Part shown: piece by piece, positions 1 through 62,303 of the stretch
How the letters are laid out: every line of letters starts with the position of its first letter
How positions within the stretch are numbered: the stretch's first letter is position 1
The notes under the pieces: generated by a model
What the model was told of the DNA's origin: nothing
Databases searched by the model: none
Seen by the model: the letters and a program-made list of their open reading frames with translations, nothing else
NCBI GenBank assembly: GCA_009785215.1
Contig: WQWU01000005.1
Span: forward strand, 1-62,303
Length of the DNA stretch: 62,303 bases
Reading direction: 5' to 3'
Origin: Treponema sp.
GTDB taxonomy: Bacteria; Spirochaetota; Spirochaetia; Treponematales; Breznakiellaceae
Translations under genes and position numbers: made by a program

Positions 1-873
1 GAACTTGGAAGAATTTTATCTGACTTGTCAAAAACTCTTGTTGCAGCTAACAGGATTCGTGAAGTTCTGGCAGAAGAACCTGAAATAGAAAGCGATGATG
101 CACTCTACCCGGAAATTAAAGGAGATATTTGTTTTGATAATGTAAGTTTCTCGTACGGAGATAATCATATATTACGCAACATTTCTTTTACTTTAAAACC
201 CGGCGAAACAATGGCAATCCTTGGAGCGACAGGTTCAGGAAAATCATCGCTTGTTCATCTGTTAAGCCGCCTTTACGATTTAAATGAAGAACAGGGTATT
301 ATTACAATTGACGGAATTGATATTCGTAAGATTGCAAGACCTCATCTGCGGCGCCATATTGGTTTATGTCTTCAGGAACCGTTTTTATTTTCCAAGACGA
401 TACGCGAAAACATTACAGCAGCACACGAAAATATGGAAATGACAGAAGTACAAAGCGCCACAGAAGTAGCAATGGTACATGATACAATCGTAAATTTTTC
501 TGAAGGTTACGAAACAATCATCGGAGAACGAGGCGTTACATTATCGGGCGGTCAGAAGCAAAGGGTATCGATAGCAAGAATGCTTGCAGGCAAATCTCCT
601 GTAATGATTTTTGATGACAGCCTTTCTGCAGTAGATACAGAAACTGACGCTAAGATCCGCTCTGCATTAAAACATCGTGTTAAAGATGCATCTGTTATTA
701 TAATTTCGCATAGAATATCGACACTTATGCAGGCAGATAAAATTCTTGTTTTAAAAAACGGCACGGTAGAAGCGCTTGGCTCTCATAAAGAGCTTATGGA
801 ACAAAAAGGAACCTATCGGCGTATATTTGATATGCAAGCCGAAGGTTTCGATGGCATTGATTTTAAGGAGTAA
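1..873 (+). CDS. ABC exporter half-transporter, ATP-binding end (5' partial)
   Basis: The reading frame is open from base 1, so this is the C-terminal part of a gene that begins outside the window. What remains is a complete nucleotide-binding domain: Walker A GATGSGKSS, Q-loop LQEP, signature LSGGQ, Walker B ending in MIFDDS, D-loop SAVD and H-loop SHR. The residue after the Walker B Asp is Asp, not the catalytic Glu. That marks this subunit as the degenerate-site partner of a heterodimeric exporter of the TM287/288 or BmrCD kind. Its stop lies 3 bases before the next gene, which encodes the partner. The membrane domain is outside the window. The substrate is unknown; drugs, lipids or peptides are all possible. 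Confidence 0.93.
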   Translation, partial: ELGRILSDLSKTLVAANRIREVLAEEPEIESDDALYPEIKGDICFDNVSFSYGDNHILRNISFTLKPGETMAILGATGSGKSSLVHLLSRLYDLNEEQGIITIDGIDIRKIARPHLRRHIGLCLQEPFLFSKTIRENITAAHENMEMTEVQSATEVAMVHDTIVNFSEGYETIIGERGVTLSGGQKQRVSIARMLAGKSPVMIFDDSLSAVDTETDAKIRSALKHRVKDASVIIISHRISTLMQADKILVLKNGTVEALGSHKELMEQKGTYRRIFDMQAEGFDGIDFKE

Positions 874-876
874 TAA

Positions 877-2709
877 ATGTCTGATTATGAAGATATAGAA
901 TATAATAAACCATTATCAATTTCTGTTTGGAAAAAAATGGTTCCGTTTATTGTTACAGAAAAAAAGAATCTTATTACCTGCGTAATATTAATGTTTCTTG
1001 TCGCAATCATCGATATCGCTTTCCCGTTAATACTTGGATATGCAATAAAAAATAATATCGAGCCCCGTACTGTGGATGGGATTTGGGGTTTACTGATATT
1101 ATCCGGAGTCCTTGTAATATTTCAGGCTATGACAGTTTTTATTTTTATTTCGATCGGAGTAAAAGCAGACTGCGGAATATGCCGTTCACTAAGAAACTCG
1201 GTTTTTACGCACTTGCAAAAGTTAGGTCTTTCCTACTTTAACAAAAATCCTGTTGGGTATTTAATGGCACGCACCAATTCTGACACAAGCCGAATAGGAG
1301 ATATTGTCGCATGGGGGCTTATCGATTTTACATGGTCAATTTTTTATTGCACAGGCGCTGTTATCGCCATGTTTATCATTCACTGGAAAATGGCAGCGAT
1401 AACCTGCACAGTAGTTCCAATAATGGGTTTAATAACATGGCTTTTTCAGAAACGAATTCTTACAGCTAACAGGATTATCCGTAAATTAAACTCAAAAATG
1501 ACGGGAGCCATGAACGAAGGCATAACGGGAGCAAAAACAGTAAAAGTAATTGTTTCGGAAAATCAAAGTTTAAATGAATTTTCTGCAATTACTTCTGAAT
1601 ACAGGACTCATGCAACTTCTCTTGCACGAGTACGTTCTACTTTTGTACCTCTTACTCTCTTTGTCAGTTCATTAGCAGCAGCAGCAGTTTTAAGTTACGG
1701 CGGTTACGAGATTATTTTCCTTGGAGCGCAGCTTTCTGTTCTTGCTGTCTTTTTACAGTATGCAGGCGGCTTTTGGTGGCCGATTCAAAACATTGCACGT
1801 ATTTTAACAGATATTGTTTCGACACAGGCAAACGTAGAAAGGGTTAACAGCCTGCTTGAACAAAACCCTGCTATAACTGACAAACCAGAAGTAATCGAAA
1901 AATACGGCGATGCTTTTTCGCCGAAAAAAGAAAACTGGGAGCCAATCTACGGCGATGTAGAATTCCGTAATGTGACGTTTAATTATCCCGGGTACAATAA
2001 AAAAATACTTGAGAATTTTAATCTTTTTATTCCAACAGGAACATACGCTGCAATTGTCGGCGAGACAGGAGCTGGAAAATCTACGCTTGTAAATCTTGTG
2101 TGCCGTTTCTACGAACCGACAGAAGGAGAAATTTTAATTGACGGAACAGATTACCGCGAAAGAAGCCAGCATTGGCTGCACAGCGCATTCGGTTATGTTT
2201 TGCAAAGTCCTCATCTTTTTTCAGGAACAATTCGGGAAAATATCCGTTACGGCAAACTTGATGCCACAGATGAAGAAGTAGAAAAAGCGGCGGAAATTGT
2301 TCATGCAGATAAAATTATCGCCAAGATGGAGAATGGATACGAGACCGAAGTAGGCGAAGGCGGCGACAAGCTTTCGACAGGGGAAAAACAGTTAATCTCG
2401 TTTGCTCGTGCAGTACTTGCAGATCCCCGCATTTTTATTTTAGACGAAGCGACAAGTTCTATCGATACAGAAATGGAAATGATGCTGCAGGAAGCAATTC
2501 ATACGCTTCTTAAAGGACGCACAAGTTTTGTAATTGCGCACAGGCTTTCTACGATTAGGGGAGCGGATATTATTCTTGTTGTAGACGAAGGGAAAATTAT
2601 CGAAAGCGGAACGCATAAAGAATTAATGATGAACAAGAAGCATTATTACAAACTTTATACAAGGCAATTTGAAGCAGAAGTAGAAGAAAAGGTTTTGAAT
2701 GAAATGTAG
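877..2709 (+). CDS. ABC exporter half-transporter, full length (TMD-NBD)
   Basis: The 610-residue protein has about six membrane helices in residues 30-320 and an ATPase domain from about 370. Visible motifs are Walker A GETGAGKST, Q-loop LQSP, Walker B FILDEA with the catalytic Glu, D-loop SSID and H-loop AHR. The signature is LSTGE instead of LSGGQ. The degenerate signature here and the Asp-for-Glu change in the upstream subunit fall in the same composite ATP site, as expected for an asymmetric heterodimer with one catalytic site. The gene follows its partner by 3 bases and is surely co-translated. Likely role: ATP-driven export across the inner membrane, substrate unknown. Confidence 0.95.
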   Translation: MSDYEDIEYNKPLSISVWKKMVPFIVTEKKNLITCVILMFLVAIIDIAFPLILGYAIKNNIEPRTVDGIWGLLILSGVLVIFQAMTVFIFISIGVKADCGICRSLRNSVFTHLQKLGLSYFNKNPVGYLMARTNSDTSRIGDIVAWGLIDFTWSIFYCTGAVIAMFIIHWKMAAITCTVVPIMGLITWLFQKRILTANRIIRKLNSKMTGAMNEGITGAKTVKVIVSENQSLNEFSAITSEYRTHATSLARVRSTFVPLTLFVSSLAAAAVLSYGGYEIIFLGAQLSVLAVFLQYAGGFWWPIQNIARILTDIVSTQANVERVNSLLEQNPAITDKPEVIEKYGDAFSPKKENWEPIYGDVEFRNVTFNYPGYNKKILENFNLFIPTGTYAAIVGETGAGKSTLVNLVCRFYEPTEGEILIDGTDYRERSQHWLHSAFGYVLQSPHLFSGTIRENIRYGKLDATDEEVEKAAEIVHADKIIAKMENGYETEVGEGGDKLSTGEKQLISFARAVLADPRIFILDEATSSIDTEMEMMLQEAIHTLLKGRTSFVIAHRLSTIRGADIILVVDEGKIIESGTHKELMMNKKHYYKLYTRQFEAEVEEKVLNEM

Positions 2710-2805
2710 AATCTCTCGCTGAGACGCTGAGACGCAGAGTCCGCAGAGTTGTTGTTCGAAATGTTTTCCTAGAAAGCAAACCAGACAACAGCTCTGCGAT
2801 CTTCG
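2710..2805. repeat. GCAGAG-rich intergenic repeat, copy 1
   Basis: The gap between the ABC exporter and citrate synthase holds a run of related words (GAGACGCTGAGACGCAGAG and similar). It is followed about 40 bases later by a partly complementary arm, AGCTCTGCGATCTTCGTG. Similar sequence occurs near 5827, 49757 and 56641. It contains no plausible gene. It could fold into an imperfect hairpin and might act as a terminator between these convergent genes. Confidence 0.6.
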
Positions 2806-2809
2806 TGTA

Positions 2810-4168
2810 TTAACTGCGATTGCTCATTGGAACATATTCTTGCTGTTTTGTTACAGACTTGTAAGCAGGGCGGATAATCTTTCCGTTATTTACAAGTTCT
2901 TCGAGCCTGTGTGCACTCCAGCCTGCTACACGGGCTATTGCAAACAGCGGTGTAAAAAGTTCAGGCGGCAAATCCAGCATGCTGTAAACAAAACCCGAAT
3001 AAAAATCGATGTTTGCGCTTACACCTTTGTAGATCTTGCGAACCTTGCCGATAATTTCTGGTGCAAGTGTTTCAACCTTGGAATAAAGCATGTATTCTTT
3101 TTCCCTGCCTTTTTCCTTTGCAAGCTGTTCAACAAACTGGCGGAAAATGAGCGCACGGGGATCAGAAAGCGAGTAAACGGCATGACCCATTCCGTAGATT
3201 AAACCGGATTTATCAAAACCTGCTTTGTTAAGAAGTTTTTCCAGATAAGCGTTAATTTCGTTATCATCGCTCCAGTTGGAAATATTATTCATCATGTCGC
3301 GGAACATCTGCACAACTTTAATGTTTGCTCCGCCGTGTCTTGGCCCTTTAAGCGATGCAAGGGATGCAACTACTGCAGAGTATGTGTCGGTATGCGAAGA
3401 TGTAACAACATGATTTGTAAAGGTCGAGTTGTTACCGCCGCCATGCTCGGCATGAAGGACAAGAGCAAGATCCAAAATACGCGCTTCAAAATCGGTATAT
3501 TTTGAATCAGGGCGTAACATATGAAGGATATTTTCCGCAATTGATTTTCCCTTCTGGGGCGGATGAATCATAAGGCTCTTGTTTTCGTGGAAGTGAGCAA
3601 ATGACTGATACCCGTAAACCGCAAGCAGCGGAAACTGTGCTATCAGATTGATGGACTGGCGCAGAACATTCTGAATAGAAATATCGTCCGCATTTTCGTC
3701 AAAAGCATAAAGAGTTAATACGCCTTTGGAGAGCGAGTTCATCATGTCTTTGCTTGGAGCGCTCATGATTGTATCGCGTACAAAGTTTTCGGGAAGAACA
3801 GTGTGAGCCTCGAGCATTTCTGCAAACTCGGCATACTCGGCTTTACTGGGCAAGTGGCCGAACAACAGAAGAAAGCATGATTCTTCAAAACCAAAGCGCT
3901 TTTCGTTTAAAAAGCCCTCAACGAGTTTTTCGATATTTATGCCGCGATAAAAGAGCTTGCCTTCGCATGGCACTAGATCGCCTTCCTGCATTACATAAGA
4001 AATAATCTCGGAAATTTCTGTAAGACCTACCAGCACACCTTTTCCGCTGATATCCCTTAAGCCGCGTTTTACTTCATACTTTAGATAGAGTTCATTGTCT
4101 ATCATTCCATTGTCAAGCATGAGTTTCGAGTACTTTTCGATAAATTTGTTTTTTTGTTCGTTATTCAT
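2810..4168 (-). CDS. Citrate synthase
   Basis: This 452-residue protein belongs to the citrate synthase (Si-type) family and condenses acetyl-CoA with oxaloacetate in the cytoplasm. Family landmarks are HAEHGGG at 239-245, LKGPRHGGAN at 273-282, GMGHAVY at 326-332 with active His329, and Asp388 in NIDFYSG. The GHAVY form and the length of about 450 residues match the longer anaerobe-type enzymes, not the roughly 430-residue E. coli GltA. Aconitase and isocitrate dehydrogenase are not in the window, so a glutamate-biosynthetic role is only an inference. The ATG sits 6 bases after a TAGAAT box with TTGACC at 17 bp spacing, and no Shine-Dalgarno site is present. The mRNA is probably leaderless. 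Confidence 0.95.
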   Translation of the reverse strand: MNNEQKNKFIEKYSKLMLDNGMIDNELYLKYEVKRGLRDISGKGVLVGLTEISEIISYVMQEGDLVPCEGKLFYRGINIEKLVEGFLNEKRFGFEESCFLLLFGHLPSKAEYAEFAEMLEAHTVLPENFVRDTIMSAPSKDMMNSLSKGVLTLYAFDENADDISIQNVLRQSINLIAQFPLLAVYGYQSFAHFHENKSLMIHPPQKGKSIAENILHMLRPDSKYTDFEARILDLALVLHAEHGGGNNSTFTNHVVTSSHTDTYSAVVASLASLKGPRHGGANIKVVQMFRDMMNNISNWSDDNEINAYLEKLLNKAGFDKSGLIYGMGHAVYSLSDPRALIFRQFVEQLAKEKGREKEYMLYSKVETLAPEIIGKVRKIYKGVSANIDFYSGFVYSMLDLPPELFTPLFAIARVAGWSAHRLEELVNNGKIIRPAYKSVTKQQEYVPMSNRS

Positions 4169-4174
4169 GCAGAA

Positions 4175-4203
4175 ATTCTAGCATAAATTGATTAATTGGT
4201 CAA
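4175..4203 (-). promoter_or_regulatory. Promoter of citrate synthase (leaderless type)
   Basis: Read on the minus strand: TTGACC (4198-4203), 17 bp spacer, TAGAAT (4175-4180), then 6 bases to the ATG at 4168. The expected transcription start falls on or next to the start codon. Confidence 0.7.
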
Positions 4204-4221
4204 AGGTGTCAAGAGTGGCAA

Positions 4222-4704
4222 TCAGCCGGTTTTTACATTATTTATATCTTCGGAAGAGATGCTCAGTCTGCCATCGGCCTTCCTGGAAGCAACCTTCCTG
4301 AAGTACTCAAAGTATTTTTTGTCCATTAATGCAATGTGTGACAAAACCCAGTCTTTTAAAAACCTTGTAAAAGTTGAAAGAGTAAGCCGTTTTCCAGCCT
4401 CGTAGTCTTTGATATTTTCGACTACGGCAAGAATGAAAGTTTCGTGTTCTTTTTTGTGCTCGGCATAACCTTCGAACTTGGTCGCAATCATTAATTTTTC
4501 TTCGGTGGCAAAGTGGGTTTTTACATAAGCGACCGCATCGTTAATAACCCTGTTAAAATAATTATGTTCCTGCAGATCATTCCCTGTGACATGGTTAAAC
4601 ATTTCGTTTACCAGGGCTACTAATTCTTTATGCTGGTCATCTATCAATTTAATCCCGCTGGAAAACTTTTCTGACCATGTAATTAATTCATTGTTTACTG
4701 CCAT
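4222..4704 (-). CDS. Bacteriohemerythrin
   Basis: This 160-residue four-helix protein retains all seven hemerythrin iron ligands: His25 (DDQHKEL), His64 and Glu68 (HFATEE), His83 and His87 (HKKEH), His123 and Asp128 (HIALMD). It should bind O2 at a non-haem di-iron site. In anaerobes and motile bacteria such proteins are thought to sense, store or scavenge oxygen. It is a stand-alone domain with no attached methyl-accepting or cyclase module. A GAGG Shine-Dalgarno site precedes the ATG. It lies upstream of citrate synthase in the same direction but has its own promoter. Confidence 0.95.
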   Translation of the reverse strand: MAVNNELITWSEKFSSGIKLIDDQHKELVALVNEMFNHVTGNDLQEHNYFNRVINDAVAYVKTHFATEEKLMIATKFEGYAEHKKEHETFILAVVENIKDYEAGKRLTLSTFTRFLKDWVLSHIALMDKKYFEYFRKVASRKADGRLSISSEDINNVKTG

Positions 4705-4728
4705 AAAACCCTCACTATATTGTACCAG

Positions 4729-4757
4729 ATTATACCAAAATATAAATTTTTAAACAA
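4729..4757 (-). promoter_or_regulatory. Promoter of the hemerythrin gene
   Basis: Minus-strand TTGTTT (4752-4757), 17 bp spacer, TATAAT (4729-4734). This leaves a short leader that includes the GAGG ribosome-binding site. It is nearly back-to-back with the aroF promoter. Confidence 0.6.
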
Positions 4758-4759
4758 GA

Positions 4760-4788
4760 TTGAATAATTATTAAAAAATCGATACAAT
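4760..4788 (+). promoter_or_regulatory. Promoter of aroF
   Basis: TTGAAT (4760-4765), 17 bp spacer, TACAAT (4783-4788), followed by a leader with AGGAG six bases before the ATG at 4809. Confidence 0.6.
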
Positions 4789-4808
4789 TTCTTCCATAGG
4801 AGCTGAAA

Positions 4809-5822
4809 ATGGTCTTTATTTTAAAGCCCAATGTACCAAAGGAAAAGATAGACAAGTTCATTACTGAATGGGAACAAAAAGGTTTTTCTACCATATACAG
4901 TGTGGGAACTGAGCATACTGCTATCTGTTTAATTGGAAACACTATTGCTGTAGATCTGGATCATGTTGTTCAAACGAATGATATAATAGATTTTGGAAAA
5001 CGTATTACCGAACAATTCAAAGCTGTAAACCGCACTGTTCACGAAGATGATACAATTGTAAAAGTTGGGGATGTGTCCATAGGCGAAGGTTTTTTTCCGG
5101 TAATTGCAGGGCCTTGTTCGGTCGAAACCCATGAACAAGTTTTGGAAATTGCCCGCAGCGTGAAACAAAGCGGAGCAAAGATTCTCCGCGGAGGAGCGTT
5201 TAAACCCAGATCTTCGCCTTATGCATTTCAGGGCAAGCAGGTTGAGGGGCTGGACATGCTGCGTCTTGCAAAAAAAGAAACCGGACTTCCGATTGTTTCG
5301 GAAATTATGAATCAGACTCAGGTTGATTTATTCGATGATGTTGATATGGTACAAATCGGCGCAAGGAATATGCAAAACTATGATTTATTAAAAGTTGTAG
5401 GCAAGTTAAAAAAACCTGTTCTTTTAAAACGCGGTCTTGCCAACACAATAGAAGAATTATTAATGAGCGCTGAATATATCGTGTCATCAGGGAATAATAA
5501 TGTTATTTTATGCGAACGCGGCATCCGCACATTCGAAACATATACACGTAATACGCTGGATTTATCAGCTATCGCTGTAATTAAGCAAAAATCGCATCTG
5601 CCTGTTATTGTTGATCCAAGTCATGCTGCCGGTATCAGAAGTCTTGTTCCGCCGCTTGCAAAAGCTGCATTGGCTGTCGGCGCAGACGGTCTTATGATAG
5701 AAGCGCATAACAATCCCGCAAAAGCATTGTGCGACGGTGCTCAATCGTTGGATCTGGAACAGTTCGGCGAACTAATGAGCGAATTAAAAGTGCGTGCGGA
5801 GATAGAGAAGAAAATATTCTGA
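4809..5822 (+). CDS. aroF: 3-deoxy-7-phosphoheptulonate synthase (DAHP synthase, type I-beta)
   Basis: The protein catalyses the first step of the shikimate pathway, joining phosphoenolpyruvate and erythrose 4-phosphate. The 337 residues comprise an N-terminal ferredoxin-like regulatory domain (about 1-75) and a TIM barrel. The barrel carries AGPCSVET (metal-ligand Cys103), KPRSSPYAFQG at 132-142 and a late DPSHAAG. This two-domain form is the Thermotoga/Bacillus-type enzyme, in which the N-terminal domain usually senses an aromatic amino acid. An AGGAG site supports the start. trpE follows after 51 bases in the same direction, consistent with supply of chorismate for anthranilate. Confidence 0.96.
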   Translation: MVFILKPNVPKEKIDKFITEWEQKGFSTIYSVGTEHTAICLIGNTIAVDLDHVVQTNDIIDFGKRITEQFKAVNRTVHEDDTIVKVGDVSIGEGFFPVIAGPCSVETHEQVLEIARSVKQSGAKILRGGAFKPRSSPYAFQGKQVEGLDMLRLAKKETGLPIVSEIMNQTQVDLFDDVDMVQIGARNMQNYDLLKVVGKLKKPVLLKRGLANTIEELLMSAEYIVSSGNNNVILCERGIRTFETYTRNTLDLSAIAVIKQKSHLPVIVDPSHAAGIRSLVPPLAKAALAVGADGLMIEAHNNPAKALCDGAQSLDLEQFGELMSELKVRAEIEKKIF

Positions 5823-5826
5823 TTTA

Positions 5827-5858
5827 TTTCTCGCAGAGACGCATAGAGCGCAGAGAAG
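5827..5858. repeat. GCAGAG-rich intergenic repeat, copy 2 (single arm)
   Basis: The aroF-trpE gap contains TCGCAGAGACGCATAGAG and flanking bases. This matches one arm of the repeat family found near 2710, 49757 and 56641. It ends just before the trpE ribosome-binding site. Confidence 0.55.
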
Positions 5859-5873
5859 AAAAAGGGAGAAAAT

Positions 5874-7421
5874 ATGTATAAACCAGCATTGGAAGATATA
5901 AAGCAGATTGTTAAGAGCGGGCAATATGATTTGATTCCGTTAAGTACAGAAATGTACTCGGATATGGTTACGCCGATTGATGTGTTTAAAAAATTAAAAA
6001 AAATCAGCAAACATTGTTTTATTCTGGAAAGCGCAAACTCTGTCTGCGAGGATGCAAAAACATGGGGCAGGTATACATTTTTGGGATTTAATCCTTCGCT
6101 GGAGATTACCTGTAATAACGGTATAATGACTCTTACTTCTCAGTTACCCGGCAAAGAAAATAAACTTTTTAAAACAGATAACCCCAATAAATATTTACAA
6201 GAAATACTCAATCAGAATAAAAGCGTTAAACTGGATTATCTTCCGTCTTTCACAGGAGGGCTTGTCGGATACTTTGCATATGACTACGTAAAGTACTCAG
6301 AACCCCTATTAAACCTTGATAAATCACCTGATACAGCAGAAGAAGATCAATTTAACGATGTTGATTTAATGCTTTTTGATAAAGTTATCGCTTTTGATCA
6401 TTACCGGCAAAAAATAATTTTAATAGTAAATATTAAAACAGATAATTTAAAAACTGAATATGAAAACGGAATAAAACAGCTTGAAGAATTAAAAAAAATA
6501 ATTAATAACGGTGAACATGAACAAATGCCTATTGCAAATTTAAAATCTGATTTTAAAGCATTATTTACAGAAGACGGTTATTGCCAAATGGTAAACAGGG
6601 CAAAAGATTACATAAACAATGGAGAAATATCGCAGATTGTATTGTCCAACAGATACGAAGCTGATTTTGAAGGCAGTATTTTTGACACATTCCGTGTATT
6701 GCGGACGATTAATCCATCGCCGTATATGTTTTATTTCAGCGGCGCTAATCAGGAAATTGCCGGAGCATCGCCGGAGACACTGGTAAAACTGTTTAACGGC
6801 AAATTATCAACTTTTCCGCTTGGAGGAACACGGCGGCGCGGTGCAACAAGCGAAGAAGATACCGCTTTGGAAAAAGAATTACTTGCAGATAAAAAAGAAT
6901 TATCTGAACACGATATGCTTGTAGATATTGGAAAAGAAGATTTGGGAAAGGTTAGTAAACCCGGCACAGTAAAAGTAGAAAAATATAAAACTGTTTTAAA
7001 ATTTTCGCATGTTATGCACATTGGTTCTACTGTAATTGGCGAAATACGCGAAGATAAAACAGGGCTGGATGTTATTAATGCCATTCTTCCTGCAGGCACA
7101 TTATCCGGCGCTCCGAAAAAACGGGCAATGCAGATAATAAATGAACAGGAAGTTTTTACAAGCACAGATGGTGAAGTTTCCAAAGTTCAATGCAAACGCG
7201 GTATTTACGGAGGCGCAATCGGCTACCTTGATTTTACAGGCAATATGGATACATGCATTGCAATCAGAATGGTATACAGAAAAAATAATAAAGTGTTTGT
7301 CAGAAGCGGCGCAGGTATTGTAGCGGAGAGCAAACCGGAATCGGAATATCAGGAATGTGTAAACAAATCAACTGCAGTAATGAATGCATTAAGATTATCA
7401 AACGGCGGTTTGGACAAGTAA
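5874..7421 (+). CDS. trpE: Anthranilate synthase component I
   Basis: This 515-residue chorismate-utilising enzyme makes anthranilate for tryptophan synthesis. The N-terminal half carries the LESA segment associated with tryptophan feedback binding in TrpE. The catalytic half shows GASPETLV, PLGGTRRRG, LPAGTLSGAPK and SGAGIV with a C-terminal ESKPESEYQEC. A GGGAG site lies 5-10 bases before the ATG. The glutamine amidotransferase partner (TrpG) and the rest of the trp genes are not in this window. The gene may use a distant TrpG or ammonia. PabB is a less likely alternative because of the well-formed N-terminal TrpE domain. Confidence 0.93.
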   Translation: MYKPALEDIKQIVKSGQYDLIPLSTEMYSDMVTPIDVFKKLKKISKHCFILESANSVCEDAKTWGRYTFLGFNPSLEITCNNGIMTLTSQLPGKENKLFKTDNPNKYLQEILNQNKSVKLDYLPSFTGGLVGYFAYDYVKYSEPLLNLDKSPDTAEEDQFNDVDLMLFDKVIAFDHYRQKIILIVNIKTDNLKTEYENGIKQLEELKKIINNGEHEQMPIANLKSDFKALFTEDGYCQMVNRAKDYINNGEISQIVLSNRYEADFEGSIFDTFRVLRTINPSPYMFYFSGANQEIAGASPETLVKLFNGKLSTFPLGGTRRRGATSEEDTALEKELLADKKELSEHDMLVDIGKEDLGKVSKPGTVKVEKYKTVLKFSHVMHIGSTVIGEIREDKTGLDVINAILPAGTLSGAPKKRAMQIINEQEVFTSTDGEVSKVQCKRGIYGGAIGYLDFTGNMDTCIAIRMVYRKNNKVFVRSGAGIVAESKPESEYQECVNKSTAVMNALRLSNGGLDK

Positions 7422-7429
7422 TTCATGAG

Positions 7430-7921
7430 ATGGCGGAGCTGCCAGCAAGCGCTCTTACATTCTCGCCAGCTTTGCTGGATTACTGTAAAACTAACGCTTG
7501 CGGAAATTATAATAAATCTTGGACATGTCCGCCTGCATGCGGCAGTATAGAAGAACAAAAACAAAAAATACTGTCGTATGATAAACTTTTAGTTTTTACA
7601 ACAAAACATAATCTGGAAGATTCTTTTGATCATAGCGGCATGTTAAAAGGAAGAGAATTTCATGCTCTTGTTACTGAAGAAATAAAAAAGAATCTGCCGG
7701 AAACACTTGTTTACGGAGCCGGAAGATGTTCCGGATGTTTAAATAATGACAATAATTATTCCTGTTTTTATCCGGAGCCATGCCCTTTTCCGGAAAAAAG
7801 AACCGGCTCTATTGAAGCTGCAGGAATAGATGTTACAGAACTAAGCAAAGCTGCCGGAATTAATTATTTTAACGGAGTTAATACCGTAACATTCTTTACA
7901 ATAGTTCTGCAAAAAACTTGA
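7430..7921 (+). CDS. DUF2284 family cysteine-rich metal-binding protein
   Basis: The protein shows the DUF2284 cysteine layout: CKTNACGNYNKSWTCPPAC near the N-terminus, GRCSGC in the middle and CFYPEPCPFPE later. These probably bind a metal or Fe-S centre; the function of the family is unknown. The frame is open from an ATG at 7355 inside trpE. The ATG at 7430, nine bases after the trpE stop, gives 163 residues and is chosen here. The earlier start (188 residues) cannot be excluded because homologues often have a few more residues before the first Cys. It is probably co-transcribed with trpE and ends 13 bases before the convergent cyclase gene. Confidence 0.8.
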   Translation: MAELPASALTFSPALLDYCKTNACGNYNKSWTCPPACGSIEEQKQKILSYDKLLVFTTKHNLEDSFDHSGMLKGREFHALVTEEIKKNLPETLVYGAGRCSGCLNNDNNYSCFYPEPCPFPEKRTGSIEAAGIDVTELSKAAGINYFNGVNTVTFFTIVLQKT

Positions 7922-7934
7922 ATATAACCAGCAG

Positions 7935-10706
7935 TTATTTTCTGCCGAAAACAAATACACTAGGCATGGAAGGATCTTCCAAATGTTTTTTGGATTCTTC
8001 CAGATGATGAATAGCGCATGTATCACCCGGATCTGCACTTACAACTTTTTCGAACCGCTGGATTGCGGCGGCATAATCTTTCATGTGGAACTTTCTTACG
8101 CCGGATTCAAAAACAGTTTTGGTTTTAAGGCGCATGTTTTTTTCTTTGGAAGAAAGCGCATCCAGCATATCAAATAACCCAACAACAACATTTACGCCAG
8201 CAGCCTGAACCATGCCGATGAATCTGTAAGAGAACTCGGATTCCCGGCCGGAAAGCTGATTCATTGTATCTCTTGTTATTAGCATTCCAGAGCCTGTCTG
8301 TTTGGATAAACCTTCTACGCGGGATGCAAGATTAACATTCGGAGAAATAACAGTACTTGAAAGCCTTTCGTTCTCTCCTACAATTCCCATCATGACAGAA
8401 CCTGTATGCACGCCTACGCCGATATTTATGCCGTCTACTCCAATTGTTATTCTTGTTTTCTTATCGTTAACTAGAGTTTGATATAATTCGACGCCTGCGC
8501 GTACTGCATCTATTCCATTTACAAATAATGCCATACCTGCATCGCCGATGTATTTATCTACGAAACCATTATTTTTTCTGATAATCGGCCCTGCGATACT
8601 TAAAACTTTATTTATAAAAATAAAATTCTCTCCTGCAGTCATCATCTCGGAATTTATGGAAAAATAGCGTATATCAAAAAATAATACGCTTATATCCCGC
8701 TGTACGTTATCGCCGAGTTTCATTTTGGTAATATCTGAAACACCAAGATGTTCCATAAACTGCACAGGAACAAATCTTATGGTAGATTCATTAAGCCGCG
8801 TTATGCGATCGAACTGCCCCTGAAGTTCTTCTGCCATACTGTTAAGGCCATGACTTACTTTTCCAAGTTCATCATGCGCTACATAAGATACGCGGGCAGT
8901 TCTGTCTCCGCTTGCAATTGTACCAAGCACCCTGCCGACTACAGAAAGCTGTTTTACAATAGTAGAAATTAATATACTAAGCGCAATTAAAATGATTATA
9001 CATATTGCCGCTACAATAAGCGCAACTTGTCCTTTTACTTTTTCTTTGCCGATTTCGTAACCGGTCATATCAAGCCCTACTTCGAACATACCAACAATAT
9101 TACCAGCACTGTTGTATACCGGCGCTTCGGCAAAAGCCCAATCGCCGTTAGACATTTCAAGAATCATTGCAACAGGCTGTCCGCTCATGAAAGTTTCGTA
9201 ATCTTCTTCATCAAGAGGTTCATCCGGGCGGAACATATTCATTTCTTCGCTGGAGATAGCTACAACATATTCAAAATTATCGCCTTTAAAAACTGCCGCA
9301 TAAAAGCTTCTGTTCCAGGGATCTGCATTAAACCCAACAATTTCTTTGACAAGTTCAGAAAGCCTTTTATATTCATCGCTGTGTATATCTTTAATGGAAT
9401 TTATTTTTTCAAGGTCATCGCCGTTGACCAATTTTGCAGACACAACCGCAAGCGCTATCATTTCATTAAATAATGCTTCGTTAAGCCGTTCTGTCATCAT
9501 GTTAAAAGTGACTGTAAACACAATTATAAATGCGACTATTAACAACGGAATAATAACAACAGACTGTTTTATAAACAGCGAAATATAGCGGTTCATTATC
9601 CCGATAAATAAAATACATAATCCAAAAACCAGCGCTAAAATTCCCAATACAAGAGCCATCTGGATAAATATTATAAATACTCTCTCACCCAGAGGAAGCA
9701 ATAAATCATCATCATATATGGTAAAATCATAACCATCGTACATCCAGACAACATCGCCGAAAACGCCGGCAAATGTATTTCCATGAAAACCAAATCCCTT
9801 TAATGCAGGCAGCTCTCCCTGTTCTTTAAGCGGGGTAAAATATCCTTCGGGTACTATACGCTGTAATTCGGCGCGTTCATGATTTGTAAGACGGAATAAA
9901 GCGTTTGAACCAATATCAAAAAAAACCAGATTATCTTCTGAATCATAAAAAATATACCATGGATAAATACCGCCGTCATTTATATTCCAGTCGAACGAAG
10001 CGCGTAATTCCGGCCTGCTTCCGTTTCTAACTTCGTAAATATCTCCATCCCGCTGGACATATGCAAAGTTCAGCATATCTTTTAAAACAAGCTGTGCTAT
10101 TAAAAAATCCGCAGTTATACCATCAGAAAAAACAGATGTTCTGAATTCATCACGGTAGGTATCGTATTGGTAGAGGGTTACCCTAGCACGCTCTGTCTGT
10201 GAAAAAGACAGAATTCCGTTCTCGTATCTGAATGAACCAAATTGATAAAATAAACGCGGATTGACAAAAGGATCTATGCCCGCTTCTCCTTCATAATCTA
10301 TTACAAGGATATCTTTAACAAAATTACCGCGGTTATCATACTTTCTGATAATATCCCGCTTTGTAAGCAGAGCATCGTACTCTGCTTCTATTGCATACAC
10401 ATATAAATTTCCCGAACTATCGATAACTGCGTCTACAATTCTGATGTACTCTTTGAACATATCTACTGTAATTGTGTAATGTATGGCTCCATCCGGCTGC
10501 ATGCAAATAAGACGAAACGAACCGCTGTCTATAACATATAAATTACCGTCTCTTTCGAATTTTGCCATAGCCGGAGCGGTAAAAGTTGTCGTTTGCTGGA
10601 ACGGTTTTTTGTTAAAGATATTAAGATTAAAAAGGCAAAGTGTTCCCAATAAGACAAAAACAGCCATACAAATGGCAAAAATCATCCACAATGTGGTTCT
10701 TTTCAT
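7935..10706 (-). CDS. Membrane class III nucleotide cyclase with sensor domains and HAMP
   Basis: This 923-residue signalling protein has the following order: an N-terminal membrane helix; an extracytoplasmic NHL-propeller-like region (about 45-335); membrane helices near 345-400; a second extracytoplasmic CACHE-like sensor (about 405-560); another helix; a HAMP domain; a class III cyclase domain (about 650-830); and a C-terminal helical TPR-like tail. The cyclase has both metal Asp sites (FFDIRYFS, YIGDAGMALF), the substrate Lys (DKYIGD) and the Asn/Arg pair (VNLASR). The Asp that normally reads adenine is replaced in VISPNVN. It should make cAMP or cGMP in response to a periplasmic signal. 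Confidence 0.9.
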   Translation of the reverse strand: MKRTTLWMIFAICMAVFVLLGTLCLFNLNIFNKKPFQQTTTFTAPAMAKFERDGNLYVIDSGSFRLICMQPDGAIHYTITVDMFKEYIRIVDAVIDSSGNLYVYAIEAEYDALLTKRDIIRKYDNRGNFVKDILVIDYEGEAGIDPFVNPRLFYQFGSFRYENGILSFSQTERARVTLYQYDTYRDEFRTSVFSDGITADFLIAQLVLKDMLNFAYVQRDGDIYEVRNGSRPELRASFDWNINDGGIYPWYIFYDSEDNLVFFDIGSNALFRLTNHERAELQRIVPEGYFTPLKEQGELPALKGFGFHGNTFAGVFGDVVWMYDGYDFTIYDDDLLLPLGERVFIIFIQMALVLGILALVFGLCILFIGIMNRYISLFIKQSVVIIPLLIVAFIIVFTVTFNMMTERLNEALFNEMIALAVVSAKLVNGDDLEKINSIKDIHSDEYKRLSELVKEIVGFNADPWNRSFYAAVFKGDNFEYVVAISSEEMNMFRPDEPLDEEDYETFMSGQPVAMILEMSNGDWAFAEAPVYNSAGNIVGMFEVGLDMTGYEIGKEKVKGQVALIVAAICIIILIALSILISTIVKQLSVVGRVLGTIASGDRTARVSYVAHDELGKVSHGLNSMAEELQGQFDRITRLNESTIRFVPVQFMEHLGVSDITKMKLGDNVQRDISVLFFDIRYFSINSEMMTAGENFIFINKVLSIAGPIIRKNNGFVDKYIGDAGMALFVNGIDAVRAGVELYQTLVNDKKTRITIGVDGINIGVGVHTGSVMMGIVGENERLSSTVISPNVNLASRVEGLSKQTGSGMLITRDTMNQLSGRESEFSYRFIGMVQAAGVNVVVGLFDMLDALSSKEKNMRLKTKTVFESGVRKFHMKDYAAAIQRFEKVVSADPGDTCAIHHLEESKKHLEDPSMPSVFVFGRK

Positions 10707-10713
10707 ATTTTAT

Positions 10714-10743
10714 ATCATTAGAATAATAACGGGGAAATGTCAA
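10714..10743 (-). promoter_or_regulatory. Possible leaderless promoter of the cyclase gene
   Basis: Minus-strand TTGACA (10738-10743), 18 bp spacer, AATGAT (10714-10719), 7 bases to the ATG at 10706. The -35 is perfect but the -10 is weak. Confidence 0.4.
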
Positions 10744-10783
10744 TATCATAAAAAAAATAATATTAATTTTAGCAATACTATTG

Positions 10784-10789
10784 TATAAT
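10784..10789 (+). promoter_or_regulatory. -10 box upstream of the corrinoid protein gene
   Basis: TATAAT at 10784-10789 with no clear -35. The leader would carry GGGAG (10806-10810) six bases before the ATG at 10817, so this gene has a conventional ribosome-binding site. Confidence 0.5.
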
Positions 10790-10816
10790 AATGACAAATA
10801 ATCATGGGAGCAGAAT

Positions 10817-11461
10817 ATGCCGGAACATAGTGAGATTTTTAATGAAATATCGGAACTTCTTCAGAAGGGGAAAGCCAGAGATATTGTGGGTTCTGTACAA
10901 AAAGCGCTGGACGCAGGAGCGCAGCCTGCTGATATTCTGCAAAATGCGCTAATGGAAGGAATGAATATAATAGGCGGAAAATTTAAACGAAACGAAGTTT
11001 TCGTACCGGAGGTTTTAATCGCTGCCCGCGCGATGAATAAAGCAGCAGAAACTCTAAAACCTGCTCTTGCCAAAGCCGGCGTTCAGCCTGTTGGAAAAGC
11101 CATTATTTGCACTGTAAAAGGCGATCAGCATGATATTGGAAAAAATCTTGTTAAGATGATGATAGAAGGCAAAGGTATAGAAGTTGAGGATCTTGGCGTG
11201 GATTGCGATACACTGCATGTTATAGAAAAAGTGAAAGAAGGAAACGCAAAGGTATTGTGCCTTTCTGCGCTGCTTACAACTACAATGTCTGTTCAGAAAG
11301 AAGTTATCGATGCTTTAAAAGAAGCCGGTGTGCGTGATAAGGTAAAAGTAATGGTTGGAGGTGCTCCTGTTACCCAGGGGTTTGCAGATGAAATAGGCGC
11401 CGATGCTTACACCCCTGATGCAGCTACAGCTGCAGAAGTTTGCCGCGGGTTTTATGCATAA
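10817..11461 (+). CDS. Methyltransferase-cognate corrinoid protein (B12-binding)
   Basis: This 214-residue protein has the two-domain build of methyl-carrier corrinoid proteins (MtaC/MtbC/MttC type). A helical cap domain covers about 1-88, followed by a Rossmann B12-binding domain with GDQHDIGKNLV, where His105 is the lower axial cobalt ligand, and a late GGAPVT. It would carry a methyl group on cobamide between a substrate methyltransferase and an acceptor methyltransferase. An acceptor-type methyltransferase (15354) and a reactivator-like ASKHA protein (13564) lie nearby. No substrate-specific methyltransferase is in the window. The GH10-like gene overlaps its 3' end. Confidence 0.95.
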   Translation: MPEHSEIFNEISELLQKGKARDIVGSVQKALDAGAQPADILQNALMEGMNIIGGKFKRNEVFVPEVLIAARAMNKAAETLKPALAKAGVQPVGKAIICTVKGDQHDIGKNLVKMMIEGKGIEVEDLGVDCDTLHVIEKVKEGNAKVLCLSALLTTTMSVQKEVIDALKEAGVRDKVKVMVGGAPVTQGFADEIGADAYTPDAATAAEVCRGFYA

Positions 11462-13598
11462 GAATGATCCATATATTCAAGACGACCCTGGAGCCGGACT
11501 CCAGAGAAAAACCGTTTATGAATTTGATATAAAAAATAATTTTGACAAATGGAAACCGTGGCGTACAAATGACGGGCGGATTCTGCCAAGCAGTTACAAC
11601 AGCTTTAACCTGATAGAAAATCCTTTTGGATTCGGCAATTTGATTCTTCTTACAACTTTTTTTGATCCGGATTCTACAAAACGATCATTCGGCGGATTCG
11701 GAATGAGAGCACCTATCGAACCGGCTCTGCCTGTTAATTTTGAAACATATGTCGAGTTCGATTTTTATTATTCCAAAGATGCTGCAGATCAATATATGAG
11801 ATTTGAGGTCTGGTCTACAAGTTCAGGAGGCGAGGGAGCTCAAGCTAATGGCGGTTCCAGCGGAACAAACAGAACGCCAATTTATATCCGGACTCAGGAA
11901 CTGGAAGGGGTTAATACATATAACATTCATTTCAGGTGCGGTTATTATAAAGAAGAAACATGGTATAAAAAAACCATCAGCGCGGCAATTCCCGTAACAG
12001 GCGAAAATTGGGAGTTTTTAAATATCGATCTTCATACAGAAACAGACACAAAGGTAAACGGCGGTCTTCTCATGATCGGTAATATCAGAATTACAGAAAA
12101 GGATCCAAACGGAGTGCCTATACCAGATGTTATAAATGAAAAATTATTTTCGGATGTACCGCCTTTAAAAGGAAAGTACAATCCAGATAACGGATATTTT
12201 CTGATAGGTACTGACGGAGCAGAAACAATAAATCCTGAAACAATAGGCGGTTATCACTTTGACCTTTTTGTATCTCACAGAAATTTAAAACCTGAAAAGC
12301 ATTTAAGGCCGCCTCAATGGCTAAAAGACGAATACCCGGATTTTGTTTTTAAATATGACAGCGAAGGGCCGGAATGGGATCTTCCAACGGATTATTATCT
12401 GAATATCAGAGCTGCCGGTAATTATAAACTGCACGGGCACTGCCTTGCCTGGCATAATCAATCGCCTCAGTGGATGAACCAGATAATTCCCGAAAATATT
12501 ACATCCATACAATGGAACTCCAACGGACTTTTTTATTCTAACGGTCATTTTGCATCCAAACCTTTTGTAAAAGTAAAAAAAGAAACCGCGCGAAGAATTC
12601 ATTTTAATCACATTATTTATGAAATGCGCCATTTTATGACTTGTGATACCAGATACAATTCAAGCAAAGAACGCGGCATTATTCCGTTCCATTCATTTGA
12701 TGTAGTTAATTCGGAAATACATGAAAGCCGGCATAGTTTTCTGTTCCAGAAAAATCCAAATGAATGGAAAACATCGCTAAAACATGTTTCCTGGTTAATG
12801 GCAATGACAGATAACGATTACAGCGATATCCGGCAGCATTATATTTATCTGCTTTTTAAATATGCCCATATTGCTGTTCCAAACGCCGAAATGGCAAAAA
12901 AATATAAAGAAAACTTTATTAATCCGGATATAATTCCCGGATACATGAAACTGGATAATCATGATAATAACGGCAGCATTGATGAATATATAAACGAAGA
13001 ACCTCCTGTTTTAATTTATAATGATTACGAAGTTATATCTTACTCTAAAGCAAAGGTAATTTATAACATGATCAAAGAATTAAACGCTGTTTGGAAAACA
13101 GATCCTCTTTACGACGGCAGAAATCTTATTGAATGTATCGGCATACAGGGGCATGAAACAGTCAGCCCTGTTTTAGCCACTTATAACCATCAGGCTGTAT
13201 CCTTGTTTGCAGAACTTATTGACGAAGAATTGCTCGATTCAATTTGTTTTTCTGAAATTGATATGAGACAGCCGTATTCAGCGCCGGGCGGAAGAGCTCT
13301 TGCGCCCGCTATTTTAAATCAGAAACAAGCGGATGTTATCGGATATCAATATGCTTTGCTTTTTAAAATATTCGAAAAATACAGAAAATACATTGACCAT
13401 GTAATTCTCTGGAATCAATACGGCGCGGGCTGGCAAAACAGTTATGTGTTATTCGATCATGAAAAGAAAGCAAGTAAGGCGTATTATGCTGCAATGGATC
13501 CGGACAAGTACATCCAGGGGCATTCATATCTGGAATGTTATTTTTCCGGTGAATACGAAAAAATTAAAACTCCATGTTATACAAAAAGGCAGCAGTAA
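11454..13598 (+). CDS. GH10-like glycoside hydrolase (xylanase family), no signal peptide
   Basis: The frame is open from 11403 inside the corrinoid gene. The ATG at 11454, overlapping that gene by 8 bases, is the likely start and gives 714 residues. An N-terminal beta-sandwich-like region (about 1-260) precedes a (beta/alpha)8 domain with GH10 landmarks. These are HGHCLAWHNQSPQWM, LIYNDYEV, IGIQGHE, the nucleophile Glu601 in FSEIDMR, and late WNQYGAGW. The acid/base strand reads FDVVNSEIHE, so Ser420 sits where GH10 normally has Glu, with Glu421 next. No signal peptide or lipobox is visible, so it would act in the cytoplasm on imported oligosaccharides, perhaps xylan-derived. Its coupling to a corrinoid protein gene is unusual. 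Its last 35 bases overlap the convergent ASKHA gene. Confidence 0.85.
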   Translation: MHKNDPYIQDDPGAGLQRKTVYEFDIKNNFDKWKPWRTNDGRILPSSYNSFNLIENPFGFGNLILLTTFFDPDSTKRSFGGFGMRAPIEPALPVNFETYVEFDFYYSKDAADQYMRFEVWSTSSGGEGAQANGGSSGTNRTPIYIRTQELEGVNTYNIHFRCGYYKEETWYKKTISAAIPVTGENWEFLNIDLHTETDTKVNGGLLMIGNIRITEKDPNGVPIPDVINEKLFSDVPPLKGKYNPDNGYFLIGTDGAETINPETIGGYHFDLFVSHRNLKPEKHLRPPQWLKDEYPDFVFKYDSEGPEWDLPTDYYLNIRAAGNYKLHGHCLAWHNQSPQWMNQIIPENITSIQWNSNGLFYSNGHFASKPFVKVKKETARRIHFNHIIYEMRHFMTCDTRYNSSKERGIIPFHSFDVVNSEIHESRHSFLFQKNPNEWKTSLKHVSWLMAMTDNDYSDIRQHYIYLLFKYAHIAVPNAEMAKKYKENFINPDIIPGYMKLDNHDNNGSIDEYINEEPPVLIYNDYEVISYSKAKVIYNMIKELNAVWKTDPLYDGRNLIECIGIQGHETVSPVLATYNHQAVSLFAELIDEELLDSICFSEIDMRQPYSAPGGRALAPAILNQKQADVIGYQYALLFKIFEKYRKYIDHVILWNQYGAGWQNSYVLFDHEKKASKAYYAAMDPDKYIQGHSYLECYFSGEYEKIKTPCYTKRQQ

Positions 13599-14661
13599 AA
13601 TATTTATCATTTGCCAGGTCTGCAGTTTCTGCACAGGAAATAATTTTGCGGCATAACTGCAGGAAATCCGGAGTATTTAAACATTTTACAGCGCCTTTTA
13701 AACTTGTATTGCCGCAAACTTCTGTTTTTATTCCGGAACTGTCCGTAAATTCCTGCGGTAAAAGCCCTGAATTAACAGCGTTATCAAGATTAATATGAAA
13801 CCCTATTCCTCCGGCAATATATACCGTGCCTGTATTTTTAAGATTAAAACCTGAAATTTTACAAATTGTTTTGATTCCGGAAATTATTGCGCTCTTTGCC
13901 AATTGAAACTGCCGCACATCTTTTTGAGTGATAAAACCGCTGTTCCCTATTACTGGATAACCAGTTTCGGCATATTCACCTGTTAACGCACCGGTTTTAT
14001 CAATTGCACCCCTGTATTTCATTTCTGCAATTACATTAATAAAATCTGAAGCATTTAAACCGCAGGAGATTCCGGTTTCTTCGAAGCAGGGGCCTGCGGC
14101 AGTTGAACAGCAAAACAAACGTTTTTCCTTTTCTTTCCAAACTGCAATTTCGCCGTTGGTTCCTATATCAATAAAAATTGAATCTTCTTTTTTATTTATA
14201 AAATCAACAACAGTTAAACCTGCTGTTATATCCGCGCCGATAAAAGCAGAAATCGCAGGTAATAAAATAATATTTTCTGCAGAAAGTGAAAGTTCTTTGC
14301 CGGGGAAAAACTTCTCTTGCAGAAATACAGGTGTGTAAGGAGAAACTCCCATACCAGAGGGATCAATATTGCAGAAAATATGAAGCATTACAGTATTTCC
14401 GCTTACTATACATTTGCTGATAGAAGAAAGATTGTATTTTTTTAAAAAGTATAACAATATATTCTCTATCTGGCTGTTAACAATAGAAAACAATTCATTT
14501 AATTTGCCGTTTTGCGCTGCGCTTATCCGGCTCATTATATCTGCGCCAAAACAACGTTGATTATTTAAAGCAGAAAATGTCTCCAGTATTATACCTGTAT
14601 CCAAATCGACAAGCTGCGCCTGTATAGTAGTTGTACCAATATCTATCGCTATACCTGTCAT
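13564..14661 (-). CDS. ASKHA-domain corrinoid-activation-type ATPase (RACo C-terminal domain only)
   Basis: The 365 residues match the ASKHA (DUF4445) domain of reductive activators of corrinoid proteins. Visible motifs are IDIGTTTIQAQLVDL, ALNNQRCFGADIMSRI, SGNTVMLH, FIDIGTNGEIAV, STAAGPCFE, ITQKDVRQFQLAKSAI and IAGGIGFHI. Classical RACo has about 600 residues with an N-terminal [2Fe-2S] domain and linker; both are absent here. A separate electron donor is therefore needed if it reduces Co(II). The start is placed at ATG 14661 (AAGGG nearby), not at GTG 14679. A TTGACA-17-TATTTT promoter lies directly in front. It is convergent with the GH10-like gene (35 bp overlap). Confidence 0.88.
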   Translation of the reverse strand: MTGIAIDIGTTTIQAQLVDLDTGIILETFSALNNQRCFGADIMSRISAAQNGKLNELFSIVNSQIENILLYFLKKYNLSSISKCIVSGNTVMLHIFCNIDPSGMGVSPYTPVFLQEKFFPGKELSLSAENIILLPAISAFIGADITAGLTVVDFINKKEDSIFIDIGTNGEIAVWKEKEKRLFCCSTAAGPCFEETGISCGLNASDFINVIAEMKYRGAIDKTGALTGEYAETGYPVIGNSGFITQKDVRQFQLAKSAIISGIKTICKISGFNLKNTGTVYIAGGIGFHINLDNAVNSGLLPQEFTDSSGIKTEVCGNTSLKGAVKCLNTPDFLQLCRKIISCAETADLANDKYFTAAFLYNMEF

Positions 14662-14670
14662 AACGCCCTT

Positions 14671-14699
14671 AAAATACACTGCATAAAATTATTTGTCAA
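14671..14699 (-). promoter_or_regulatory. Promoter of the ASKHA gene
   Basis: Minus-strand TTGACA (14694-14699), 17 bp spacer, TATTTT (14671-14676), 9 bases to the ATG at 14661. The leader would be about 0-3 bases, so the AAGGG in those 9 bases would not be fully transcribed. Confidence 0.6.
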
Positions 14700-14718
14700 T
14701 ATAACTAATTTTAACAGC

Positions 14719-14747
14719 TTGTATAAATAATTTTATAACTATATAAT
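14719..14747 (+). promoter_or_regulatory. Promoter of carbonic anhydrase (leaderless type)
   Basis: TTGTAT (14719-14724), 17 bp spacer, TATAAT (14742-14747), then 6 A-rich bases to the ATG at 14754. No Shine-Dalgarno site is present. Confidence 0.7.
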
Positions 14748-14753
14748 AAAAAA

Positions 14754-15317
14754 ATGACACCAAAAGAAGCATTAAACCGCCTGCTAGAAGGAAACATACG
14801 TTACGCCGAATGTAAACAAACTCAAGTTTGCATCACACAGGAATTGCGTACAGACCTTTTTGTTAACGGTCAATTTCCCTATGCCGCAATTGTCGGCTGT
14901 TCGGATTCACGCGTGCCTGCGGAACTTATTTTTGATGCCGGTGCCGGTGAATTATTTATTATTCGTACTGCCGGAAATATAATAGGTCCTACACAGATGG
15001 GTTCGCTTGAATATGCCGTGTTAAATTTAAAAACACCTTTAGTTGTTGTTTTGGGTCACCAGCATTGCGGCGCTGTAAAAGCGGCAACAACCAATGGCGA
15101 GTTTAGCCCTTCTTTGGGAGCAGTAATAGACGAAATAAGATGCTGTGCCCCAAATGTTATCGGCAGTAATCCTGAAATCATAGAAGATGAAAACATCCGG
15201 TATGTTTTAGCAAAGATTGCGGCAAATCCTTCCATTTCTAAAGCTGTTTCCGAAGGATCGGTACATTTAGCTGCCGCAAAATATTCACTGGAAACCGGAA
15301 TTGTAAGTTTTTTTTAA
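14754..15317 (+). CDS. Beta-class carbonic anhydrase
   Basis: This 187-residue cytoplasmic zinc enzyme interconverts CO2 and bicarbonate. Zinc ligands are Cys49, His102 and Cys105 (GHQHCGA), and the Asp51-Arg53 dyad is intact (CSDSR). The length is typical of short bacterial beta-class enzymes. It lies between the ASKHA reactivator and the MtaA-type methyltransferase, each with its own promoter. Supplying CO2 or bicarbonate to C1 metabolism is a reasonable inference, but a housekeeping role is equally possible. Confidence 0.95.
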   Translation: MTPKEALNRLLEGNIRYAECKQTQVCITQELRTDLFVNGQFPYAAIVGCSDSRVPAELIFDAGAGELFIIRTAGNIIGPTQMGSLEYAVLNLKTPLVVVLGHQHCGAVKAATTNGEFSPSLGAVIDEIRCCAPNVIGSNPEIIEDENIRYVLAKIAANPSISKAVSEGSVHLAAAKYSLETGIVSFF

Positions 15318-15346
15318 TTGATAATATCTCTCCATTAATATATAAT
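15318..15346 (+). promoter_or_regulatory. Promoter of the MtaA-type methyltransferase (leaderless type)
   Basis: TTGATA (15318-15323) begins right after the carbonic anhydrase stop. It is followed by a 17 bp spacer, TATAAT (15341-15346) and 7 bases to the ATG at 15354. Confidence 0.7.
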
Positions 15347-15353
15347 CTAAGCC

Positions 15354-16376
15354 ATGAAGCGGAACATGCGCGAGTGGCTTAATGAACAAAGAGATGTTAG
15401 CGAAAAAAAAGCTCTGCCGGTTTTATCTTTCCCATGCATTCAGCTTATGGGTGTTTCCGTAAAAGAATTAATCTCCAACAGCGAAACTCAGGCTAAAGGC
15501 ATTAAATTAATTGCAGACAAATGTGACTGCGCCGCTTCTGTAAGCCTTATGGATCTTTCTCTGGAAGCAGAATGTTTCGGCGCTGAAATAAAATTTTCTG
15601 ATGACGAAGTTCCCACTGTTACAGGTTGTATTGTAACAGACATGGAAAGCGCAGATAAATTGATTGTTCCGCCTATCGGCGCAGGAAGAACTTCTATATA
15701 CTTACAGGCAGCCGAAAAAGCTGCAGCAATGATAACTGATAGGCCTTTTTTAGGCGGAGTTATCGGCCCATTTTCACTAGCGAGCCGCCTTACCGGCGTT
15801 TCAGAATCGATGGTTTTCTGTTACGAAGAGCCAGAATTAATGCATATAGTGCTTTCTAAAGCTGCAGCTTTTTTAATTTCCTATATAAACGAATATAAAA
15901 AAGCCGGAGTTAATGGAATTATTATGGCAGAACCTGTTACAGGAATGCTGTCGCCGGATTTAGCCAAAGAATTTTCTGAACCCTATGTAAGAAAAATAAA
16001 CGAAGCTGTAAAAGATGAATCTTTTATTGTTATTTATCATAACTGCGGAAACTCAACTATTCAAATGATAGATTCCATACTTGCAACAAAATCGGATGCT
16101 TTCCATTTCGGCAATGCAATTAATATGGCGGAAATGATGAAACTTATTCCTGAACATATTATAGCAATGGGGAATATTTCTCCTGCCGAACAATTCAGGG
16201 GCGGAACGCCTGAATCTATTAGAAAGGTTACACTGGAACTTTTATCGGAATGCAGTAAATATCCCAATTTTATTATTTCATCAGGATGCGATATACCTCC
16301 CTTATCATCATGGGATAATATAAATGCATTTTTTGCTTCTGTAAAAGAGTTTTATATAAATCAGGAAAAACAATGA
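15354..16376 (+). CDS. MtaA/UroD-family methylcobamide methyltransferase
   Basis: The 340 residues form a uroporphyrinogen-decarboxylase-fold barrel. The Zn-thiolate motif of MtaA/MtbA/CmuA-type methyltransferases is present: His229 and Cys231 (YHNCGN) and Cys312 (SSGCDIP). That motif points to transfer of a methyl group from a methyl-corrinoid protein to a thiol or to tetrahydrofolate, not to haem synthesis. The natural partner would be the corrinoid protein at 10817. True UroD is less likely because the Zn motif is intact. Its stop overlaps the next ATG (ATGA), so it is translationally coupled to the AI-2E-family gene. Confidence 0.9.
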   Translation: MKRNMREWLNEQRDVSEKKALPVLSFPCIQLMGVSVKELISNSETQAKGIKLIADKCDCAASVSLMDLSLEAECFGAEIKFSDDEVPTVTGCIVTDMESADKLIVPPIGAGRTSIYLQAAEKAAAMITDRPFLGGVIGPFSLASRLTGVSESMVFCYEEPELMHIVLSKAAAFLISYINEYKKAGVNGIIMAEPVTGMLSPDLAKEFSEPYVRKINEAVKDESFIVIYHNCGNSTIQMIDSILATKSDAFHFGNAINMAEMMKLIPEHIIAMGNISPAEQFRGGTPESIRKVTLELLSECSKYPNFIISSGCDIPPLSSWDNINAFFASVKEFYINQEKQ

Positions 16377-17521
16377 ATGTATTCAAAAACGGAAAAATTA
16401 AATCCTTATTGCCGTTCTTTTTACTGGCAATAGCTGTTATTATTGTTTTTAAAATAATATCCGAAATTGGCTTTTTTGCAGGTTTAGTAAAAAATATTTG
16501 GAGTATTGTAACTCCCTTTTTCTACGGGTTCCTGCTGGCATATATTATTAATATACCATACAGCGGCATTAAAGCACAATTAAAAAAAACAAAAATAAAG
16601 TTCATAAATAAAAGAAGAAAATTATTCAGCATTATTATAACCATAATGTTTTTTTCCCTGATAATTTTTTCTATAATATACTTTATTGTTCCATACATAT
16701 TTAACAGTATTTCATATTTTATAACAAACCTCCCTTCTTATTATGAAAGAGTGCGTTTGGCTGTCGATTATATCAATAGTCTTGGTTTACCCAATATACA
16801 CATCAGCACAGAAAGTATAATGTTAATGCTTCAGGAAATATTCCAAAATATAAGCGTAGACAATTTTTCATCGACAATAAATGCGGTATTCGGCGTATCG
16901 TCCGCTATTTTTACAGGATTTCTGGCATTTATTTCATCTATTTATATCCTGGCAGAAAAAGAAAAATTTAAAATATTTATCCGGAGAGTCATTTCTGTTT
17001 TTGCAACTGCAGATATAAGCGATGTTATATTAAAATATACAGGCAGATTAAACAGTAACTTTAAGCGTTACATTCATATTCAAACGATAGACGGATGTAT
17101 ACTTGGCACAATAGTAACCATCGAACTGCTTATTTTGCGCTCGCCTTATGCTCTCTTTTTGGGAATAATGCTTGGTATTGTAAATTATATTCCTTATTTT
17201 GGTTCGATCTTCGGCACTTTTTTTGTTGTAATTATTGTTGCATTTACCCAGGGAATTACAGTTGCGGCGATAGCTATTATTATACTTTTAATTACACAGC
17301 AGATTGACGGAAACATTATTCAGCCAAGATTGATGGGCGGATCTTTTTCGTTAAGCCCGTTATTAATAATTATCAGCATAACTATAGGAGGAGCTGCAGC
17401 TGGAATTTTCGGAATGATTGCGGCAATACCAATAGTAGCGGTTTTAAAAGATATACTGGAAAACTTTATTAATTACCATGAACAGAAAAAACAGAGTATA
17501 AAACATTTAAACGAACCATAA
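16373..17521 (+). CDS. AI-2E family (PerM/YdiK-like) membrane protein
   Basis: This 382-residue polytopic protein has seven to eight hydrophobic segments. The C-terminal half is typical of the family: LGIMLGIVNYIPYFGS followed by QQIDGNIIQP and LSPLLIIISITIGG. Members move autoinducer-2, or in some cases act as Na+/H+ antiporters, so the substrate cannot be assigned. The start overlaps the upstream methyltransferase by 4 bases. A large periplasmic segment (about 95-180) lies between helices, as in relatives. Confidence 0.9.
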   Translation: MNVFKNGKIKSLLPFFLLAIAVIIVFKIISEIGFFAGLVKNIWSIVTPFFYGFLLAYIINIPYSGIKAQLKKTKIKFINKRRKLFSIIITIMFFSLIIFSIIYFIVPYIFNSISYFITNLPSYYERVRLAVDYINSLGLPNIHISTESIMLMLQEIFQNISVDNFSSTINAVFGVSSAIFTGFLAFISSIYILAEKEKFKIFIRRVISVFATADISDVILKYTGRLNSNFKRYIHIQTIDGCILGTIVTIELLILRSPYALFLGIMLGIVNYIPYFGSIFGTFFVVIIVAFTQGITVAAIAIIILLITQQIDGNIIQPRLMGGSFSLSPLLIIISITIGGAAAGIFGMIAAIPIVAVLKDILENFINYHEQKKQSIKHLNEP

Positions 17522-17532
17522 GCTGTTAATTC

Positions 17533-17560
17533 TTGATAATTGTTTTAAATATGATATAAT
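17533..17560 (+). promoter_or_regulatory. Promoter of the exonuclease gene
   Basis: TTGATA (17533-17538), 16 bp spacer, TATAAT (17555-17560), 16 bases to the ATG at 17577. The leader would be roughly 10 bases without a Shine-Dalgarno site. Confidence 0.55.
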
Positions 17561-17576
17561 AAAACCCTGAATAAAA

Positions 17577-18131
17577 ATGAATTTTGTAACCATAGACTTT
17601 GAAACTGCTAAATACTCACAGGAAAGCGCCTGCTCTGTAGGGCTTGTAAAATACATAGAAGGAACGGCGGTTGACACTTATTATTCATTAATAAGGCCTC
17701 CAAGTTTGTATATACGCCCCGATTTTACAGAAATTCACGGTTTAACCGCAGAAGATGTAAAAGACGCTCCAAGATTTTCAGAAATATGGAACAGTGATAT
17801 AAAAACTTTTATAAAAGGCTTTCCGCTTGCAGCGCATAATGCTTCATTTGACATGGGTGTATTAAAAGCAGTACTTGAATGGTATGAACTTCCGCTTCCT
17901 GATATTTCTTATTTTTGCACATGCAAACTTTCCCGCAGAACCTGGTCTGGTTTAAGATCGCACGCGCTTACTGCTTTGGCAAGAAATTTCGGTATAATTT
18001 ACGAAGCGCATAATGCTCTTGACGATGCCATGACCTGCGGCAAATTGGTAATAATGTCAGCGGAAAAACACGGCACATCAAGCGTAGAAGAACTGCTTAA
18101 TATAACAGATTTAAAAATGAACGTATTTTAA
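17577..18131 (+). CDS. DEDDh 3'-5' exonuclease (DNA polymerase III epsilon-like)
   Basis: This 184-residue protein keeps the four acidic metal sites and the His of DEDDh nucleases: DFETA near residue 7, HNASFDM near 88 and HNALDDA near 144. It has the length of an isolated nuclease domain with no polymerase-binding tail or BRCT domain. It is therefore probably a DnaQ-like repair or RNA-processing nuclease, not the replicative proofreading subunit. It ends 4 bases inside the convergent 141-residue gene. Confidence 0.88.
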   Translation: MNFVTIDFETAKYSQESACSVGLVKYIEGTAVDTYYSLIRPPSLYIRPDFTEIHGLTAEDVKDAPRFSEIWNSDIKTFIKGFPLAAHNASFDMGVLKAVLEWYELPLPDISYFCTCKLSRRTWSGLRSHALTALARNFGIIYEAHNALDDAMTCGKLVIMSAEKHGTSSVEELLNITDLKMNVF

Positions 18132-18553
18132 CCTGCAGCACCATATTCTGCTTCAAAGAGAAGTAACCTTTCATTTCCATTTTCATCCGTATATTTTATT
18201 TTTAACTTTGGCGTTGACGGGCTTAAAATCTTTTTCCACCATTTTTTTTCTGTAATATAATCGGATGAAATTATTTTATCCTGCGGTAAAAAAATAGTTT
18301 TTTCTTTTGGTATATCTGTTCTTGCAAAACTTGTTAATGCATCAATCCAGGTATGCTGGGGAAAATGATGAAAACGAAATCCGCCCGAAGTAGTAATTAA
18401 TAAACCCCAGATACCGCCCCACTTTTTTTGATCAAATTCATCCCAGCCGCAGATATATTTTCCCAAACCGCGCGCCAAAATTTTTTCGCCTGTTTTTTCT
18501 TCGTATTCCTGCCAGAATACTTCTGAAGACTTTTCTTCTTTTCTGAATAACAT
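18128..18553 (-). CDS. Conserved-looking hypothetical protein, 141 aa
   Basis: I do not recognise a family. The protein is soluble and rich in Trp, Lys and Phe (KKWGGIWGLLITTSGGF, KKWWKKIL), with alternating beta-like segments that could suggest a PH-like barrel. It has no signal peptide. It overlaps the stop of the DUF1667 gene by one base and is the last gene of the FAD-oxidoreductase operon, so its translation is likely coupled. No function is assigned. Confidence 0.7.
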   Translation of the reverse strand: MLFRKEEKSSEVFWQEYEEKTGEKILARGLGKYICGWDEFDQKKWGGIWGLLITTSGGFRFHHFPQHTWIDALTSFARTDIPKEKTIFLPQDKIISSDYITEKKWWKKILSPSTPKLKIKYTDENGNERLLLFEAEYGAAG

Positions 18554-18936
18554 TAACCTACCGTCCTTGTAACAGCTACATCTATTCCTTCGCCGTTCCA
18601 GTTAGAGATTATTATATCACCAGTTTTAACAGGAAGTTTAACCTGCACTTTGTAAATATCTTTCAGTAATAAAGGAATCTTTTCCCGCAGACACGGAGTA
18701 ACTGTCTTTACAGGCACTCTGCGAATAGATACTGCTGTTCCTTTTTTATCAAACTGGCGCTCGTCAATTTGTACAGTTGCGGTAACTACACGTTTAGGCG
18801 CGCGAATTTCTTCCAACGCATAATCTAAACCGCGCTGGCAGCCATTTCCGGTTACAGATATGTTTTCCAAATCATTCTTATTGTCAACTTCCAGGGAACA
18901 TCCAATTGGGCAGACAATACAAGTAATATTAAGCAT
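18553..18936 (-). CDS. DUF1667 protein, partner of the FAD oxidoreductases
   Basis: The 127-residue protein starts with CIVCPIGC and has a further Cys in NGCQRG. This matches the cysteine pattern of DUF1667 proteins, which are encoded beside GlpA/GlpB-like flavoproteins. The cysteines probably hold a Fe-S cluster that links the flavoproteins to an electron acceptor. A GAGG site precedes the ATG. It lies 6 bases after the upstream oxidoreductase stop. The exact chemistry is unknown. Confidence 0.85.
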   Translation of the reverse strand: MLNITCIVCPIGCSLEVDNKNDLENISVTGNGCQRGLDYALEEIRAPKRVVTATVQIDERQFDKKGTAVSIRRVPVKTVTPCLREKIPLLLKDIYKVQVKLPVKTGDIIISNWNGEGIDVAVTRTVG

Positions 18937-18942
18937 AAAACC

Positions 18943-20199
18943 TCATTTAATATTAAACTCCAAAACAGAACTGGAATTGAATTTTTTTCCTTCAAAATCC
19001 TTTGGACCAAGTTTAAAACTGATCATTTCCGAAGGCTGAACAAAACGCTCTTTTTTACTGTGAATAACCTGACCATCGAGGCACACTTCAAGAACAGCAT
19101 CGTTTTGAACAACCATGGAACGCATATAAACTGTATTTTCTTTATCTGGAGCAATCCGCGCAGGGTTTACATAACGCACATGAAAACCAGCTTTGGCAGA
19201 AATCTGAAGCGATGGACGCTCTCCTCTGAGCCATCCTGCAGCATAACAGCCTGCGCGTCTGCTTTCTTCGCAAACCCAGTCTACAAGATCATGAACATGC
19301 AAAACATTACCGCAGGCAAAAACACCTTCCATATTGGTCATTAAATTAGAATCTGTCAAAGGACCGTTTGTTACTGAATTTAATTGTATACCTGCGGAGC
19401 GTGATAATTCATTTTCCGGAACAAGACCCACAGATAACAGAACAGTATCGCAGTTTATGCGGAATTTTTTTTCCGGTACAAGAAGACCGTTTTCCATCGG
19501 AGTAATTTCTATTCCTTCTACACGATCATTGCCGAAAATATTTGTGGTTTGCGAAGAAAGATAAAGGGGTATATCAAAATCATTTAAACACTGAACAATA
19601 TTGCGCGTCAGCCCTGCAGGATACGGCATTATTTCCACTACAGCTTTAACCTTACAGCCAACCCAGCTTAAGCGTCTTGCCATAATTAGTCCAATGTCTC
19701 CAGAACCAATAACAGCAATTTCTTTGCCGGGAATGTATCCTTCTATATTTACAAGACGCTGTGCGAGACCAGCCGTATAAACTCCTGCAGGGCGTGCGCC
19801 TGGTATGCGGATATTGCCGCGGTTTCTTTCACGGCAGCCCATGGCAAGAAGAACAGCGCGGCAGGTAATTTTCATAACTCCGGCAGGAGAAATGCAGAAA
19901 ATCTCTTTTTCTGCTGAGTCTTCTGCAGGATTAAAGCGGATAACTGTTGTATTTAAATAAACAGATATATTATTTTTATTTACCTGTTCAATAAAGCGTT
20001 CTGCAAATTCCGGCCCTGTAAGCTCCTCTTTAAATTCATGAAGGCCAAATCCATTATGAATACATTGCATTAAAATTCCGCCAAGATGGTCTTCCCTTTC
20101 TATTATGGCGCACGAAAAACCTTCGGTATTTAATTCAAGCGCAGCAGCCATTCCTGCGGCTCCTCCGCCAATAACAACTGCATCGTATATTTTATTCAT
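18943..20199 (-). CDS. FAD/NAD(P)-dependent oxidoreductase, GlpB-like partner subunit
   Basis: This 418-residue two-dinucleotide-binding flavoprotein has an N-terminal FAD motif (VIGGGAAGMAAALEL). An internal NAD(P)-binding GxGxxG (VIGSGDIGLIMARRL) lies near 165, and a second FAD segment ends in MEGVFACGNV. A C-terminal beta domain (about 325-418) follows. It overlaps the upstream GlpA-like gene by 4 bases. The three-protein set (this, the GlpA-like subunit, DUF1667) resembles an anaerobic glycerol-3-phosphate dehydrogenase-like complex. The true substrate is not shown by the sequence. Confidence 0.88.
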   Translation of the reverse strand: MNKIYDAVVIGGGAAGMAAALELNTEGFSCAIIEREDHLGGILMQCIHNGFGLHEFKEELTGPEFAERFIEQVNKNNISVYLNTTVIRFNPAEDSAEKEIFCISPAGVMKITCRAVLLAMGCRERNRGNIRIPGARPAGVYTAGLAQRLVNIEGYIPGKEIAVIGSGDIGLIMARRLSWVGCKVKAVVEIMPYPAGLTRNIVQCLNDFDIPLYLSSQTTNIFGNDRVEGIEITPMENGLLVPEKKFRINCDTVLLSVGLVPENELSRSAGIQLNSVTNGPLTDSNLMTNMEGVFACGNVLHVHDLVDWVCEESRRAGCYAAGWLRGERPSLQISAKAGFHVRYVNPARIAPDKENTVYMRSMVVQNDAVLEVCLDGQVIHSKKERFVQPSEMISFKLGPKDFEGKKFNSSSVLEFNIK

Positions 20200-21674
20200 A
20201 GAAAACCTTCCAATACACGGCTACTACCGCCATGTTTTGTAATCTCATTCATTGGAAGACCGGTTTCCCTCATAATAATCTTGATTATTTTATAAGTACA
20301 AAAACCTCCCTGACAGCGCCCCATCTGTGCACGGGTAAAATATTTAATTCCATCTAAAGTTGTATGTCCAAGTTTTACAGCCTGAACAATTTCCGCCTCA
20401 CTTACATTTTCACAGCGGCAGACAATATTGCCCCATTTTGAATCGCTTGTTATTAACTTATCCAGTTCTTCCAATTTTAGCTTAACAACGTTAATAAATT
20501 CCCTGACACAGGAATGATCCTCTGCAGCAGGATTCCAATGAGATTTTTCTGTCAGCTGCAAACCAATATCTACAAGTATATTTTTAACATATTCGGCAAT
20601 TGCAGGCGAAGCTGTAAGCCCGGGGCTTTGAATACCTGCTGCCTGTACAAATGCCGGAGCTTTTGCAGAAGCTTTAATATAAAAATCATCCTGTAAATAC
20701 TCTTTATCTTCCGGCAGCGAAGAAAGACAGGGGCGCAAACCGGCAAAAGAAGTAATAACATCATTTTGACTAAGAGCTGGTATCATGGTTTTTCCTGAAA
20801 TAAGTATCTGCTCCAGTCTCTGCGTTGTTGTAGAAAAATCATCTTTGTTTTCGGCTGCATCGGCGGTAGGACCGACAAGCACAGTGCCTTCTACTGTTGG
20901 AATAACAAGCATTCCTTTGGAAACTGCGGTTGGAACAGGAAAAACCACTCTGGAAGGACAGGCATTGGTTAATCTATCCAATAAATAATACTCGCCTTTT
21001 CTTCCGGTAATTTTAAATTCTTCTGCGCCGAATATTTTTGATACTTCATCTGCAAAAAGACCTGCTGCATTTACTGCATAACGTGTTTTGATTTTCCTGC
21101 CGTCTTCTGCTGTAACGATCCAGTGATTTGCTGTTATATCCCGCTTAACTTCGTTTACCTTAAAATTAAGAAATAACTCAGCTCCATTTTTACAGGCAGA
21201 CTCTACAAGCGCAAAAACAAAACGGTAAGGTTCAATTATTCCTCCGCCAGGAGCATATAAGCCGCCTACTACATCATCTGAAAGTTTCGGTTCCAGTTCA
21301 AGCATTCTTTGACGCGAACAAAGTTCTATACCTATAACTTCGTTTTCCATTCCCTGCAAGTACAAGTGTTCTACTACTTTCATTTCATCATGATGAAGGG
21401 CTGCAACAATTATACCGCATCTGCGAAACGGAAAATTCAATTCGCGCCGAAGCTGATCAAACATCAGGCTCCCCTGCATTTCCAGCCGCGCTTTTAAATA
21501 TTTTTTATTATGATGAAAACCGCCGTGAATTATCCCGGAGTTTGCTTTGGAAGTTCCAAATGATACATCGGATGCCTTTTCCAAAACAGCAAGTTTTATG
21601 TTATAGGCAGAAAGTCTTCTGGCGATATTCGCTCCCGAAACTCCGCAGCCAATAACGGCAACATCATATTCCAT
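20196..21674 (-). CDS. GlpA-like FAD-dependent dehydrogenase with C-terminal [2Fe-2S] BFD domain
   Basis: The 492 residues comprise a DAO-type flavoprotein (VIGCGVSGANIARRL; SGIIHGGFHH) and a C-terminal BFD-like domain. The BFD domain has CRC near 412 and RCQGGFC near 450, the four Cys expected for a [2Fe-2S] cluster. It most resembles anaerobic glycerol-3-phosphate dehydrogenase, oxidising glycerol-3-phosphate or a related 2-hydroxy substrate. No glycerol kinase or facilitator is nearby. The ATG lies 6 bases after a TATGAT box, so the operon mRNA may be leaderless. Confidence 0.88.
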   Translation of the reverse strand: MEYDVAVIGCGVSGANIARRLSAYNIKLAVLEKASDVSFGTSKANSGIIHGGFHHNKKYLKARLEMQGSLMFDQLRRELNFPFRRCGIIVAALHHDEMKVVEHLYLQGMENEVIGIELCSRQRMLELEPKLSDDVVGGLYAPGGGIIEPYRFVFALVESACKNGAELFLNFKVNEVKRDITANHWIVTAEDGRKIKTRYAVNAAGLFADEVSKIFGAEEFKITGRKGEYYLLDRLTNACPSRVVFPVPTAVSKGMLVIPTVEGTVLVGPTADAAENKDDFSTTTQRLEQILISGKTMIPALSQNDVITSFAGLRPCLSSLPEDKEYLQDDFYIKASAKAPAFVQAAGIQSPGLTASPAIAEYVKNILVDIGLQLTEKSHWNPAAEDHSCVREFINVVKLKLEELDKLITSDSKWGNIVCRCENVSEAEIVQAVKLGHTTLDGIKYFTRAQMGRCQGGFCTYKIIKIIMRETGLPMNEITKHGGSSRVLEGFL

Positions 21675-21680
21675 ACAAAT

Positions 21681-21715
21681 ATCATATAGTCAAAATCGAA
21701 ATAATTCCATATAAT
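21681..21715. promoter_or_regulatory. Divergent leaderless -10 boxes between the GlpA-like and DUF4838-like genes
   Basis: In the 47-base divergent gap, TATGAT (21681-21686, minus) lies 6 bases before the minus-strand ATG at 21674. TATAAT (21710-21715, plus) lies 6 bases before the plus-strand ATG at 21722. Clear -35 boxes are lacking, so an activator or extended promoters may be involved. Confidence 0.5.
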
Positions 21716-21721
21716 TAAACC

Positions 21722-22327
21722 ATGAAACTACCAAGAAAAAGACTTTTTATCAGCAATAAGACCGATGAAAAAGAACGGGAAAAATTAATCAAACTGGCAG
21801 TAGAAAATGAATGCAATACCATTGTTTTTTCGCTGGATGATATAGTTTTTAAAAACAAAAAACCTCTTAAATATATTAAACTGGCAAAACATTACGCCTT
21901 AAACATAGAAGCCGGAGGAAGAGACTTTCATCTTTTACTTCCAAAATGGCTGTTCTTTTTTAACCCTGGGCTTTTTCGCATGGAACAGGGAAAACGAATA
22001 CAGTTTTGTCATTTTTGCCCAACCAATCCCAAAACAATATCAATAATTGCCAAACGCGCAAAAAAACTTTTTACACGCGCCGCAAAAACAGTAACCGATC
22101 CCAGAATTTTTCATCTATTGCCGGAAGAAAGTTATGAAAATACCTGGTGTCAATGCCCTGCCTGCCGCGCCTTCCGCCCTGCAGAACAGTATATAATTAC
22201 TGTTAATGCTGCAGCAGATGAACTTCTTAAAATTGACCCGCAGGCAAAACTTGTATACATTGACTTTGACACAGAACCGGAAGCGGCGCGTGTAAAACCA
22301 AGAGGAAATACAATTATCAACGTTTAA
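21722..22327 (+). CDS. Hypothetical protein resembling part of a DUF4838-like barrel
   Basis: The 201-residue soluble protein contains WCQCPACR near residue 140, followed by an EQYIITVNAAADEL helix and KLVYIDFD. This pattern resembles the CxCxxC-containing segment of DUF4838 glycosidase-like proteins. At 201 residues it is much shorter than those, so it is either a compact relative or a remnant. There is no signal peptide. The three Cys could bind zinc. It has its own leaderless-type -10 box and no co-directional neighbour. The family call is tentative. Confidence 0.6.
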   Translation: MKLPRKRLFISNKTDEKEREKLIKLAVENECNTIVFSLDDIVFKNKKPLKYIKLAKHYALNIEAGGRDFHLLLPKWLFFFNPGLFRMEQGKRIQFCHFCPTNPKTISIIAKRAKKLFTRAAKTVTDPRIFHLLPEESYENTWCQCPACRAFRPAEQYIITVNAAADELLKIDPQAKLVYIDFDTEPEAARVKPRGNTIINV

Positions 22328-22349
22328 GTTTTACTTATTTTGATTCCTG

Positions 22350-23066
22350 TTATCTGCGCCGTCGCGATAACAATATTAACCGCAATAAGCTGGCAATCGC
22401 AGTAAGTGCAGAAGCTACATAAGTTAAAGCAGCGGCGGTTAACACTTTTTTTGCGCCTCTTAACTCCTGTTCCGATAAAATATTATTAGAGCGAAGAAGC
22501 GCCAGAGCCCTATTGGATGCATTAAACTCAACAGGCAAAGTAACCAGATAAAAAAGAACCGCGCCGCTAAAAAGAAGAATGCCGATATTAAATAACATCT
22601 GCGAAAAAGTATTATAACTTGGATGACCTGTCAAAAAAATTCCTGCTATAGCAAGTATCGGGCCTAATCTTGAACCAATGTTAGCGACAGGTACAAGTGT
22701 GCTTCGCATAACAAGAGGACTCCAGCGCGTTGCATGCTGAATTGCATGTCCTGCTTCATGAGCCGCTACGCCGATAGCAGCTATCGAGGTTGAGCCATAA
22801 ACAGGATCGGACAGGCGAAGTTTTTTATCCATCGGCGAATAATGATCTGTAAGAGTGCCTCCGACCGCTTCTATTTTTACATCTCTTATATTATTTGATT
22901 TTAATAAAATAGCCGCCGCATCTACACCGGTAATTTTTCTGGAACTTGAAATTCTTGAATATTTGGCAAAGGTAGATTTAACCATAAACTGCGCCCATAA
23001 AGAAAGTAAAAGTGTTGGAAGAACCAGCAAAATATAAAGATCATCAAAAAACATCGGCATGAACAT
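22350..23066 (-). CDS. Zinc-dependent membrane protease, YugP-like (Zn_protease_2)
   Basis: This 238-residue membrane protein carries a zinc-binding HEAGHAIQH motif near residues 105-113. Hydrophobic segments lie at about 8-28, 130-150, 158-180 and near the C-terminus. This is the architecture of the YugP family, whose substrates are unknown. An AGGAG site stands 6 bases before the ATG. It follows ppk by 15 bases and is probably the last gene of the polyphosphate operon. Confidence 0.9.
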   Translation of the reverse strand: MFMPMFFDDLYILLVLPTLLLSLWAQFMVKSTFAKYSRISSSRKITGVDAAAILLKSNNIRDVKIEAVGGTLTDHYSPMDKKLRLSDPVYGSTSIAAIGVAAHEAGHAIQHATRWSPLVMRSTLVPVANIGSRLGPILAIAGIFLTGHPSYNTFSQMLFNIGILLFSGAVLFYLVTLPVEFNASNRALALLRSNNILSEQELRGAKKVLTAAALTYVASALTAIASLLRLILLSRRRR

Positions 23067-23081
23067 AAACTTCTCCTAAAA

Positions 23082-25349
23082 TTATAATTTTTCCGCAGGC
23101 GGACTTCGCCTTACAGTATAATCCATTTTTGCAGGTACTGGAATATCACTGCTTCTTGCCGCACGGGAAAGCATTTCTTTTTGAACACGGAAAGGTTTCT
23201 CTCCCTTAACAGGTGTCAACAGCGTCCATTTACATTCATTATCAAGGACAGAAGCCTGGCAATTATCGCGAAAGTAATCGCCCAGAATTTCGATTATTTC
23301 AAAGCGCAGTTTTTCGTCCAGAACAGGAAATAGAATTTCTACGCGTTTTTCCAAATTACGAAGCATCCAGTCTGCGCTTGCCAGATAAAGTTCTTCTGCG
23401 CCGCCATTGGAAAAGTAATAGATTCTTGAATGTTCAAGATAATGATCTATTACGCTGATAACGCGGATATTTTCGGAAATGCCGGATACACCCGGAATTA
23501 ATGTACAGATTCCGCGGACACATAAAAATATTTTTACTCCTGCCTGCGATGCCTCATAAAGCGCTTTTACAATGTCTATATCTGTAAGCGAATTCATTTT
23601 TGCCATAATCTTTGCAGGATATTTGTGCCTTGCCCTGTTTGCTTCCCTCTCGATTAATTCCAGGAAACGCCGTTTTAAACCAGACGGCGCAATTGTGAGC
23701 CTGTTCATCCTCTGCACTGTAGAATATCCGGTAAGCATATTAAAAATTAAACCTGCATCATAAGCGATGTCTTCGCGGCTGGTAAAAAGACAGATGTCTT
23801 CGTAGTATTTTGCAGTTCTGTCATTGTAATTGCCGGTAGAAAGATGCACATAACGTTTTACCTGATCATTTTCCCTTCTTAAAACAAGCGATATTTTTGA
23901 GTGAATTTTTAAATGCGAAAGTCCGTAAACGACAATAACTCCGGCTTTTTCCAGCCTGTTTGCCCATGAAATATTCCGTTCTTCATCAAAACGCGCTTTT
24001 ACTTCGACAACTGCCGTTACCTGTTTGCCGTTCAGGGCAGCCTGCTCCAATGCTCTAACTACAGGCGAAAATGCCGACGAACTGGAATGTAAACCTATTC
24101 CGGGAATTGCGCCGCCAGTTCTGTAAAGCGCAGTTCTTATGGAAATAACCTGCGGATCAACTGCAGCTTCCTGAAAAAATCTAATTACAGGCGAGAAAGA
24201 ATGATACGGCATATGCAGTAATACATCGCCATGACTAATTTGATCAAAAACCGGTATTTCTTCGCTGAAGTCTGCAGATTTATGAATCTTCCACGGTTTT
24301 TCTGCAAGGTCTTCCAGGCCTGCAACGTTAATTAATTCAACCAAATCGGCAGGATTAATAGGTCCATCTACTTCATAAAGATAATCACTTGCAAGGCGGA
24401 ACTCTTCAGATTCAACAGGTATTACAAGCGAATAACGTTTGGCAAGTTCATCTCTTAAAATACAACTGCCAGGCGAATAAACCATTCGTATTACTTCTGC
24501 CCTTTCCCTATTTTCCAAAACCTGTACCATTGCTTCGATATAATCTTCATCCCTCTGTTCATCAACATTAAAATCGGCATCTCTGTTTATTTTAAACATC
24601 ATGCTTTCTTTAACCTTGTAACCGGGGAAAAGATAGGCTCCCCACGTAACAATAACATCTTCCAATAAAGCAAACTGAAGTTTTTTATTTTCGCCTGCTT
24701 CTGCAGCGCTGGAATCATTATCAAAATCCGGAAGCCAGATAAACCTGTTTAAAACACCAGGCAGTGGAACAACAACTTTAAATTCTTTTTGAGCTTCGCT
24801 GTCAGAATTATTCGATGTATCCTGGCTTTCCGGCTCCAAAACAAACGCTGCATTTAAAGAACGGCTTTCTATAAACGGCATTTGCTTTCCTTCTTCTATC
24901 CTGAGCGGCGTCAAAACCGGATATATCTGCCCGGCAAAAAAAGAATCAAGAAAATCCAGCTGCGGCACTGACCATGAATCAGGACGCAGAAGAGACAACC
25001 CGTTTTTTGCAAGTCCGGGAAATATTTCCTGACGCAGACATTCATACTGCCTGTTTATAACAGAATGAACTTTTTCTGAAATAATTTTTAACTGCTGTTC
25101 CGGTGTTATACCGGAAGGATCTATTGCTTTTCCCGGCTCTGTTTTAACCAATCGTTTTAATGCAGCAACCCTAACCATAAAAAATTCATCAAAGTTGGTG
25201 GATACAATCGAAAGAAACCTAAGCCTTTCAAGAAGAGGTTTTTCCGGACGCAGCCCTTCCCTCATTACACGTTCATTAAAATCTACCCAGGAGATATCTC
25301 TGCTTAAATAAGGAAATGCCTGTTCTTTATCATTTTTTTCATTACTCAT
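23082..25349 (-). CDS. ppk1: Polyphosphate kinase 1
   Basis: This 755-residue enzyme reversibly polymerises ATP gamma-phosphate into polyphosphate. The N-terminal domain starts with YLSRDISWVDFNERV, the usual PPK1 opening. The catalytic core shows VVEVKARFDEERNI, then IHSKISLV with the phosphorylated His, LSTGNYND and a second phospholipase-D-like half. The length is slightly above the usual 690-740 residues because of an acidic, Ser/Asn-rich insertion near 175-190. It starts 14 bases after the exopolyphosphatase stop, so synthesis and degradation of polyphosphate are co-expressed. Confidence 0.97.
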   Translation of the reverse strand: MSNEKNDKEQAFPYLSRDISWVDFNERVMREGLRPEKPLLERLRFLSIVSTNFDEFFMVRVAALKRLVKTEPGKAIDPSGITPEQQLKIISEKVHSVINRQYECLRQEIFPGLAKNGLSLLRPDSWSVPQLDFLDSFFAGQIYPVLTPLRIEEGKQMPFIESRSLNAAFVLEPESQDTSNNSDSEAQKEFKVVVPLPGVLNRFIWLPDFDNDSSAAEAGENKKLQFALLEDVIVTWGAYLFPGYKVKESMMFKINRDADFNVDEQRDEDYIEAMVQVLENRERAEVIRMVYSPGSCILRDELAKRYSLVIPVESEEFRLASDYLYEVDGPINPADLVELINVAGLEDLAEKPWKIHKSADFSEEIPVFDQISHGDVLLHMPYHSFSPVIRFFQEAAVDPQVISIRTALYRTGGAIPGIGLHSSSSAFSPVVRALEQAALNGKQVTAVVEVKARFDEERNISWANRLEKAGVIVVYGLSHLKIHSKISLVLRRENDQVKRYVHLSTGNYNDRTAKYYEDICLFTSREDIAYDAGLIFNMLTGYSTVQRMNRLTIAPSGLKRRFLELIEREANRARHKYPAKIMAKMNSLTDIDIVKALYEASQAGVKIFLCVRGICTLIPGVSGISENIRVISVIDHYLEHSRIYYFSNGGAEELYLASADWMLRNLEKRVEILFPVLDEKLRFEIIEILGDYFRDNCQASVLDNECKWTLLTPVKGEKPFRVQKEMLSRAARSSDIPVPAKMDYTVRRSPPAEKL

Positions 25350-25363
25350 TTAAAACACAACTC

Positions 25364-26896
25364 CTAACTTAATATAACTTTATAGCCAAATACATCCTGA
25401 AACATTCCGCCTTTTTCTTCCAAACCCATTAATTCCAGAGAAAGATCATAAACTTTGTCTACATGAAGAACAACAGTTTCCAGGCGGCGCTCTACAGTAA
25501 TTTTTTTTATTTGCTGTGTATGACCGCGATCCAAAGCGTCTGCAACCCTTAGAATCGATGCCATTTTAAGAACAAGCACACGTTCTTCGCGCTGAAGCTT
25601 CATAAACTCAATATCCGACTGCGACGGAGGATCGCCGCGGTGACAATTTATTACGTTTGCAATAATATCAATTTCATCCTTATGAAGTCCGAATATTTCC
25701 GAGTTTGCAACAATGTACTGCCCGTGTTTCTGATGCCCGGAAGCTTTAATATAAGTGCCGACATCATGTAAAACTGCACTTATTTCCAGCATGATGCGAT
25801 GCCGCCTGTTCATGCCATGCTCTTTTATTAAGGCGTCAAAAATTGTCATACAGTGATTTGCAACATGGCGTCCATGTGCTTCATCAAAATGATATTTGCG
25901 TCCAAGGTTTACAGCAGATGCAATAATCTGTGAAAAGAACTCATTCTGCAAGGCTGGATCAACGCCTGAAGCAAGGTCTACAAGATACCCATCGCGGATT
26001 GTAACAAGCGGAACAGCAATGCTTGCAGCTCCTGTCCGTTCAAGAAAAAGTTTTAAAACCAAAAGTCCAGGTATGAGTCCTTCTGCATCAGTATATGTTA
26101 TGCCAAACTTAAAAATGCAGTCTTCTATGCTGTAACTGCGTATTTTTTCTACAAACTTAATAAATTCATTGCGTTCTATAATGCGGCAGTTTGTATTTAA
26201 TTCCTTTCCAACCCTGTCTGCAACAAGACGCGCATCTGCACCTGCAGCAACCATTGTCCGGACATGGGCAAGATCCATTTCCATATTCAGCATGCCCAAT
26301 GTATTCCTGATATTTTCATTTAAATAACGTTCAAAAAAAATCCCCGCGCCAAATCCATGGCGTGAATGCTGATCTATTATAATCGTTCCCATTTTTAAAC
26401 TGTGAGCTGCAACCATCTGTCCGCGGCGTAAAAGCATAATTTCTGTAGAACCGCCGCCAATTTCGATAATCATGGAATTGGCACGCCAGAACAACGGAAG
26501 ATCCTGCTTTAAAGCAAACCGCACCGCCAGATACATCAATCTGTTTTCTTCTATACCTTCTACGATAATCAGTTTAAAACCTATTTCCTGCAAAACACGA
26601 TCAATAAAAACATCTCTATTACGCGCAACTCGAAGAGCGCTTGTAGCAATTACATGAATGTTATCATCTGTTATTCCCCATCCCGATAATAATTCACGGT
26701 AATTCTGCAAAACAGAAAGGCACTCCAGCATCGATTCTCTGGAAAGAACACCGGATGTAAAAACATCACGCCCCAGAGCAGCAGGACGCACGGCGCGATC
26801 CAATACCTGCCAGCCGCCGTTGGAATATATTTCTGCAACATGAAGCCTGATGCCTGTTGAGCCGATTTCAATAATTGCAGTTAAAGTCGTGGTCAT
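25364..26896 (-). CDS. ppx: Exopolyphosphatase / pppGpp phosphatase with HD domain
   Basis: The 510 residues form an ASKHA Ppx/GppA domain (IEIGSTGIRLHVAEI at the N-terminus; IEIGGGSTEIMLL near 147) and a C-terminal HD-type helical domain with VLHDVGTYI. It should release phosphate from polyphosphate chains or from pppGpp. The first loop reads GSTG instead of the usual GSNS. The ATG is only 2 bases after the stop of the upstream glycosidase gene and has no Shine-Dalgarno site, so translation is probably coupled. Confidence 0.93.
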   Translation of the reverse strand: MTTTLTAIIEIGSTGIRLHVAEIYSNGGWQVLDRAVRPAALGRDVFTSGVLSRESMLECLSVLQNYRELLSGWGITDDNIHVIATSALRVARNRDVFIDRVLQEIGFKLIIVEGIEENRLMYLAVRFALKQDLPLFWRANSMIIEIGGGSTEIMLLRRGQMVAAHSLKMGTIIIDQHSRHGFGAGIFFERYLNENIRNTLGMLNMEMDLAHVRTMVAAGADARLVADRVGKELNTNCRIIERNEFIKFVEKIRSYSIEDCIFKFGITYTDAEGLIPGLLVLKLFLERTGAASIAVPLVTIRDGYLVDLASGVDPALQNEFFSQIIASAVNLGRKYHFDEAHGRHVANHCMTIFDALIKEHGMNRRHRIMLEISAVLHDVGTYIKASGHQKHGQYIVANSEIFGLHKDEIDIIANVINCHRGDPPSQSDIEFMKLQREERVLVLKMASILRVADALDRGHTQQIKKITVERRLETVVLHVDKVYDLSLELMGLEEKGGMFQDVFGYKVILS

Positions 26897-26898
26897 TC

Positions 26899-28323
26899 TT
26901 ATAGTTTATCAATAAGTATAGAACATTTACCAGAGGGAATAGGCAGGGTTTTTTCCTTTACGCCGAGAATATTAATGGTAAAGTAATAAAGTTTTTCGCT
27001 TTCCATTTGAATTTCCCAGCCCCTTCCGCTTTTATTGGAAAGAATTGTAATCATATTATTTTTTAAAGATAAATTTTCTACACCCATAATTTCCAGGCTT
27101 GGAATAACCCAGTCTACAGTTTTACGCGGAAGAGAAATGGACAATCCTACAATATTTTCGATTGTAAGGCAAATTGTAGAAAGCGCATCATAGGTAAGAT
27201 ACTGTGCTCTTGGGAAGTTATTTTTACCCGGCCATTTTGCAGGCCCTTCTTTTAGCGGCAGATAAGCTTCCCAAAGGTTTCCTCTGTTATGATTTCCATC
27301 AGGGCTCATGGAGTCCAGCATAAAATATACATGTCTTATTGCACACTCTCTGGCTAAATCCCATCTTTGATAACGTTCAAGCCCTTTAATTACCATAAAA
27401 GTCAGATAAGGAAAAACCGAACCTCTGAACCCACGGCCGGATTCATCAAAATCTTTTTCTGAAACAGAAACAGAAGGAAAAGGATGCGGCGTTCCAAAAT
27501 ATTTTGGGTCTGACAGCTTTTCTATTAAACGTTCTGCTTTTTCCCCGTTTGGAATTTCTGCCAAAAGCGGCCAGTAACCTGCTATCGTTTTGATTGGAAT
27601 TTGCTTTTCGTTTTTATTAATGTCGTAATAAAAGCCATCTGTAACGCTGTACATTAAAGAATTAATTCTGGTTTTTAGGGAAAAATACTGACGTTTATAC
27701 TGAAAACTGGTTTCTTTATCATTTAATATATCTGCAAGAGCGGACATATAAAGCATATTGATTGCCATCATTGTATTAAAATCCATGGTATAATATGCAT
27801 CTCCACGCGGCACATTCCCCATTCCTGTTGCACAAAGGGGCGTTTTATACAAACCATTGGGCTTTTTATAAACTGAATCTATCCAGGTTGAGTATTTGCA
27901 CAGAATAGAAAGCACATCTTTAACTCGTTTTTTATTGCCAGACTTATGGTAGATATTGTGTTCTGCCCATGCAAAAAGAGGCATTCCAAGCCCTTCCGGG
28001 TTCTCTTTGTCAAAAACCGGCGTGCCTGTTGTTGTATCATATGCGCATCTAATAGCGCCATTTGGCTCCTGACGGCTGTAAAACAGATCTAATGTTGGAT
28101 GAGCCTGGAAAATTCTATTGGAATACACCAGAAAAAACGAGGAAAGTATAGCATCGGCCTGGGTAACTACCTGAGATTCGGGGTAAGAGAAGAATTTTCC
28201 TTCTATTCCGCTCTTTTCACCGCCGCTAATCCAACAATCTTGTATCCAAGCCCACGTTTTATCATAAATATCTACAAAATCCTGATCATAAAAGTGGATT
28301 TTGGGGAAATCATGCTTGGTCAC
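26899..28323 (-). CDS. (Alpha/alpha)6-barrel glycosidase, trehalase/GH63-like
   Basis: The 474-residue cytoplasmic protein resembles the GH37/GH63 clan. Visible segments are EPNGAIRCAYD, MDFNTMMAINMLYMSAL, AGYWPLLAEIP, GRGFRGSVFPYLTF and GNLWEAYLP. The Asp/Glu pair in GFRGSVFP and NLWEAY regions would supply the acid and base, though I cannot fix them without alignment. The first ATG is far inside, so the start is GTG 28323 or TTG 28326. GTG is preferred because AAGGAG lies 5 bases before it. It heads the ppx-ppk1 transcript, linking a disaccharide or glucosyl-compatible-solute hydrolase to polyphosphate metabolism. Confidence 0.82.
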   Translation of the reverse strand: MTKHDFPKIHFYDQDFVDIYDKTWAWIQDCWISGGEKSGIEGKFFSYPESQVVTQADAILSSFFLVYSNRIFQAHPTLDLFYSRQEPNGAIRCAYDTTTGTPVFDKENPEGLGMPLFAWAEHNIYHKSGNKKRVKDVLSILCKYSTWIDSVYKKPNGLYKTPLCATGMGNVPRGDAYYTMDFNTMMAINMLYMSALADILNDKETSFQYKRQYFSLKTRINSLMYSVTDGFYYDINKNEKQIPIKTIAGYWPLLAEIPNGEKAERLIEKLSDPKYFGTPHPFPSVSVSEKDFDESGRGFRGSVFPYLTFMVIKGLERYQRWDLARECAIRHVYFMLDSMSPDGNHNRGNLWEAYLPLKEGPAKWPGKNNFPRAQYLTYDALSTICLTIENIVGLSISLPRKTVDWVIPSLEIMGVENLSLKNNMITILSNKSGRGWEIQMESEKLYYFTINILGVKEKTLPIPSGKCSILIDKL

Positions 28324-28440
28324 CAATACTCCTTAGAATAAAAAAAGAAATACAACCTTATAAATATAATACGTTTCTGGCAGTTTTGCCATGATTTTTG
28401 GTTATTTTCGTAAAAATAAATAAAATTGGAGGTTTATTTT

Positions 28441-30888
28441 TTAATGATGGGTGTTTAATACAAAAAAACTGCGTGATAGCATATTACCGGCAGAATCGAC
28501 TAAAACAAGAGTTCGATAACCAGGCTCCGGCCTTGCTTCCATTTCATGAAAGACCTGCGTAATTCCAAGGAATTTGTCATCCAGGTGCCAGAAAATTGTT
28601 TCTGTTTCATTTCTGTGCGCTGCAGAAAAAACGATTTTTCCTTCACTGCCGTCCAGCTCCCGCGGAACATAAACCTGGCTGTCAGGTTCAGGATTAAAAA
28701 GCGCAAGTACCATCTCGCCTTGTCTTTGGCTTTGCCATGGCAGCTGATTAGCATTTATTAAAGGAGGCATAGGTTTGTAATCCAGATTCCAGCGCCTGAA
28801 ATACCATTCTTCCGCGGGAGGTAGAACAAACCATTTTCGTTCTACTGCAGATGTAAAAACGCCTTGTTCAAGTACAATGCGGCGATCCAGAGTATCGTTT
28901 AAAATAATGGTACGGCAGAAATAGCAAGCCTTTGCGGCAGGCGCGTTTTTGGGAATATCAGCAAATTTAATTTCTGCACAGTGAATAGATGCAGGAAAAC
29001 CGGATGCAAGGCATACTTCATCCTGCCGCAGCTCAATTGCAGGTTTTAAAAACCATGTATCGCGGTTTCCGCCAAGTGAATCAAGAGCAGAAAAGATTTC
29101 AAAAAAAACCGGAGCTGCGGTAACTGAACTTCGCAGTTCTGGTCTTCCCTCTCCTGAAGCATTTCCAATCCAGACACCTACTGTCCATTCAGGAGTTACT
29201 CCAATTGTCCAGGCATCGCGAAAGCCAAAACTTGTGCCTGTTTTCCATGAAATATTTCTTGCACTGGCAAATTCCTGCCAGATTGCTTCTTCGCCGGGGC
29301 GCACTGCATGAACAAGAGCTTCCAATGTAAGCCATGAAGCGCCCGGAGAAATCAATGAAGAAGCAACAGGTTGTCTTAGAACAGATGTTTTTCCGTTTCC
29401 GCTTTTTGTAGTTAGTACGGGAGAAAAAAAGACTTCGTTTACCAATGTGCTGGAAAAGGAATTAACAGATCTTCCAAGACCGGCATAAAGACCTGTAATT
29501 TCCCAAAGTGTAACTTCCGCTCCGCCTAAAATAAGAGGAAGCCCGTAATCGCTGCCGTGCCGGAAAAGCGTAGTAAGCCCCAATGAACGAAGAAGCCGCG
29601 CAAACCTGTCAGTGCCGTAAAGACGCAGTGAACGCGCCGCAGTTACATTTAATGAACGCGCCAAAGCTTCGTCTGCTGGTACAACACCAAGGTATGTGCG
29701 GGTGATATTCTCTGGGCTAAAACTTCCTACACGGGTTGGAATATCACTTAAAAGCGAAAAAGGTAGAATATCACCCGTATCCAGCATTGCAGCATAAAGA
29801 AACGGTTTTAAAAGACTGCCGGAACTGCGGCGCGAATTAGCGGTATCAACATCTGCAGCATGAGGCGAATTGGTATTTCCTACGTAGGCAAAAGTTTCGC
29901 CTGTCCGGGTATTTATTACTACACAGGCGCCGTTAAAAATACCATTCCATGCAAATCGTTCAGATGCCCGGTTCAGTATTTCTGCAACTCTTACCTGTAA
30001 ATCGCGATCTATCGTGGTATTAAAAGCTGCATGTCCTTTAAGCGCTGTTACACCGCCTGATTCCAGGACAAGGCGATCCAATAGATGCGGAGCATGACGC
30101 GGAAGAGGAAGAGGTTCGCCGGGAAGAGGTTCCATTATGCTTAAAAACAGGGTTTCTTCATCAAAAAAATCCCTTTCATAAAGTTTATTTAAAAGCGAAT
30201 CGCGTTTTGATTTAAGGGTTTCACGATTACGCCCCGGATGAATAAGAGCTGGACTATTCGGTAAAACTGCCAGAGTTGCAGCTTCTGCCCAGGAAAGGTC
30301 TCCCGGGCTTCTTCCAAACCAGCGCCAGGCGGCAGCTTCAAGCCCGACAACATTTGCACCGAAAGGAGCGTTAGCTGCATACAGGGTAAGAATGTCGTTT
30401 TTTGATCTTCCTATTTCAAGACGTACCGCAAGCACTGCTTCTATACACTTTTCAAAAAAAGTACGTTTTTTAAAACCGCGGGCCAGACGAATTGTCTGCA
30501 TGGTAATTGTAGAGCCGCCGGAAATTATACTGCCGCCCTGAATATTCTGAACAGCAGCCCGCCCTATTGCCAGAGGATCAACGCCGATATGCTTTCTGAA
30601 TCTGCGGTCTTCGGCTTCTATTAAAGCAGCAACAAATTTTTCATTTAAATTATCAGAGCCGGGAAAACGCCATTGTCCGTCTATTGCTACTCTTGCGCCA
30701 AGAAGCCTGCCTTCGCGATCGTAAAGCACAGGAGAATATGAAACATTAAAAAGAGGTTTAGGCAGTGAAAAAACAAACAATAATAACAGGAATAACCCCA
30801 AAGCTGAAAAACACGCAGCTTTACGGTTATTTCCAATTAAACGAATTATTTTATAAATAGTATTTATAAAAAATTCCATGTTTGTCAT
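28441..30888 (-). CDS. pbpC: Penicillin-binding protein 1C (bifunctional)
   Basis: The 815 residues comprise one membrane helix (about 25-42), a GT51 glycosyltransferase domain (EDRRFRKHIGVD, catalytic Glu93) and a transpeptidase domain. The transpeptidase has SLLK (Ser358/Lys361), SLN near 415 and KTGTSFGFRDAW. A C-terminal BiPBP_C domain (about 720-810) completes the PBP1C layout. It makes and cross-links peptidoglycan at the outer face of the inner membrane. It lies 24 bases after the alpha-2-macroglobulin gene, the same pairing as E. coli yfhM-pbpC. Two start codons are possible, 30888 or 30879. Confidence 0.96.
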   Translation of the reverse strand: MTNMEFFINTIYKIIRLIGNNRKAACFSALGLFLLLLFVFSLPKPLFNVSYSPVLYDREGRLLGARVAIDGQWRFPGSDNLNEKFVAALIEAEDRRFRKHIGVDPLAIGRAAVQNIQGGSIISGGSTITMQTIRLARGFKKRTFFEKCIEAVLAVRLEIGRSKNDILTLYAANAPFGANVVGLEAAAWRWFGRSPGDLSWAEAATLAVLPNSPALIHPGRNRETLKSKRDSLLNKLYERDFFDEETLFLSIMEPLPGEPLPLPRHAPHLLDRLVLESGGVTALKGHAAFNTTIDRDLQVRVAEILNRASERFAWNGIFNGACVVINTRTGETFAYVGNTNSPHAADVDTANSRRSSGSLLKPFLYAAMLDTGDILPFSLLSDIPTRVGSFSPENITRTYLGVVPADEALARSLNVTAARSLRLYGTDRFARLLRSLGLTTLFRHGSDYGLPLILGGAEVTLWEITGLYAGLGRSVNSFSSTLVNEVFFSPVLTTKSGNGKTSVLRQPVASSLISPGASWLTLEALVHAVRPGEEAIWQEFASARNISWKTGTSFGFRDAWTIGVTPEWTVGVWIGNASGEGRPELRSSVTAAPVFFEIFSALDSLGGNRDTWFLKPAIELRQDEVCLASGFPASIHCAEIKFADIPKNAPAAKACYFCRTIILNDTLDRRIVLEQGVFTSAVERKWFVLPPAEEWYFRRWNLDYKPMPPLINANQLPWQSQRQGEMVLALFNPEPDSQVYVPRELDGSEGKIVFSAAHRNETETIFWHLDDKFLGITQVFHEMEARPEPGYRTLVLVDSAGNMLSRSFFVLNTHH

Positions 30889-30907
30889 TCACTGCTCACT
30901 GTTCACT
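30887..30907. repeat. Three tandem heptamers between the macroglobulin gene and pbpC
   Basis: On the minus strand the gap reads AGTGAAC, AGTGAGC, AGTGAAT, three near-identical 7-base units. The last unit overlaps the pbpC ATG. Confidence 0.6.
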
Positions 30908-30912
30908 ATTCT

Positions 30913-33900
30913 TTAGCGGACACCCGGTATCAAAGCCCTGATGGATTCATCATACATTGCATAAACATGTATCGCCGGCCTGAAGAACGATCCTTCATAA
31001 GCTTTATTAACCCTGAACCTAATGGTTCTTTCCTCGTTTCTGTTAAGATTAAAGTAAGTCATTACCCTGTCGTCTCGTATATCCTGATAACGGAAAGACG
31101 ATGACTGCGGTGATGCGCCGCCGCCAATACGTGTATTAACTATTTCCCACGAAGCGGAAATTGGAACAATAAGCGCAATTTCTTCCAGTACTTGCGCAAA
31201 TGTATTCCGTACACGAACAACAATTTCCATATCTTCGCCTATCTTTAAATTCGCAGGATCAATTATCCTGTTATTTGTATCGCGGTATTCAACAGCCAGA
31301 GAAAGTCCTTCGGACAATGCAGGTTCACTTCCTTCGGCAGGCAAACCCCTTGATGTATATCTTACATACACAGGAAACGCAGAACGGTTTACAGCAGTAA
31401 AGTTTGTATTTGTACCCGATACACTTCCGAATGAATGATCTGCCGAAGGACTTGTAAAGGAAATATTTCTTGTCTGTCCTGCTGCAGAATAATCTACATT
31501 AATTTGTTCGTTTCCTGCATTAAGCTGCATATAAGGAGCTAAAGCAATAAGCGCATAGGCAGTTTCCTGTGTAGAAAGCCATGAATCCTGCGAAAGAGCC
31601 GTTGTTATTTCTTCAAATAAAGCGCTTGTCCTGCCCATATCTTCCGGCGAATTAATTAAAATAAGCGTTTCAAGTATCATTGCTTTATCTCTTAAAGTAG
31701 AACCAAATGTTGCGGAAAGTTCGCGGTATTCTTCCTGCGGAACAGCTAAACCTCTGACCATCGATCTTGCTGTTTCACGCTGACCTGCATGCCAATATGC
31801 GGCGGCAAGACGCCAGCTAGCCTGAAAAGGCAATCTGTGACTGCGAAGACGATTCATTGATCCAAGATCAGCTTCTCCCGCCAGAGCTAATGTATAAAGC
31901 CTGTAAGCCTGTTCTAAATATTTTCCGCCCGACTGCCAAAGAGCGGCAGTGTTCTTTTGATAATTTATCCAGCTTCTTAATGCGCTTTCTCTAACAACAT
32001 AACCTGCCCGGCGGGCTTCCAATAAGAAATGCCCGACATAAGAAGAGCTCCAGTCGTTTACTGATGATTCGCCAGGCCAGTATGAAAAACCGCCGGAAGC
32101 CAGCTGCATACCCAGAACGCGTTCTATACCTGCATTAATATTTGATCTAATTTCTGCGAGCCGCGTATCGTTTAGGGAAAGAACTTTATCAAGATAAAGC
32201 TGAGGAAAAACCGTACTTGTTGTTTGTTCCAGACAGCCATGGGGATAACGGAGCAGGAATTCCAAACGCGATTCAAGATTGAGGGGCGGCAGCCTTGAAA
32301 AACTTGCAACTAATGTATTTGACCCGTCTCTTCCAGGATATGTTAGTGTTCCTCTCCATGTCTCGCCGGGAGCTACAAGATTTTGCACAGATCTTGTAAC
32401 AGGTATAGCGGTAGAACGTACTTCCATATCTGTAACATGACGCGCTGTTCTTAACCCGGAAGATTCTGCAGTTACAGTGAACTGAAGATTACCGGGATTA
32501 GCGGGCGCCTTTACTCTGAAACGAATTAATTTTTCTCCGCTTCTTTCGAACGAAACATTCTGAACTGCCTGACCCTGAATTGCTGCTCCAGGTACAGAAA
32601 GAGTTACCCTGACATTTCTGCTTCCGTCTCTTTGAGAATTAACATAAACAGGAATTTCTACTTCATCCCCAGGTGAAAGAACACGGGGAAGAGAAGCAAA
32701 AACCATAAGATCGGAAGTTACTCTGACAGTTTTTTCCGCTGTTCCGTATGCGCGTAAAGCCCTGCCTGTCTGAGGCTCCCTTGTAGAAGAGGCGGCAAGA
32801 ACCATTACACGTACTGCGCCTATGTACGGAGGAAGTTCAAAAGTTTCTGTTTTTTGCTCGCCTCTGCCAATTTCAAACGGGCCAAAGAAACGCACTACAG
32901 GTTTAAAACGCTGAGTTTCTTTACTTGTATCCAGCGGATCAGCGCCGCCTCCTCCGCCAATTGCAAGCAATGTTTCAAGTCTTCCTGAATATGCGCCAAT
33001 TATTTCATTATATATATCCCATGATTTTAGGAACGACGCATCTCTTGCATAAAAAGTATTTCTTGGATTTGGAATATTAAAACGGGTAAGCCCAAGCAGT
33101 CCTTCATCTACAACAGCAACAGTATACGCCATTGGGCGTCCGTTTGCTTCGCTTACCGTAAATGAAACCCTGCTCTCTGCCTGCCAATTATCCTGTGTAG
33201 TTATCTGCGGACTCAATACAACACGCGGATCTTCTATAGACACAGGAGTAATGCCGTAAAGGCGGACAGGCAGATCATTTTGCGTCTGCAAATGAGGCTG
33301 AACAAGAGTTACATGCACATAAATGTTCGGAACCATCGATGCTTCTGCAGTAAATTCATAACGGGTCGTTTCTCCTTCGCATCGAATCCATTCGCTTCTT
33401 ATTATATTTCCGCCTTTTTCGATAGTAACAAGGGCGGATGCATCTCTATTGGATGGAAATGTTATCTGCACTCTTTCACCGGTATTATAAGAAGGTTTCC
33501 CTGGGCTTAAAGCAAGCATTGCCTGCGAACCCTGACCGCCCTCCCGGGCGCGTCCTGCCCAGCCCGGCCAATCAATATAAACAATTTGTGCAGAAGAATG
33601 GCCGCCTAAACGATCCCGTACAATTACAAGAAAACGGCCCCACTCAGGATGATTAACTCTAAAATTCCATGATGCTCTTCCGTTGGAAGCAGTAACAGTT
33701 CCTCTATGTAACGGACTGCGCGAAAGAATCGAAGCAAATTCTGCAGATTCGCCTCTTCCTGCTTCCCACCACCAGCGCCAATTTAATTTATATACAGCGC
33801 ATTCCAGCTCTACATTTCCCTGAACTGGTCTTCCGTCTTCGTCCAATAAAACAATCTCTGCGCGGTGATCCACATCTGTAAGAAGCATATTTCTTGAGGC

Positions 33901-36429
33901 GTCTCCCCTTGGAAGCCTTAACCCTACATATCTGCTGTACGGAGAATATTCTTTGCTAATTTGTTCAGATGAAAAAACCCCAGATGGTTCAAAAACTCTT
34001 GTCATAAAACGCGCAGTTACTTTACCGGGAACAGCAGTACCGGGATTAAGACTCATTTGAAATGACGCCTTACCATCCCTATCCAAAGTTCCTTCCCAAA
34101 TATTCTGACGCTGCGATGAAACTGTTCTTGAAGGATCGCGGAAAGAAAAATCATTAAATGCCGGGAATACTGTTTCTTTGTCTGAAAAACTTACAGTAAC
34201 ATCCGCTTTTAAACCGGAAGCAGGCGCACCGTAAAGCCACTCGGATTCCAAAGAAACCTGCCGTGCACCGCTTTTGATAATTTCATCATCGCCGAAACTA
34301 AGATCCATTTTTAATCTGTTCGGCATGACTGTTTCTATTTTTATATTTCTGTTAAATGTGCTTCCGCCGACACGCACACTTGCTATCCAGTCTCCTGTTG
34401 GAGCATCGGATGCTGTAGAAACCGATATTGGATAAAAACCGTCTACAGATGTTGTATAGGTACGATTAACTACAGGACGTCCTCTTGGATCGATAAGTTC
34501 AAACGAAACAGGATGATTTCCGGGAAGCGTTCCAAGCGGATCAGATAAAAGAAATGTTAAATAGATTTCATCACCCGGACGCCATACATCACGCTCCCCG
34601 TAGATAAGACCGCGGATACCAGTTGTAGGAGTACCGCCTGAAATATCAAAATGACTTACGGCAAGCGCAAGAGAATCATTAATTCTTAAATAGGCTCTGC
34701 CCAAATTACTTTCTGCAAATATAACAAGGCGCGAACCGCTTCCTGTTTCTGCCGATGCCGGTATTGAAGCTATTCCATTCGCATTTGTTCTGCCTTGATG
34801 CAAAACGCGGCCCTGGTAATTTAAAACTCTGTATTCCGTGTTAGGTGAAGGACGGCCGGTTGTCAGATTAGTCGTAGAAAAATGCCATGAACCGTCCAGG
34901 TTTCTTTTTACAAGAAGCCCCAGATCCGAAACAAGCACATTCCGGCTCTTGGAAATATTATTGCCGCTCATGGGAACATAAAATGCCGGATGACAAGGAT
35001 CCTGACGGTGCCGGCTCCATTCATTCCAGTTTGACCACATATTATTTTGATAATAATCCCAGAAACTCCGCTGACTATCAGGGCCAATCCGGGGAAAAGC
35101 ATCATCTGGAAATTCCAGACCAGAAAAATTTCCATGGTTTTCGGTACATACATATTGAACATGCCTGTGCCTGAAACTTATTCTTACATGAAACATTCCG
35201 CCGGGAAATCTGCGGCTAAGTTCTCCGACATCAAGCCCGCGGCGTATCCATCTATTTTGATCCGATGCCGACCATTCAAAATCAAAAGCTCTTGACCATA
35301 CAGGTTCTCCGACACGATCAAGCTGAGCCTCTCCTGCAAGGCTGTTAATCTGCAGGAACTGAAACATATTGTGGTTATATATATGAAAAGCTTCTATTAA
35401 AATGCCGGAAACATTTTTTGTTTCTACTACAAGCTGTGCGCCCTGGCTTGTCGGCAGAATTACTCCGGAACCTGCAAAACGTATTTCCGGCAATTCCCAT
35501 CTGTCAGGAATTGTAAATTGCACAGGAATATTAAGGCGTTTACCGTTAATGTCTTCCAGATCCTGAATTAAAAGTTCAGTACCTGCCGGAATATTTCCGG
35601 AATCACTTCCAAATATTTTTACTACATTTCCTTCCAGTGAATAACGCACATCGGTATTGCCGGAAAGAGAAATAAAACCTCTTAAATCCTGGCTTGCGCT
35701 GATATTGGAAGAAAAAGCAACTTCTATTATACCGCTTTCAAAATTAAGGCTGAGCATTTTAAATATATCCAGACCGGGAATCACAACGGTAGTAAAACCT
35801 CTTTCATTAATGCCAACAGACGAACCGTTCCAGGTAATTTCGGCAGTTCTGGATGTTTCACCGCGGCTAACCGGAGAAAAGAAAAAACGGTGCCTATGGT
35901 TTTCATGATCCCATGAAGGCCTTCCTAATTCACTCGAAGAAATTATCTGCTGTATTTTTGATATATCCGTATCTTCATCAACATATACAACTCCCGATAT
36001 TAAAACATCATCATCGCCGCTAAGGCGCACAGGATCTATCTCTACATTAAAAACAGGAGCTGCTGCAGTAAAATCAAAATTAAACGGTTTAATTCCTGCA
36101 ATATTTACACGAACGCGGTACCGCTGTCCGGGTTTAAATGATTCTGCCGGAGTAAAAACCAAAGTAAACTCATCCCGCCAAGAAACTTCGCCTTTTACAG
36201 AAGGACTAAAATTAAAAATATTTGCGTTTAAAGAAGCTGAAGTATCCTGAGCTGTTGTAAATTCAATAATGACATTATCATTCCTTCCTAAAACTCCGCT
36301 GGAAACAGCTGATATGTACTGAGGATCCGGAGGAAAACTTTTACCTTTACAGGATAAAATAAAACATCCCAAAAGAAGCGTTATGACAATTAACATAAAA
36401 AAACCGGTTAAATTTTTATTTTTTTTCAT
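30913..36429 (-). CDS. Bacterial alpha-2-macroglobulin lipoprotein (YfhM-like)
   Basis: The 1838-residue periplasmic protein begins with a lipoprotein signal (lipobox LLGC or ILSC within residues 18-28), so it should be anchored to a membrane. Multiple macroglobulin-like beta domains are followed by a thioester motif CLEQ at Cys1399 inside an alpha/alpha barrel (about 1370-1650) and a C-terminal receptor-binding-like domain. Intact CLEQ means it can trap proteases covalently, guarding the cell wall when the envelope is breached. A strong AGGAG site precedes the ATG. It is upstream of pbpC in the same transcript, the classical defence/repair pair. Confidence 0.96.
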   Translation of the reverse strand: MKKNKNLTGFFMLIVITLLLGCFILSCKGKSFPPDPQYISAVSSGVLGRNDNVIIEFTTAQDTSASLNANIFNFSPSVKGEVSWRDEFTLVFTPAESFKPGQRYRVRVNIAGIKPFNFDFTAAAPVFNVEIDPVRLSGDDDVLISGVVYVDEDTDISKIQQIISSSELGRPSWDHENHRHRFFFSPVSRGETSRTAEITWNGSSVGINERGFTTVVIPGLDIFKMLSLNFESGIIEVAFSSNISASQDLRGFISLSGNTDVRYSLEGNVVKIFGSDSGNIPAGTELLIQDLEDINGKRLNIPVQFTIPDRWELPEIRFAGSGVILPTSQGAQLVVETKNVSGILIEAFHIYNHNMFQFLQINSLAGEAQLDRVGEPVWSRAFDFEWSASDQNRWIRRGLDVGELSRRFPGGMFHVRISFRHRHVQYVCTENHGNFSGLEFPDDAFPRIGPDSQRSFWDYYQNNMWSNWNEWSRHRQDPCHPAFYVPMSGNNISKSRNVLVSDLGLLVKRNLDGSWHFSTTNLTTGRPSPNTEYRVLNYQGRVLHQGRTNANGIASIPASAETGSGSRLVIFAESNLGRAYLRINDSLALAVSHFDISGGTPTTGIRGLIYGERDVWRPGDEIYLTFLLSDPLGTLPGNHPVSFELIDPRGRPVVNRTYTTSVDGFYPISVSTASDAPTGDWIASVRVGGSTFNRNIKIETVMPNRLKMDLSFGDDEIIKSGARQVSLESEWLYGAPASGLKADVTVSFSDKETVFPAFNDFSFRDPSRTVSSQRQNIWEGTLDRDGKASFQMSLNPGTAVPGKVTARFMTRVFEPSGVFSSEQISKEYSPYSRYVGLRLPRGDASRNMLLTDVDHRAEIVLLDEDGRPVQGNVELECAVYKLNWRWWWEAGRGESAEFASILSRSPLHRGTVTASNGRASWNFRVNHPEWGRFLVIVRDRLGGHSSAQIVYIDWPGWAGRAREGGQGSQAMLALSPGKPSYNTGERVQITFPSNRDASALVTIEKGGNIIRSEWIRCEGETTRYEFTAEASMVPNIYVHVTLVQPHLQTQNDLPVRLYGITPVSIEDPRVVLSPQITTQDNWQAESRVSFTVSEANGRPMAYTVAVVDEGLLGLTRFNIPNPRNTFYARDASFLKSWDIYNEIIGAYSGRLETLLAIGGGGGADPLDTSKETQRFKPVVRFFGPFEIGRGEQKTETFELPPYIGAVRVMVLAASSTREPQTGRALRAYGTAEKTVRVTSDLMVFASLPRVLSPGDEVEIPVYVNSQRDGSRNVRVTLSVPGAAIQGQAVQNVSFERSGEKLIRFRVKAPANPGNLQFTVTAESSGLRTARHVTDMEVRSTAIPVTRSVQNLVAPGETWRGTLTYPGRDGSNTLVASFSRLPPLNLESRLEFLLRYPHGCLEQTTSTVFPQLYLDKVLSLNDTRLAEIRSNINAGIERVLGMQLASGGFSYWPGESSVNDWSSSYVGHFLLEARRAGYVVRESALRSWINYQKNTAALWQSGGKYLEQAYRLYTLALAGEADLGSMNRLRSHRLPFQASWRLAAAYWHAGQRETARSMVRGLAVPQEEYRELSATFGSTLRDKAMILETLILINSPEDMGRTSALFEEITTALSQDSWLSTQETAYALIALAPYMQLNAGNEQINVDYSAAGQTRNISFTSPSADHSFGSVSGTNTNFTAVNRSAFPVYVRYTSRGLPAEGSEPALSEGLSLAVEYRDTNNRIIDPANLKIGEDMEIVVRVRNTFAQVLEEIALIVPISASWEIVNTRIGGGASPQSSSFRYQDIRDDRVMTYFNLNRNEERTIRFRVNKAYEGSFFRPAIHVYAMYDESIRALIPGVR

Positions 36430-36452
36430 AAAATTCTCCTGATTCTATTCTA

Positions 36453-38354
36453 TCATAAGATCAGCTCCTGAGACAATCCCGGAAAAAGTTTGTGCGACGA
36501 TTTAAGATAAAGCAAAAACGGATCATTATCTACCTGTCCGTTATTAATTTTTTCATTTTCTTCTTCAGCAGGAAATAAAAAACCTGCAATTTCTTTTACT
36601 TCGCTTTCAGTTATTTTCTGCATAACTTTATCAAGTTCTTTAAGAACATTATTTTGCTGAGAATGTTTTATTGGGTATCTTAAAACACGCCGCGTTATTT
36701 CCGCGCCTTCTTCCGCAGCTTCTTTAATACTTTTTAATTTATTTCTTAAATCGGAAACAGTGTTATTGTAAAGTTCAGTTCTTTTTTCCTTTTCCTGCGG
36801 AGCATTAAATTCTGTATCTATTTTATGAAACACAGCCTGCAAACGGCGGTTAATTTCTTCGCGGCGCTTCGGCAGTTCAAGAATCCTGTGAGTTTCTGCA
36901 TATTTAAGGCCGGAAATTGCCAGCCCTTCCGGAGACAAACTATAGTTTTGAATAAACGCATATTGATGAAACTGATTTTCGAACCATGCGGCATAAAGAG
37001 ACAATCTGCGATCTGTTAAAACCAAACCGCCGTTACCAGAAAGCGCTTTAAACGGAAAACCATCCCGCAAAGCGCGTACTATCCATTTTTCGGCTGGATT
37101 AAAACGGCTGGATTCAGAATTGGATTTTTCTTCAAACCGTGCGCCCTTAAAATGGGTTTTTAATCCGGGGAATGCAAGGTCTAAACCTGCAATCCAAATT
37201 TCCTGCCCGCCAAGAAAACGCGCAAAATCCCATGCAGTTGTAGCAACAGAACCGCCTGCGCCGAGTTTACCCTTTTGTTCAATCTTCTTTTCCAAAAAAG
37301 CGCCAAGCGGAAAAAGCGAACTGCAGAGAAATTTATTTTTAAACGGTAAATTTAAAACCGGCGGATAAACAGCGGATTCTGCTATCAGCGCTGTCTGCGA
37401 ATTCATTAAACTTTCATTTTCCGGAACAGACAAACATCGATCCAGATGACGGCTGTTCCAAAACTGAGGATCTACAACAAGAACAAAATCGGGCTGTATT
37501 CCATTTTTTACAAAAAAACGAAAACTGGTATCTACTGCAACGATAAAACATCTTTCGTAAATGTCATTTAATATGGGTTTAATAACATCAAGGCTGGGTC
37601 CTGCAGCAGCCAAAAAAACAGGCAGCGGATTTTCTTTTGGATCTTTTTCTCCTTCTGCCAGCCCTTGTAAATGCAAAACACCGGGATAATCACGAATGGC
37701 GCTTTTGTTACGCGACAAATTAGACATCCAGCGGCGGCCAAAACGTTTATGGGTAGCCGTATTTACATCGTCTTTCATAACCCATGTCCGAATTTTGTCT
37801 TCCAAAGATTTATACCACTGTTCATCAAGTCCTATAATTGTTCTGTTACGGATAATGGAAGGAGGAATCCTTTTATCATCGTTTTCTGAACTGCCGGATT
37901 TAAGCTTAAGTGCAATTATAAGAGCATTAATTATTCCTTCTCCAGATCCGCCAATAACAAAAATTAATTTATTTTTAGAAAAGAAATCCGAAAAATCCCT
38001 TAGTTCCAGCGCTTTAAGAAATAAACTTTTGTATTTATCTATTATTATGATTGGCTTGTTTAAAGCTGCGGCAGCTTCTGCAGAATAACCAAGACCAAAT
38101 CCAAGTATTACTATGGGAGCATCTTCGCAGCTTACAGCATCTATAAGGCGCTGTACTTCGCGTTTTGGATCCCTAAGCGAATGCACCTGAAGTCCTTTAA
38201 TGGAAAATGAAGGGTCTCCGGTATTCGTATTTTCTATTTTAATATCATCAGGTAAAAAGTTATCATTATTGTTTAACAAGTCTTCCCATAAACCGGGATA
38301 ATGATTAAGAAGAACTTTTTTATTTTTCTCTAAATAATTTTCCAAAGAAGGCAT
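36453..38354 (-). CDS. DUF115 / motility-associated-factor (MAF_flag10) family protein
   Basis: This 633-residue cytoplasmic protein has a Rossmann-like core typical of DUF115. Visible segments are VILGFGLGYSAEAAAAL near 80, LDVIKPILNDIYERCFIVAVDTSFRFFVKNG and LVVDPQFWN near 290, then GSVATTAWDFARFLGGQEIWIAGLDL. Relatives in Campylobacter and spirochaetes are linked to flagellar or surface glycan modification, while archaeal members are pterin pyrophosphokinases. The neighbourhood of envelope genes favours a glycan or flagellar role, but this is inference. It starts 2 bases after the ftsI stop. Confidence 0.88.
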   Translation of the reverse strand: MPSLENYLEKNKKVLLNHYPGLWEDLLNNNDNFLPDDIKIENTNTGDPSFSIKGLQVHSLRDPKREVQRLIDAVSCEDAPIVILGFGLGYSAEAAAALNKPIIIIDKYKSLFLKALELRDFSDFFSKNKLIFVIGGSGEGIINALIIALKLKSGSSENDDKRIPPSIIRNRTIIGLDEQWYKSLEDKIRTWVMKDDVNTATHKRFGRRWMSNLSRNKSAIRDYPGVLHLQGLAEGEKDPKENPLPVFLAAAGPSLDVIKPILNDIYERCFIVAVDTSFRFFVKNGIQPDFVLVVDPQFWNSRHLDRCLSVPENESLMNSQTALIAESAVYPPVLNLPFKNKFLCSSLFPLGAFLEKKIEQKGKLGAGGSVATTAWDFARFLGGQEIWIAGLDLAFPGLKTHFKGARFEEKSNSESSRFNPAEKWIVRALRDGFPFKALSGNGGLVLTDRRLSLYAAWFENQFHQYAFIQNYSLSPEGLAISGLKYAETHRILELPKRREEINRRLQAVFHKIDTEFNAPQEKEKRTELYNNTVSDLRNKLKSIKEAAEEGAEITRRVLRYPIKHSQQNNVLKELDKVMQKITESEVKEIAGFLFPAEEENEKINNGQVDNDPFLLYLKSSHKLFPGLSQELIL

Positions 38355-38356
38355 GA

Positions 38357-40191
38357 TTATTCCAGTTCCAGTATTATTGTCATTCCGCGTGTTACCGGAG
38401 TTCCTGCAAGCGGATGCTGACGGCGAACCCAGCCGTCGCCGCGGATTTCTACCCTTATATCGTCACGTAACAACAGCGGAAGAAGCGATCTTTTTGCAGC
38501 GCCTGTAAAATCCGGCACATGAGTATCAATTTCCGGAAGCCTTCCTGCAGGAATATTAACCGAAGGCGGATGACTAATCTGCGGATTCCGTCCGCGCGGA
38601 ATGCCAAGATAATCTATTAATGATTCGGCAGCTTCACGAATGGCAGGCGCTGCAATTCGTGAGCCAAAAATTACTCCCTGTGGTTTCATAACAGCCAAAT
38701 ACAAAACAAGCGAAGGATTTCTGCAGGAAGAAGAGCCACGCAGCTTGCAATAAAGTCTGTGTCAGAATACCTTCTTGTTACAGGATCAATAATCTGCGCG
38801 GTTCCGGTTTTAACGCCAAGAGACATGTCTCCTACCGCGGCGCGCCAGCCTGTTCCAATACTTGTCGCAGTATCCGCCATGTAGGATCGCATGGCTCTCG
38901 CGGTTTCCGCGCTTACAACACGCCGGCTTATTCCGCTTGACCATTCAGTTTCAGTTCTGCCGTCTGCCGAAATAATTCTTGATACAATCTTAGGCTGAAC
39001 CAGAACCCCGTCGTTTGCAATAGCTGTAGCTGCCTGAAGTATTTGATATGCGGAAACCGCAATCTCCTGGCCGAATGCGATAGTCGGTTTTGATCGTTCA
39101 GACCAATTAGAACTTGGAACAAGATAACCTGCTGTTTCACCGGGGCTTCCTGCTCCGGTACGCGCACCAAAACCGAAATTGCTTAATAATTGATAAAATG
39201 CGCTGCTATTAATGTTATCTGAAGCATAAGCCGCGCCGGCATTACAGGAATGTATAATAATTTCCCTTGCTCTGACTCTGCCATGATTACCAAGACAATT
39301 AATGGGCGTGCCGCGGCTTGGAGTATAAACGCCGTTACAGATAAAAGTTGTATTACCGGAAATAGCGCCGCTTTCCATAAGAGCTGCCAAAGAAAAAACC
39401 TTAAATGTAGATCCTGGTTCAAATGCCCAAATAACAGGGCGGTTCATCCTGCTGGCTGCATCCGAAGCGCGTATATTATTCGGATCAAAATCCGGCAAAG
39501 ACGCAGAACCGAGAATTTCGCCGGTACGCGGATCCATTGCAACAAACATAACAGCTTCCGCTCCTGATTCTTCCATTGTCTTTGCGGCAATTTGGGTTAA
39601 TATATGCTGAACATAAGTGTCTATGGTTAATACAACTTGTGATCCCTTTCCATTATTATCAACACCGTCCAATACATCGTTAAAAGCAAATTCGATACCT
39701 TCAAGCCCTCTGTTTCTGTCTCCGACAAAACCAATAACCTGACTTGCAAGATTTCTTTCCGGATACACCCTGCCGACAATAGGTTGTACCATAACTCCTC
39801 TGATTTTTTTTTCTTCCAGCAGCGCAGAAAGGCGCCTTGCTGTACTGTCATCGATCTGTCTTCTTAAATAAAGAAAATTTGATTCAGATGCATTAATTCT
39901 GCTGCGGATTTCCAAAGGAGTCATATCAAGAATTGTGGAAATTTCGTTTGATAAAAAATCAATATCAGTAATTGAAGGACGCCAAACACTTACATCTGCA
40001 AACCTTATCTGGAGCGCAAGATAACGTCCGTTTCTGTCCAGTATCGCTCCGCGTTCCGGCATACTAACAGGCAAACGGGGTAAAGTAGGCTGATCATTTC
40101 CCAGCATTAAAACGGCATAATGGATAAGCAGATATAACAGAAAAATTGAGAAAAAAGAAAAAACAACCATATAGCGCCGTTTTAAATGCAT
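38357..40191 (-). pseudogene. ftsI: FtsI/PBP2-type penicillin-binding protein with C-terminal PASTA-like tail, frameshifted
   Basis: Two overlapping frames encode one protein. Residues 1-491 contain a membrane helix, a dimerisation domain and a transpeptidase domain with STFK (Ser261/Lys264), SCN (315-317) and KTG (461-463). At about 38715-38720 the frame breaks. Restoring one base in the CC run gives LLPAEIPSLVLYLAVMKPQG, the normal family continuation, followed by GSRIAAPAI and a PASTA-like end to the stop at 38357. The product would be about 610 residues. It crosslinks septal or cylinder peptidoglycan and is normally essential. A sequencing or assembly error is therefore more likely than real loss. 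It starts directly after lepB. Confidence 0.85.
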
Positions 40192-40548
40192 TTAATACCC
40201 CAACACTTTTCCGATAATATTTTTTATATTGACGGCTCCGTATGAGCGTGAATCATATGAAACCGCGCTGTTATCGCCTTCTGCAAAAAATGTGAACCCT
40301 GCCGCTGAACAGTTCGACAAGGATGTTACCCGTTTAACAGCTATATTTCCGTCCGGCGTATAAAAAATCACTACTTCTCCTGCTTCTGGCTGCCGGAAAA
40401 TATAGCTTAACCGGCTGATAACCAGGACTTGTCCGTCATAAATTGCCGGCTCCATTGAATGCCCCTGGGCAATAATAAAATCAAAAACAAATAACTTTAA
40501 AAAAATAGCTGTTAAAACGGCTAAAATGACAGGTTTTATCCCTTTCAT
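40192..40548 (-). CDS. lepB: Signal peptidase I, short form
   Basis: This small S26 peptidase (118 residues from ATG 40548) has an N-terminal membrane anchor, GHSMEP with catalytic Ser31 and AVKRV with catalytic Lys72. A closing FFAEGDN-SYDSR-YG box lies near the C-terminus. It cleaves signal peptides on the outer face of the inner membrane. The upstream ATG at 40554 lies between the -10 hexamer and the expected transcription start, so 40548 is preferred. Its stop abuts the ftsI start with no gap. It may be a specialised second signal peptidase, because canonical enzymes are longer. Confidence 0.92.
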   Translation of the reverse strand: MKGIKPVILAVLTAIFLKLFVFDFIIAQGHSMEPAIYDGQVLVISRLSYIFRQPEAGEVVIFYTPDGNIAVKRVTSLSNCSAAGFTFFAEGDNSAVSYDSRSYGAVNIKNIIGKVLGY

Positions 40549-40554
40549 AAACAT

Positions 40555-40560
40555 ATTATA
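40555..40560 (-). promoter_or_regulatory. -10 box of the envelope operon (leaderless type)
   Basis: Minus-strand TATAAT at 40555-40560 stands exactly 6 bases before the ATG at 40548. No good -35 hexamer was found at 16-18 bp spacing. Confidence 0.55.
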
Positions 40561-40628
40561 CGCTATTGAATCAGTGTATACTACTGTCAGCTATAATCCC
40601 AAGTACATTTTCTGTCGATATTACCAGT

Positions 40629-41915
40629 ATGGCAGTAATAATAGAAAAACAACGGATCGCTAAAAGACAAAGAAGATCTCCATTAAAACTTAATAATAAA
40701 TCGGCAGGTTTTAATTCAAGTTTTATGAGCCAATTCAAGCAAAAACCACTACAAGCAAAATGGCAGAAAAAGCGAAATTTTACTACAGATAAACCATTCT
40801 TCCTTACTGATTTAATAAAAAATATAAGACCAGAAACGCATAAAAAGTTTCCCAGAGCAAAAAAACGCGAATCCGGGAACTCATCTGGAAGCGGTTTTAG
40901 CTTTCCGGTTCCATCTCTGGCAACTTTAGCAGTTATTGCAGGAACTGTAGTTATTGCCCTTGCCGCTCAAAATTGGGAAGGATTAGATATAAGAACACCT
41001 AATATATATGCGATTCAGCCATCTGAAGATGAAAATGCCGAACAGCGTATCATTCAGTATGCTGCCACTGGAATTCCCAGTCTTTTTCATGAAAGACCCG
41101 AGGTTCAGGCTCCTTCATTGGATGAATCTTTAACAGATTCAATAACAGTAAATAACAATAATGATAACCCTCATGGAATGCTGGTTACTTTTGAATGGCA
41201 GCAATACAGGGTGCAAAGGGGAGATTCTGTCTCTGGAATAGCGCATAAATTCGGGGTTTCTGTGGGCGCTATAATAGCATCAAATGATATTCGCAATGCC
41301 AGAAGGCTTCAGGAAGGAGCCTCGTTACGTATCCCGAATATTGATGGAATTCCCTACCAGGTACAACGGGGAGACAGCCTTTTAAAGATTTCTGCATCGT
41401 TTAATGTACCTTTGGAAGTAATTCTGGATGTAAATGATATAAAAAGCGATAATATCAAGGTTGGAGAGACAATTTTTATACCCGGCGCAAGAATGAACGA
41501 CATCGATCTTAGGCTGAGTCTGGGTGAATTATTTGCATATCCGCTTCAAAGCAGATTTATTACAAGCCATTATGGAATGCGAAAAGACCCAATAACGGGA
41601 GTTTTACAATTCCATGCTGGTGTAGACTTCAGAGCAAATACAGGCACAACTGTTATGGCATCGCTTGACGGAATAGTATCGGTTGTAAGCGAAAACAGGC
41701 TTTATGGAAAATACATAATAATCAGCCATACTAATGGTTATAAAACTTTTTATGCTCATCTTAATTCGGTCAATGTCAGGCAGGGAGATAGAGTTACCAG
41801 AGGAAGAAAAATAGGGGAAGTGGGCAATACAGGTTATAGTACCGGGCCTCATCTGCACTTTGGTATTTACGATAAGAATAATAGATTGATTAACCCCCTT
41901 GAGTTATTAAACTAA
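40629..41915 (+). CDS. LysM-domain M23 peptidase (murein hydrolase)
   Basis: The start is set at ATG 40629 (428 residues). The frame extends up to a TTG at 40566 without good support. A basic cytoplasmic N-terminus (about 1-95) precedes one membrane helix (about 97-118). Two LysM domains follow (YRVQRGDSVSGIAHKFGV and YQVQRGDSLLKISASFNV), then an M23 domain with HAGVDF and GPHLHFG, so the zinc ligands are intact. It should cut peptide crosslinks in the periplasmic murein, or act as a division or shape factor. A TATAAT at 40592-40597 may drive it. It is divergent from lepB. Confidence 0.93.
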   Translation: MAVIIEKQRIAKRQRRSPLKLNNKSAGFNSSFMSQFKQKPLQAKWQKKRNFTTDKPFFLTDLIKNIRPETHKKFPRAKKRESGNSSGSGFSFPVPSLATLAVIAGTVVIALAAQNWEGLDIRTPNIYAIQPSEDENAEQRIIQYAATGIPSLFHERPEVQAPSLDESLTDSITVNNNNDNPHGMLVTFEWQQYRVQRGDSVSGIAHKFGVSVGAIIASNDIRNARRLQEGASLRIPNIDGIPYQVQRGDSLLKISASFNVPLEVILDVNDIKSDNIKVGETIFIPGARMNDIDLRLSLGELFAYPLQSRFITSHYGMRKDPITGVLQFHAGVDFRANTGTTVMASLDGIVSVVSENRLYGKYIIISHTNGYKTFYAHLNSVNVRQGDRVTRGRKIGEVGNTGYSTGPHLHFGIYDKNNRLINPLELLN

Positions 41916-41935
41916 ATATGAGATAGTGAGGTTGT

Positions 41936-42055
41936 ATGAAAAAATTAATTTTAATACTTTTGGCATTTCTGGCTGTGTTTACATATCTGCGTACTTTTGA
42001 TATTGCTGAAGCAGAAGAAATGCCTGCTGATAAATCAGTGGAAATTGCAAGGTAA
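41936..42055 (+). CDS. Small membrane or secreted peptide, 39 aa
   Basis: An ATG at 41936 with a GAGG site six bases upstream opens a 39-codon frame. It encodes a hydrophobic helix (KKLILILLAFLAVFTYL) and an acidic tail (AEAEEMPADKS). It fills the gap between the LysM/M23 gene and the 67-residue gene. A signal-peptide-like or single-helix protein is plausible. No family is recognised. Upstream distance (20 bases) suggests the same transcript as the peptidase. Confidence 0.6.
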   Translation: MKKLILILLAFLAVFTYLRTFDIAEAEEMPADKSVEIAR

Positions 42056-42062
42056 AATACAT

Positions 42063-42068
42063 TACAAT
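42063..42068 (+). promoter_or_regulatory. -10 box before the 67-residue gene (leaderless type)
   Basis: TACAAT at 42063-42068, 6 bases before the ATG at 42075. No convincing -35 was found. Confidence 0.4.
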
Positions 42069-42074
42069 TAAAAT

Positions 42075-42278
42075 ATGACACTAAGTGGTAAAGCCGCAGC
42101 AGTAAAAAATACTGGGGTTTGTGAGTTCAGCGATGTTGTAGATAAAGCATGCGAAGGGCTTATGGATCGGCAGATAAAGAACTCGATCAGGCGAATTCAG
42201 GAAATGGAGCTCCGTCTTTCCAGCCTGGAACAAGAGTTGGATGCTTTTCTTATCCAAAAAGACGGAGAAATGGCATGA
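42075..42278 (+). CDS. Small coiled-coil protein, 67 aa
   Basis: The protein is cytoplasmic with a C-terminal heptad-rich helix (IKNSIRRIQEMELRLSSLEQELDAFL), and no known domain was recognised. Its TGA overlaps the ATG of the propeller/deacetylase-like gene (ATGA), so the two are translationally coupled. The tight coupling supports a real gene and suggests a joint function, which is unknown. Confidence 0.7.
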   Translation: MTLSGKAAAVKNTGVCEFSDVVDKACEGLMDRQIKNSIRRIQEMELRLSSLEQELDAFLIQKDGEMA

Positions 42279-44503
42279 AAAAACGTTTGAATAGGGTTTG
42301 TTCTGGCGTTTTTCTCCTTTTATCCTTCCTTTTTATGCCTTTTTTTTCCCTTTTTGCAGTAGAATTCAGCGATTTAACCCTATCAAATGACGACAGATTA
42401 CTATTTAGAGCTGATTTTCAAGCACAATATGCCATTTTTGTTACCAGACTAGCTGATATGTCGATGTTACAGCTTACCGCTTTCCCGGAAAAAATGTATT
42501 TGGTAGAAAATGGCAGATCGATTGTAGCAGTAAACCACTTTGGAGCAGTAAAAATACCAACAACCGGCGGACTTCCTGTTCAGCTTCCCGGGTACCCTTC
42601 CTTTACAGATGGCAATATACCGCTTAGGGGAAGACTGCAAGATTTGGCAGCATCCGGCGATGGACGCTGGATTATCCACATTGAACCAACAAGCCCAGGT
42701 TATGGAAATCTGCTTTTAATTGATGTTAATACAGGTGTTAAACGAACCATCAGCGAAAAAATGGAATTGCCAGGCGCTGATTTTCCTGTAAAGTGGAGTC
42801 CGGATTCACGATTATTTGTTTATGAAAAGAGCGGAAGACTCTTTTATTTCCCCATTTTAAGTGATATGTCTGCTTTGGTAGATGAACGCTTCAGAATGAT
42901 AGGACCCGGCGGAATTACATCTGTTTCATGGGGGCATCGCGGAGATTTTTACTATTACACGGGAAACACATTGTATCAGGTAATAAACCCTGAACTTTTT
43001 ACGCGTACAATTTACGGTGATTTTCTTTCAATCGGCAGGGTTGCCGCCGTTCTTCCCATTGAGTTCGATTTTGGTTTTGATCGATACTGGATTGCACCCG
43101 ATTCAAGTGCAATTTTAATAAACAAAAACGGCAAAGGGCTTTTCTTTTTTCCGCTGGGCAATAATTTAAACAATGCCGCAGAATCATCTTCATCTGCGCT
43201 TCTTCATATTCAACTTCCCTTTGGAGCAGAAAATTTTAATGTTTTATGGCCGGCTTCAGGAAAAATTACAGTAATTTATTCATTACGCGGAGAAATCGTA
43301 ACAAGACGTTTTGAAACCAGCGGAAATACTGTATCGGTAATTACACATAACAACCGTCCTTCTATGCCGAATGCGGCATTGTCTCCGGACGGAACAAAAG
43401 CAGTATTTTGGGGTGATGACGGAATTGAACTTTGGGATTATGAAAACTGGCGGCAGATTCAAAGAATAAGCCGCGAGCCGGTATTCTCCTGTGTTTGGCT
43501 GAATAACAGGCATATAATTATCGGGAATTCAAGATTTATAGAAGAAATAAATATAACTAGTTCTACATATCCGCGAAGAAGAATTAGCCTTTCCGGCGCA
43601 GCCGAATTTGGCTTTGAAGATACAAGGGTAAATCCCAGAATACTCGCAAAAGTGGGGAACGACTGGTTTGCAACAGATTCACGAAATTCATGGGTTCAGG
43701 TAAGCGGCATCCAACTGCGTCAGGTTTCTTTTTCTTCTGAAAATTTCCGCGTCTTTTTGGAATCAAGGTCTACAGGTCATTTCAAAAATATTCCCATGAT
43801 TCGCAGTACGCAAAATACAGGCACAACTTCTCTTGTAACAAGGCATTCTGCAAACAGTTCATATACATTAAACCGCCCGATGCAAATGGCGCTTTGTTTT
43901 GACCTTTATGATGATGATACGGGGCTGCACCAAATACTAACAGCGCTTCACCGTTACAATATTAAGGCTACTTTTTTCCTTAACGGCGAGTTTATCCGCA
44001 GGAATCCTCATGCCGCCGCCGCCATCGTTAATGCAGGGCACGAAACTGCATCCCTATTTTATGCTCCAATAGATCTTTCGGATACAAGATACCGCATTAC
44101 GCGGGAGTTTATTGCACAAGGACTTGCGCGTAACGAAGATGAATTTCACCGCGCTACAGGAAAGGAACTTTCCATTCTTTGGCATCCTCCGTTTTACCGC
44201 ACTTCCAGCGCAGTAAATGCGGCGGCGGCAGCTGCAGGTTATATAACTGTAGAAAGAAGTATAGACCCCGGCGATTATTTATCCAGAGAAGATGCATTAC
44301 GTCTTAATCTTCGTCAAATTCCGCCGGCAGAAATGATAGAACAGATCATTCAAAGAAGAATAGACGGCGCTATAGTTCCCATCCGTTTAGGCAGGCTTCA
44401 GGGCGGCAGAGATGAATATCTTTTTCAGCGGATAGATGTGCTTCTTGATGTTTTATTCCGTTCAGGGTACCAAATTGTGCCTGTATCATCGATAATCAGA
44501 TAA
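42275..44503 (+). CDS. Secreted beta-propeller protein with degenerate polysaccharide-deacetylase (NodB) domain
   Basis: The correct start is the ATG at 42275, which overlaps the previous stop and gives a classical signal peptide (basic start, hydrophobic core, cut near SLFAVEF). The frame is open from 42149 but that extension lies inside the previous gene. Residues about 30-540 contain WD40/TolB-like repeats (VKWSPDSRLFVYEK, NAALSPDGTKAVFWGDDG). Residues about 560-742 resemble NodB deacetylases (KATFFLNGEFIRRNPH, AGHETAS, LWHPPFYR). The metal motifs are lost, with FDLYDDD where FDDGP is usual and ASLFYAP where HSxxH is usual. It may bind rather than deacetylate glycans. Confidence 0.82.
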   Translation: MKKRLNRVCSGVFLLLSFLFMPFFSLFAVEFSDLTLSNDDRLLFRADFQAQYAIFVTRLADMSMLQLTAFPEKMYLVENGRSIVAVNHFGAVKIPTTGGLPVQLPGYPSFTDGNIPLRGRLQDLAASGDGRWIIHIEPTSPGYGNLLLIDVNTGVKRTISEKMELPGADFPVKWSPDSRLFVYEKSGRLFYFPILSDMSALVDERFRMIGPGGITSVSWGHRGDFYYYTGNTLYQVINPELFTRTIYGDFLSIGRVAAVLPIEFDFGFDRYWIAPDSSAILINKNGKGLFFFPLGNNLNNAAESSSSALLHIQLPFGAENFNVLWPASGKITVIYSLRGEIVTRRFETSGNTVSVITHNNRPSMPNAALSPDGTKAVFWGDDGIELWDYENWRQIQRISREPVFSCVWLNNRHIIIGNSRFIEEINITSSTYPRRRISLSGAAEFGFEDTRVNPRILAKVGNDWFATDSRNSWVQVSGIQLRQVSFSSENFRVFLESRSTGHFKNIPMIRSTQNTGTTSLVTRHSANSSYTLNRPMQMALCFDLYDDDTGLHQILTALHRYNIKATFFLNGEFIRRNPHAAAAIVNAGHETASLFYAPIDLSDTRYRITREFIAQGLARNEDEFHRATGKELSILWHPPFYRTSSAVNAAAAAAGYITVERSIDPGDYLSREDALRLNLRQIPPAEMIEQIIQRRIDGAIVPIRLGRLQGGRDEYLFQRIDVLLDVLFRSGYQIVPVSSIIR

Positions 44504-44505
44504 AT

Positions 44506-45636
44506 ATGACCAGCGAGAGCAAACAGCTTCTAGACTCTGTTTCTGAACTGATAAATAAAACTTTTCCTGTTCCTGCGCGTTTTCGCAGTAAACTTCCGTC
44601 TGATATTGCAGAACTTTCTAAACTGCTTACAAGCGAACGCGGAGAACGCTCTCTTTCATATTTAACTCGTCCGAATCTGCTTTCTGCTTATTTACATTAT
44701 TTTCTGCCATGGAATCTTTACCGTCTTTGTTTTTTATTGCCGTCTTTAAACATTCTTTTAAAACCGGATGATATAGTTACAGATATAGGATGCGGACCGT
44801 TAACTTTAACATCGGCGCTTTGGATCTCACGTCCTGATTTGCGCAATATTCCGCTTACAATTAATTGTATAGACCGCAGCAGTCCAGCGCTGGAAGCCGG
44901 AAAAAAATTTTTTTTAAACCTCTGTGAAAGTACCGGAGATCAAAAGAACCTATGGAAAATAAATATTATAAAAAAAGAAATAGATTTTAGAAAAGTATCA
45001 TTAAAAAACGAAAAACCTGCAGCTTTAGTCTGCGTTATAAATGTGTTTAACGAGGTTTACGAAAAATATTCTCATAATAATACAGAAAAGCTAAAGTTTA
45101 CCGCGGCGAATGCTGCACAATTACTGTATAACGAAGCTCTGCCGGATGCTTCAATTTTGATTGTTGAACCCGGAGTTCCTCAATCTGGGAAATTTATATC
45201 TTTTATCCGCAGTTCACTGTTAAAACTGGGGCGGGAATCAGTTTCCCCGTGCACTCACAAAGAAAAATGCCCTCTTGCAGGAAATGAAAAACGCTGGTGC
45301 CATTTTGTTTTTGACACAAGCAAAACATCCAAAGAGATTCTCCGTCTTTCCGCTGCGGCTAAACTCCCGAAAGATCGCCTTGTATTAAGTTTTATTTTTA
45401 CCGGCAAAACAATTAATGTTACTTCAGGTGCAACTCGCATTATATCGGATATTTTTCCGCTGCCCGGCGGTTTATTTGGACGTTACGGATGTTCAGCCCG
45501 GGGGCTTATTTTAGTAACAGGCGGGAAAAACCGCATTGATAAATTATCATCATTTGATATAATACCAGAAAACCATATTTCCATAAGCGGAGATATAGAT
45601 GTTAAGAGCCGCGCTCTAATAGGAATTTTAAAATGA
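44506..45636 (+). CDS. Rsm22-family SAM-dependent methyltransferase
   Basis: The 376 residues have the Rossmann SAM motif DIGCGPLTLTSAL near 100 and EPGVPQSGKFISFIRSSLL near 224. The cysteine signature (CTHKEKCPL, then WCHF) matches Rsm22 (PF09243), a putative ribosomal small-subunit methyltransferase that binds Fe-S. Its ATG follows the previous stop by 2 bases and lacks a Shine-Dalgarno site. It overlaps the next gene by 4 bases. Target and activity are inferred only from family. Confidence 0.88.
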   Translation: MTSESKQLLDSVSELINKTFPVPARFRSKLPSDIAELSKLLTSERGERSLSYLTRPNLLSAYLHYFLPWNLYRLCFLLPSLNILLKPDDIVTDIGCGPLTLTSALWISRPDLRNIPLTINCIDRSSPALEAGKKFFLNLCESTGDQKNLWKINIIKKEIDFRKVSLKNEKPAALVCVINVFNEVYEKYSHNNTEKLKFTAANAAQLLYNEALPDASILIVEPGVPQSGKFISFIRSSLLKLGRESVSPCTHKEKCPLAGNEKRWCHFVFDTSKTSKEILRLSAAAKLPKDRLVLSFIFTGKTINVTSGATRIISDIFPLPGGLFGRYGCSARGLILVTGGKNRIDKLSSFDIIPENHISISGDIDVKSRALIGILK

Positions 45637-46508
45637 TTTCACAGCCGTTATTCACGAGTATTCATAACCATACAATTTTTTGTGACGGAAAAGACGATAT
45701 AGAAACTATGTGTTATACAGCTTATAATAAGAAATTATTTGCTATTGGATTCAGCGCACATTCACCGATTGAAAAGCAGATTGGCAGAGAAAGCGGATGG
45801 AACCTAAAAGAAGAAAATGTAAAAAGTTATGTTTCCGAAGTACTTGCGGCAAAAGAACGCTGGAAAGGCAGATTAAATGTTTACCTTGGCTATGAAGCAG
45901 ATTATATCAAAGGCAGGCGTTCGCCTTTGGACAGTGATATAACATCTTTAAATCTGGATTATATTATAGGAAGTCTGCATTTCTTATGTCCGGAAAATAA
46001 TACAAAACCCTTTACCGTAGACGGACCAATAGAAGAATTTGAAAAAGGGCTAAACGAAGGTTTTAACGGAGATGCTCAGGCATTAATGCACTGTTATTAT
46101 GATACTATGCTGGAAATGATTAACGAGGGCGGTTTTGATATATTGGGGCATGCCGACCTTCTTAAGAAGAACTGTCAAAATAAAAATTATTGGCCGGAAA
46201 AAACAGAAATAAGCCGCCAAAGAGAAATTGCATGCGCTGCTGCAAAAGCAAACATTGTAGTAGAAGTAAATACAGGCGGGATTAACCGTAAAAAAATAAA
46301 TGATATTTATCCGTCATTATCCTTTTTAAAGATATTTAGGGAATTTAATGTTCCCGTAATAATTACTGCAGATGCACACAAAGCAATTGATATAGACGGA
46401 AACTATGAAATTGCACAAAAAACGCTTATTTTAGCCGATTTTAAGGAACATCTGCTTTTAAACGGAAAAATAAATGGAAAAGCCGTATGGAAAAAAGAAA
46501 AGTTGTAA
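45633..46508 (+). CDS. hisJ: Histidinol-phosphatase, PHP family
   Basis: This 291-residue PHP-domain protein has metal motifs HNHTIFCDG at the N-terminus, GYEADY near 88, GSLHF near 111, ILGHADLLKK near 170 and ITADAHK near 250. The pattern matches HisJ-type histidinol-phosphate phosphatases, which complete the penultimate step of histidine synthesis. No other his gene is nearby, so another phosphoester substrate is possible. It is translationally coupled (ATGA) to the Rsm22 gene. Confidence 0.88.
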   Translation: MISQPLFTSIHNHTIFCDGKDDIETMCYTAYNKKLFAIGFSAHSPIEKQIGRESGWNLKEENVKSYVSEVLAAKERWKGRLNVYLGYEADYIKGRRSPLDSDITSLNLDYIIGSLHFLCPENNTKPFTVDGPIEEFEKGLNEGFNGDAQALMHCYYDTMLEMINEGGFDILGHADLLKKNCQNKNYWPEKTEISRQREIACAAAKANIVVEVNTGGINRKKINDIYPSLSFLKIFREFNVPVIITADAHKAIDIDGNYEIAQKTLILADFKEHLLLNGKINGKAVWKKEKL

Positions 46509-46571
46509 AAATTCATGAAAAGTACTCGACTAAAATTTATTTATATACTATTCTATATTTAAGGAGATAAA

Positions 46572-46871
46572 ATGCCAAAAGGAAAAAAATCACCAGGAAC
46601 ATTACTCTTGGAATTTATTGACAAGTACGATTTGAACTGTAACTGGCTTTCTAAGGAAATCAAATGCAGTCAAACCGCATTAAGGCTTATCAGTCTTGAT
46701 AAGAGCAGGATTACAACATCTATTGCTGTACGACTTGCAAAATATTTCAGCACAAAACCGGAACTCTGGCTATTAGCACAGATGGATTTTGATCTGGCAA
46801 AAGCCGCCAATAATAAAACATTGGCAAAAGCGCTTAAAGGTATTTCAAAAGCAAGTAAAGCAAAACGTTAA
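46572..46871 (+). CDS. HigA-like XRE-family antidote or regulator (orphan)
   Basis: The 99-residue protein contains a helix-turn-helix (about 22-60) and the SIAVRLAKYFSTKPELWLLAQ segment typical of HigA/VapI addiction-module antidotes. A HigB toxin gene normally lies just upstream. Here the upstream neighbour is hisJ, so no toxin partner is visible. An AAGGAG site precedes the ATG by 5 bases, and a possible TCGACT-17-TATTCT promoter lies at 46526-46554. The tail is Lys/Ala-rich. A perfect terminator follows. Possible roles are a solitary repressor or a remnant antidote. Confidence 0.82.
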   Translation: MPKGKKSPGTLLLEFIDKYDLNCNWLSKEIKCSQTALRLISLDKSRITTSIAVRLAKYFSTKPELWLLAQMDFDLAKAANNKTLAKALKGISKASKAKR

Positions 46872-46880
46872 AATCAATTA

Positions 46881-46910
46881 GAGATAAAGGATTTTAGAAT
46901 CCTTTATCTC
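46881..46910 (+). terminator. Intrinsic terminator between higA-like gene and nth
   Basis: Perfect 13-bp stem (46881-46893 pairs with 46898-46910) with a 4-base TTAG loop, followed by TTGTTTTACTTTTT. It lies between convergent genes and may also stop transcription from the nth side. Confidence 0.9.
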
Positions 46911-46927
46911 TTGTTTTACTTTTTAAT

Positions 46928-47599
46928 TTACCTGGTTTTTATTACTTCGTTACGTTTACAGAAATCGGAAATAACACATAACGAGCAGAAAGGACTTATT
47001 GGGCGGCAGATTTTCTGGCCGTAGAGAACTAATAGGTAATTTATACGCCTCCAGTACTTTTCCGGTAATATTTCCCTTAATATCATTTCAGTTTCTTCCG
47101 GGTTTCTGCTTTTTAGCCAGCCGCATCTGTTAGATATGCGATGAACGTGAATATCTACGCAGATTGCATCGATATCAAATGCTTCACCCAGTACGAGATT
47201 TGCAGTTTTTCTGCCAACTCCCGGCAAAGCCAGCAATTCTTCCATTGTAGAAGGAACATTACCATTGTATTTTTCCAATAAAATATTTGCTATAGATTTT
47301 AACGATGCAGTTTTGTTCCGGTAAAATCCTGCAGGATAAATTAATTTTTCTATTACAGAATTAGATAAACTGTTTAATTTTTTGGGAGAATCGGCTTTTT
47401 TAAGTAATTTTTCTGAAGCAACAAGAGTTACTTCATCTTTTGTCCGCAAACTAATAATCGTAGAGACTAAGACAGCCCATGGTGATTTCAATCCAGAGGA
47501 TTGCTTATATTTTTCTGCAACAGTCGTAACTGAAGGATCAGAACCTGCAGCTTCATCCCGCCATTTTTCTAATTTTATTATTATCGCATTCCAATTCAC
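46928..47599 (-). CDS. nth: Endonuclease III
   Basis: This 223-residue DNA glycosylase/AP lyase removes oxidised pyrimidines. It shows the helix-hairpin-helix LPGVGRKTANLVLG with catalytic Lys, the catalytic Asp in VDIHVHRISNRCGW and a C-terminal [4Fe-4S] site (C-x6-C-x2-C-x5-C within CRPISPFCSLCVISDFC). The start is GTG at 47599, one base after the ispF stop, so translation is coupled. Confidence 0.96.
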   Translation of the reverse strand: MNWNAIIIKLEKWRDEAAGSDPSVTTVAEKYKQSSGLKSPWAVLVSTIISLRTKDEVTLVASEKLLKKADSPKKLNSLSNSVIEKLIYPAGFYRNKTASLKSIANILLEKYNGNVPSTMEELLALPGVGRKTANLVLGEAFDIDAICVDIHVHRISNRCGWLKSRNPEETEMILREILPEKYWRRINYLLVLYGQKICRPISPFCSLCVISDFCKRNEVIKTR

Positions 47600-47600
47600 A

Positions 47601-48077
47601 TTAATTCTTCTCTATTAAACATTGGGCGAAAGCTTCCACTGCTTTACCTTTACCAGCTGCACCTAACCCTTCGGCTGTTTTTCCTTTAACAAATATATTT
47701 TCTATTGCTGTTTCCAGAGCATCCGCCAATGACTTTCGGATATCTTCTCTAAACGGCAGCACTTTTGGTTTTTCGCATATTACAACACAATCAAGATTAA
47801 TTAATTTCCATTTTGCTTCTTTAACACGAGAATAAACAATTTGTAAAAGTTTCATTGAATCAACATCTTTGTATGCAGGATCTGAGGGCGGAAATAATTC
47901 GCCTATATCTCCAAGAGCAGAAGCTCCCAAAAGAGCATCAATTACAGCGTGAACAAGAACATCTCCGTCTGAGTGGCCGTCTTCTCCTTTTAAAAAAGGA
48001 ATTTCAATACCGCCAAGAAGGAACCTTCGTCCTTTTTTTAATCGATGAATATCATAACCCAGGCCGCTTCGTATCAT
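47601..48077 (-). CDS. ispF: 2-C-methyl-D-erythritol 2,4-cyclodiphosphate synthase
   Basis: This 158-residue enzyme of the non-mevalonate isoprenoid pathway has the zinc-binding GYDIHRL, the DGHSDGDVLVHAVIDALLGA substrate motif, and GDIGELFPP. The length is usual for IspF trimers. It overlaps the stop of the OppA-like gene (ATGA) and is followed by nth. IspD is not adjacent here, although it is in many genomes. Confidence 0.96.
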   Translation of the reverse strand: MIRSGLGYDIHRLKKGRRFLLGGIEIPFLKGEDGHSDGDVLVHAVIDALLGASALGDIGELFPPSDPAYKDVDSMKLLQIVYSRVKEAKWKLINLDCVVICEKPKVLPFREDIRKSLADALETAIENIFVKGKTAEGLGAAGKGKAVEAFAQCLIEKN

Positions 48078-49711
48078 TTATCTACCATTGCCACACCAGG
48101 CAGAGGACGGAAAGTTCTAAAAGACAAATATTTAAAAGGATGAATATCCAAAGCATTGGGAAACCATCCAGCCATCTCTCCGGTATCTACAATATTTAAA
48201 GCAGGGTTATAACAAATCGGCAGAACAGCCCCCCTGTCAAGTAAAAGTTTTTCCGCCTCAGCTAGAGTAAGAAGACGGTCAAAACCTTCTTCTATCATAG
48301 ATTTTTCAATTAACACTTCATAATCGGCATCATCAAAACGCGCATCGTTTAAATTGGAATCGCGTCTCCACATCTGCAAAAAAGCATACGGATCGGCAAA
48401 GTCACCTATCCATGTGCAGGAACCAACTGTATAATTGTCTTCTCTCATTGCCTGAAAGTATCTGTCAAAAGGTATAACTTCTACTCGCACGTTAAAACCA
48501 AGCAATTCTTTCCATGCATTAGCCATTATAAAACCGACTCGCGCTGCATCATGTGAAGGCGTTAAACGAATAACCAAATCCGGCAATCCCTGCATATTTG
48601 AATATCCTGCTTCGTTCATAAGTCTTTTTGCTTCTTCTATATTGGCTTCTGTTATTCCTTCAACTTCAGGATAACCTGTTATGGGAAAAATTAAAGTTTC
48701 TGCAGGCAGAAAATAGTTTCTGCGAATTTCTTCCCAAGGCAGAACAAGCGCCATAGCCCGCCTAACTCTGTGATCATTCCACGGTCTCTCGCTTGAACGG
48801 ATAAAATAATAGTGCGTTGCAAACATTATATTAAATTGAATACCAGAACGATCTGTTAAAGCGTCAATATTGACATCTCCCGCAATCCAGCGGGCTTCCC
48901 CTGAATTCCATAAAAAAGCGGCTTCATCCGGTGAGTTTGTAAATTTAATTGTTATTTTGTTAAATGTCACATTATAACGATCCCAATACTGATTGCATTT
49001 TTCCAATATAATACTTTCTTTTGTTTTACTGCTTATACGAAACGGGCCATTGGAAACAGGAGGTTCATTAGACCAATTATCATTATTTATCATAGAAGGA
49101 TGAATCGGGCTAAATGAATGATGACAGAGCATAGCAGGAAAAAATGCAGCAGGAGAAGCCAGTTTAACTATCAATGTTCTGCTATCAGCGGCTCTAATGC
49201 CGATTTTATCAATATCATTTGATATACCATTACGGTAATCGCGTGCTCCTTCTATTACATCAAAAAAACTTGAATAGGGCGACTCCCTGTCTGGTTCAAT
49301 AAGAGAAATCCATGCAGCGCGGAAATCTTCTGCACGTACAGGATCCCCGTTCCAAAAACGCGCATTCCGCCGAATCGTAAATGTCCACTGCATCTTATCA
49401 TCGGAAAGAACCCAACGTTCCGCCAAAGCAGCAACAGGTTCCAGTGTAAGCGGATGATAAGAAAAAAGTCCTTCATAAATCCCTGTGAATATTTGAGCTT
49501 CGCTTGCAAAATATGATTTTCTAAAATCCAGTTCTATATCATGCCGGGAAAATACAACTGTAAGTTCGTCCATGTTTTTAATTCCCGGACGCATGGCTGC
49601 AAATTCACTGCGTTCTTCTTCTGCCGCGGTTTCAATAGCCTGCGAACTCACACACCCAGCAAAAACCGCCACACAAAAAACAATTAACATCCGTTTCTTT
49701 AGCTTATACAT
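48074..49711 (-). CDS. OppA-like substrate-binding lipoprotein (SBP family 5)
   Basis: The ATG at 49711 gives a 545-residue protein with a lipoprotein signal (VAVFAGC). The extra residues of the frame up to 49747 precede a -10 box and are not translated on this view. The body is a peptide/nickel-type binding protein (RNARFWNGDPVRAEDFRAAW; RRAMALVLPWEEI). It would capture oligopeptides or similar solutes at the membrane surface. No ABC permease or ATPase gene is adjacent, and it is coupled to ispF instead. It may serve a transporter encoded elsewhere. Confidence 0.92.
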   Translation of the reverse strand: MYKLKKRMLIVFCVAVFAGCVSSQAIETAAEEERSEFAAMRPGIKNMDELTVVFSRHDIELDFRKSYFASEAQIFTGIYEGLFSYHPLTLEPVAALAERWVLSDDKMQWTFTIRRNARFWNGDPVRAEDFRAAWISLIEPDRESPYSSFFDVIEGARDYRNGISNDIDKIGIRAADSRTLIVKLASPAAFFPAMLCHHSFSPIHPSMINNDNWSNEPPVSNGPFRISSKTKESIILEKCNQYWDRYNVTFNKITIKFTNSPDEAAFLWNSGEARWIAGDVNIDALTDRSGIQFNIMFATHYYFIRSSERPWNDHRVRRAMALVLPWEEIRRNYFLPAETLIFPITGYPEVEGITEANIEEAKRLMNEAGYSNMQGLPDLVIRLTPSHDAARVGFIMANAWKELLGFNVRVEVIPFDRYFQAMREDNYTVGSCTWIGDFADPYAFLQMWRRDSNLNDARFDDADYEVLIEKSMIEEGFDRLLTLAEAEKLLLDRGAVLPICYNPALNIVDTGEMAGWFPNALDIHPFKYLSFRTFRPLPGVAMVDK

Positions 49712-49717
49712 ATCTAT

Positions 49718-49747
49718 ATTATAATACACATACTGACAAAGAAACAA
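49718..49747 (-). promoter_or_regulatory. Promoter of the OppA-like gene (leaderless type)
   Basis: Minus-strand TTGTTT (49742-49747), 18 bp spacer, TATAAT (49718-49723), 6 bases to the ATG at 49711. No Shine-Dalgarno site is present. Confidence 0.65.
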
Positions 49748-49756
49748 TACTAGAAG

Positions 49757-49862
49757 AGTTCTCGCAGAGGCGCAGGGTTCGCTGAGATAAGAAACTAGAT
49801 TTTAACTCTGCGTTCTCCGCGTCCCTACATTCCGAAGGAATGTTACGTCTCCGCGTGAAATC
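49757..49862. repeat. GCAGAG-rich intergenic repeat, copy 3 (inverted arms)
   Basis: One arm reads TCTCGCAGAGGCGCAGGG. A partly complementary arm follows with CTCTGCGTTCTCCGCG, and later GTCTCCGCGTGAAA. A small perfect palindrome, ACATTCCGAAGGAATGT, sits between. This is the fullest copy, with arms that could fold into a long imperfect hairpin. Confidence 0.65.
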
Positions 49863-49874
49863 TTTTTGTATCAT

Positions 49875-51056
49875 TTATTTCTTATTTTCAGTTATTACTT
49901 CGTAGTGGGCAGAAGTCATGTCTATGCCTGAATCACGGAAGCCATTCTGTATATTTTCATAAAGCATTGTATAAGTTTTAGGAATACGGCCGACATCTTT
50001 GGTATAACAATTAATCTGATAACATGCGTAAAAGTCATCCAGTTTTGTCTGTAAAACAAATGGTTTTGGTTTTTTCTGAATATGTTCTGTAACCAATGCT
50101 GCATTAATTAAAATGTCATTTACTGTCTGCCAAGGTGTTGAATAACCGACAGTAACCTCGGCATAAATAATTAATCCTTCTTCGTCTTCATCGGATGACG
50201 TATTGTAATTAATAATGCTTGAACCCAATATTATTAAATTGGGAAATGTTACATATTCATTTTTATGCGTTTTTAAACGCACTACCATAAGATTTTTTTC
50301 TACAACAAAACCTGTAATATCTTTTATATTTACACGATCGCCGATTTTAAACGGACGCATATATGTAATAACAAGGCCTGCGACAAGATTTCCGATTGCG
50401 CTTGTTGACCCAATGGAAAAAATAATGCCAATAAATACCGATACACCCTGAAAAGCTCTTGAATCGGAACCGGGCAGATACGGATAAATAATTGCAATTG
50501 TAAAAGCCCACAAGAGCACCTGTAATATTTTATATGTCGGCTGCGCCCACTCGGTATAAAAATGCGGCAGCTTTAATTTGCCTTTTTCTATCTGTAATGC
50601 AAAAAACCTAAGCGCTTTTAATACATAACGTGTAACAGTTGCAATAATAATAATCGTTATAAAATTGGGAATATACAAGACAGTTCCAACAGCAATGTTT
50701 TTTATCGGGTCCAGGATATAATGAAAAAGCGTCGATGCCAGTTCTCTTGTTGCCGGAAAAAGGCTGAATACAATCGGCAGCGTAATAAAAAGCTGAAGCC
50801 CGGTAATTATATATTTTAATAATCGTAAAAACTTTTCTATTAATCCAAGAACCTGCTTTGCACTTAATATTTTAAATTTATGTATAACAAATGGTTTTAT
50901 TTTATCGTTATCTTTGTTTTCCAGCCTTTTGTTAAATTGTTTAAAAAGAAACCAAACAAGCCAGATTAATAAAATCTGTCCGATAATAACAGCAAAAGCA
51001 ATTCCAAGCCTGTAAATATAAGGCATTTCTTCCAGCCATTCTAAAATTAATGCCAT
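49875..51056 (-). CDS. MscS-family mechanosensitive channel
   Basis: The 393 residues contain about four to five membrane helices. The MscS pore-lining segment follows (GSTSAIGNLVAGLVITYMRPFKIGDRV), then the beta domain (VEKNLMVVRLKTHKNEYVTFPN) and a C-terminal cytoplasmic vestibule. It releases solutes on hypo-osmotic shock. The long N-terminal membrane region makes it an extended MscS variant. It is downstream of thrC (13-base gap) in the same direction. Confidence 0.93.
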   Translation of the reverse strand: MALILEWLEEMPYIYRLGIAFAVIIGQILLIWLVWFLFKQFNKRLENKDNDKIKPFVIHKFKILSAKQVLGLIEKFLRLLKYIITGLQLFITLPIVFSLFPATRELASTLFHYILDPIKNIAVGTVLYIPNFITIIIIATVTRYVLKALRFFALQIEKGKLKLPHFYTEWAQPTYKILQVLLWAFTIAIIYPYLPGSDSRAFQGVSVFIGIIFSIGSTSAIGNLVAGLVITYMRPFKIGDRVNIKDITGFVVEKNLMVVRLKTHKNEYVTFPNLIILGSSIINYNTSSDEDEEGLIIYAEVTVGYSTPWQTVNDILINAALVTEHIQKKPKPFVLQTKLDDFYACYQINCYTKDVGRIPKTYTMLYENIQNGFRDSGIDMTSAHYEVITENKK

Positions 51057-51069
51057 GATAAACTCCTTA

Positions 51070-52380
51070 TCAGAAACAACTGACTATTGCGCCTTCGAAT
51101 GCATCAAGCTGAGGAGGAATAAGCGCAATTGGATCGCATTTTTTCCATAATTCTTTAAGAAACTCTGGTGTTTTAATTGCTTTTCCGGTTGCCTTTTCCG
51201 CCAAATTAGCAGACCTTGCAGGATGACCTGTAGCAAGAACAATAGTATTTGTATTTCCTTTCCATTTTCGTTCAGCTTCAATTTTTCTTGCTGCTGCAAA
51301 GGCAACCGCTGTATGAGGATCGATATAGGCATTGTATTTTTTATATACATATTCCATTGTTTCCAAAGTAAGAACATCGTTAACTGATGCCTGATAAACC
51401 ATATTACGCATAACTGCAGGAGCTTCATCGTAAAAAGATGCAAGACGATCATAATTAATGGGTACTGCAACATCAAGAGCCGGAGAATTGGTAAAGATTA
51501 AATTTTTCGGAACAAAAGGTTTTCCCTGAATATAATCGCCCATTGCATTATTGGAATTCATGGCAGCAATAAATCCGTTTACGGGCATGCCGAATTTCCA
51601 TGCATAAAGTCCTGCAATAAGATTGCCAAAGTTTCCGGAAGGAACGCTAAAAATTAAATCGCCGTTAAGGCGGTTCTTTACCTGATTAAAAGCATAAAGA
51701 TAATAAAATATCTGAGGGAACAATCTGCCCGGATTTATTGTATTTGCGCTTGTTATATTATAACGTTCAGAAAATTCACGATCGTTAATTGTTTCGATAA
51801 CAAGACGCTGACAATCGTCGAACGTGCCTTTTACCTGAATTGGAATAATATTCCCGCCGTTTTGAACAAAACTTGAAGGATCAAGACCGCGTATCTGCCC
51901 CGATGGATACAATAAAACAAGCGAAATACCCTTTCTGCCGCTGAATGCATGAGCCATGCTTACGCCTGTGTCGGGTCTTGCCGCGGCAAGAATCATCGCT
52001 TGTCCGCCGTCTTTCATAAATTCTTCGAACATGGCGGACATAAAAGCAATGCCAAAATCTTTAAAAACCCCGGTAGGGCCGTTATAAAGATTTAGTATAA
52101 AAAAGCCGTCATCCAGTTCTATTAATTCCGGTTTAAAATTATATGCGCTCTCTACAACTCTTAAAGAAGAAACAGGATTGAGCCCTCCTTCCAAAAGCGA
52201 TGGAGCTATTGCGGCAACCAATTCATTAAAACTGGTCTTTTCGTCCATGTGCAGAAAATACTGCCTAAAATCTGCCGCCTGATCAGGAACATACAAGCCG
52301 CCGTCTCCAGGCAGACAATTTAATACCGCATCTTTATACGAAACCAGAGGATATTTTGACTGTGTTGAACGAAACATCAT
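51070..52380 (-). CDS. thrC: Threonine synthase
   Basis: This PLP enzyme converts O-phosphohomoserine to threonine. It starts with FRSTQSKYPLVSYKDAVL and has the PLP Lys in NGPTGVFKDFG (Lys107 from the ATG at 52380). The phosphate-binding SVPSGNFGNLIAG lies in the middle, and the length of 436 residues fits the E. coli/yeast type. The frame could begin at TTG 52386. A TATAAT eight bases before the ATG at 52380 argues for the ATG and a leaderless transcript. Confidence 0.95.
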   Translation of the reverse strand: MMFRSTQSKYPLVSYKDAVLNCLPGDGGLYVPDQAADFRQYFLHMDEKTSFNELVAAIAPSLLEGGLNPVSSLRVVESAYNFKPELIELDDGFFILNLYNGPTGVFKDFGIAFMSAMFEEFMKDGGQAMILAAARPDTGVSMAHAFSGRKGISLVLLYPSGQIRGLDPSSFVQNGGNIIPIQVKGTFDDCQRLVIETINDREFSERYNITSANTINPGRLFPQIFYYLYAFNQVKNRLNGDLIFSVPSGNFGNLIAGLYAWKFGMPVNGFIAAMNSNNAMGDYIQGKPFVPKNLIFTNSPALDVAVPINYDRLASFYDEAPAVMRNMVYQASVNDVLTLETMEYVYKKYNAYIDPHTAVAFAAARKIEAERKWKGNTNTIVLATGHPARSANLAEKATGKAIKTPEFLKELWKKCDPIALIPPQLDAFEGAIVSCF

Positions 52381-52388
52381 CGACAAGT

Positions 52389-52417
52389 ATTATAGAATAA
52401 AAAATGATATATGGGAA
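52389..52417 (-). promoter_or_regulatory. Promoter of thrC (leaderless type)
   Basis: Minus-strand TTCCCA (52412-52417), 17 bp spacer, TATAAT (52389-52394), 8 bases to the ATG at 52380. Confidence 0.55.
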
Positions 52418-52419
52418 CC

Positions 52420-52446
52420 TCTAAAAACCCAAATTGGGTTTTTAGA
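52420..52446 (-). terminator. Hairpin between hppA and thrC
   Basis: An 11-bp perfect stem (52420-52430 with 52436-52446, extendable by two A-T pairs) lies downstream of hppA and just before the thrC promoter. There is no T-run after it on the minus strand. It may be a weak hppA terminator whose 3' arm supplies the U-rich tract, or an mRNA-stabilising structure. Confidence 0.5.
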
Positions 52447-52478
52447 AATTCTCATGTTTAAAAACAATTATTTTTAGA

Positions 52479-54647
52479 TTACATCAAGCTGAATGCTACA
52501 GTTACACCGGCAAATACGATGGCAACTGTAGTTGCAAGTACCATAACGTTGTTAAATGACGGACCTGCAGTATCTTTTAAAGGATCACCGACAGTGTCAC
52601 CGATAACAGCTGCTTTATGCTGTTCGCTGCCCTTACCGCCTAAATTGCCGCGTTCTATGTATTTTTTTGCATTGTCCCATGCGCCGCCTGCATTAAGCAT
52701 AAATACTGCTAGAGCAAAACCAGCTAATACAGTTCCTGCAAGGAAACCAACAACACCAGCAGCGCCCAATACAATACCTGTAAGAATCGGCGATATTATA
52801 ACGATAAGGGTAGGAACTACCATTTCTCTCAACGCGCCTTTTGTACAAATATCAACACAAGTTGCATAATCTGCCTTGACACCTTCTTTACCATCCAGCA
52901 AACCTACAATCTCTCTGAACTGGCGTCTAACTTCATTTACAATACTCATTGCCGCACGCTGTACAGCAGATATACAAAGAGCGGAGAAATAGAATACCAT
53001 AGCAACACCGCAGAAGAAACCAATTAAAACAGGCGGATTGATAATCGTAAGATCAAGCGCCGCACGTCCTGCATCTGCAAGTTTGAGGTTCACCATATTA
53101 ACATAGTTAACCAAAAGCACAAGTGCAGTAAATGCATTAGAAGCAATAGCAAAACCTTTACCTGTAGCGGCTGTTGTATTGCCTAACGAGTCAAGTGCGT
53201 CTGTACGTTCACGAACTTCGGGAGGTAATTTTGCCATTTGTGCAATACCGCCTGCGTTATCTGCAACAGGGCCGAAAGCATCTGTAGCTAAAATAATTGC
53301 ATTTGTAGCAAGCATAGCTACAGCGGCAAGACCTATTCCATACAATCCTGCATTAAAACTTGCAACATCGCCATAAATAAAAGATGCGCCGCCAGAAACT
53401 AAATAAGCAGCCAAAACAGCGCCAGAAATAGTCAGCATCGGCAATGTAACAGACCTCATACCGAGTGATAATCCGCCGATTATCAATGTGGCAGAACCAG
53501 TATTACTGGCTTCTGCGAGCTCACGCGTCGGCTTTGAAGCATCAGAAGTATAATGCTCAGTTAAATAGCTAATAATAAAACCAGAGACAATACCTACAAT
53601 TACCGCACCAAAAATACCAAAAGCAAATTTTTCCATATCACCGGCATTTTCTGCATTTTTTGCAATAAATAAAATTGCCGGTAATGTTCCGATAGCTGCA
53701 AGACCACCTGCAATAAATACGCCTCTGCGTAAAGCGTTTAAAAGCGTTTTTTGATCAGTCTGTTCTTTTGTGCGTACAAAGAATGTACCGACAATCGACA
53801 TTAAAACGCCGATTATACAAACAATGATTGGGAGTAACATTCCTGCAACACCGTACCCTGCAGTAAAACCAATAGCAACTGTCGCTACAAGAGCGCCGGA
53901 GTTAGATTGATGAAGATCTGCGCCCATACCTGCAACGTCACCGACATTGTCACCAACGTTATCTGCAATTACAGCCGGGTTTCTTGGGTCGTCTTCAGGG
54001 ATTCCCGCTTCTACTTTTCCTACAAGGTCTGCGCCGACATCAGCCGCTTTGGTAAATATACCGCCGCCGACACGGGCAAATACTGCCATGACTGAAACAC
54101 CCATTCCAAAGGTAATCATAGTTTGTGCAATAATGGCATTGGCATCTGAATCAGGAAGATGTCTTAAGAACACAAATCTAAGCAATGTGTACCATGTAAT
54201 AACTTCGAGAATCTGGAATCCATTAACAACAAATCCCATTACTGTTCCAGACGAAAAAGCAACACGAAGCGATTTATTTAAACCTTCAGTAGCGGCTTGA
54301 GCGGTGCGGACATTTGCTCTTGTAGCAACCTTTAAACCGATAATGCCGCAAAGCCCGCAAATGAAACCGCCCGATAAAAAAGCGAACGGTGTAAACCGGT
54401 TAACAAGTTCACCGTTACTAGCTATTGAAAGCACTAATAAAACTACAAACATAATACCGAAAAAGGCGGCAACTGTAGTGTACTGACGCTTAATATAGGC
54501 GTCCGCACCTTCACGGATGGCTGCTGCAATCTTCTTCATGACATCACTGCCCTCAGCATACCTCATCACCTTGCGTCCCTGGAAAAGGGCGAACAAGAGC
54601 GAGACAGCTGCTCCTACGAAACCTACGAAAAACAGATTTTCTACCAT
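52479..54647 (-). CDS. hppA: Membrane-bound ion-pumping pyrophosphatase, K+-dependent type
   Basis: ATG 54647 gives 722 residues and has GGAGA eight bases upstream; an extension to 54686 is open but unlikely. There are about 15-16 membrane helices. Active-site loops show DVGADLVGKVEAGIPEDDPRNPAVIADNVGDNVGD in pieces, GNTTAATGKG and DTVGDPLKDTAGPSFN. The Ala and Gly in GNTTAATGKG are the K+-dependent signature. It couples PPi hydrolysis to Na+ or H+ export across the inner membrane. Na+ is likely for an anaerobic spirochaete but is not proven by the sequence. Confidence 0.96.
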   Translation of the reverse strand: MVENLFFVGFVGAAVSLLFALFQGRKVMRYAEGSDVMKKIAAAIREGADAYIKRQYTTVAAFFGIMFVVLLVLSIASNGELVNRFTPFAFLSGGFICGLCGIIGLKVATRANVRTAQAATEGLNKSLRVAFSSGTVMGFVVNGFQILEVITWYTLLRFVFLRHLPDSDANAIIAQTMITFGMGVSVMAVFARVGGGIFTKAADVGADLVGKVEAGIPEDDPRNPAVIADNVGDNVGDVAGMGADLHQSNSGALVATVAIGFTAGYGVAGMLLPIIVCIIGVLMSIVGTFFVRTKEQTDQKTLLNALRRGVFIAGGLAAIGTLPAILFIAKNAENAGDMEKFAFGIFGAVIVGIVSGFIISYLTEHYTSDASKPTRELAEASNTGSATLIIGGLSLGMRSVTLPMLTISGAVLAAYLVSGGASFIYGDVASFNAGLYGIGLAAVAMLATNAIILATDAFGPVADNAGGIAQMAKLPPEVRERTDALDSLGNTTAATGKGFAIASNAFTALVLLVNYVNMVNLKLADAGRAALDLTIINPPVLIGFFCGVAMVFYFSALCISAVQRAAMSIVNEVRRQFREIVGLLDGKEGVKADYATCVDICTKGALREMVVPTLIVIISPILTGIVLGAAGVVGFLAGTVLAGFALAVFMLNAGGAWDNAKKYIERGNLGGKGSEQHKAAVIGDTVGDPLKDTAGPSFNNVMVLATTVAIVFAGVTVAFSLM

Positions 54648-54786
54648 ACAGTACTTCTCCTTTAAAAAACTAGTTAATATCAGCATAATATATGGAAAAT
54701 ATCAATATGTATATACTATAATTATCATAAATTTTGCTTTATAAATGATATTTCTGATTCAAAAAACTGTGATTCCAAGGCGATTT

Positions 54787-55113
54787 TTACTTAATAAACC
54801 AAACATTATACGATGAAAACGATCTATTGCCGTAACTCTTATTACTGCTATCCCCTTCTGCATAATATGTTCTGTTTTTTTCCAGTTTAATTAATTTATT
54901 TTCATAACTTTTTATTGCGGCAACACTATAACGTCTTGAGTATGAACGAAAATAATATATAGTTACATCTTCTATCGTTTCATTGTATATTCTTATATCA
55001 ACATATTCAATTTCATCATCTGGAGATTTGCAGGAATAAGCAAAAATCAGGAGAAAAAAACAGCTAAAAACAAATACTGTTTTGATACACGTTAAAAGCG
55101 GTTTATAACTCAT
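54787..55113 (-). CDS. Small lipoprotein of unknown function, 108 aa
   Basis: The N-terminus is a hydrophobic signal ending in a lipobox-like FAYSC, so it should be lipid-anchored after Cys28. The mature part is short, rich in Tyr, Ser and Lys, and probably all beta (YVDIRIYNETIEDVTIYYF). No family was recognised. A TAAGAT hexamer 7 bases before the ATG may be its -10. It is divergent from the beta-CASP gene. Confidence 0.7.
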   Translation of the reverse strand: MSYKPLLTCIKTVFVFSCFFLLIFAYSCKSPDDEIEYVDIRIYNETIEDVTIYYFRSYSRRYSVAAIKSYENKLIKLEKNRTYYAEGDSSNKSYGNRSFSSYNVWFIK

Positions 55114-55188
55114 ATATCAATCTTATCATGTTTACTGGAAATAATAAATAAAATTACCGGCATAAGAAAAAAACATTTATTTAAAAGA

Positions 55189-55217
55189 GTGACAGAATGA
55201 CAGGTATATGTTATAAT
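55189..55217 (+). promoter_or_regulatory. Promoter of the beta-CASP gene (leaderless type)
   Basis: GTGACA (55189-55194), 17 bp spacer, TATAAT (55212-55217), 6 bases to the ATG at 55224. The upstream in-frame ATG at 55197 lies inside this promoter, so it is not the start. Confidence 0.7.
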
Positions 55218-55223
55218 TTTCCC

Positions 55224-56636
55224 ATGAATGCAGGATTTTATTCACTCGGCGCAGCCGAAGAGGTTACAGGTTCCAAGCATGTGCTTGAAATTGACGGGCT
55301 TTCATATCTGATTGACTGCGGTTCTTTTCAGGGCTCCAGAGCGGAAGCGGATCGTAAAAACAGAAACTTCGGCATTGCAGAAGATCGAATTGAGGGCGTT
55401 ATTCTAACTCACGGTCATCTTGACCACTGCGGTCTTTTGCCGCTGCTTGCAAAACGCGGTTATAATGGAAACGTTTATGCTACCCCTGCAACCAGAGATA
55501 TAGCAAGCCTTATAATGATGGATTCTGCCAACATTCAGGCTCGTGACGCAAAGTACCTGAAAAGCCAGGCGCAGAAGAAAGGTCAGAAGTTTGATTGGGA
55601 ACCGCTCTATGCAGAAGTTGACGCAATAAAAGCTGTCAGCCAGACGATTGGTGTTTCATATAACAGACCGATGTACATCGGCGATGGTGTAAGCCTTGAA
55701 TTTTACGATGCGGGGCATATTCTTGGCTCTGCTATCGCTTCCATAAAAGTAAAAAAAGGCGGCGAGGAACTTCACATTTTAGCCACAGGCGATTTGGGGC
55801 GCAAGGGCAAACCGATTATCCGCAACCCGGCAATTCCAGAAGGTACGCCTGATTACATTATATTGGAAAGCACTTACGGCGACCGCCTGCACGACTCTAC
55901 AGACGATGCTATTAAAAAACTTGCAGAGATTGCAAGGCGCACTGTAGAAAGAAAAGGAAAAATATTGATACCTTCATTCGCTATCGAACGCACTCAGGAA
56001 TTAGTTTACTATTTCCACCTGCTTGTAGATGACGGAATAATTCCCGAAGTACCGATTTATGTCGATTCGCCGATGGCAACTAACGCTACGACAATTTTTC
56101 AGGTTCACCCGGAATGTTATAACGCAGAAATTAAAGAAGCATTTATTAAACACCACAAAAACCCATTTGGTTTTAACAGTTTGCATTTTACAACCAGCGT
56201 ACAGGAATCAAAAGCGCTGAATGACCACCCTGGGCCGCTTATAATAATTTCTGCAGACGGAATGTGCGAAGCAGGGCGAATACAGCACCATTTAATGCAC
56301 AATATTCAGGATTCCAACACAACAATCATGACTGTTGGTTACATGGCAGAAAATACATTGGGCAGGCGTATCCGCAACCGCGAAAAAGAGGTAAAAATCC
56401 ACGGCGACTGGTATAAAGTAAATGCAGCGGTAGAAGAAATAAACGCATTCAGCGCCCATGCCGATTATGCAGAAACACTTGAATGGCTAAAAGCTGTAGA
56501 CACATCAAAGTTAAAGGGAATCTTCCTGGTTCATGGCGAACGTAAATCGCAGAATTTCCTGAAAAAGTTCCTGGAAGAAAACGGCTACCCGAATGTGCAG
56601 ATAGTCAGCTACGGCCAGACATATGAATTGAACTAA
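55224..56636 (+). CDS. Beta-CASP metallo-beta-lactamase-fold hydrolase (CPSF-like nuclease family)
   Basis: The protein of 470 residues begins with FYSLGAAEEVTGSKHVLEI, the standard opening of this family, which fits the ATG at 55224. Metal motifs are HGHLDHCG, a distal TGDLG and a C-terminal FSAHADY. Beta-CASP motifs include STYGDR, a Ser/Thr-rich VDSPMA and SADGMCEAG. Relatives cut RNA in archaea and eukaryotes. In bacteria the role is uncertain, with RNA processing the best guess. No KH domain is attached. Confidence 0.93.
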   Translation: MNAGFYSLGAAEEVTGSKHVLEIDGLSYLIDCGSFQGSRAEADRKNRNFGIAEDRIEGVILTHGHLDHCGLLPLLAKRGYNGNVYATPATRDIASLIMMDSANIQARDAKYLKSQAQKKGQKFDWEPLYAEVDAIKAVSQTIGVSYNRPMYIGDGVSLEFYDAGHILGSAIASIKVKKGGEELHILATGDLGRKGKPIIRNPAIPEGTPDYIILESTYGDRLHDSTDDAIKKLAEIARRTVERKGKILIPSFAIERTQELVYYFHLLVDDGIIPEVPIYVDSPMATNATTIFQVHPECYNAEIKEAFIKHHKNPFGFNSLHFTTSVQESKALNDHPGPLIIISADGMCEAGRIQHHLMHNIQDSNTTIMTVGYMAENTLGRRIRNREKEVKIHGDWYKVNAAVEEINAFSAHADYAETLEWLKAVDTSKLKGIFLVHGERKSQNFLKKFLEENGYPNVQIVSYGQTYELN

Positions 56637-56640
56637 GAAA

Positions 56641-56745
56641 GAGTTCACACAGAGACACAAAGGCACAGAGAACACGGAGGAAAAACAGAGCGCATCCTCC
56701 TTTTTATTTTCTCTGCGTTCCCTGCGCCTCTGCGAGAGTTCTTAT
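56641..56745. repeat. GCAGAG-rich intergenic repeat, copy 4 (inverted arms), abutting folC
   Basis: The left arm contains CACAGAGACACAAAGGCACA. The right arm contains TTCTCTGCGTTCCCTGCG and CTCTGCGAGAG, roughly its complement. They are separated by a short CCTCC/GGAGG-containing core. This is another member of the family near 2710, 5827 and 49757. Its right edge reaches the presumed folC ribosome-binding site. Confidence 0.65.
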
Positions 56746-56757
56746 TGGAGATCTTAT

Positions 56758-58149
56758 CTGAATAAAAGTTTTACATCATCAAAACAAGTATTTGATTGGT
56801 TGTCTGGTTTTATAAATCTTGAACGGGGGCAGAAGCCGAAAAGTTTTCGTTTGGAGCGGATGGAGGCTCTTTGCGAATTGGCAGGTCATCCGGAAAGATG
56901 CGCACCATCTATTCACATTGCCGGCTCTAAAGGCAAAGGTTCTGTAACAAGTATGCTGGCATCAATGTTAACTGCCGCAGGTTTCCGCGCCGCCCGCTAT
57001 ATGTCGCCTCATGTTACAGACATCCGCGAACGTATCTGTATTAGCTCCGGCAAAAATGCCGTATCTTTTTTTAGCGAAGATGTCTATTGCTCTGCAGGCG
57101 ATGAACTGCGTTATACAGCAGAAGTTTTATTGCCTGCTGCCGCAGCGCAGCAAGCAGCGTCACAGCAAGCAGCAGCTCTTTTCGATGAATGCGAACCAAC
57201 CTTTTGGGAACTTTTAACTCTCCTTTTCTTTTTATGCGCCCGGCAGGCAAAGTGCGATGTAATGATTGTAGAAACGGGTATGGGCGGGCGGCTTGATTCC
57301 ACAAATGTTGTAGACCCGTTAGTAAGTGTAATAACATTAATAGAACTGGAACATACAAATTTTTTAGGAGATACAATCACGGCAATCGCCGGGGAAAAAG
57401 CCGGAATAATAAAACAGGGCAAACCGCTTATATTAGCAAAACAATGTGATGAAGCCTTGGAAGTATTTAAAAAGAAAATACATGAAAAAAACTGCCAGCT
57501 TTTTTACTTCCCGGAAATCGCAGAGCTCTCGGACATAAATATCACTCCGCAAGGTACAGAATTTTCCCTTTCCCCTACTCTTCGCCTATCCATTCCAATC
57601 CCCGGGAAAGTCCAAGCCGAAAACGCCGCTCTTGCCATTACTGCATTAAAAACTGCCTTCCCGGAAATAGGCGAAGAGGTTATCCGCAGCGGACTTGCAA
57701 ATTTAAAAATGCCAGCGCGTTTTGAAAAAATTGCAAACGAACCAGCTTTTATCATCGACGGCGCACATACACCCGAAAGTCTCGCATTTTGCGTAGAAAC
57801 ATTTTGTTCGCTGTACGGCGAAGGCGGCATATTAATCTTTGGCTGCGCTGCGGATAAGGACATTACAGCAATGGCAAACATAATACATACAAACTCAACT
57901 TGTTCGCGTTTTTCAAAAATAATTATTACAACTCCTGGAACATTTAAAATAAGCGATCCATCGCTGGTTTACGAAACTTTTGCTTCAATCGCAGGAAAAG
58001 AGAAAACTGTATTAATACCTGACACACAGGAAGCTGTAAAGCTGGCAAAAGAATATGCGAGGGAAAGCGAAGAAACAAGTTTACCAATTTTAGGTACTGG
58101 TTCGTTTTATTTAGCGGCAGAAATCAGAAAAATTATAATTAACTCTTGA
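56758..58149 (+). CDS. folC: Dihydrofolate/folylpolyglutamate synthase, non-standard start
   Basis: This Mur-ligase-family enzyme adds glutamate to (dihydro)folate. The P-loop HIAGSKGKGSVTSM, MSPHVTDIRERI, ETGMGGRLDSTNVV and IIDGAHTPES are clear. The conserved opening (VFDWLSGFI) lies upstream of the first TTG (56800), and no ATG, GTG or earlier TTG is in frame. A GGAG at 56747-56750 sits 7 bases before an in-frame CTG at 56758, proposed as the start (463 residues). Alternatives are a frameshift or an ATG lost when the adjacent repeat inserted. A Gln/Ala-rich insertion (about residues 120-140) is unusual. It overlaps the convergent PSP1 gene by 11 bases. Confidence 0.88.
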   Translation: MNKSFTSSKQVFDWLSGFINLERGQKPKSFRLERMEALCELAGHPERCAPSIHIAGSKGKGSVTSMLASMLTAAGFRAARYMSPHVTDIRERICISSGKNAVSFFSEDVYCSAGDELRYTAEVLLPAAAAQQAASQQAAALFDECEPTFWELLTLLFFLCARQAKCDVMIVETGMGGRLDSTNVVDPLVSVITLIELEHTNFLGDTITAIAGEKAGIIKQGKPLILAKQCDEALEVFKKKIHEKNCQLFYFPEIAELSDINITPQGTEFSLSPTLRLSIPIPGKVQAENAALAITALKTAFPEIGEEVIRSGLANLKMPARFEKIANEPAFIIDGAHTPESLAFCVETFCSLYGEGGILIFGCAADKDITAMANIIHTNSTCSRFSKIIITTPGTFKISDPSLVYETFASIAGKEKTVLIPDTQEAVKLAKEYARESEETSLPILGTGSFYLAAEIRKIIINS

Positions 58150-59086
58150 TTTTCCAGAAATTATCGACCTTTTCAAATCTGCAGGCAGGAACAGTTATCT
58201 GTCTTCCGTCTTCTGCCGCAAGTTTAATCTGGCATGCAATCGGATTAACTTCGGCAACTTTCCAGGATTCATTTTCGTAATTAATACGCATACCTTCCTG
58301 CGGCAAATTACGCTGCTGCTCTGAATAAAAACCGTACTCATAAAACAAGCAGCATAAAAGCCTGCCGCAGGGGCCGGAAATTTTTACAGAATTAAGCGAA
58401 AGTTTTTGATCTTTTGCCATTTTAATAGAAACGGGTTTTAATTTATCGGAGACACAGTGGCAGCAATAACCGCGCCCGCAGACTCCAAGACCGCCTACAA
58501 CCCTGGCTTCGTCGCGTACACCTATTTGCCTAAGTTCTATGCGCATTTTAAAAACGCTTACCAAATCTTTTACAAGTTCACGGAAATCTACCCTGTTTTC
58601 TGCAGTAAAGAAGAATAAAATTTTTGGTTCTTCCAATAAATAATGCACAAGAACAAGTTTCATATCCAGTTTATGATTAATAATTTTCTTTCTGCAGATA
58701 TCAAACGCTTCTTTTTCCAGTTTTGCATTATTACGGGATTTTTCCAAATCTTCCGGGCTTGCCGCGCGGACAATCCATGCAATTTCCGAAACAGGCGGCA
58801 ATTTGCCCCGTACAGAACCTATCACCTGTGCAAGGTCACGGCCATACCGCGTGGGCACAATAACCATTGTATCTGGGGTTAAATTATCCTCGCGGTATAC
58901 AGCAAGAAAAGTTTCCTGAGAATACAAAAGACGCAGACGGTAAATGGGAGCATCGGGAGCCAGTGATTCAATTCCGGCATCGGAGCCTGTTATTACATCA
59001 TGTTCTTTAAATTTCGCTTCATTGCGGTTGTCTTCCAGTGAGGAAATATCATCTTCATTATCGTCATATTCGTTATAATCACTCAT
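58139..59086 (-). CDS. ricT: PSP1-domain protein, RicT (YaaT)-like
   Basis: The 315 residues have a PSP1 core and a Cys-rich segment (GVCGRGYCCHCVSDK, then SGPCGRLLCCLFYEY) characteristic of RicT/YaaT. In Bacillus the Ric complex (RicA/F/T) carries Fe-S clusters and guides RNase Y. The N-terminus here is highly acidic (about residues 1-20). It is the last gene of the M23-bactofilin-YaaR-PSP1 operon. The yaaR/yaaT pairing is also seen in Firmicutes, so the functional link is probably old. Confidence 0.9.
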   Translation of the reverse strand: MSDYNEYDDNEDDISSLEDNRNEAKFKEHDVITGSDAGIESLAPDAPIYRLRLLYSQETFLAVYREDNLTPDTMVIVPTRYGRDLAQVIGSVRGKLPPVSEIAWIVRAASPEDLEKSRNNAKLEKEAFDICRKKIINHKLDMKLVLVHYLLEEPKILFFFTAENRVDFRELVKDLVSVFKMRIELRQIGVRDEARVVGGLGVCGRGYCCHCVSDKLKPVSIKMAKDQKLSLNSVKISGPCGRLLCCLFYEYGFYSEQQRNLPQEGMRINYENESWKVAEVNPIACQIKLAAEDGRQITVPACRFEKVDNFWKIKS

Positions 59087-59119
59087 TTATCAAACCTTAT
59101 TTTAAAACTATTTTTCTGC

Positions 59120-59680
59120 CTACTGTAATAAGTCTATCAGAAGACCGCGTATCTCCTCAAGTCTGGAAACAAGTTCCATTTGAGGCGCTTGGCTGGAAAG
59201 AAGCATTGCTGCTAAATCCTCAAGCTTTTTATCAATAACCGATATTTTTGTATAACCCTTGCTGTCTTCCGCCGCCGGAGAAGACCGCCGTCCTTTATAA
59301 CCTGGTTTATATTTATTTTTAATACCTTCTTCATAATCCAGGGTATAGCAATTTTGCACTACATAGTTAATAAAATTACGCACTGCCTGTTTATAATTCA
59401 TTATTTCTTCCGGCAAAGGGCGGCTTTTTAATCTATCACCTGTGTCGCGGACTTCGTCCATCAATATATTAACCGATTCTTCTGATACAGGCATGTCTCG
59501 CAATTGACCAATCTGATCCGCTGTTTTGCCTCTTAATTCATTAAATAAATTTGAGAATTCAGTTTTACCGCTGCCGCGGATACCTTTAGATTTTTTATCA
59601 TCTGCTTTTCCATGTTTTAACTGCGAATAGGCAGAAGGGTTCATGTATAAAGAAGGATCTGTTCCGTCAACTTTAGCCAT
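59120..59680 (-). CDS. YaaR-family (DUF327) protein
   Basis: This 186-residue helical protein matches YaaR/DUF327 in length and pattern (EFSNLFNELRGK, ILMDEVRDTGDRLKSRPLPEEIMNYKQAVRNFINYVV). Members are encoded next to YaaT-type PSP1 proteins, as here. Its function is unknown. It overlaps the bactofilin gene by 8 bases and is followed by the PSP1 gene after 33 bases. Confidence 0.88.
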   Translation of the reverse strand: MAKVDGTDPSLYMNPSAYSQLKHGKADDKKSKGIRGSGKTEFSNLFNELRGKTADQIGQLRDMPVSEESVNILMDEVRDTGDRLKSRPLPEEIMNYKQAVRNFINYVVQNCYTLDYEEGIKNKYKPGYKGRRSSPAAEDSKGYTKISVIDKKLEDLAAMLLSSQAPQMELVSRLEEIRGLLIDLLQ

Positions 59681-60101
59681 AGGTTTTTTGGAAAACAGGT
59701 AATGCCGATCTTATACCTAAAGCATCCCTGTGTTCTGACATAGTCTTTAACCAGCGTTCTTCATTTTGACATACAGCTACTTTACCATTGATAAAACATC
59801 CGTCATCGGCCTGAATGCGGCGGGTAATAATATCACCAATAACAATTGCAGTAGAAAGAATTATAAGCTGGCCGTCTGCGATAATATTTCCGTAAACAAC
59901 TCCGCCAATTGTAATGTTAGTGCCGGATAAATTGCCTTTCATTCTGGCTCGCTCGCCGATTACTACCCTGCCCTTTGCACGTACATCGCCGCGTATACTG
60001 CCATCGATTCGAGTAAAACCGCCTGTCTCGATATTTCCGGTAAAACTTGTATTGGGGCCAATTATCGTATTAATGGAAAAATCTGAATTATCCTGAGCCA
60101 T
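59673..60101 (-). CDS. Bactofilin
   Basis: The 142 residues contain the right-handed beta-helix repeat of bactofilins (NTIIGPNTSFTGNIETGG, then RIDGSIRGDVRAKGRVVIGE and GVVYGNIIADGQL). A C-terminal extension of about 35 residues follows. Bactofilins polymerise without nucleotide and direct cell-wall enzymes. The neighbouring M23 peptidase gene, 19 bases upstream, is the expected partner for helical shape, as in Helicobacter CcmA/Csd and in Leptospira. Confidence 0.93.
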   Translation of the reverse strand: MAQDNSDFSINTIIGPNTSFTGNIETGGFTRIDGSIRGDVRAKGRVVIGERARMKGNLSGTNITIGGVVYGNIIADGQLIILSTAIVIGDIITRRIQADDGCFINGKVAVCQNEERWLKTMSEHRDALGIRSALPVFQKTYG

Positions 60102-60120
60102 CTTAAACCCTGCTCACGTA

Positions 60121-61152
60121 TCAGCGTCCTTGTCTGGCAAGGCTGTTGCGGATAGTAATATACCGGTATGGATCTACAACATCAGAACCTATGTGTACTT
60201 CATAATGAAGATGAGGTCCTGTAGAAATACCTGTGCTTCCGATATAACCGATTACTTCGTTCTGCTGAACACGCTGTCCAACTTGCACCCTGTAATTCTG
60301 CATGTGCGCATAACGGGTATAATAACCGTGTTTATGCCTTATAATTACATAGTAGCCGTAATCGTATGAATACTCAGCTGTAACGACCTGTCCGTCTGCC
60401 GCCGCTACAATAGGATCGCCGAAACGGTGAGTGGCAATATCGATGCCTCTGTGAATATAATACTGACCGTGAATTGGGTGAATATTCTGACCAAAAAACA
60501 TAGTGATATGCCCAATTCCGTTTCTTACAGGCCAAATACTAGGAATCTCTGTTAACAAGGCGCTTTGCGAATCCATAAGAGCGCCAAGCTCCCTGATTGG
60601 TTCTACTGCCTGTGAAAGATAAACAGAAAGACGTCTAATATCGTTAACTTCCCTTAAGAGACCTTCGGGAGTTTCGTTTATTCCAATAAGAGAACTTAAA
60701 TCGCCTGTTGTGTTATGAGCCAGTGAATTATTATTGCCGATACCCAATGCAGAAAGAACACCGGAAAGGGCATTTTCAAAATTGCGCGCTTCCCTGATTA
60801 ATAGATTTGCTTCGTCACGGAATTGATCAAGCGAAGCTTGAGTATTTCTAAGCCGTCCGTCTTTATCCGCAATAGCGTACATGGTACTGCTGTAAGACGC
60901 TCCGTAAAAAAAGAAAGCTCCCAGTATGCCAAAAACAACCAAAAGGAAGCAGGTAATTGATAAAACCGTTACATGAAGATTGTAGACTTTCTTTTCTGAA
61001 TGAGGAACAAATACTACTGTATAACGTCTTGTTAAAAATCTGCCCAAAGACCTGAAAGCATCAGCTAAAAAGCCAAAAAAACCCTTTGTTTCGCTTTTTA
61101 CCCTTTGAACAAACTTGTTTTCCAGACGTTTATATTCATGTACCGAGGCCAT
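60121..61152 (-). CDS. Membrane-anchored M23 peptidase, cell-shape type
   Basis: The 343 residues comprise a basic N-terminus, one membrane helix (about 55-77), a coiled coil (about 85-130), and an M23 lytic domain with HRGIDI, YTRYAHM and GPHLHYE, so the zinc site is complete. It should trim peptidoglycan crosslinks at sites set by the downstream bactofilin. AGGAG five bases upstream of the ATG and a consensus promoter make this the first gene of the operon. Confidence 0.94.
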   Translation of the reverse strand: MASVHEYKRLENKFVQRVKSETKGFFGFLADAFRSLGRFLTRRYTVVFVPHSEKKVYNLHVTVLSITCFLLVVFGILGAFFFYGASYSSTMYAIADKDGRLRNTQASLDQFRDEANLLIREARNFENALSGVLSALGIGNNNSLAHNTTGDLSSLIGINETPEGLLREVNDIRRLSVYLSQAVEPIRELGALMDSQSALLTEIPSIWPVRNGIGHITMFFGQNIHPIHGQYYIHRGIDIATHRFGDPIVAAADGQVVTAEYSYDYGYYVIIRHKHGYYTRYAHMQNYRVQVGQRVQQNEVIGYIGSTGISTGPHLHYEVHIGSDVVDPYRYITIRNSLARQGR

Positions 61153-61176
61153 TTATACTCCTACAATTGTTCTCCC

Positions 61177-61205
61177 ATTCTACCACAGAATGAAAGAACT
61201 GTCAA
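61177..61205 (-). promoter_or_regulatory. Promoter of the M23-bactofilin-yaaR-ricT operon
   Basis: Minus-strand TTGACA (61200-61205), 17 bp spacer, TAGAAT (61177-61182), with a leader of about 18 bases holding AGGAG. The -35 is a perfect match and the -10 is close to consensus. Confidence 0.75.
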
Positions 61206-61258
61206 TAAGAAATAGTGTCAATCATTATAACAAAAATTACTGACCATTATAATATCGG

Positions 61259-61287
61259 TTGATTTTACTGGAATTGTTAGCTATGAT
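61259..61287 (+). promoter_or_regulatory. Promoter of the P-loop ATPase gene (leaderless type)
   Basis: TTGATT (61259-61264), 17 bp spacer, TATGAT (61282-61287), 8 bases to the ATG at 61296. Confidence 0.6.
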
Positions 61288-61295
61288 GCTTTTCT

Positions 61296-61957
61296 ATGGT
61301 ATTTGACTCAAAATTAACGGTTTTTGCAGGGCTTAACGGCAGCGGAAAGACAACTATTGCTGTAATGCTGCTCTTTTCCTGGGAAAACAGGAAAAAAATC
61401 GATTTGGCAGTGTTTTACTGGCCGATCTGGACATTGTAAACCCCTATTTCCGCAGTAAAGACGCTGAAAAATCGCTTTTAGAGGCAGGTGTTACGTTTAT
61501 TTCGTCAGAATACGCAGGATCAGGGCTGGAAGCGCCAGCTTTGCCAAAAGCTATCGAGCAAATCTTTACTTCTAGCGGACAAATCATTATAGATGTCGGC
61601 GGTGACGAAGCCGGTTCGACGGTTTTAGGAAGATACTCAAAAGAAATATTGATGGCAGAAGACAGGCAATTTTATCTTGTTTTTAATCCATACCGCATGT
61701 TAACGCAGACTGTAATAGACACAAAAGACATTTTACATGGCATAGAGATAGTCTCACGTATACCTTTTACCGGAATTTTGTATAACCCTAACTTAGGATC
61801 GATAACGACAGCCGAAGACGTTCGCCGAAAGCTGCCGATTGCACAAGATTTGGCACAAAGTAGTAATTTACCCCTTGTTGCCACTTGCACATTGCGTCAC
61901 CTAAAACCGCAGTTACAGGATATAGAGAACCTTTTTTGCATGGATGCGGTGTTTTAA
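61296..61957 (+). pseudogene. P-loop (MinD/ParA-like) ATPase, frameshifted
   Basis: An ATG frame from 61296 encodes a Walker A GLNGSGKTTIAV and stops at 61439. A second frame encodes NAALFLGKQEKNRFGSVLLA, DLDIVNPYFR and the rest to the TAA at 61957. One missing A near 61363-61365 would join them into a protein of about 220 residues with deviant Walker A and LADLD motifs. Related stand-alone ATPases have no settled function. Either the copy is broken or the base was lost in sequencing. Confidence 0.78.
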
Positions 61958-61970
61958 TAGCTTTGCTATT
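61956..61970 (+). terminator. Small hairpin at the stop of the P-loop ATPase gene
   Basis: AATAGC and GCTATT pair around a TTT loop, overlapping the TAA, followed by TAATAGTTTT. It is a short, weak terminator candidate directly before the tandem hairpins. Confidence 0.4.
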
Positions 61971-61973
61971 TAA

Positions 61974-62047
61974 TAGTTTTACTCGGGTGAGCCGTGTAAA
62001 AGTGTTATTTTTAGTAGTTTTACTCGGGTGAGCCGTGTAAAAGTGTT
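61974..62047 (+). repeat. Tandem 33-bp hairpin repeat (two copies, 41-bp period)
   Basis: Two identical 33-base units start at 61974 and 62015. Each contains TTTTAC-T-CGG-gtgag-CCG-T-GTAAAA (61977-62001 and 62018-62042), a 6+3 bp stem with one T-T mismatch and a 5-base loop. They could be REP-like palindromes or a double terminator. Confidence 0.8.
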
Positions 62048-62091
62048 GCTTTTGCTTCAGATGTGCTTTATACTGAATTTATGAGGGTATT

Positions 62092-62303
62092 ATGGCACAA
62101 TTAATAGAAAGAAAGGCTTATATTGACCAAATTAAAGGTTTTGTAAACATAGAGCAGATTAAGGTCATTACAGGCGTTCGCAGGTGCGGTAAATCAGAGG
62201 TCTTAAAACTCGTTAAACAGGAGATTCTTAAAAGTACGGACGAGGAACATATAATTTTCCTTAACTTTGAAGATTATGAACATGTTGATTTATTAAACCC
62301 AAA
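62092..62303 (+). CDS. AAA-type ATPase, probable AAA_14/DUF4143 protein (3' partial)
   Basis: The first 70 residues are visible. They open with RKAYIDQIKGFVNIEQIKVI, followed by the Walker A TGVRRCGKSEVL and then FLNFEDYE. This is the usual start of AAA_14/DUF4143 ATPases, common in anaerobes and often mobile, with unclear function. GAGGG stands five bases before the ATG. The rest of the gene, including Walker B and the DUF4143 part, lies outside the window. Confidence 0.88.
   Translation, partial: MAQLIERKAYIDQIKGFVNIEQIKVITGVRRCGKSEVLKLVKQEILKSTDEEHIIFLNFEDYEHVDLLNP

Follow-up and report, generated by a model that had tools for sequence, protein, structure and literature searches.

About one in twelve genes (~7-9%) of the Treponema MAG, which probably derives from a termite gut, very probably carry a sigma70-type promoter whose -10 element ends 6 bases before the ATG, and are predicted to be transcribed into leaderless mRNAs. 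Such a promoter would consist of a -35 element near TTGACA, a 17-bp spacer and a -10 element of the type TAnnnT, followed by 6 bases before the ATG, and with the usual sigma70 geometry the first transcribed base would be the A of the AUG. This position of +1 is proposed for ~7-9% of the genes because the excess of -10 elements at this distance is specific for the position, the codon and the -35 element. Translation of such mRNAs would begin at the 5'-terminal AUG in the manner described for other bacteria, and further genes of the same genome would be initiated at Shine-Dalgarno (SD) sites.

The distances between -10 elements and start codons, whose tabulation had been suggested in a preliminary description of this DNA, were counted over 862 kb of the MAG, using the first ATG of each gene and classifying genes without an SD 4-mer as non-SD. 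A TAnnnT is separated from the first ATG by exactly 6 bases (gap 6) in 59 of 374 non-SD genes, compared with 12.2 expected from the other distances, and in only two of 345 SD genes, which supports the earlier proposal of two initiation modes in one genome. The peak at gap 6 is accompanied by shoulders at gaps 5 and 7 (24 and 21 vs 12.2), and no clear genome-wide excess is apparent at gaps 8 and 9 (15 and 13 vs 12.2). The background frequency of TAnnnT is ~3% per position per start, and about a fifth of the individual gap-6 genes (12/59) are expected by chance. Among the three-letter patterns with at least 15 matches, scanned at gaps 2-11, TAnnnT at gap 6 shows the lowest Poisson P, and TATAAT ranks first among its 20 anagrams (42 vs 7.2). 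No such peak is seen at TTG, CTG, ATA, ATC, ACG and AAG codons or at 27,395 ATGs outside the set of candidate starts, and GTG codons yield 8 cases at gap 6 vs 3.8.

The -10 elements are coupled to -35 elements: 26% of the gap-6 genes vs 5% of the controls have a TTG with a spacer of 17 bp, and none of the other spacers from 10 to 25 exceeds 5% TTG. Searching the whole genome for TTG-N20-TAnnnT-N6-ATG yields 78 matches vs 23 for the same pattern with N9, and the respective values for a sister genus are 241 and 59. Three of the four relatives examined also show the gap-6 peak (G015, 15 vs 3.4; G154, 13 vs 0.8; G162, 10 vs 0.9), while gap 6 (10) is below gap 8 (13) in the fourth, G019, yet eight of its 10 gap-6 starts carry a TTG at 17 bp.

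The leaderless layout is more frequent in genes that lead a transcription unit. An upstream gene on the same strand lies at most 30 bases away in 12 of 58 gap-6 genes, and 10 of 141 operon-internal genes in the first 462 kb have a gap-6 layout, for which internal promoters and chance are equally possible. Leaderlessness leaves ~300 of the 374 non-SD first-ATG starts unexplained; many of these are probably wrong start calls, and GGG precedes some of them. Note that the absence of SD motifs at gap-6 starts is partly automatic, because a -10 element at -12 to -7 fills the SD position. An A-rich signal downstream of the leaderless starts was not found, the share of A in +4 to +18 being 0.39 vs 0.45 in SD genes.

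The window, i.e., the entire stretch of 62,303 nucleotides analysed, was scored with a matrix derived from 52 genes outside of it and 200 dinucleotide shuffles, covering 85 candidate ATGs (the ASKHA ATG was counted twice and lepB was left out). Six ATGs reach p<0.01 vs 0.85 expected, including that of a Ppx/GppA gene (26896), which is not among the twelve genes listed in the preliminary description; its start is located 2 bases after an upstream stop codon and may be translationally coupled. All 12 of the -10-like hexamers described earlier are present (Table 1). The nine genes with gaps 6-7 fit the genome-wide peak; thrC and the P-loop ATPase and ASKHA genes are regarded as weaker cases because gaps 8 and 9 show no clear genome-wide excess. 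The ASKHA/RACo-like gene likely has a promoter, and its mRNA would carry a leader of a few bases. The -35-like hexamers at 17-18 bp are present as claimed, but in eight rather than seven of the 12 genes when at least 4/6 matches to TTGACA are counted, the poor boxes being those of lepB (2/6) and of the GlpA-like, carbonic anhydrase and OppA-like genes (3/6). The reported lack of SD sites applies to 11 of the 12 genes, with an AAGG preceding the ASKHA gene, and the hppA, M23 and macroglobulin genes do contain SD 4-mers as described.

Table 1. Predicted promoter elements and start codons in the window; gap, bases between the -10 element and the ATG.
Feature	-10	Position	Strand	Gap	ATG	-35 (position)	Spacer	p	Remark
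Citrate synthase	TAGAAT	4175..4180	-	6	4168	TTGACC (4198-4203)	17	0.005	
ASKHA/RACo-like	TATTTT	14671..14676	-	9	14661	TTGACA (14694-14699)			Weaker case
Carbonic anhydrase	TATAAT	14742..14747	+	6	14754	TTGTAT (14719-14724)		0.005	
MtaA-type (URO-D family)	TATAAT	15341..15346	+	7	15354	TTGATA (15318-15323)		0.020	
Divergent intergenic cassette		21675..21721	.						47 bp; two leaderless starts predicted (GlpA-like, 21674, -; DUF4838-like, 21722, +)
GlpA-like (DAO + Fer2_BFD)	TATGAT	21681..21686	-	6	21674			0.040	
DUF4838-like	TATAAT	21710..21715	+	6	21722	TAGTCA (21687-21692)		0.015	
lepB (Peptidase_S26)	TATAAT	40555..40560	-	6	40548				Without good -35; ATG of longer frame at 40554 adjoins the -10
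67-aa gene	TACAAT	42063..42068	+	6	42075			0.005	
OppA-like (SBP_bac_5)	TATAAT	49718..49723	-	6	49711	TTGTTT (49742-49747)	18	0.005	
thrC	TATAAT	52389..52394	-	8	52380	TTCCCA (52412-52417)			Weaker case; outside genome-wide peak
Beta-CASP nuclease	TATAAT	55212..55217	+	6	55224	GTGACA (55189-55194)		0.005	
P-loop ATPase	TATGAT	61282..61287	+	8	61296	TTGATT (61259-61264)			Weaker case; gene split over two frames

The clearest case of conservation is the beta-CASP nuclease gene. TAnnnT is present at gap 5-7 in 24 of the 25 assessable loci of relatives from four families, and at gap 6 of the aligned ATG in 19 of the 25; in loci with this layout the ATG aligns at the same codon at 58-96% identity. 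Among 22 loci outside the order (L205-L226, a subset of the matches), 13 have an SD 4-mer and five neither signal, while gap 6 together with a poor -35 is seen in L222, the status of L209 and L213 is uncertain and the upstream region of L206 is unusable. For citrate synthase, 10 of 13 assessable same-genus orthologues carry TAnnnT at gap 6 (nine) or gap 5 (one), and the remaining three are SD-led; the ATG aligns in the loci with the layout except for L180, whose leaderless ATG is shifted downstream by four codons relative to the aligned start. Loci without a usable upstream region (L051, L175) and citrate synthases unaligned at the N-terminus (L190, L197, L199, L201) were dropped. A gap of 6-7 is found in four of the seven same-genus thrC homologues counted in a subset of the loci (L080-L092), two of the four being assigned by eye, and the single OppA-like orthologue seen is not leaderless at the same codon. 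The start codon revisions proposed earlier are thus well supported for beta-CASP by the layout at the aligned ATG, suggested by a promoter match for lepB and the OppA-like gene, and less secure for thrC.

The GlpA-like and DUF4838-like genes are divergently oriented, and exactly 47 bp separate the two predicted leaderless starts in five species, as found by a pattern scan of eight genomes of the genus, five of which show the pair at loci chosen for matching the pattern. A spacing preference of 43-48 bp throughout the order was considered and rejected as a general feature, since this spacing gave 171 matches in 116 genomes, a spacing of 53-58 bp gave 146 and the backward pattern 80. In six of 20 pattern-matching regions both proteins have counterparts in one pair of this genome, and the other 14 share none; among these pattern-selected loci, a fixed divergent spacing is seen confined to conserved pairs, as far as predicted starts indicate.

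If the -10-like hexamers were AT-rich words that precede start codons by chance in a genome of 39% GC, some matches would be expected from the AT-rich window and from the background noted above, which should account for one in five gap-6 calls. Such an origin is extremely improbable and is refuted for the excess itself, though possible for single genes, since the peak is confined to a single base position, is missing at SD genes, non-start ATGs and other codons, exceeds the TATAAT anagrams, and reappears in a relative with 58% GC (13 vs 0.8). None of the controls accounts for the peak, be it the gap 9 or backward pattern, dinucleotide shuffling, the anagrams, codons other than ATG, or ATGs that are not starts. 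Real promoters combined with true starts at downstream ATGs and normal leaders are likewise very improbable. First-ATG start calls are error-prone, the leaderless ATG of citrate synthase L180 lies downstream of the aligned start, and a strong SD-led in-frame start occurs within 40 codons downstream in two of 58 gap-6 genes, but SD-led genes show the same rate (14/344), the beta-CASP and, save for L180, citrate synthase ATGs align at the same codon, and a promoter hexamer would not be expected to keep phase with an ATG at which translation does not begin.

A possible, though less favoured, reading is that the mRNAs have very short leaders of 1-5 bases, with the start chosen by its proximity to the 5' end. 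It agrees with the shoulders at gaps 5 and 7, the spread of 6-9 bases among the window genes, and Leptospira, where about half of ~440 such mRNAs have leaders of at least 2 and less than 10 bases (PMC5243855); against it, a mode at exactly 6 bases with a 17-bp spacer points to +1 on the A for most genes, and functionally it would be close to the leaderless mode. A regulon of leaderless genes that has a translational control of its own, as implied by the 'regulatory split' of the preliminary description, appears unlikely. The beta-CASP gene does hold the mode across an order, and strict orthologue concordance is higher for leaderless genes (4/22) than for others (4/163; Fisher p=0.008, for non-independent pairs pooled over four relatives). 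Yet a Pfam survey of 30 of the 52 leaderless genes outside the window, confined to leaderless genes, gave 24 matched genes for sugar, amino-acid, tRNA, DNA replication, peptide and transport functions without a common theme, citrate synthase is SD-led in some orthologues, and a looser rule (10/38 vs 18/147) indicates more switching than conservation at the order level. The idea of a regulatory split is not borne out by these mixed functions and frequent changes of mode, while strong support for leaderless transcription from the ATG comes from the position-, codon- and -35-coupled statistics together with the conservation in relatives.

Within the preferred leaderless reading, we tentatively suggest, as a conjecture we hold with less than even confidence, that leaderlessness is a gene-specific trait under selection in this spirochaete order, with a leaderless beta-CASP mRNA in four families and with fixed 45- or 47-bp cassettes of two interlocking sigma70 promoters at some divergent pairs, from which both mRNAs would start at the AUG. 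In this way the nuclease may avoid or sense its own 5'-end-dependent decay, and polymerases that exclude one another would link the two genes of a cassette; the smallest genomes of the class lack the signature. This conserved leaderless gene and the cassettes of fixed length represent small, concrete targets for asking why a bacterium keeps leaderless mRNAs. In practical terms, SD-based gene finders may misplace starts in such genomes; the start of beta-CASP differs from the longest-frame call, as probably do those of lepB and the OppA-like gene.

Leptospira interrogans belongs to the same phylum as Treponema. Its dRNA-seq data revealed ~440 mRNAs whose 5' ends lie no more than 10 bases from the start codon (PMC5243855). 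These ends are experimental, whereas leaderlessness in the Treponema MAG is predicted from sequence, and that paper reports no general promoter motif besides sigma54, in contrast to the clear -35/-10 pair of the MAG. The TA-led genes of Zheng et al. (2011) have a TANNNT ~12 bases ahead of the start, which was taken to be the -10 of leaderless genes, and were recorded in six of 18 Spirochaetes genomes with a mean of 3.9% (1.8-6.9) as a phylum total (PMC3160421); the word 'treponema' is not found in the main text of that paper, and the present values of ~7-9% refer to one lineage and come with conservation at the gene level. Other uses of 'leaderless' concern antimicrobial peptides (PMC9200625) or a reference title (PMC12687308), and the word is absent from a Borrelia paper (PMC10319736). 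Among the matches listed, including those on T. denticola transcription start sites, no title deals with leaderless mRNA in Treponema, and the same holds for the matches on leaderless mRNA with bidirectional promoters or with termites.

The leaderless genes of Deinococcus-Thermus and Actinobacteria have a -10 element just upstream of the start codon, are mixed with SD-led genes and include GTG starts. The Treponema MAG resembles them in the -10 beside the start and the SD-led genes in the same genome, and differs in its predicted leaderless starts being mostly ATG (8 GTG vs 3.8). The leaderless share in these two phyla exceeds 20% (PMC3160421). The leaderless mode is already known in other bacteria, but here, as predicted from the aligned loci, some genes keep this mode across a whole order.

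The preliminary description had placed -10-like hexamers shortly before the ATG of twelve genes in the window, and re-measurement confirmed them, the gap between the end of the hexamer and the ATG being 6 bases in eight cases, 7 in one, 8 in two and 9 in one. A -35-like element that matches in 4 or more of its 6 positions lies at 17-18 bp in 8 of the 12, and the ASKHA gene is the only one with a Shine-Dalgarno (SD) 4-mer. The draft genome comprises 1.90 Mb at 75% completeness, the window being the entire contig C5. Eight Treponema MAGs, whose isolate labels presumably refer to termite guts, encode citrate synthases with 85-92% identity to the one in the window.

Features of the window and their domains
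Feature	Position in window	Pfam match or domain
Citrate synthase gene		Citrate_synt
Carbonic anhydrase gene		Pro_CA
MtaA-type gene		URO-D
GlpA-like gene		DAO
DUF4838-like gene		DUF4838
lepB		Peptidase_S26
67-aa gene		no Pfam match
OppA-like gene		SBP_bac_5
thrC		Thr_synth_N
beta-CASP gene		Beta-Casp
P-loop ATPase gene	61296-61957 (61296-61439, then other frame to 61957)	
ASKHA gene		RACo
GlpA-like/DUF4838-like intergenic region	21675-21721	
Ppx/GppA phosphatase gene	25364-26896	
Transglycosylase/transpeptidase gene	28441-30888	BiPBP_C
Bacterial alpha-2-macroglobulin gene	30913-36429	

A simple gene caller applied to 862 kb (the window together with 40 segments of 20 kb each) yielded 746 genes, 719 of them with a usable first ATG. 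The pattern TAnnnT occurs at gap 6 in 59 of the 374 genes devoid of an SD 4-mer, where the rate at gaps 14-49 predicts 12.2, and in only 2 of the 345 genes carrying one; the non-SD counts at gaps 5, 7, 8 and 9 are 24, 21, 15 and 13. Among all three-letter hexamer patterns that reached 15 hits or more at gaps 2-11, this combination gave the lowest Poisson P. In a comparison of the 20 anagrams of TATAAT (up to one mismatch), TATAAT itself ranked first for enrichment (42 versus 7.2 expected; runner-up, 17 versus 6.9). A TTG at a 17-bp spacer precedes 26% of 58 gap-6 hexamers, as opposed to 5% of 318 control hexamers, and all remaining spacers between 10 and 25 bp stay at or below 5%. The excess belongs to ATG (70 versus 21.7) and weakly to GTG (8 versus 3.8); it is absent from TTG, CTG, ATA, ATC, ACG and AAG as start codons and from 27,395 ATGs outside the set of candidate starts (497 at gap 6, mean 561). 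The genome-wide excess of -10 motifs before ATG over controls, as expected in the preliminary description, is present and sharpest at gap 6. It amounts to about 47 of the 719 genes when gap 6 alone is counted, or about 67 when gaps 5-7 are taken together, and the leaderless share is therefore put at 7-9% of genes, a rough estimate because of start-call errors.

In the standard sigma70 geometry, a -10 element spanning -12 to -7 and preceded by a spacer of 17 bp places +1 on the A of AUG. The resulting mRNA would have no leader, and initiation would then have to use the 5'-terminal AUG. Leaderless transcription from sigma70 promoters phased to the ATG is, overall, a highly probable explanation for this Treponema, and nine of the twelve listed genes are likely leaderless. 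The P-loop ATPase gene is split over two reading frames and represents either a pseudogene or an assembly error. The Ppx/GppA gene, next to a polyphosphate kinase gene, has TAAACT at gap 6 and no SD 4-mer, and starts 2 bases past the upstream stop codon; translational coupling or an internal promoter are both possible. The alpha-2-macroglobulin gene adjoins the transglycosylase/transpeptidase gene.

The best-supported cases are beta-CASP, citrate synthase and the GlpA-like/DUF4838-like pair. The latter is separated by exactly 47 bp from ATG to ATG, with TAnnnT at gap 6 on both sides, in five species whose proteins are 57-83% identical; 25 of 53 aligned columns are invariant, including both ATGs. 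The region forms a loose inverted repeat around its two -10 boxes. For two further divergent pairs of this genome, one relative each has the same spacing, 47 bp for one pair and 45 bp for the other. As all these relatives, the five species included, were selected by pattern match, the counts indicate recurrence of the layout at a given pair rather than the frequency with which it is retained. For beta-CASP, 25 loci in 24 relatives were assessable: 19 show gap 6, five show gap 5 or 7 (read by eye), and the sole exception has an SD site. The 24 loci with the layout are 58-96% identical and represent four families within the order. Of 22 loci from outside the order, 13 carry an SD 4-mer, and L222 combines gap 6 with a weak -35 element. 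Citrate synthase shows TAnnnT in 10 of 13 assessable same-genus orthologues (73-92% identity; gap 6 in nine, gap 5 in one), two of which also contain an SD 4-mer (L178, L179), while the remaining three have an SD site instead; in L180, the phased ATG lies four codons downstream. The single same-order orthologue (L187) has neither signal, and N-terminally aligned paralogues of about 50% identity carry an SD 4-mer in 9 of 10 cases. In a seven-sequence alignment, the block from TAnnnT to ATG stands out from the poorly conserved upstream sequence. SD-led (L183, L185, L186) and leaderless orthologues (within L173-L184) occur in one genus, so that the two modes can be compared on naturally occurring variants of one gene.

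The -10 element of thrC is at gap 6-7 in 4 of 7 same-genus homologues (two by eye), and carbonic anhydrase has gap 5 in its single close homologue and no such signal in two distant ones. The mode turns over considerably among reciprocal-best orthologues from four relatives: leaderless starts are conserved in 4 of 22 cases versus 4 of 163 others by a strict rule (Fisher p = 0.008) and in 10 of 38 versus 18 of 147 by a loose rule (p = 0.03), both from non-independent pairs pooled over the four relatives. This turnover counts against a general conservation of the leaderless mode.

Leaderless candidates tend to lead their transcription units: an upstream gene on the same strand lies 30 bases away or less for 12 of 58 of them versus 327 of 710 genes overall, although the tendency is not strict (10 of 141 operon-internal genes at gap 6 in the first 462 kb). 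Among genes with a divergent neighbor, the intervening distance is 40-50 bp, about a promoter length, for 6 of 25 leaderless but 1 of 65 SD-led genes. The preliminary description had considered a regulatory split between the two modes. Pfam annotation covered leaderless candidates only, 30 of the 52 outside the window and mainly higher-scoring ones; 24 gave matches, among them HPr kinase, PTS EIIA, alanine racemase, RNase II, peptide deformylase, HisG, a DnaX-like clamp-loader subunit, TyrRS, a class II tRNA synthetase and MgtC. These 24 share no common functional theme, and a split in the form of a regulon is therefore not supported.

Across 149 genomes, with selected groups summed, TTG-N20-TAnnnT-N6-ATG was counted against its N9 version. 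N6 prevails in the own genome (78 versus 23), the sister genus G162 (241 versus 59), eleven genomes of family f3 (2.2-2.9 Mb; 1043 versus 453) and families f5 (52 versus 15) and f45 (123 versus 28), as well as f6 (174 versus 84), f8 (65 versus 7) and f9 (124 versus 32) of the class. No excess is seen in G027 (1.1 Mb; 10 versus 10) or in four f7 genomes (1.0-1.5 Mb; 100 versus 103), which are the smallest of the class. Ratios in other genomes of the phylum, judged by eye, lie between roughly 1 and 4. At the gene level, three of four relatives (G015, G154, G162) peak at gap 6. The fourth, G019, has its highest count at another gap, which slightly lowered our confidence in the leaderless explanation; TTG at 17 bp accompanies 8 of its 10 gap-6 starts.

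Two gene-level features had no prior description in the literature searched: the retention of a leaderless nuclease gene throughout an order, and divergent leaderless pairs of fixed length. Leaderless genes as such are a known kind in bacteria, including this phylum (PMC3160421), and an experimental study on the spirochaete Leptospira describes many such mRNAs being made (PMC5243855).
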